DNA of 20,800 nt from Caldisericota bacterium (GTDB lineage: Bacteria > Caldisericota > JANLFM01). The stretch spans positions 1,854-22,653 of the forward strand of contig JANLFM010000023.1 in NCBI GenBank assembly GCA_024655865.1. Direction: 5' to 3'. Position numbers and translations under genes: made by a program. Under the pieces are notes generated by a model. That model searched no databases, was not told the origin of the DNA, and worked only from the letters and a program-made list of their open reading frames with translations. Positions 1-20,800 of the stretch are shown here, piece after piece; the first letter of the stretch is position 1, and each line of letters starts with the position of its first letter.

Positions 1-153
1 GTGGAAGATGTGGATGCCTGGCACAAGAAGCTCCTGGAAAAAGGCGTCCCCGGTCTTACTCCCATCTTTTTGAATGAAGAAATTGGCGTTTATGGGTTCT
101 TCTTCCTCGATCCTGAGGGGTATAAAATCGAAATACAGAAGTTCTTGAAATAG
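1..153 (+). CDS. VOC/glyoxalase-like protein, C-terminal fragment (5' end outside window)
   Basis: Frame 1 is open from the first base to a TAG at 151-153 and gives the last 50 residues of a protein that starts upstream. The fragment has the end of a vicinal-oxygen-chelate (glyoxalase/bleomycin-resistance) module: a helix with HKKLLEKG, then strands ending in GFFFLDPEGYKIEI. In this family the Glu of the final IEI strand (E44 of the fragment) usually ligands the metal. The substrate cannot be told from this piece; lactoylglutathione lyase, methylmalonyl-CoA epimerase and dioxygenase relatives all share the fold. A hairpin terminator follows the stop within 5 nt, and the next gene runs towards it, so this gene ends a separate plus-strand transcription unit. 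Confidence 0.75.
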   Translation: MEDVDAWHKKLLEKGVPGLTPIFLNEEIGVYGFFFLDPEGYKIEIQKFLK

Positions 154-157
154 GAAA

Positions 158-188
158 AAGGAGGCGGCCTATATGAGGCCGCCTCCTT
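158..188. terminator. Bidirectional hairpin terminator between convergent genes
   Basis: AAGGAGGCGGCC (158-169) and GGCCGCCTCCTT (177-188) are perfect 12-bp complementary arms around a 7-nt loop (170-176). The hairpin lies in the 40-nt gap between the VOC stop (153) and the PPC-gene stop (194), which face each other. Five A residues at 155-159 give a U-tract for minus-strand transcripts, so it fits best as the intrinsic terminator of the long minus operon. The plus-strand side has only a short TT, so termination of the VOC gene may be weaker. Confidence 0.85.
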
Positions 189-193
189 AAAGC

Positions 194-736
194 TTACTTT
201 ACCTCCCGGTACCAATTCTCCGGGTACTCGTCCGTCCGCTCTCCTTTCAGCCAGGAGGTGGGATAAAGTACCTCAATTCCCTCGATCTCCGTGATAAAAC
301 ATTCTAAAACACCTTTTACGATACTTCCTTGCTCCAGGTGACCACCGAAGGTAGGGCAATCCCAAGCTCCTCCAGCGACAAAATGTATCGCGGGGAAAGG
401 CTCCGGGTTCCCATCCTTTCCAGGTCGAGGATGAATCATGCCCCCTATGGCCAGGATCATACTCAAGTTTTGAACAACAGCTGGCGTCTCGTGGTGCCAG
501 TTCTCGGGGTTCTGAGAATCCGGAGTCCACACAAGGAACCTGGCTGGCTGCAATCCGCCCATAAAGGCAGCGTGGATTTTGGCATACATGATGTTGTGGT
601 CGCGGGCAAATTTTTGAATTGCTAAAAAGACATCTGCTCCTGTGGTCAGACGTAAAATGAACTCCCTACCTCTTTTGCATTCCACAGCATGGTAATCATC
701 TGGGCGCTGAGCGTCCAATTCCCAACTGTCTTTCAT
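194..736 (-). CDS. PPC-domain (DUF296) protein
   Basis: This 180-residue protein fits a single PPC (plant and prokaryote conserved, DUF296) domain. The fold shows in the early REFILRLTTGADV segment, the middle AKIHAAFMGGLQPARF strand pair and the later FGGHLEQGSIVKG followed by LECFITEI. Bacterial members are free-standing trimers of largely unknown function; plant homologues are fused to AT-hooks and bind DNA. No AT-hook or helix-turn-helix is visible here, so DNA binding should not be assumed. Several His residues (the NWHHE pair, MIH, PAIH, GGHL) could form a metal or substrate site. The start is ATG at 736 because AAAAGGAGGGAC lies 5 nt upstream. A start at 784 would overlap the PhzF gene and has no such site. 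It is the last gene of the operon, 25 nt after phzF-like, and ends at the hairpin terminator. Confidence 0.8.
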   Translation of the reverse strand: MKDSWELDAQRPDDYHAVECKRGREFILRLTTGADVFLAIQKFARDHNIMYAKIHAAFMGGLQPARFLVWTPDSQNPENWHHETPAVVQNLSMILAIGGMIHPRPGKDGNPEPFPAIHFVAGGAWDCPTFGGHLEQGSIVKGVLECFITEIEGIEVLYPTSWLKGERTDEYPENWYREVK

Positions 737-761
737 GACTGTCCCTCCTTTTAGCCCGGCA

Positions 762-1649
762 TTAACCGGGTAGCTTAATTTCACCCTCTAATGTGGCTAC
801 AGCGTAACCGGACAATTTCACGGCTCTGATATTCTCACCTTCAAACACCAATTCAGCCTCACCGACTCCTGGCCTGCCCAGGAAATGCCCTTGTTCCATG
901 CGTAGAATCTTTTTGGGATTCAAGTACGAGTAAACGTATGCTGCCAGGGCCCCGGAAGCAGAGCCGGTAAATGGGTCCTCGCCTATTCCATAGGGGTTAA
1001 AGAGGCGAGCGTGGGTGTCGTTTCTCAAATCGATCGTCTCCAGGGTAAACAGGAAGGATCCACTGATCCCCAGCTCTTCAAGCAGGTTCTTAAGTGCTCC
1101 TCTTTCCATTTCTGTCCTTCGCAAAGCCTCCAGGCTCTTTAAAGGAACGATCAGGAAAGGGACTCCGGTGCTCACCACCTGGGGAGGGAGTGATTCTAAG
1201 AATTCCTCTTCAAAAAGATTGAAACAGGAACGTACCCTTTCCCAGGGAACTATTGTTCCAAATTGAGGAGCTTGCTGGGTCATCACCACCTTTATTCCCC
1301 TTTCGTCCTTAAAGATTTCCAGCGGAAGAACACCTATCTCGAATTGAAACGTGACCCGGGCCCTATTTTCGTGGAGAGCGATTTTTCCCTCGCTGGCCAG
1401 GAGGAAAGCCGTGGCGATGGTGGGGTGTCCCGCAAAAGGAATCTCCCCCCACGGGGCAAAGTAACGCACACGAAAGTCCGCCTCAGACGAGGGCAAGACG
1501 AAAGAGGTCTCGCTCAGGTTGGTCTCCCGAGCAATCATCTGCATCTCTTCAGGGTTTAAATCCTGAGCAGAAGGAAGAACAGCGCAAGGATTGCCTTTAA
1601 AGGGCTCAGTAGTGAAGGCATCAACGTAAACGATACGGTAGCGGCGCAA
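762..1649 (-). CDS. PhzF-family isomerase/epimerase-like protein
   Basis: The 295-residue length and motifs match the PhzF family, which has two pseudo-symmetric diaminopimelate-epimerase-like domains. Visible signatures are VDAFTTEPFKGNPCAV near the N-terminus, NLSETSFV with the catalytic-type Glu at E47, FAGHPTIAT with H75, and EDPFTGSASGAL in the second half. In PhzF the Glu moves a proton during isomerisation of trans-2,3-dihydro-3-hydroxyanthranilate. No other phenazine gene is present, so that substrate is unlikely; most relatives are uncharacterised isomerases or epimerases acting on small carboxylates. The start is TTG at 1649, one nucleotide after the pyrB stop, with only a weak AGGAAAAG site, which suggests translational coupling to pyrB. 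A role in isomerising an amino-acid-derived intermediate of the operon is inference. Confidence 0.87.
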   Translation of the reverse strand: MRRYRIVYVDAFTTEPFKGNPCAVLPSAQDLNPEEMQMIARETNLSETSFVLPSSEADFRVRYFAPWGEIPFAGHPTIATAFLLASEGKIALHENRARVTFQFEIGVLPLEIFKDERGIKVVMTQQAPQFGTIVPWERVRSCFNLFEEEFLESLPPQVVSTGVPFLIVPLKSLEALRRTEMERGALKNLLEELGISGSFLFTLETIDLRNDTHARLFNPYGIGEDPFTGSASGALAAYVYSYLNPKKILRMEQGHFLGRPGVGEAELVFEGENIRAVKLSGYAVATLEGEIKLPG

Positions 1650-1650
1650 G

Positions 1651-2580
1651 CTAAACTTTTCCTAAAACCAATGCAATCAGGGCCATCCTTACGTAGAGGC
1701 CATTTTTTACCTGACGGAAGTAGGCCGCTCCCGGATAGGAATCCACGTCCGTTGCAATTTCGGTTACCCGGGGAAGAGGGTGCATTATCGTGAGCCCTGG
1801 TTTTGCCTGATCCACCAGGGAGCGAGTGAGAATGAAAGCGTCCTTCAGCTTTTCGTACTCTTGAGGATCTTGAAACCTTTCCTTCTGGACCCTGGTCATA
1901 TAGATCACGTCTGATTCCTTAAGGGCTGAGGGCAGGGACTCGGTTTCCTTTACCGGGACACCGTGGGACTTCAGGGATTCCGTGATTTCCAGGGGCATCT
2001 TTAGCTCCTCGGGGGCGACGAAGATCAAATTCACCCTGTAATGTTTGAGCAGTTCCACGAGAGCGTGCACCGTGCGTCCATTTTTAAGATCACCCACTAA
2101 CGCCACGGTTAACCCATCTATAGTTCCTTTCTCAGTTTTAATGGTCAGCATGTCGAGCAAGGCCTGGGTGGGATGCTGCCCCGCACCGTCTCCGCCGTTG
2201 AGGATGGGGACCGTGGCCACCCTGGCCGCCCTCTCCGCAGAACCAATTTGGGGATGGCGCATGGCGATCACGTCAGCATACTGACAAACTGTAAGGATAG
2301 TATCTTCCAGGCTTTCTCCTTTGGCGGTAGAGGATGTGGAAGCCTCTGCAAAACCAATTACCGAACCCCCTAACCGAAGCATTGCGCTTTCAAAAGAGAG
2401 CCTGGTTCTGGTGGAGGGTTCGAAGAAGAGGGTGGCCAGAATCTGTCCCCTGGTTAAATCCAGAGAGGGTCTGGATTTGAGTTCCTCTTTAAAGTTTTCC
2501 GCCACCTGGAGGACGTGCTCAATTTCCTCCCTGGTGAACTGTTTCCCTGTAAGAATGTGTTTTCCTTTCAAGTAGACCAT
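1651..2580 (-). CDS. pyrB: Aspartate carbamoyltransferase catalytic chain
   Basis: The 309-residue protein has a full set of aspartate carbamoyltransferase residues. The carbamoyl-phosphate loop STRT is at 56-59, the neighbouring-subunit loop has S83 and K87, R108 is in MRHP, and H136 and Q139 are in QHPTQ. The aspartate-binding residues R169 (GRTVH), R230 and Q232 (MTRVQKER) and the HPLPR loop are also present. It would make N-carbamoyl-L-aspartate from aspartate and carbamoyl phosphate in the cytoplasm. ATG at 2580 is preferred because AAAGGAG lies 8 nt upstream; the GTG at 2589 sits inside that site. No regulatory chain (pyrI) or other pyrimidine-synthesis gene is beside it; the operon is otherwise catabolic. 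It could serve ordinary pyrimidine synthesis, or work in reverse on a carbamoyl amino acid. The residues favour aspartate over ornithine or oxamate. Confidence 0.95.
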   Translation of the reverse strand: MVYLKGKHILTGKQFTREEIEHVLQVAENFKEELKSRPSLDLTRGQILATLFFEPSTRTRLSFESAMLRLGGSVIGFAEASTSSTAKGESLEDTILTVCQYADVIAMRHPQIGSAERAARVATVPILNGGDGAGQHPTQALLDMLTIKTEKGTIDGLTVALVGDLKNGRTVHALVELLKHYRVNLIFVAPEELKMPLEITESLKSHGVPVKETESLPSALKESDVIYMTRVQKERFQDPQEYEKLKDAFILTRSLVDQAKPGLTIMHPLPRVTEIATDVDSYPGAAYFRQVKNGLYVRMALIALVLGKV

Positions 2581-2593
2581 TTTACTCACTCCT

Positions 2594-3667
2594 TTACATG
2601 TCCTTTATTAAGTTCGCTAAAGTATGAATGCCCTTCTTGATCTCCTCGGGTTTCAAAGCGCAAAAAGGAAGCCTCAAAAAATTATCGCCCTGACCATCGG
2701 CGAAGAACCCCCGACCATCGGTAAGCAAAATTTCCGCGCCCTTGGCTTTTTCGAGGAGCTGAGGAGCGCTTATTTCTTTGTTCAAAGTAAGGCCCACGAA
2801 GAAACCGCCCTCGGGCTTCACCCATGTCCCAATGTCAGAGAACTCCTCTTCCAGAGTATCGAGCATCACCTGCAGCCTGGGTGCATAAAGGGTATGAAGC
2901 CTATCGAGCTGTCCGGGCATCAAGTCCTCTTTAAGGAACTCATAAACTAGAGCTTGAGGAAGAAGAGAGGGGGTAATGTATGTACCTTCGGCCTGGAAAG
3001 CTAAGCGCTTGATCAATTCCCGGGGGCCATAGGCCAGACCGACCCTCAATCCGGGGGAAATGAGCTTGCTGAATGAGCTCAAGGTGATCGTGCGTTCCGG
3101 AGCAAAGGAGCGGATTTGGGGAAGGTCCTTTCCCCTGTAACGTAATTTCCGATAGGGGATATCCTCCACGATCAGAAAGTCGAATTCCCGGGCAAGGGCT
3201 GCGATTTTTTCCCTTTTTTCTGCGCTCATAGTGGCGCCAGAGGGGTTCTGGAAATCTGGAATAAGGTAAACCAGTTTTGGCTTATAAGAACGAACTGCCT
3301 TTTGGAAAGCTTCTATCTCTGGTCCATCCTCTTTAAGGGGAACACCAATTACTGAACAGCCGGATCTCTTCAAGCTCTGAATCGCTCGGTCATAGGTGGG
3401 AAGTTCAACCAGCACTGAAGATCCTGGCCCTGCAAAACACTGTCCGATAAAGTCCAGAATCTGAAGGGCACCGTGGCTTAAAAGGATTTGATCCGAAGAA
3501 ATCCCGTACTCCTCAGAAAGAAACTTCCTCAGCGGTTCAAACCCGAATGATGAACTGTATTGAAAGATCTGGGGCCCATACTCTTTGATAGCCTTCTCGG
3601 AGCAGGAAAGCAGTTCTTCCTGAGGGAAGGCTTCTACGGCGGGAACCCCACGGGTAAAACTGATCAT
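2594..3667 (-). CDS. PLP-dependent aminotransferase, class I/II (MocR/2-aminoadipate type)
   Basis: A 357-residue fold-type I aminotransferase. Visible residues are the PLP-stacking region SHGALQ, N141 in PDFQNPSGATMS, the D169/Y172 pair in VEDIPYRKLRY, the Schiff-base lysine K201 in SSFSKLISPGLRVG and R208. The pattern resembles stand-alone 2-aminoadipate/valine-pyruvate/aromatic aminotransferases related to the catalytic half of MocR regulators. No N-terminal GntR DNA-binding domain is present, and the length is slightly short for the family (about 390-400). It would swap amino groups between an amino acid and a 2-oxoacid, which suits an operon carrying a 2-oxoacid oxidoreductase. ATG at 3667 has an AGGGGATGAAGAG leader. 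It lies 20 nt after the hydantoinase gene and 13 nt before pyrB. Substrate not predictable. Confidence 0.87.
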   Translation of the reverse strand: MISFTRGVPAVEAFPQEELLSCSEKAIKEYGPQIFQYSSSFGFEPLRKFLSEEYGISSDQILLSHGALQILDFIGQCFAGPGSSVLVELPTYDRAIQSLKRSGCSVIGVPLKEDGPEIEAFQKAVRSYKPKLVYLIPDFQNPSGATMSAEKREKIAALAREFDFLIVEDIPYRKLRYRGKDLPQIRSFAPERTITLSSFSKLISPGLRVGLAYGPRELIKRLAFQAEGTYITPSLLPQALVYEFLKEDLMPGQLDRLHTLYAPRLQVMLDTLEEEFSDIGTWVKPEGGFFVGLTLNKEISAPQLLEKAKGAEILLTDGRGFFADGQGDNFLRLPFCALKPEEIKKGIHTLANLIKDM

Positions 3668-3687
3668 CTCTTCATCCCCTTTCCGAA

Positions 3688-5049
3688 TTAAATGAGCTCT
3701 TCTGGATCCACCCGGCCAGCACGCGTGGCAAAAAATTTCGCAGATCCGGGACTGAGCTTAACCTCTCCATCCTGGAGAAGCACCCTTCCTCTCTGCATAG
3801 AGAAAACCGGTTTCCCCAGGCACTCCCTCTCGTGATAGAGGGTATAGCCTACAGTCGTATGCTGATTCTCATGCCTCAAGGTGTGCCTTAAAGCAGGATC
3901 GAGGACCACGATATCGGCGTCAGAACCCACTTGTATCGTTCCCTTCTGGGGGTACAGTCCGAAAATTTTCGCCGGGTTCTCGCACATGAGCTTCGCCAAC
4001 CTGGGCAGACTGATCCTTCCAGTATTCACCCCCTCATCGTAGATCAGGGTGAGCATCGTTTCGCACTGAGGAGAACCGTAAGGCGCTTTAAAGAAGTCGT
4101 CGTCAATCTTTTTGGCTTTGGCTGCGTGATCAGAGCCGATGGTGTCAATGATTCCATTTTGAACCCCTTCCCAGAGAGCGAGCCGGTCAAATTCCCTTCT
4201 GATCGGGGGGCCCACTTTAGCCAGCGCCCCAAACTTTCGATAAACATCATCGTTTAGGCAGAGGTACTGAGGGCAGGTTTCGGCATAAACCCTGTGCCCT
4301 TCTTCTTTAATCCTCCTTATAACCGGCATGCTTTTTCCTGCAGAGTTGTGGACTATGTAAATGGGGCAACCAGCCACCTGGGCAATGCGGCAGGCCCGAT
4401 TCACGGCCTCCGCCTCTAAAATATCCGGATTGGTCTCGAGGAAAACTTCCTTTTGAGGACGACCCTCTTTTATCAAAAGCTTGTCCTCCAGGTAATCGTT
4501 AGCCATGCCATTTTCCGCGTGTACCATAAGGAGCCCGCCTTCCTGTGCAATGATGTCTGCCGCTGCCATAAGCCAGTAGTCATCAGTCATCCACTTCAGC
4601 TTGGCATAGGCCATGAAGATCTTGCCGGAGGTAACTCCTAATTTAAAAATCTCCGGAATCAGAGGAACCTGATTGGAAGCGTCGAAAAACCCAGCATGAA
4701 GGCTAAAATCCAGCACTGACTTTTCTAATCCCTCGTCCCTGAACCATTTAATCGTGTCTAGGACTGGCTGACCTGGCTTAATATATGCGTAGAAAATCAT
4801 AAATGTTGTACCACCGTAGGCTGCTGCTTTAGCTGTCTCCAGGACTTTGTCTTCATAAACGGGGTGGGCATGGGGGTCAATTATTCCGGGTAGGACGTAC
4901 TTTCCTCGAGCATCGAATACTTGCCTGGCATCTTCCCGGGAAATATCCGGCGCGACCTGGGCAATCTTCTCACCGGAGACGGCCACATCTGACTTTTGCA
5001 TACCCTTCCCCGTGACCACAAGCCCGCCTTTGATCAGATAATCAAACAT
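3688..5049 (-). CDS. Dihydropyrimidinase/hydantoinase-family cyclic amidohydrolase
   Basis: This 453-residue metal-dependent amidohydrolase hydrolyses a cyclic amide such as dihydropyrimidine, hydantoin or allantoin. The binuclear site is complete: H60 and H62 in IIDPHAHP, the candidate carboxylated lysine K143 in TSGKIFMAYA, H177 in MVHAENG, H234 in IVHNSAG and D307 in GSDHAA. The GSDHAA and AETCPQYLCL motifs group it with dihydropyrimidinase/hydantoinase rather than biosynthetic dihydroorotase. Differences from textbook members include HAH for HTH, SGK for SFK, and NSAG for the usual VSS after the fourth His, so specificity may be unusual. The C-terminal part GTIQVGSDADIVVLDP is the usual second beta-sandwich. 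ATG at 5049 has AGGAGG 7 nt upstream, and the gene follows ridA by 10 nt. The racemase upstream in the same operon supports a hydantoin-type substrate, but no carbamoylase is seen. Allantoinase is the main alternative. Confidence 0.9.
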   Translation of the reverse strand: MFDYLIKGGLVVTGKGMQKSDVAVSGEKIAQVAPDISREDARQVFDARGKYVLPGIIDPHAHPVYEDKVLETAKAAAYGGTTFMIFYAYIKPGQPVLDTIKWFRDEGLEKSVLDFSLHAGFFDASNQVPLIPEIFKLGVTSGKIFMAYAKLKWMTDDYWLMAAADIIAQEGGLLMVHAENGMANDYLEDKLLIKEGRPQKEVFLETNPDILEAEAVNRACRIAQVAGCPIYIVHNSAGKSMPVIRRIKEEGHRVYAETCPQYLCLNDDVYRKFGALAKVGPPIRREFDRLALWEGVQNGIIDTIGSDHAAKAKKIDDDFFKAPYGSPQCETMLTLIYDEGVNTGRISLPRLAKLMCENPAKIFGLYPQKGTIQVGSDADIVVLDPALRHTLRHENQHTTVGYTLYHERECLGKPVFSMQRGRVLLQDGEVKLSPGSAKFFATRAGRVDPEELI

Positions 5050-5059
5050 CCTGGTCCTC

Positions 5060-5464
5060 CTATTCAGCTGTTTTTACAGCAATGCAATCAATTTCTACCA
5101 GAGCATCAGGATCAGGTAAAGATACAACTTCCACACAGGTTCGAGCGGGAAATCCAGCCAAGAAGAACTCTCGATAAGCTTGGTTAACTAAGGCGAAGAG
5201 TCGCATGTCCTTAAGGAAGATGTTAATCTTCAGGACCTTCTCCAGGGAACTTCCAGCATCTTCCAGGAAAGATGATATATTTCTCAAAGCTTGCCTCGTC
5301 TGCTCCTTTATGTCTAACTTGGCGATCTCGCCGGTTTTGAAGTCCCTGCCCACAACCCCGGATACAAAAATCAGGTCTCCGTACTGTACAGTGGTTGCGA
5401 AGGGCAAGTTGGGGTTAAGGGGAGGAGAGCGGAAAATTTCTTTATGGTTTTTCTTTTCAGGCAT
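5060..5464 (-). CDS. ridA: RidA (YjgF/YER057c/UK114) family enamine/imine deaminase
   Basis: A 134-residue protein of standard RidA length. It has LIFVSGVVGRD, the helix EQTRQALRNISSFLEDAG and the FPARTCVEV motif. R108 there is the conserved arginine that binds the substrate carboxylate, and E124 (ALVEID) matches the conserved acidic residue, so imine deaminase activity is expected. RidA hydrolyses reactive enamine/imine products such as 2-aminoacrylate, which PLP-dependent serine/threonine dehydratases release. Here its start lies inside the end of the dehydratase gene (8-nt overlap), which fits that pairing well. ATG at 5464 has a strong GCAGGAGGTC site 4 nt upstream. Some RidA homologues act in pyrimidine or aminophenol breakdown, so a role with the hydantoinase just downstream is also possible. 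Confidence 0.92.
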   Translation of the reverse strand: MPEKKNHKEIFRSPPLNPNLPFATTVQYGDLIFVSGVVGRDFKTGEIAKLDIKEQTRQALRNISSFLEDAGSSLEKVLKINIFLKDMRLFALVNQAYREFFLAGFPARTCVEVVSLPDPDALVEIDCIAVKTAE

Positions 5465-6440
5465 TTTGACCTCCTGCCATTATTAAATTAAATTTTTCTG
5501 CGCTTATATTTCGTCCCGTGAGAACAAGAACGGTTTTCTTTTTCTCGGGATTGACCTTTTTAAAAAGCAAAGCCGCTAAAGTAACCGCAGCAGCTCCCTC
5601 CACAATCACTTGTTCTTCTCTTTCAAAAACGCGCATCGCTTCCATAATCTCCTCTTCGCTTACCAGCACAACTCTGTCGATCAAATTGTGAGAAATCCTG
5701 AAGGGCAGAGGACTGAAGCCCCCGGAAAGCCCGTCGGCAATGGTAGGCCTTAATTCAATTCTCTCTCGGGGAACACCATCCCTCAAAGAAAGAAAGGCTC
5801 CAGGAGCGGCCTCTGGTTCCACCCCAATTACCTCTACTTTAGGGCTCAAAGCCTTAATGACAGAGGAAATTCCTGAGATCAACCCTCCCCCTCCTATGGG
5901 AACGATAATCCTCTCCAGGGAAGGAAGATCTTCCAGAATTTCCAGCGCTATTGTCCCCTGACCTGCAATGGTCCAAGGGTGGGCGTGGGAGTGAACATAG
6001 AAGGAATCCCTCTCTTTCACGTACTCCATTGCACTATCATAGGCTTCAAGGAAAGTTTTTCCCTTTAGCACCACCTCGGCCTTCAGCTCCCTCATTTTTT
6101 GAACCTTGCACGCTTCGGCGGACTCAGGGCTATAAACCCTTACCTTGAGGGAATTTCCCAGAGTAAAGACGGCGTATGAGAGCGCAATACCGTGATTCCC
6201 GCTGGACGCGGTTACCAGAGGTCCTTGCTCATGCGATTCAAGGAAGTTCAAAATCCAGCTGAATGCTCCTCTTACTTTAAATGAACCTGTAAGTTGCCAG
6301 CACTCCATTTTCAGATAAACAGGCAACTTCAAGAGTTTGCTTAAAGCATGGGAGAAAATAAGTGGGGTCTTGAGAATATGATTTTGGATTCTTCTTCTGG
6401 CCAAAACGACATCAGTGGGAGAAAACTCCTCCTCAGCCAT
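5457..6440 (-). CDS. Threonine/serine dehydratase-like PLP enzyme (fold type II)
   Basis: A 327-residue fold-type II PLP enzyme with all main motifs: the lysine K55 in TGSFKVRGA, the cofactor-binding SSGNHG at 79-84, the phosphate loop GGGGLISG at 183-190 and a late VLVLTGRN. It would deaminate threonine to 2-oxobutyrate or serine to pyruvate, releasing ammonia through an enamine. It has no C-terminal ACT domain, so it resembles catabolic (TdcB-like) rather than isoleucine-feedback-controlled IlvA enzymes. Serine racemase and related ammonia-lyases are alternatives that sequence alone does not exclude. ATG at 6440 has GGAGGAG 10 nt upstream and overlaps the threonine-synthase-like gene by 8 nt; it overlaps ridA by 8 nt. 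Its 2-oxoacid product is a natural feed for the ferredoxin oxidoreductase encoded earlier in the operon. Confidence 0.9.
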   Translation of the reverse strand: MAEEEFSPTDVVLARRRIQNHILKTPLIFSHALSKLLKLPVYLKMECWQLTGSFKVRGAFSWILNFLESHEQGPLVTASSGNHGIALSYAVFTLGNSLKVRVYSPESAEACKVQKMRELKAEVVLKGKTFLEAYDSAMEYVKERDSFYVHSHAHPWTIAGQGTIALEILEDLPSLERIIVPIGGGGLISGISSVIKALSPKVEVIGVEPEAAPGAFLSLRDGVPRERIELRPTIADGLSGGFSPLPFRISHNLIDRVVLVSEEEIMEAMRVFEREEQVIVEGAAAVTLAALLFKKVNPEKKKTVLVLTGRNISAEKFNLIMAGGQNA

Positions 6441-7662
6441 TGGCTAAAAACTCCTCCAGCAGAGAGGTAGCCTGATGGGTGTCATATGCCTGTAAGACAG
6501 AGGATAGATCAGGGGTGATAGTTTGCAATTCCCTGAATCCGGAACCGGTCAATATCAAGACCGCTTTTTCGCCCTCCTTGACCAGACCCACCGACCTCAG
6601 ACGTAAAAAGCCTGCTAAAGCTGCGGCTGATGAGGGCTCAACGAATATTCCATCCTTCTTGGCAAGCAATTTCAAAGCCTCCAGCAGTTCCTCGTCTGAA
6701 AGGGAAACCGCAGTGCCCTCGGAATCCCTGATGGCCTGAAGAGCTTCGACTCCGTCCACCGGGTAGGCGTGGGCGAGTTTTACTCCCATTGTCTCTATAG
6801 ATTCGTCCATCTCAGAGGCAATCTCCCTGAGTTCTGCTTCTGTTTTAGCGCCCGTTTTTAAAGCGAGCTCGAAGGTATTAAGGGCTTTCAATTCACATGC
6901 TACAAACTTAGGGATTTTATCCACAAGCCCCATTTTGAAAAGCTCAAGAAATCCTCGGTGAATTCCAGCCAGCGTCCCTCCTGAAGCTCGAGGAACAAAG
7001 ATCCAATCGGGTGCCAATTCAAGCTGCTCAAGTATCTCGTAAGCTATGGTCTTGGTTCCTTCATTCTGATACGGATTGCTTGGCCTGTGGGTAGTTGTTT
7101 CAAAAACTTTTAATTTTAGGCATGTTTCCTCAACAAAATCCAGAGCGTTCTGTATGGTTCCTTGAAGAGGGATGACCATAGCACCGTAAAGTATCATCGG
7201 CGCTACCCTCGTAAAAGGTGCGTTCTCCGGAACCAATATAGCGCACTTCATTCCAGCTCGGGCAGCATAGGCTGCAGTTGCCAGCCCTGCGCTTCCCATG
7301 GAAGCGTTCAGCGCTGCCTTAAATCCCATGGCCTTGGCCATCGAAATGCCCACAGACATCGCTCGATCTTTTACAGAACCCGTGGGATTGAGCCATTCGT
7401 TTTTCAGGAAAAGGTCTTCTTCAATAGAGCTTTCAACAAGGGAAGTGCCTCCTTCTCCCAGAGACACAGGCTCGAACCCCTCGGGAAGAGGAAGCAATTT
7501 CCTGAACTTCCAAATGCTTCTCCCCTCATGGAAGTTTAAGGTTGTTCCAGGGGGATAGCGGAAAAAAATTAAGCCGCCGCATACAGGACACCTACGCAGG
7601 TAAGTGAGAATGTCAAATGATTTGCCGCAGCTTTGGCAATATGGTTGAACTTTATTCTCCAT
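6433..7662 (-). CDS. Threonine-synthase-like PLP protein with N-terminal zinc ribbon
   Basis: This 409-residue protein begins with a zinc-ribbon pattern (C9, C12, C25, C28), followed by a fold-type II PLP core with K98 in NPTGSVKDRAM. The overall plan matches threonine synthase and relatives such as cysteate synthase. Two cofactor loops differ from the usual form. The SSGN-type loop reads SMGSAG at 121-126, so the Asn that normally contacts PLP is Ser124. The phosphate loop reads PRASGGTLAG around 224-232. These changes make a plain threonine-synthase call unsafe; it may act on another O-activated or amino-acid substrate. ATG at 7662 has an AGAGGTGAT site upstream. It lies 22 nt after the second permease gene and overlaps the dehydratase gene by 8 nt, a pairing that suggests shared chemistry. 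Confidence 0.8.
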   Translation of the reverse strand: MENKVQPYCQSCGKSFDILTYLRRCPVCGGLIFFRYPPGTTLNFHEGRSIWKFRKLLPLPEGFEPVSLGEGGTSLVESSIEEDLFLKNEWLNPTGSVKDRAMSVGISMAKAMGFKAALNASMGSAGLATAAYAARAGMKCAILVPENAPFTRVAPMILYGAMVIPLQGTIQNALDFVEETCLKLKVFETTTHRPSNPYQNEGTKTIAYEILEQLELAPDWIFVPRASGGTLAGIHRGFLELFKMGLVDKIPKFVACELKALNTFELALKTGAKTEAELREIASEMDESIETMGVKLAHAYPVDGVEALQAIRDSEGTAVSLSDEELLEALKLLAKKDGIFVEPSSAAALAGFLRLRSVGLVKEGEKAVLILTGSGFRELQTITPDLSSVLQAYDTHQATSLLEEFLANG

Positions 7663-7684
7663 GGCTTATCACCTCTTTGAGCCT

Positions 7685-8752
7685 TCAGGCTGCTTTCGGC
7701 TGTCTGCGAATGGATCTGGTGATTCCTTTGCTCTTCATCTTGTTCTCCAATACCGTGGAAATCCTTGCCAGGGGAAGCAGGATAATCAGGTAAATGATGG
7801 TGGCCGCTACAAGTGGAGTGGGATTTGCCTTCCAGGCTTGAAGGGTAATCGCTGTTTTTAGAAGTTCCATGATGGCAATAGAAGAGCAGATAGCTGTGTC
7901 CTTAAGCATAGCCACATAGTTGGAAGTGAGTGGGGGCATGACCACTCTCATTGCCTGGGGAAGAATTACCAGGCGCATGGTTTGCATGGTGGTGAGCCCT
8001 AGGGATCGAGCTGCCTCAACCTGGTTGTGGTGAATGGACTCAATGCCAGCACGGAAAATTTCGGAAATATAGGCAGAGGAATTCAGGGAAAGAGCCATAA
8101 TCCCTGATACAGTGCTGGAAAGGGTAATATTTAAATACGGTAAGGCATAATAAATAATCATCATTAAAACGATGATGGGCATCGCTCTGAAGAAGTCCAC
8201 CCAGATAATGATAAATGCATTGAGGATGGGATCATTAAGAGAGCGAAAAACAGCGAGAAAGAGCCCCAGGATTGTGCCGAATATGGCACTGAAAATTGCA
8301 ATTTGCAGGGTGATGAGTAAGCCCTGGAAAAGCTCTGCCCATCCGGTCACGGTGGAACCGTAACTTCCAGTCTCCGAGAGGACTTTCCAGTTGAAAAAAG
8401 CATATCCCAGCTTGTCCCATTGCGCTCCAGAATATCTGTAGAAAAGCCATCCAAAAAGAGACAGGATGAGGGTGGCAGCAATTGCCTTTATCCAGTTGGG
8501 CTTTTCCACATCGATTAAAATCAAACCTGCCCAGACAAGGAAAAGCAGGAGGTAGAAAACAATGAATAGCCATTGAAAGAGAGTCTCAGGCAGCCCGGGG
8601 CGAGGAAGAGCAAAGCCAAAGGCAATTAAAGCCAGGAAGGAAACAAGGATGAACTCATACCTGCGGTACCACGGCCAGTGACCGTAACGTTCCTTCCAGG
8701 TTGTTTTTTCCAAACAGTTTTCTTTTAAAGCTTCGTTGTTTTTGGTTTTCAT
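7685..8752 (-). CDS. Polar amino-acid ABC transporter permease with N-terminal membrane extension
   Basis: A 355-residue inner-membrane permease of the polar amino-acid (HisMQ/GlnP) group. The core runs from about residue 137 to the end. It has the ATPase-contact EAA loop EAARSLGL at 246-253, followed by LVILPQAMRVVMPPL. Ahead of the core is an extension of about 130 residues with a WPWYRRYEF segment, about three hydrophobic stretches (33-50, 57-80, 88-105) and a conserved FYRYSGAQWD. The other permease of this transporter has the same extension, so the two probably arose by duplication and form a heterodimer. ATG at 8752 lies 11 nt after the ATPase gene with no clear Shine-Dalgarno site, which suggests translational coupling. 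AapQ/AapM-type general amino-acid permeases are the closest analogues I can think of. Confidence 0.92.
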   Translation of the reverse strand: MKTKNNEALKENCLEKTTWKERYGHWPWYRRYEFILVSFLALIAFGFALPRPGLPETLFQWLFIVFYLLLFLVWAGLILIDVEKPNWIKAIAATLILSLFGWLFYRYSGAQWDKLGYAFFNWKVLSETGSYGSTVTGWAELFQGLLITLQIAIFSAIFGTILGLFLAVFRSLNDPILNAFIIIWVDFFRAMPIIVLMMIIYYALPYLNITLSSTVSGIMALSLNSSAYISEIFRAGIESIHHNQVEAARSLGLTTMQTMRLVILPQAMRVVMPPLTSNYVAMLKDTAICSSIAIMELLKTAITLQAWKANPTPLVAATIIYLIILLPLARISTVLENKMKSKGITRSIRRQPKAA

Positions 8753-8763
8753 GTTTTTTCAGA

Positions 8764-9507
8764 TCAGAGAATCTTACTTAAGAATTCCTTGGTTCTGGGA
8801 TGCTGGGGGTTATTAAAAAGTTGACGAGGAAGGCCTTCTTCAATGACGCAGCCGTCTGCAAGCACTAATACTCTTGTAGCTGCTTCGCGAATAAAACCGA
8901 GCTCGTGGCTGACCACCAGCATGGTCATTCCTTCCGCAGCAAGATTTTGCATAACATCCAGAACCTCCCTGATCATCTCCGGGTCGAGAGCAGAGGTGGG
9001 TTCGTCAAAAAAGATCATATGAGGTTGCATGGCCAGAGCCCGTGCAATTGCCACTCTTTGCTGTTGCCCACCAGAAAGCTGATCAGGGTAGGCGTGCGCT
9101 TTATCCTCCAGGCCAACTTTTTTTAGAAGCTCTAACCCTTTCTGCTCTGCTTCTTTTTCAGGGATTTTCCGAACATGGACTGGCGCAAGCTTTATATTTT
9201 CAATGGCCGTCAGGTGGGGAAAAAGATTGTAGCTCTGGAAGACGAACCCAATCTCAGAGCGTATTTTATTCATATCAACACGAGGGCTGGTGATATCTAC
9301 TCCCTCAATATAGATCTTGCCAGAGCTGGGTTCCTCTAAGCGGTTAATGCATCTCAGGAAGGTGCTCTTCCCGGCGCCCGATGGCCCAATTATTGCCACC
9401 ACTTCTCCTTTGTAAATTTTGACGCTAATCCCCTTTAAGACATGTTGATCTTTAAAATACTTGTGGAGGTCAATCGTTTCAATCATTACCTGGCGCTCTT
9501 CACCCAT
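8764..9507 (-). CDS. Polar amino-acid ABC transporter ATP-binding protein (GlnQ/HisP type)
   Basis: A 247-residue ATPase with every catalytic motif: Walker A GPSGAGKST at 41-49, Q-loop Q91, signature LSGGQQQRV at 144-152, Walker B ending D168-E169 in FFDEP, and switch H201. The FFDEPTSALDPE stretch and the NLFPHLT segment are typical of the polar amino-acid uptake class. It would power the two flanking permeases at the cytoplasmic face. ATG at 9507 has AAGGAG 6-7 nt upstream and overlaps the preceding permease gene by 22 nt. An in-frame ATG at 9486 lacks a comparable site. Placement between two permease genes is less common than permeases side by side. Confidence 0.95.
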   Translation of the reverse strand: MGEERQVMIETIDLHKYFKDQHVLKGISVKIYKGEVVAIIGPSGAGKSTFLRCINRLEEPSSGKIYIEGVDITSPRVDMNKIRSEIGFVFQSYNLFPHLTAIENIKLAPVHVRKIPEKEAEQKGLELLKKVGLEDKAHAYPDQLSGGQQQRVAIARALAMQPHMIFFDEPTSALDPEMIREVLDVMQNLAAEGMTMLVVSHELGFIREAATRVLVLADGCVIEEGLPRQLFNNPQHPRTKEFLSKIL

Positions 9508-10484
9508 TTCTTACTCCTTCTTTCAAGATAGCTGGAGAAGCGAGTTAAAGGTAATAGCACGAGTAGATAGATAAGAGCAACTGTGACTAAAGGCGTTGGA
9601 TTTGCTTTCCAGATCATGGTTTGAATCCCTTTATACAGTAACTCGGGCAACCCAATAATAGTAGCCAGAGCGGTATCTTTTAAAAGCGCTACCATCAGGC
9701 CAGTCAATGGAGGAACAACCACCCTAACTGCCTGGGGGAGAATTACCAGGCGCATTGCCTGAAGGGATCTCAGTCCTAACGACCGTGCTGCCTCAACTTG
9801 AGCCCTGTGAATGGATTCGATCCCGGATCGAAAAACCTCAGCAACGTAAGCTGAATAGTTCAGGGAAACCGCCAGAATAGCAGCAAGATATGGATCCAGG
9901 GCAATCCCCAGGAAGGGAAGGGCATAGTAAACAAAAACCAGGAGCACTATAAGGGGGATAGCGCGGAAAAAATCAATGTAGATTATCAGGAAAAATTCCA
10001 GGATCGGGTTTTTAAAAGATCGCAGTACAGCAATAATCAGACCTAAAACCGTAGAAATTAACATGGAAACCAGAGCCAGTTTAAGAGTCATTTCAAGCCC
10101 CAGCAATAGTTCAGACCATGCCCCTTGCATCATGCTGGGATTCAAGAAAGTTTTGGTAAAAAGATCCCAGCGAGCTCCTGAGTATCGATAAAAGCTAAAT
10201 CCGAAAACGAAAATCAGCCCGAAAGCGGCAATTGCTCTAAGCCACCTGGGTTTTTCTACATCGGTAAGAACTCCTACAACCCAGAGGAGGACGATAAAGA
10301 TGAAGGTGCATATTAGAACCCAGCCAATGGCATTGGAGGGACGGCCTGAGGGTAGAAAGATCCCCAGGAGGATGATAAAGAGCGAGAGGGGAAGTAAAAA
10401 CTCGTACCTTTTGTACCAGGGTAAGTGGCCAAACTTCTCCCTATATCTTTGATAAAAGCTCTGACGTATCTGGTTTGTTTGCAT
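9486..10484 (-). CDS. Polar amino-acid ABC transporter permease with N-terminal membrane extension (paralogue)
   Basis: A 332-residue permease, paralogous to the one encoded at 7685-8752. It has the same N-terminal plan: an LPWYKRYEF segment, hydrophobic stretches at about 28-44, 52-73 and 83-98, then FYRYSGARWD. The core contains the EAA loop EAARSLGL at 231-238 and LVILPQAVRVVVPPL. It should pair with its paralogue as the two membrane subunits of one importer. ATG at 10484 has only a weak AAGAG nearby. A perfect AAAGGAGG lies 40 nt upstream, separated by a 28-nt hairpin, so the hairpin may bring that site within reach. The gene follows the binding-protein gene by 54 nt and overlaps the ATPase gene by 22 nt. 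Confidence 0.92.
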   Translation of the reverse strand: MQTNQIRQSFYQRYREKFGHLPWYKRYEFLLPLSLFIILLGIFLPSGRPSNAIGWVLICTFIFIVLLWVVGVLTDVEKPRWLRAIAAFGLIFVFGFSFYRYSGARWDLFTKTFLNPSMMQGAWSELLLGLEMTLKLALVSMLISTVLGLIIAVLRSFKNPILEFFLIIYIDFFRAIPLIVLLVFVYYALPFLGIALDPYLAAILAVSLNYSAYVAEVFRSGIESIHRAQVEAARSLGLRSLQAMRLVILPQAVRVVVPPLTGLMVALLKDTALATIIGLPELLYKGIQTMIWKANPTPLVTVALIYLLVLLPLTRFSSYLERRSKKWVKSAR

Positions 10485-10496
10485 TGAACTCTTAAT

Positions 10497-10524
10497 GCCG
10501 GCCCCGACCGTAGTCGGGGCCGGC
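10497..10524 (-). promoter_or_regulatory. Perfect 12-bp hairpin between binding-protein and permease genes
   Basis: GCCGGCCCCGAC (10497-10508) and GTCGGGGCCGGC (10513-10524) pair perfectly around a CGTA loop. The stem is almost all G-C, so it should be very stable in the minus-strand transcript. No T-tract follows it in the minus-strand direction (the next bases are ATTAAGAG), so it does not look like a standard intrinsic terminator. Hairpins at this position in transporter operons often protect the upstream binding-protein message and raise its level over the membrane parts. A strong ribosome-binding site (AAAGGAGG, 10525-10532) abuts the 5' side of the stem. Confidence 0.85.
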
Positions 10525-10538
10525 CCTCCTTTACTTCA

Positions 10539-11390
10539 CTATTGTTCAGGAACGTAGGGTGTAGTAAATACCTTGACTGTAGGGCTATCCGGATCCGGGT
10601 CCTTGCCGAACCATTTTTTGTAGATCTGGGCTAAAGTGCCATCTTGCTTAAGTTCGTTCTGATACTTGTTGAACTCGTCCCGAAGAGGATCGCCCTTGCG
10701 GAAGAAGACCGCCTGCATAAAGGCCTTGTTGGCTTTCAACCTGACTTCTAAGTCCGGTTTGTCCTTGATGTAGTATTCCACAGTAGGAAGGTCTCCGACC
10801 ACGCCATCAATTCTACCAGCGATCAGATCCAGCATAGCGTCTTGAATTCGGTCGTACCCCTTGATCTCGAAGGGACCGTACTGGGGAAGCATTTCCTTCA
10901 GCCAGGCGTCGTTGGAAGATCCGGACTCAGCGCCGAAAACTTTGCCCTTCATGTCCTCGAAGGACTTGATTGTACTGTCCTTTTTGACGCAAAGGGAAGT
11001 GTCGGAGGCATAGTATGGATCGGCGTAGTCGAACTCCTCGGCTCTCTTCTTGGTGACGAAGATGGAAGAAGCTGCAGCATCCCATTTTCCGGCGAGCAAT
11101 CCTGGGAGAATGCCAGAGAACTGGAGATCCGTCCACTCCACCTTTGCACCCATTCTCCTGGCGATCTCCTCTACCATTTCGTATTCAAAACCCGTGTTCT
11201 TCCCTCCCTCTTTGAAAATCCAGGGCACGTTGCCAAAGTTACCAGCAACCTTAATGACCCTTTGAGTAGGAGAAGGCGGTGGAGTGGTACTGGGAGATGG
11301 GCTGGTAGGAGTGGAAGGAGCAGCGCAACCGGTAACCAAAAGCCCCACAATTAAAACGACACCAACAGCAAAAACCAGAAGCCTTTTCAT
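10539..11390 (-). CDS. Polar amino-acid ABC transporter substrate-binding lipoprotein
   Basis: A 283-residue family-3 solute-binding protein. The N-terminus MKRLLVFAVG plus a hydrophobic stretch ends in the lipobox LVTGC, so it is cleaved and lipidated at C22 and anchored outside the inner membrane. A Pro/Ser/Thr-rich linker runs to about residue 43. Ligand-binding positions fit an amino-acid ligand: R116 in FVTKKRAEEFDYADPYY (carboxylate), S158/S159 in ESGSSND and D200 in GRIDGVVGD (alpha-amino group). The ligand side chain cannot be predicted. ATG at 11390 is chosen because GAAGGAGGG lies 9 nt upstream and the signal peptide is then of normal length. In-frame starts near 11450 would add about 20 basic residues. 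It precedes both permeases and the ATPase and is followed by a stable hairpin, as expected for the most abundant component. Confidence 0.94.
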   Translation of the reverse strand: MKRLLVFAVGVVLIVGLLVTGCAAPSTPTSPSPSTTPPPSPTQRVIKVAGNFGNVPWIFKEGGKNTGFEYEMVEEIARRMGAKVEWTDLQFSGILPGLLAGKWDAAASSIFVTKKRAEEFDYADPYYASDTSLCVKKDSTIKSFEDMKGKVFGAESGSSNDAWLKEMLPQYGPFEIKGYDRIQDAMLDLIAGRIDGVVGDLPTVEYYIKDKPDLEVRLKANKAFMQAVFFRKGDPLRDEFNKYQNELKQDGTLAQIYKKWFGKDPDPDSPTVKVFTTPYVPEQ

Positions 11391-11457
11391 TCTACTTAAC
11401 CCTCCTTCAAGAGTTTTTTGTTTCAAACCTCCTCTTTTCTTCCCCACCATCACCTCC

Positions 11458-12165
11458 TCACTTAAACTCCTTCTTGGGTGGCACAGCGTAGAGCCCCAGT
11501 TTGCAGTGTTTCAAGCCGAGATCCGATAAGGCCTCCGCGATCTTCAAGGTTACTGCCGAGGGATCGAGAACTACAACGCCAAGCTCGCGCTCAACTTCCT
11601 CTCCATAGCCTGCCATCCCGGCGCAGCCAAGGATAATAACCTCTGCTCCGTCTTCCTCCACCGCCCTTTTTGCCACCTCCATTATTCTCTTTTTTGCAAG
11701 CTCGGGATTGGCATCGGTATCGGCGACAGATAATTCCAGAGGGCGAACAGAGGCCAGAAAATGTCCCAGCCCTAACTCGTAAACCTGTTGGAGCTTATGG
11801 GGAACCCTTTCTCTTCTATTAGTGATGATGGTAAAACGGGCTCCAAGCATACATGCCGCATGAAGGGTAGTCTCCATAATCCCTAAAACCGGTATATCCG
11901 AAATTTCCCTGCTTGCCCTCAGGCCGGGATCCGAAAAGCAGGCGATGATGATAGCGTCATATTTCTCCTCATTAGCCCTCCTGACAAGCTCCAACATATT
12001 GGCCGTTGCCCAGACCTCTTCGTAAGCCGACTCTATTGTAATGGGACCATGTTCCGGATTGGTTACAGTTAACTCTGTATCCAGCCTCTTTGTTTTTTCC
12101 AGCACGTTCTTCAGGTGCTCAGTCATGGAAGAGGAAGTATTGGGATTAATAACCATTATCTTCAT
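11458..12165 (-). CDS. Asp/Glu/hydantoin racemase family protein
   Basis: A 235-residue protein of the aspartate/glutamate/hydantoin racemase superfamily. It starts with the typical MVINPNTSSSMT. The two catalytic-type cysteines are C76 in IIIACFSDPGL and C181 in IILGCAGMAGY, about 105 residues apart, and would act as the two-base cofactor-free racemisation pair. The INPNT start and length fit hydantoin or allantoin racemases better than MurI glutamate racemase. The hydantoinase in the same operon supports a 5-substituted hydantoin or allantoin substrate (inference). ATG at 12165 has GGAGG 6 nt upstream and overlaps the iorB stop by 4 nt (ATGA), so translation is coupled. A maleate-isomerase-like or arylmalonate-decarboxylase-like role is less likely, since both cysteines are kept. 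Confidence 0.9.
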   Translation of the reverse strand: MKIMVINPNTSSSMTEHLKNVLEKTKRLDTELTVTNPEHGPITIESAYEEVWATANMLELVRRANEEKYDAIIIACFSDPGLRASREISDIPVLGIMETTLHAACMLGARFTIITNRRERVPHKLQQVYELGLGHFLASVRPLELSVADTDANPELAKKRIMEVAKRAVEEDGAEVIILGCAGMAGYGEEVERELGVVVLDPSAVTLKIAEALSDLGLKHCKLGLYAVPPKKEFK

Positions 12166-12755
12166 TTCATGCCTCCAATTTCCCTTCCCGCTTCAAATGC
12201 TTTAAGATTCACTTCTAAGTATTTTGGCGCCACGAATTTCCGCACGGCCTCCTTCCAGTAGTTAGCTTCTACATGAAGTAAGGTTGAGAGAAAACCAATC
12301 AAAACAATGTTGATCACTTTCGAATTTCCCATTTCCAGAGCTTTCTTTAAGGCATCCACAGGGTAAACATGCTTCACTCTGCTCTTAAGTCTTGCAAGAA
12401 TATCCTCATCTGAGGGATATTCCTCCTTGCCGGTGTTCACGGAGATGGGTGGGATTTTTTGAGTATTAACCACTACAATTCCAGTATCTTTCATAAAGTT
12501 AAGCCGACGCAAAGCCTCAAGGGGTTCAAAAGCTAACATTATGTCTACCTCCCCGTTTCCCACCATGGGAGCGTGGAGTTCTTCCGGGTTCCAGCGCACG
12601 TGGGAAATTACACTACCTCCTCTCACTGCTAAACCCAGCACGTCGGATTTTTTGACGTGATACCCAGCTTTCAAACCTACTTCGGCAACAATATCGCTAG
12701 CTACAACAGTTCCCTGGCCCCCCACTCCGCAGATAAGAAAATTAACGGCCTTCAT
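12162..12755 (-). CDS. iorB: Indolepyruvate:ferredoxin oxidoreductase, beta subunit
   Basis: A 197-residue protein equal to the gamma-type domain of 2-oxoacid:ferredoxin oxidoreductases. It starts with FLICGVGGQGTVVASDI (glycine loop at 10-15), followed by KSDVLGLAVRGGSV, the typical IorB pattern. With IorA it forms an oxygen-sensitive complex that converts aryl- or branched 2-oxoacids plus CoA to acyl-CoA, CO2 and reduced ferredoxin. ATG at 12755 is chosen because GGAGG lies just upstream and the start overlaps the iorA stop in a classic ATGA. An upstream in-frame extension would run into the iorA coding region. The order iorA-iorB is the usual one. Downstream it overlaps the racemase gene by 4 nt. 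Confidence 0.93.
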   Translation of the reverse strand: MKAVNFLICGVGGQGTVVASDIVAEVGLKAGYHVKKSDVLGLAVRGGSVISHVRWNPEELHAPMVGNGEVDIMLAFEPLEALRRLNFMKDTGIVVVNTQKIPPISVNTGKEEYPSDEDILARLKSRVKHVYPVDALKKALEMGNSKVINIVLIGFLSTLLHVEANYWKEAVRKFVAPKYLEVNLKAFEAGREIGGMK

Positions 12756-14545
12756 TCCTTTGCCTCCAGTTTTTTGGTCTGAAAAATTGCTCCTGTAGGA
12801 CAAACCTGGCTGCAAACCCCGCAACCGTTGCAGAGAACGGGGTCAATTCTGGTTTTCTTTCGTTTATTTTTGGAATAAATTTCCTCGGATTTAACAACTG
12901 CTGGGCAACCTACTTTGAGACAAGTTTCGCAAGCAATACATTTTTCGGGGTCTACCGCGTAGGCAGGCTTGGGTCTGCGGCTGACGAAAATGCATTCCCC
13001 CTTAGTAATCATCACGGCCGGGCCGTCATCCCATGCCAGGCATTCTTTTAAGGTCCTTTCCACTTCTCGAACATCGAAGGCGTTAACTGATCGGACTAAC
13101 TTGACGTTCATTGCTTCAACAAGACGGTGAATATCTATCTTCTCAGTCGGCTCCCCCATTAGTGTTTGATCCATTCCTGGATGATCCTGATGTCCTGTCA
13201 TAGCTGTGGTGCTATTATCCATTATGATTACGACCCCCTTGCTGCGGTTATGGACCATATTTACCAGGGGAGGCATTCCGGCGTGAAAAAAGGTAGAGTC
13301 ACCAATAGTGGCTACTGCTCTTTCAGGAGAACCAGAAACGTAAACCCCGTGAAGCTGTCCCACAGAAGAGCCCATGGAACCCATTGTATGCTGAGCGTTA
13401 AAAGGAGGGAGGGAACCAAGGTTGTAGCAACCAATATCCCCGGTAACTGGAACTTTGAGTTTTGCCAGAGCGTAAAAAGTCGCCCTGTGCGGACAGCCCG
13501 GGCAAAAAACGGCGGCTCTGGTAGGAAGGTTACCTAAATCGATCACTTTTTTCTTCGGAGAAGGCTCAATTAATCCAGCTTTTTCAGCACACTCGCGCAT
13601 TTTCTCAGGAAGGATTTCATCATAAGGAGGAAATATATCCTTCCCCCTTGCTTTAATACCCATGGCTTTTATCTGGGTTTCTAAGAAAGGATCAAGTTGC
13701 TCGATCACAAGGAGGTTTTCTATCCGGGAAGAGAAATCCCTGATTAAACGTTCTGGCAGTGGATGGATCATCCCGAGCTTCAAAAAAGAAGCGCGCGGGA
13801 AAACCTCGCGCGCATACTCATAAACTATGCCGGAAGAGATAATGCCTAATTCGGTATCTTGCCAGATAATTTTATTTAAATCTGAAGTCTCAGCAAACTC
13901 CCTCAGTTCCTGGAAGCGTTTCTGGATTATGGGACGTTTTTTCCTGGCGAATACGGCATTACAGTTGTATTTCTCGATGTCCCTGGGGAATTTCTTGGGT
14001 AGAGGTATCTCTGGAATCCTTTCTTTTAAAATCACTTCGGATTTGGAATGAGCGATGCGCATTTCGGAACGGACAATGAAGGGGGTATCGAACTTCTCAG
14101 ATAACTGGAGCGCCATAACCACCATGTCCTTGCACTCCTGGGAATCAGAGGGCTCAAGCATGGGAACCTTCCCCAGAATGGAATACCAACGATTATCCTG
14201 CTCGTTCTGGGAACTAAACATTCCTGTATCATCGCATACTACAACTACTAATCCGGCCTCTAACCCGGTGTAGGGAAGATAGAAGAGAGAGTCCGACAGG
14301 ACGTTCATACCTACGAGCTTCGTGGTTACCATAGACCTGACACCCGAATAGGCAGCCCCCGCTGCAACGTCCATAGCCACTTTTTCATTCACCGACCACT
14401 CTGCGTAGATTGTTTCCTTATACTCCCTGGCTACAGTTTCCAGGATTTCGGAACTCGGAGTACCGGGATAGCCGCATGCAACCTTGACCCCTCCTTCGAA
14501 GGCTCCTCTGGCAATTGCCTCGTTGCCCGTTAACAATGCTTTCAT
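12752..14545 (-). CDS. iorA: Indolepyruvate:ferredoxin oxidoreductase, alpha subunit
   Basis: A 597-residue IorA. Domains in order are an N-terminal pyrimidine-binding region (GNEAIARGAFEGGV, then GYPGTPSSEI and a conserved-type E54 in SVNEK), a middle transketolase-C-like domain, and a TPP domain. The TPP domain has FCPGCPHRA around 347-355, GDSTFFHAG from 415, and N444. The C-terminus carries a ferredoxin-like unit with cysteines 536, 539, 542, 547 and 572, 575, 578, 582 for two [4Fe-4S] clusters. The four-residue spacing before C547 is normal for IorA. It oxidises 2-oxoacids from aromatic or other amino acids to acyl-CoA and reduces ferredoxin. ATG at 14545 has GAGGTGACCTGAAA upstream and lies 7 nt after the acyl-CoA synthetase gene, whose product would use the acyl-CoA. 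Confidence 0.96.
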   Translation of the reverse strand: MKALLTGNEAIARGAFEGGVKVACGYPGTPSSEILETVAREYKETIYAEWSVNEKVAMDVAAGAAYSGVRSMVTTKLVGMNVLSDSLFYLPYTGLEAGLVVVVCDDTGMFSSQNEQDNRWYSILGKVPMLEPSDSQECKDMVVMALQLSEKFDTPFIVRSEMRIAHSKSEVILKERIPEIPLPKKFPRDIEKYNCNAVFARKKRPIIQKRFQELREFAETSDLNKIIWQDTELGIISSGIVYEYAREVFPRASFLKLGMIHPLPERLIRDFSSRIENLLVIEQLDPFLETQIKAMGIKARGKDIFPPYDEILPEKMRECAEKAGLIEPSPKKKVIDLGNLPTRAAVFCPGCPHRATFYALAKLKVPVTGDIGCYNLGSLPPFNAQHTMGSMGSSVGQLHGVYVSGSPERAVATIGDSTFFHAGMPPLVNMVHNRSKGVVIIMDNSTTAMTGHQDHPGMDQTLMGEPTEKIDIHRLVEAMNVKLVRSVNAFDVREVERTLKECLAWDDGPAVMITKGECIFVSRRPKPAYAVDPEKCIACETCLKVGCPAVVKSEEIYSKNKRKKTRIDPVLCNGCGVCSQVCPTGAIFQTKKLEAKE

Positions 14546-14552
14546 TTTCAGG

Positions 14553-16700
14553 TCACCTCAATTCCATGAGAGCATCTATTGCTAATACGCCTTGTCCCTC
14601 AGGCATGATGAAAAGGGGATTAATATCCAGGGCCTTAATTTTGTCCCTAAAATCAGAAGCCAGCCTTCCCAGTCTCACAAGGGCTTCACAGAGTCCTTCT
14701 AAGTCCCCCTTGGGCTTGCCGCGAAATCCCGAGATGAGCTTGTACAGCTTTGTCTCTTCGACCATTTGCAGAGCCTCCTGGTGATTAAGAGGAGGAAGAC
14801 GAAGGGAGTAATCTTGAATCAGCTCGACAAGTACTCCACCGGAACCAAATACCAGAACCGGACCAAATGATTGGTCTAAGGAAATACCTAATATGGCCTC
14901 CGCCACCTGCCCCCCGACCATCTGAGAAATGAGAAATTCTTTCTCTTCAGGAAAGATCTCAGACATCTTTTGAAAAGCCCTCTCAAGCCCCTCAGGATTT
15001 TCAATGTTCAAGATCACCCCTCCAGCATCGGTTTTGTGAAGAACCAGGCCAGAGTGGACTTTCAGAACAACGGGGTATCCTATGGAGGAAGCATGATCAA
15101 GGGCCTCTTGAATATTCTTCACTATAAATTCCTTCGGGCTTTTTATCCCATAGGCCTCCAGAATTTCTTTCGCTTCGTGCTCCTTAAGGAAACCTTCTCT
15201 GGAAGAGAGAACACCTTTAACCTTTCCAACATTTACCTGAAGGTCTGGTGCCTGCGTCTTTTCTCGCCTGAGATATTGAGAGTACCAGATCAGCTTATCC
15301 ACTGCCTGCAGGCTCTCTCTCGTGCCCTGGAGAAAGGGGATCCCTGCCTCCTCCAGTACTGAGTGGATCCTGGGATCAAAACCGCCTGATATATTGGAAA
15401 AAAAGGCAATCGGCTTTTGATAGGATTTCTTCACCCTTGCCGCAGATCTGGCGATGGTGAGGTATTGCTCGGTCTGCTTGGGAGCGAGATCCGCTGTAGC
15501 ATCCAGGGATACAAGGAGCATGTTCACTTCGGGTTCTGCAGCGAGAACCTCCATAGAAGGAGGATAAGTGCGCTCAAGATCTCCTGACCCCCAGGCATCT
15601 AAGGGGTTTGAGATTGTGGTATAAGGAGGAAGAGCCTCTTTAAGCCTTTTTTGGGAATCTCGTGAAAGCTCGGGGAAAATGAATTGCCGGCCTTCTGAAA
15701 GGTCGGCAATTAACCCAATTTCACCCCCAGAAACAGTTACAAGAGCTACCTTGTTGGAGGGGGGCAAATTGTCCCTGCACTTCAAAAAGAGTTCGCTGGT
15801 TTCTAACAGTTCATCCAGGTCGTTGACCCTTACGAATCCTATTTTTTGAAAAAGGGCATCGTGAACCCGGTCAGATCCAGCGAGGGCGCCCGTATGAGCC
15901 GCTGTCGCCCTCTGAGCCAGTTCTGATTTACCGACTTTTACTAAAATTATCGGCTTATTAAGCTCCCTGGCTTTCCGGGAGATATATTCCAATCTTTCTG
16001 GCTTGCGAAAACTTTCAATAAAAAGAGCGATAACCTCAGTTTCGTGGTCATCAAGAAGGTAATTAAGGTACTCTGTGGCCTCCAGAACAGCCTCATTCCC
16101 GGTAGAGATAATTTTTGAAAAACCTATTCCCCTATTTGAATTGGTTAAGGCCAAACATACGGAACCGCTTTGCACGATGGCTCCGATTTTTCCTTTTTTA
16201 AGGTGCTGGTTGAGGGGAGCGCTAAAGGCAGCGAAGGCATTGTTTAGGTTTACCAAGCCCACACAGTTAGGTCCGCAGAACTGGATGCCGTTTTCTGCAC
16301 AAAAATCGCCCAATTTTTGCTGCAGTTTTTTCCCTTCCTCACCGCTTTCAGCAAAACCGCTGGCAAATGCCCAGGCGGCTTTAATACCCTTCCGTGCACC
16401 TTCCATCAAAACCGGTAGAACCTTATCAGCGGCAAGAACAATTGCGACCATCTCCACCTCTCCAGGGATTGAGCTCAGGTCGGGGTAACAGGTTAGTCCT
16501 AAGACAGTGGAGCGCCGCGGGTTTACGGGATAAATTTTGCCTTTGTAACCCAGAAAGAATAAATTTTCTATAACGTTTAAACCGGCACCAGGGCTTTCAG
16601 AGGCACCTACTACTGCAATACTTTTAGGAGAAAGGAGGGAATCGAGTTTTTTAGGGGGAAAGTCTTGCTTGGAATTAATCTCAGCTTTAGAATTAATCAT
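14553..16700 (-). CDS. ADP-forming acyl-CoA (acetate-CoA ligase type) synthetase, fused alpha-beta
   Basis: A 715-residue NDP-forming acyl-CoA synthetase with both subunits fused. Residues 20-145 form a CoA-binding Rossmann domain (SIAVVGASESPG, then FCGPNCVGL at 141-149). The succinyl-CoA-ligase-like domains follow, with the phospho-accepting H269 in AAHTGALAGS. The last 220 or so residues are an ATP-grasp domain with VLKVHSGLVLHKTDAGGV and ALDINPLF. It converts acyl-CoA, ADP and phosphate to the acid, CoA and ATP, so it earns energy from IorAB products. There is no GNAT domain as in PatZ-type acetyltransferases, which supports a metabolic role. ATG at 16700 is preferred because GAGGA lies 8 nt upstream; the ATG at 16715 has no site. 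It is the first gene of the 15-gene operon, divergent from the IclR gene. Confidence 0.95.
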   Translation of the reverse strand: MINSKAEINSKQDFPPKKLDSLLSPKSIAVVGASESPGAGLNVIENLFFLGYKGKIYPVNPRRSTVLGLTCYPDLSSIPGEVEMVAIVLAADKVLPVLMEGARKGIKAAWAFASGFAESGEEGKKLQQKLGDFCAENGIQFCGPNCVGLVNLNNAFAAFSAPLNQHLKKGKIGAIVQSGSVCLALTNSNRGIGFSKIISTGNEAVLEATEYLNYLLDDHETEVIALFIESFRKPERLEYISRKARELNKPIILVKVGKSELAQRATAAHTGALAGSDRVHDALFQKIGFVRVNDLDELLETSELFLKCRDNLPPSNKVALVTVSGGEIGLIADLSEGRQFIFPELSRDSQKRLKEALPPYTTISNPLDAWGSGDLERTYPPSMEVLAAEPEVNMLLVSLDATADLAPKQTEQYLTIARSAARVKKSYQKPIAFFSNISGGFDPRIHSVLEEAGIPFLQGTRESLQAVDKLIWYSQYLRREKTQAPDLQVNVGKVKGVLSSREGFLKEHEAKEILEAYGIKSPKEFIVKNIQEALDHASSIGYPVVLKVHSGLVLHKTDAGGVILNIENPEGLERAFQKMSEIFPEEKEFLISQMVGGQVAEAILGISLDQSFGPVLVFGSGGVLVELIQDYSLRLPPLNHQEALQMVEETKLYKLISGFRGKPKGDLEGLCEALVRLGRLASDFRDKIKALDINPLFIMPEGQGVLAIDALMELR

Positions 16701-16720
16701 CTGAATTTTCCTCATTTCAC

Positions 16721-16743
16721 AATATGCAACGAGGTTTCATATT
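16721..16743. promoter_or_regulatory. Imperfect palindrome, candidate IclR-family operator
   Basis: AATATGCAA (16721-16729) and TTTCATATT (16735-16743) are inverted repeats with 8 of 9 positions matching around CGAGG. The right arm overlaps the candidate -35 box of the IclR gene, and the whole site lies just downstream of the candidate operon promoter. A dimeric regulator bound here could block its own promoter and transcription into the operon. Assignment to the neighbouring IclR protein is by position only. Confidence 0.5.
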
Positions 16744-16763
16744 TTGATTAAAGGATATATAAT
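16735..16763 (+). promoter_or_regulatory. Candidate sigma-70-type promoter for the IclR gene
   Basis: A consensus -10 box TATAAT (16758-16763) lies 17 nt after a weak -35 box TTTCAT (16735-16740). Transcription would begin near 16770, about 25 nt before the IclR start codon. The -35 box is part of the palindrome. Confidence 0.6.
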
Positions 16764-16780
16764 AAGAGCAGTTTAGTCAA
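16752..16780 (-). promoter_or_regulatory. Candidate sigma-70-type promoter for the 15-gene operon
   Basis: On the minus strand TTGACT (16775-16780) is a near-consensus -35 box, and TATCCT (16752-16757) is a -10 box at 17-nt spacing. The transcript would start near 16745, inside or next to the palindrome. The promoter fully overlaps the opposing IclR promoter, with adjoining -10 boxes, so the two should compete for polymerase. Confidence 0.55.
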
Positions 16781-16794
16781 GAGGGAGAAGAACC

Positions 16795-17607
16795 ATGACG
16801 AAAGGGTCTAAGGAAAAGGAGGAAAAAGAGAGAAACCAGCAAGGGGTTCTGGTCCTTAATAAAGCGGTTAGCCTCCTCATGGAACTTTCTAAATTTAAAT
16901 ACGAGGCCGAGCTCTCCGAATTAGCCCAGAGAACAGGCCTTAACAAAAGCACCGCTTCGCGCATTCTTGCTACCCTGGAAAGGTGGAAGCTCGTAAGGCA
17001 AAATCCTTCTACTCGGCGCTTCAGTCTGGGACATGTTCTCATTCATTTGGGCAATCTGGCCTCAAGCCAACTCTCTTTACCGGAGCTATTTCACTTCAGA
17101 CTGGAGAAGCTTATGGAGCTTACAGGAGAAACTGCTTCCCTGGTTATTCTCGATAAGGACAAAGCGGTTTACATTGACCAGGTACCATCCAAAAGCATGA
17201 TCAGGTCATTTCCCGAAGTTGGTGCCTCAGTATATCTACATTGCACTGCGGTGGGGAAGATCCTTCTAAGCGGTATGCCCAGAGAAAGGGCGGAAAAGTT
17301 GCTTGAAAGCGCGTCGCTCCCTGCCTTTACTTGCAAGACCATCACCAACCCTCAGGCGCTTCTGAAACAAATTGAGGAAATTAAATTGAAGGGATACTCA
17401 GTGGACGATGAGGAGACGGAATTGGGAGGAAGATGTATCGCAGCCCCTGTTCGGAACTCCAGGGGGGATGTGGTTGCCGCTGTCGGTATTTCCGGGCCAT
17501 CCTCAAGGGTGACTCCTGAGCGTATCCCTGAACTTGCAAAAATCGTCATTGAGGTAGCAAAGGAAATCTCCAACGAGCTCTCTTTGCCATCTTTCACGCA
17601 GAAATAA
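16795..17607 (+). CDS. IclR-family transcriptional regulator
   Basis: A 270-residue protein with the IclR layout. A short charged N-terminus is followed by a winged helix-turn-helix at about 18-78 (LSELAQRTGLNKSTASRILA, then a wing ending TRRFSLGH). From about 95 comes the effector-binding domain with GETASLVILDK, the conserved SVYLHCTAVGKILLSG, GYSVDDEETELGGRCIAAPV and VAAVGISGP. IclR regulators bind small carboxylates and usually act next to a divergent catabolic operon, as here. The probable target is the minus operon starting at 16700 and its own promoter. ATG at 16795 has GAGGGAGAAG upstream. A second aminotransferase gene follows after 28 nt, likely in the same transcript. The effector is unknown. 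Confidence 0.95.
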   Translation: MTKGSKEKEEKERNQQGVLVLNKAVSLLMELSKFKYEAELSELAQRTGLNKSTASRILATLERWKLVRQNPSTRRFSLGHVLIHLGNLASSQLSLPELFHFRLEKLMELTGETASLVILDKDKAVYIDQVPSKSMIRSFPEVGASVYLHCTAVGKILLSGMPRERAEKLLESASLPAFTCKTITNPQALLKQIEEIKLKGYSVDDEETELGGRCIAAPVRNSRGDVVAAVGISGPSSRVTPERIPELAKIVIEVAKEISNELSLPSFTQK

Positions 17608-17635
17608 TTATCATTTGCATTGAAAGGAGACGAGT

Positions 17636-18808
17636 ATGAAAGGGCTTTCCCGAAGGGCTGTAGAAATGCCAGGGTCTGGAATCCGAGAAATTATGGATCT
17701 AGCCTGGAAAGAGCCCGAATGCATTCACCTGGAAGTTGGCCAGCCTGATTTCCCCACCCCCGCGCACGTAAAGGAAGCCGGAATCATGGCTATAAGGGAG
17801 AATTTCACAGGTTACACCCCTTCCAGAGGAATTCCGGAACTGCGAGAGGCCATCTGCTGGAAGCTTTGGGAGCAAAACGGGATAAAAGCCGAAGGGGAAA
17901 ATATAACTGTCTGTCCGGGAGCTGTTACCGCCCTTGATTCTGCGGTCATGGCTCTAATTGAGACAGGAGACGAGGTGCTCCTTCCTGACCCAGGGTGGCC
18001 CAATCCGGAAATGATGGTAAGGCTTCTTGGAGCTTCCCCCGTTCACTACCGCCTATACCCAGATAAAGGATTTTTGCCCGATTTAGATGAGCTGGAAAGA
18101 AAGATCTCGCCCAGGACGAAGGCCATAATTCTTAATACTCCTTCCAACCCCACGGGAGCGGTTTTTTCTAAAGAATTACTAATGGAGATATACGGCCTGG
18201 CAAAAAAGTATGACCTTTATCTAATCACGGACGAGATTTACGAGGATCTAGTATTTGAGGGGAAGCATTTCAGCGTTGCCAGTATCGATAGTGACGGTCG
18301 GGTATTAAGCGTGTTCGGCTTCTCAAAGAGTTACGCCATGACAGGATGGCGATTGGGATATGTCTATGCCCCAGCGTGCATTTCCGCAGTGATCACGAAA
18401 TTACAGGAGCCGTTGGTCTCCTGTCCTTCCTCTATTTCTCAAAAGGCTGGAGTTGCGGCGCTTAAGGGCCCTAAGGACAAGGTAATAGAGATGAAGGAGA
18501 TTTACCGCCGCAGACGAGATTTGGCCGTTTCCATCCTTAAGGAATACGACCTTTATGAATACACTCCGGGTGGAGCGTTCTACATCATGGTTAATGTAAG
18601 TGCGATTGGGGAAGATTCCCGGGAGGTTGCTAAGCTCATTCTCAAAGAATACAAGGTGGCCGTGGCTCCCGGTACCGCCTTCGGTCAGAGCATGAAAAAC
18701 TACGTTCGCGTTAGCTTAGCGGCAAGTGATGAACAAATAAGGATCGGTCTGGAGAGGATTTGCCGCGCCGTAGAGAAAGCAAAGTCCCGAATTAAATCAG
18801 GGTCTTAG
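17636..18808 (+). CDS. PLP-dependent aminotransferase, class I/II (aspartate aminotransferase-like)
   Basis: A 390-residue fold-type I aminotransferase of normal length. Key residues are visible: LEVGQPDFPTP near the N-terminus, N171 in NTPSNPTGAVFS, D199 and Y202 in ITDEIYEDLVF, the Schiff-base lysine K231 in FGFSKSYAMTGWRLGY, and the carboxylate-binding Arg in NYVRVSLA. This is the bacterial AspB/I-gamma pattern, which includes aspartate, aromatic and branched-chain aminotransferases. It would make a 2-oxoacid from an amino acid. ATG at 17636 has AAGGAGACGAGT upstream. Being co-transcribed with the IclR gene suggests it belongs to the same metabolic programme as the divergent operon. Its 3' end overlaps the 3' end of miaA by 17 nt with no visible terminator. 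Confidence 0.92.
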   Translation: MKGLSRRAVEMPGSGIREIMDLAWKEPECIHLEVGQPDFPTPAHVKEAGIMAIRENFTGYTPSRGIPELREAICWKLWEQNGIKAEGENITVCPGAVTALDSAVMALIETGDEVLLPDPGWPNPEMMVRLLGASPVHYRLYPDKGFLPDLDELERKISPRTKAIILNTPSNPTGAVFSKELLMEIYGLAKKYDLYLITDEIYEDLVFEGKHFSVASIDSDGRVLSVFGFSKSYAMTGWRLGYVYAPACISAVITKLQEPLVSCPSSISQKAGVAALKGPKDKVIEMKEIYRRRRDLAVSILKEYDLYEYTPGGAFYIMVNVSAIGEDSREVAKLILKEYKVAVAPGTAFGQSMKNYVRVSLAASDEQIRIGLERICRAVEKAKSRIKSGS

Positions 18809-19706
18809 CCAGCATTTCAAAGTCCGGGAAGGCTTCGAGGTCGATCCAGCGGATTCTCTGATCTCTCTTAAACCAGGTCATCTGGTGCTTGGCGAACTGC
18901 ATGCTTCTCTTTACGATCAGCCCCTTAGCCTCCTCAAGGGTGAGCGCACCAGAGAGGAACTCGATCACTTCTTTATACCCGATAGACTGCATAGGGACCA
19001 GTTCCGGGCCGTAACCTCTTTCAAGAAGGGTCCGCACTTCCTCGACCAGCCCCCTTCTAAACATCTCCTCGGTTCTCTTTTCCAGCCTGCGCCGAAGGTC
19101 CTCTTTCTCCATGCGCAGGCCCACGATCCGGAATCCCTCAACCTCAGTTTTTCGGTAAGTAAACGAGGAAAGGGGTCTACCTGTGAGTTCCCAGACCTCA
19201 AGGGCTCTAATTATCCTCTTTAAGTCGTTAGGATGGATCCGGGAAGCGGAGATGGGGTCAACTTCTTTAAGCCTTGAGTGGAGAAAATCGCTCCCTTTCT
19301 CCTGAGCCTCTCTCTCCAGGCTTTCTCGCAATTGTGGATCAGCCCCCACGGTGGGGAAAAAGAAACTTCCCATCAAGGCGTAAAGATAAAAGGGGGAACC
19401 GCCGACGATCATGAAGGGAATTCCCTGGGCTTCAAGTTCCGACATCTTTTCCTTCCCTGCACTCTGGAAATCAGCAACTGAAAAATGCACGTTCGGCCAG
19501 GCGAGGTCGATCAAGTAATGGGGGGCTTTTTCCCTTTCCTCTGGAGTCGGTTTGGCCGTGCCGATGTCCATGAGCCTGTAGATCTGGCGGGAATCAGCGG
19601 AAAGAATATGAAAACCAGCTCTGGAGGCCACTTCCACTGCCAGAGCAGTCTTACCTACTCCCGTGGGGCCAACAATTACTAAGATATCTTCCCTCTCAGG
19701 GACCAA
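18792..19706 (-). CDS. miaA: tRNA dimethylallyltransferase
   Basis: A 304-residue MiaA, which adds a dimethylallyl group to A37 of tRNAs reading UNN codons. Visible motifs are the P-loop GPTGVGKT at 13-20, the catalytic-type ADSRQIYR with D38, DIGTAKPTPEE, HPNDLKRIIRALEVWELTG, SIGYKEVIEFLSG and the near-C-terminal AKHQMTWFKRD. Two places differ from the usual pattern: GGSPFYLYAL at 102-111 where GGTGLY is common, and AKHQ for AKRQ. The start is TTG at 19706 with GAGG about 7 nt upstream; no ATG fits. It begins inside the end of miaB (28-nt overlap), so the two modification enzymes, which act in sequence on A37, are translationally linked. Confidence 0.95.
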   Translation of the reverse strand: MVPEREDILVIVGPTGVGKTALAVEVASRAGFHILSADSRQIYRLMDIGTAKPTPEEREKAPHYLIDLAWPNVHFSVADFQSAGKEKMSELEAQGIPFMIVGGSPFYLYALMGSFFFPTVGADPQLRESLEREAQEKGSDFLHSRLKEVDPISASRIHPNDLKRIIRALEVWELTGRPLSSFTYRKTEVEGFRIVGLRMEKEDLRRRLEKRTEEMFRRGLVEEVRTLLERGYGPELVPMQSIGYKEVIEFLSGALTLEEAKGLIVKRSMQFAKHQMTWFKRDQRIRWIDLEAFPDFEMLAKTLI

Positions 19707-20800
19707 GGTGTAACCTCTTCAATTTCCACCTGAACCAGCTTCCCCATCAAGGCATCCTCACCCTGGAAGAAAACTTCCTTGTTGGTGCGGGTTCTTCCTA
19801 CAAAGTGGCCTTTGGGGTCTTTCCCCTCCACAAGGATCTCTACGGTTTTCCCCTTAAGATTTAAATTTCTGAAGAGGGCATGCTCCTTTTGCTTCTCCTG
19901 AAGGTAATACAGCCTCCTCAGCTTCTCAGAAGAAGGAATAGGATCCCCCAGAGCGAAGGCCGAGGTTCCGGGACGGGGAGAGTAAGTAAGAATATAAGCG
20001 CTGTCGAAGCGCACCTTCTCCATCAAATCCACGGTCTCCAGGAATTCCTTCTCTCCCTCTTCTGGGTATCCTACGATAAGATCTGTGGTGATCGAGGCCT
20101 GCGGAATCTCATTCCGGATAAAGGAGACCAGCTCAAGGTACTCCTCCCTGGAATAGCCCCTGTTCATGGATTCCAGCACCTTATTGGAACCAGATTGCAC
20201 GGGCAAGTGGAAGTGCTCGCAGACCCTGGGAAGGCTTTTTATTTTCAGGACCAGGGACCGGGTGAAATCCCTGGGATGAGATGTCGTATATCGGATTCTG
20301 GAAATCCCTTCAATCCTCGCTACTTCCTCAAGCAACCTTTCAAAGCTCCAACCAGGAATTTCTTTTCCGTAGGCATTCACGTTCTGCCCCAAAAGTATCA
20401 CTTCGGGAAAACCGCAATCCGCTACTTCCCTGACCTCCCTGAGGATTTCCTCTGGCGGGCGGGAGCGCTCCCTCCCCCGGACAAAGGGCACCACGCAGTA
20501 AGAGCAGAAATTGTTGCAGCCTAATGTGATATTCACGTAGGCGGTGACGCTCCTTCTCCTGAGGTACCGGAGCTGTGGTAGCTTCTCTGGAACTGGCATT
20601 CCTCTTTCCCGGAGAACGGAGGCCAGAACCACCGGAAAAGAATCCAGTTCCTCCGGGCCCATAAGGAAATCGATGAAGGAAAACTTCTCTAAATACTCTC
20701 GAGCTCTCGCGACCATGCACCCCATTACCCCTACACAAACTCGCGGGTGGTTCGACTTCATTTTTCGAAGATCACCCAGGAATGTCCTGACTTTCTGCTG
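19679..20800 (-). CDS. miaB: tRNA-2-methylthio-N6-dimethylallyladenosine synthase, N-terminus outside window
   Basis: The reading frame is open to the right edge. It gives 373 C-terminal residues, so the start and the first two cluster cysteines lie beyond 20800. The visible N-terminal part keeps one cysteine of the first cluster (GVMGCMVARA). The radical-SAM motif follows as ITLGCNNFCSYCVVPFVRGRE, with cysteines 95, 99 and 102 of the visible protein. Next come ILLGQNVNAYG, HLPVQSGSNKVLESMNR and TDLIVGYPEE, and a C-terminal TRAM domain with GRTRTNKEVFF. These mark MiaB rather than RimO or MtaB. It methylthiolates i6A37 in tRNA, the step after MiaA, whose gene overlaps it by 28 nt. The methionine at 20761 is internal, since 13 more in-frame codons precede it. 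Confidence 0.95.
   Translation of the reverse strand, partial: QQKVRTFLGDLRKMKSNHPRVCVGVMGCMVARAREYLEKFSFIDFLMGPEELDSFPVVLASVLRERGMPVPEKLPQLRYLRRRSVTAYVNITLGCNNFCSYCVVPFVRGRERSRPPEEILREVREVADCGFPEVILLGQNVNAYGKEIPGWSFERLLEEVARIEGISRIRYTTSHPRDFTRSLVLKIKSLPRVCEHFHLPVQSGSNKVLESMNRGYSREEYLELVSFIRNEIPQASITTDLIVGYPEEGEKEFLETVDLMEKVRFDSAYILTYSPRPGTSAFALGDPIPSSEKLRRLYYLQEKQKEHALFRNLNLKGKTVEILVEGKDPKGHFVGRTRTNKEVFFQGEDALMGKLVQVEIEEVTPWSLRGKIS

Follow-up and report, generated by a model that had tools for sequence, protein, structure and literature searches.

Organization and conservation of the operon

The 20,800-nucleotide stretch of Caldisericota DNA analyzed here (the window; genome G000) carries 16 minus-strand genes running from 16715 to 194, with spacings between neighbors of -23 to +54 bp and a Shine-Dalgarno-like sequence ahead of most of them. 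The features are as follows.

17636..18808, plus strand: aspartate-aminotransferase-like enzyme behind the regulator gene (PF00155, 241 bits)
16795..17607, plus strand: divergent IclR-family regulator (PF01614, 171 bits)
16752..16780, minus strand: sigma-70-like promoter TTGACT-17-TATCCT
16717..16747, no strand: 14-bp inverted repeat between the promoter and the first operon gene, probable IclR operator
14553..16715, minus strand: ADP-forming acyl-CoA synthetase, fused alpha-beta, ACD type (Pfam CoA_binding_2, Succ_CoA_lig, ATP-grasp_5)
12752..14545, minus strand: IorA-like 2-oxoacid:ferredoxin oxidoreductase, alpha subunit (TIGR03336, 640 bits; cut-off 651)
12162..12755, minus strand: IorB-like 2-oxoacid:ferredoxin oxidoreductase, beta subunit (PF01558; best NCBIfam model 219 bits, cut-off 230)
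11458..12165, minus strand: hydantoin/allantoin-type racemase (PF01177, 194 bits; PDB 3qvj hydantoin racemase, 5e-41)
10539..11453, minus strand: substrate-binding lipoprotein of an amino-acid ABC importer (SBP_bac_3), likely start near 11390
9486..10484, minus strand: importer permease 1 (BPD_transp_1; HEQRo_perm_3TM above cut-off)
8764..9507, minus strand: importer ATPase (ABC_tran; nearest model GlnQ)
7685..8752, minus strand: importer permease 2 (BPD_transp_1, HEQRo_perm_3TM)
6433..7662, minus strand: threonine-synthase-like (ThrC-like) PLP enzyme with an N-terminal zinc ribbon (PF00291; PDB threonine synthases, 2e-51)
5457..6440, minus strand: threonine/serine-dehydratase-like PLP enzyme (PF00291, 252 bits; PDB catabolic threonine dehydratase, 3e-53)
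5060..5464, minus strand: RidA enamine/imine deaminase (TIGR00004 above cut-off; Arg of R-T-C-V present)
3688..5049, minus strand: hydantoinase-fold cyclic amidohydrolase (TIGR02033, 372.7 bits; D-hydantoinase cut-off 393.25)
2594..3667, minus strand: aminotransferase of 2-aminoadipate/multi-substrate type (PF00155; PDB alpha-aminoadipate aminotransferase, 2e-67)
1651..2589, minus strand: aspartate carbamoyltransferase (ATCase) catalytic chain (TIGR00670, 375 bits; cut-off 237)
762..1649, minus strand: PhzF-family isomerase/epimerase (TIGR00654, 242 bits, cut-off 76; SETSF and GHPTIAT motifs)
194..784, minus strand: PCC/DUF296-domain protein (PF03479, 50 bits), likely start nearer 736, matching that of the G001 orthologue; orthologues occur throughout the family
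158..188, minus strand: strong intrinsic terminator closing the operon (13-bp stem and T run)

The promoter and the inverted repeat lie in a 79-bp divergent spacer shared with the IclR gene, and both are kept in the sister species G001 (JANLFL010000002.1). The product of the gene behind the regulator has archaeal aspartate aminotransferase as its best NCBIfam model (342 bits, cut-off 550). Gaps of at most 54 bp, the promoter-like site and the terminator support genes 16715 to 194 as one predicted transcription unit, in line with the tightly packed unit proposed in the initial annotation. Each function named there is encoded by an intact open frame, and the unit extends beyond that description by the ThrC-like enzyme (7662-6433), PhzF (1649-762) and the PCC/DUF296 protein (784-194).

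The sister species carries 16/16 genes in the same order at about 69-94% identity, and the 3' half of the operon is also present in two more genera of the family, so the anticipated shared neighborhood does exist among related genomes. The ATCase-PhzF-PCC end is retained in G002-G004, with RidA, hydantoinase and aminotransferase additionally kept in G002 and G003. The G002 contig begins at the binding-protein gene, and in G002-G004 conservation was followed over the 3' half. No 3' half was found outside the family among 386 sampled genomes, and a contig scan with the ThrC-like protein as query matched only the sister species. Similarly, the hydantoinase query gave no match above 43% beyond the family in the 386 genomes; the three best outsiders (G327, G190 and G137; tblastn) had no match to the ATCase, racemase, RidA or PhzF near the hydantoinase. 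Among plasmids, every match to the hydantoinase was below 60%, the top one being 37%.

Predicted amino acid uptake, deamination and ATP formation

The binding protein keeps the equivalents of GlnH Arg75 and Asp157, the pair that holds alpha-amino acids, in three genomes. Because of this pair, the ABC transporter looks like an amino-acid importer rather than a hydantoin importer, which agrees with the proposed uptake step and points to amino acids as the cargo. The threonine-synthase-like enzyme contains NPTGSVKDR and two CxxCG motifs, and the dehydratase-like enzyme contains SFKVRG, SSGNHG and GGGGL. Together with their domains, these motifs support the suggested PLP-dependent deamination with RidA, and the PF00155 aminotransferase accounts for transamination.

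The IorA-like protein has a TPP motif and two 4Fe-4S motifs, and the ATG start of the iorB-like gene overlaps the end of the iorA-like gene by 4 bp. Against the curated equivalogs for indolepyruvate:ferredoxin oxidoreductase, the two subunits score 640 (cut-off 651) and 188 (cut-off 206). The acyl-CoA synthetase carries both catalytic histidine motifs across its alpha and beta domains, AHTGALAG (aa 272) and HKTDAGGV (aa 559). Genes for an indolepyruvate-type oxidoreductase (IOR) are known to occur beside one for an ADP-forming acyl-CoA ligase, as reported in Clostridia (PMC13285125). The domains, catalytic residues and this precedent uphold the view of these genes as an ATP-yielding tail. Imported amino acids would thus be converted to 2-oxoacids, either by the dehydratase and RidA or by transamination; the 2-oxoacids would be oxidized to acyl-CoA and reduced ferredoxin, and the acyl-CoA would yield ATP via the ADP-forming synthetase. 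Should its ATCase prove biosynthetic, the gene set would still clearly be a fermentation operon for amino acids confined to one lineage of Caldisericota.

Hydantoinase and aspartate carbamoyltransferase

The racemase retains two catalytic cysteines, Cys76 and Cys181, in the motifs ACFSDPG and LGCAGM. In the hydantoinase, the metal ligands H60, H62, K143, H177, H234 and D307 show little or no variation across 16 relatives, and four His, a carboxylated Lys and an Asp form the metal site expected of dihydropyrimidinases and hydantoinases. With both cysteines and all six ligands in place, genes for racemization and cyclic-amide opening are present, as had been claimed. The hydantoinase model (pLDDT 94) aligned with hydantoinases and dihydropyrimidinases at a VIA-align Z of 56 and with dihydroorotase structures at a lower Z of about 46-48, a model-based difference compatible with dihydroorotase activity. 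In a tree, the protein falls in its own clade, apart from the allantoinase-like hydantoinase of the urate clusters of the phylum. Its shortened substrate loop and SDHAAK motif offer no more than hints about its substrate. It carries HAHPV and SDHAAK, as opposed to HAHFR and TDHAPH in the PyrC of G027, and class I dihydroorotase residues are absent: the Arg of HxHxR is missing and a Lys replaces the carboxylate-binding His of DHxxH.

ATCase is a textbook biosynthetic enzyme. All of the 16 carbamoyl-phosphate and aspartate residues of E. coli PyrB are found in the window protein and in its G001, G002 and G004 counterparts; by its active-site residues, the protein previously called pyrB-like is a genuine ATCase. 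Hence, the ureide should open to N-carbamoyl-L-aspartate, which would make it dihydroorotate or 5-carboxymethylhydantoin. Of the earlier proposal of hydantoin or dihydropyrimidine use, the opening of a ureide therefore stands, whereas generic 5-substituted hydantoins, dihydrouracil and allantoin do not fit a subsequent step run by a true ATCase. The same site argues against the view taken in the initial annotation, a general amino-acid fermentation with several amino acids supplying the N-carbamoyl or hydantoin derivatives on which the hydantoinase, the racemase and the ATCase would work. The hydantoinase-type fold, the racemase and the amino-acid type importer would suit that view, but the ATCase site accepts aspartate, and the genome lacks a HyuC-type carbamoylase above cut-off for other N-carbamoyl amino acids; we regard it as improbable. 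No such carbamoylase is encoded in the operon, and no TIGR01879 match above cut-off was found in G000-G004.

The initial annotation did not consider that the ATCase and hydantoinase could be the PyrB and PyrC of the genus, feeding a separate pyrK-pyrD-pyrF-pyrE operon, with an incidental location among fermentation genes. Such use would be economical: G000 and G001 have pyrK-pyrD-pyrF-pyrE with no pyrB or pyrC alongside or elsewhere outside the operon, the window ATCase has the sole ATCase active site among five carbamoyltransferases found in G000, and this genome has no class II PyrC, its other dihydroorotase-like protein being only the allantoinase-like one at locus C63. CarB was absent in 7/7 genomes searched, including G027 with its pyrB-pyrI-pyrC cluster, so that its absence does not decide the direction of the ATCase. 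Carbamoyl phosphate could also arise without CarB from a citrulline route, as a Thermococcus study reports (PMC13260591). Against a biosynthetic role, G002-G004 keep the pair or the ATCase end without pyrF, a PyrD of the kind used in pyrimidine synthesis or a pyrE-like match as strong as those of G000 and G001, so that the pair is not biosynthetic in those genomes. The dihydroorotase residues missing from the hydantoinase, the catabolic flanking genes and the IclR regulator argue in the same direction. No TIGR00240 match to the regulatory chain PyrI occurs in G000-G004, while it accompanies the biosynthetic pyrB of G027, although PyrI is not universal among ATCases. We favor a catabolic use of the ATCase over a PyrB/PyrC role, which we consider the main rival yet unlikely.

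Proposed route and related systems

We infer the substrate and the direction of the operon enzymes from their sequences. In the catabolic reading, a branch parallel to amino-acid oxidation would open a cyclic ureide of aspartate to N-carbamoyl-L-aspartate, the candidates being 5-carboxymethylhydantoin, which the racemase would make usable, or L-dihydroorotate. The ATCase would convert N-carbamoyl-L-aspartate and phosphate to aspartate and carbamoyl phosphate; the latter would yield ATP through a carbamate kinase encoded elsewhere in the genome, and the freed aspartate would join the amino-acid route of the operon. The equilibrium of carbamoyltransferases lies strongly toward the carbamoylated product, for ATCase carbamoyl-aspartate (PMC4016543), so the reverse reaction needs a pull. 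In support of catabolism, every family genome has one carbamate kinase (above cut-off in 4/5, the G002 copy reaching a contig end) and none has a HyuC-type carbamoylase above cut-off. In G025, of the same phylum, where neither pyrF nor a strong pyrE match was found, an ATCase gene lies beside those for carbamate kinase, PyrK and PyrD, likely a precedent for a catabolic ATCase. Counting against this reading, the operon itself has no carbamate kinase, the only copy found in G000 being at locus C60, and a purine/urate-type operon stands ahead of this hydantoinase in G003.

There, RidA, hydantoinase and aminotransferase genes come directly after a UacX/PreA-like, XdhB, SsnA and nucleoside-type ABC operon, which raises the alternative that our operon encodes the lower part of reductive purine (urate) breakdown, ending in acetate and ATP. 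The racemase and hydantoinase would act on 5-ureidomethylhydantoin, 2,3-diureidopropionate would undergo carbamoyl transfer, and a PLP lyase with RidA would give pyruvate for the oxidoreductase and synthetase; the reductive urate pathway indeed employs HyuA, a carbamoyltransferase and a pyruvate-yielding PLP lyase (PMC12507026). However, G000 has a separate urate set, with upper genes at locus C1, two YgeW-like transferases, the carbamate kinase and a ThrC-like enzyme at C60, and an allantoinase-like hydantoinase at C63 that groups with that of the G005 urate cluster. The window ATCase also retains every aspartate-site residue, unlike YgeW-like and pseudo-ATCase enzymes. We rejected urate degradation as the main reading on these grounds; it has a small chance of being correct, slightly above that of the several-amino-acid view.

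The closest system named earlier, E. coli ygeW-ygeX-hyuA-yqeA, which together with ygeY belongs to the reductive urate pathway (PMC12507026), resembles the operon in its hydantoinase, carbamoyltransferase and PLP fold-II proteins and in its ATP-recovering catabolic logic. The window hydantoinase is 32% identical to HyuA, the ATCase 24% to YgeW and the dehydratase-like enzyme 22% to YgeX. In contrast to it, the window operon lacks YgeY and a kinase and has a racemase, an amino-acid importer, IOR and the acyl-CoA synthetase. The likeness of folds thus holds, and membership in the module does not, given the separate urate set, the absence of an operon kinase and a score of 42 bits against knotted YgeW (TIGR03316, cut-off 500). 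The IorAB and ADP-forming synthetase tail of peptide-fermenting anaerobes shares the conversion of 2-oxoacid via acyl-CoA to acid and ATP; here it is linked to a hydantoin racemase, a hydantoinase and an ATCase. Classical hyu operons have a hydantoinase and a hydantoin racemase in common with the window, which has an ATCase in place of the N-carbamoyl-amino-acid hydrolase. The Rubrobacter pseudo-ATCase/ureidoglycine carbamoyltransferase (UGTCase) module likewise combines a cyclic amidohydrolase with an ATCase-fold enzyme and makes carbamoyl phosphate catabolically, as proposed here, but UGTCases lack the genuine-ATCase motifs of the window protein (PMC4016543). Ectoine utilization operons (ehuABCD-eutABCDE) share a polar-amino-acid importer and threonine-dehydratase-like and Asp/Glu-racemase-fold proteins. 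We rejected this assignment: EhuA, EhuB, EhuC, EhuD and EutB scored 274, 54, 128, 133 and 270 bits (cut-offs 345, 191, 197, 205 and 413), and no EutC, EutD or EutE was found among the 16 genes.

On balance, we give about even odds to a catabolic operon under IclR control that serves anaerobic use of amino acids, makes ATP at the substrate level and has a ureide branch through a reversed ATCase. Carboxymethylhydantoinase (EC 3.5.2.4) was described in Clostridium oroticum, and to our knowledge no gene has been assigned to it. The literature that we searched on carboxymethylhydantoin and orotate fermentation yielded nothing about genes, and no paper was found joining hydantoinase, ATCase, a gene cluster and fermentation. 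More tentatively, and with considerable doubt, we suggest a previously undescribed energy route in which an aspartate ureide is racemized and opened and a genuine ATCase is reversed to give carbamoyl phosphate and ATP, within an operon that would gain ATP from the carbon skeletons as well, the hydantoinase gene being that for EC 3.5.2.4. If right, this would add another kind of catabolic carbamoyltransferase, with an ordinary PyrB active site, beside the ornithine/putrescine and YgeW/UGTCase/oxamate types, and pyrB annotations in anaerobes without pyrE and pyrF may mark energy genes. It would also suggest a specific substrate for a Caldisericota lineage not yet in culture and predict substrate-level phosphorylation at two points, the carbamate kinase and the acyl-CoA synthetase.

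Organization and conservation of the operon

Sixteen intact genes occupy the minus strand with intergenic spacing of -23 to +54 bp. In order from 16715, they encode an ADP-forming acyl-CoA synthetase, IorA, IorB, a hydantoin-type racemase, an amino-acid binding protein, a permease, an ATPase, a second permease, a threonine-synthase-like and a threonine-dehydratase-like PLP enzyme, RidA, a hydantoinase, an aminotransferase, aspartate carbamoyltransferase (ATC), PhzF and a PCC-domain protein.

16715-194, minus strand: sixteen-gene operon
194-784, minus strand: PCC/DUF296 gene
188-158: 13-bp hairpin and T run at the operon end
18792-20800: miaA and miaB, convergent with the regulator-aminotransferase pair

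Within the 79-bp spacer separating the operon from a divergent IclR gene, a promoter-like site precedes an inverted repeat of 14 bp, and both are kept in the sister species (G001). Judged by gene spacing and by these signals, the operon is predicted to be a single unit. The coordinates in the initial annotation were correct and the genes it named are present, but it omitted the terminal PCC gene and did not tell the threonine-synthase-like protein apart. The PCC/DUF296 protein, which resembles solved PCC structures only weakly, is encoded by the final gene in every operon-end copy seen. The miaA/miaB stretch is arranged identically in G001 and looks like the unit's ordinary chromosomal border.

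The window spans 1854-22653 of contig C15 in a genome of 1.82 Mb that is 96% complete. The full set of sixteen, together with the IclR gene, recurs in the same order in G001 (JANLFL010000002.1) at about 69-94% identity. In another member of the family (G002, contig C167), importer genes (binding protein, permease, ATPase, permease) are followed by two dehydratase paralogues, PhzF, a ThrC-like gene and one more transport protein; after a second pair of dehydratase paralogues come RidA, the hydantoinase, the aminotransferase, ATC, PhzF and PCC. Two others (G003, G004) hold fragments of the 3' block at contig ends. Among 386 genomes from 318 genera, the window-type hydantoinase was found in only four, all family members, and the best matches beyond the family reached 43% or less. 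Tblastn found no match to ATC, racemase, RidA or PhzF in the stretch read in the three best outsiders with a hydantoinase match. Given these copies and this search, the operon is conserved and, as far as sampled, confined to one family, itself covered by five genomes of which three are fragmented. The G002 dehydratase paralogues form two tandem pairs (L038, 3849-5907 and 9369-11535), each with an SCGNQG-type copy followed by an SSGNHG-type copy and all with the PLP lysine; they are possibly heteromers, or divide labour between stereoisomers.

Predicted import, deamination and ATP recovery

In GlnH-family proteins, an Arg and an Asp hold the alpha-carboxylate and alpha-amino group of the ligand. 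Residue alignment showed both equivalents kept in the binding protein, so that alpha-amino acids are its most likely cargo. The Schiff-base lysine motif is present in both PLP fold-II enzymes, RidA has its arginine, and the aminotransferase belongs to the 2-aminoadipate/multi-substrate type. IorAB carries a TPP motif and two 4Fe-4S motifs but scores slightly below curated cut-offs, and is read as a 2-oxoacid:ferredoxin oxidoreductase in general; the acyl-CoA synthetase has both histidine motifs. The energy half of the proposal, from import to ATP recovery, is upheld on domain and motif evidence, with putative substrates. An oxidoreductase of this kind adjoining an ADP-forming ligase has already been reported in amino-acid fermenters (PMC13285125).

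A putative carbamoyl-aspartate module

The ATC retains 16/16 tested E. coli PyrB active-site residues, including Arg229 and Gln231, as do its orthologues in G001, G002 and G004. The full set is absent from the other four carbamoyltransferases found in the window's genome and from the pseudo-ATCases of G002 and G004. By the residue criterion separating genuine ATCases from pseudo-ATCases (PMC4016543), the window ATC is classed as genuine; its carbamoyl partner would then be aspartate, so the ring feeding it should open to N-carbamoyl-aspartate, as dihydroorotate or 5-carboxymethylhydantoin would. The racemase, a member of the hydantoin/allantoin racemases with both cysteines, leads us to favour 5-carboxymethylhydantoin. 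The general hydantoin or dihydropyrimidine use first proposed needs narrowing and, given these ATCase residues, should read as a carbamoyl-aspartate module.

The hydantoinase model (pLDDT 94) matched the hydantoinase/dihydropyrimidinase fold best (VIA-align Z 56, rmsd 1.9 over 438-444 residues), with lower scores for allantoinase (Z about 51) and dihydroorotase (Z about 46-48). All metal ligands are present, and the protein forms a separate clade with the G001-G003 copies. It has a KVGPPIR motif and a shortened loop after HxH (HAHPVYEDK), and it carries SDHAAK and HAHPV where dihydroorotase has DHAPH and HxHxR; the short loop and lysine may hint at a polar or anionic substituent on the substrate.

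In the pseudo-ATCases of G002 and G004 (L050, 3073-5259; L051, 7809-8759) the aspartate residues are replaced (S80R, K84Y, R229P, Q231V and P266S relative to E. coli), and that of G002 adjoins a YgeW-like transferase and carbamate kinase. They are candidates for a new carbamoyltransferase specificity.

Direction of the ATC and relation to urate degradation

In the model we favour, held to be about as likely as not, the ATC would run in the catabolic direction. Alternatively, ATC and hydantoinase could act as PyrB and PyrC in pyrimidine synthesis: the window's genome and G001 have pyrK-pyrD-pyrF-pyrE at a separate locus without pyrB or pyrC, which ATC could serve, and searches of both for pyrI, class II pyrC and carB found none. 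We consider this rather unlikely, as G002, G003 and G004 keep the ATC end (G002 and G003 the hydantoinase too) although pyrF gave no match in them, pyrE only weak ones and PF01180 only PreA-like proteins, so that a biosynthetic role there would make no sense. Each member of the family encodes one carbamate kinase, and no HyuC-type carbamoylase scored above the cut-off in any of them. G025, which belongs to the same phylum, has on contig C64 (L052, 89-10993) genes for IclR, carbamate kinase, a genuine ATCase, PyrK-like and PyrD-like proteins, a branched-chain-type ABC importer and an amidohydrolase. Its ATC, 56% identical to that of the window, is flanked by carbamate kinase on one side and PyrK-PyrD on the other; the genome lacks pyrF and any strong match to pyrE, and the locus looks like orotate/dihydroorotate fermentation via ATCase in reverse and carbamate kinase. 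Together, the pyr gaps, carbamate kinase, missing carbamoylase and G025 locus favour the catabolic direction, against which stand an unfavourable equilibrium and a carbamate kinase encoded away from the operon.

Because a purine-type operon (UacX/PreA-like, XdhB, SsnA, nucleoside importer) precedes the hydantoinase in G003, we also considered the reductive urate pathway (PMC12507026), of which the window's operon would be the lower half. This is a minor alternative, since the window's genome owns a separate urate-type set on contigs C1, C60 and C63. C1 (L068, 4516-18506) carries xdh genes, a PreT/PreA-like pair, SsnA, an adenine-deaminase-like gene and a nucleoside importer; C60 (L048, 9687-14052) has two YgeW-like transferases in tandem along with carbamate kinase, and a ThrC-like enzyme stands in for YgeX/YgeY. 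The C63 hydantoinase groups with that of the urate cluster in G005. The C1 and C60 loci are an apparent reductive urate pathway in Caldisericota.

On genomic evidence, the sixteen-gene operon is real, conserved and lineage-restricted. Its strange element is a genuine ATCase, by its residues, among putatively catabolic genes.
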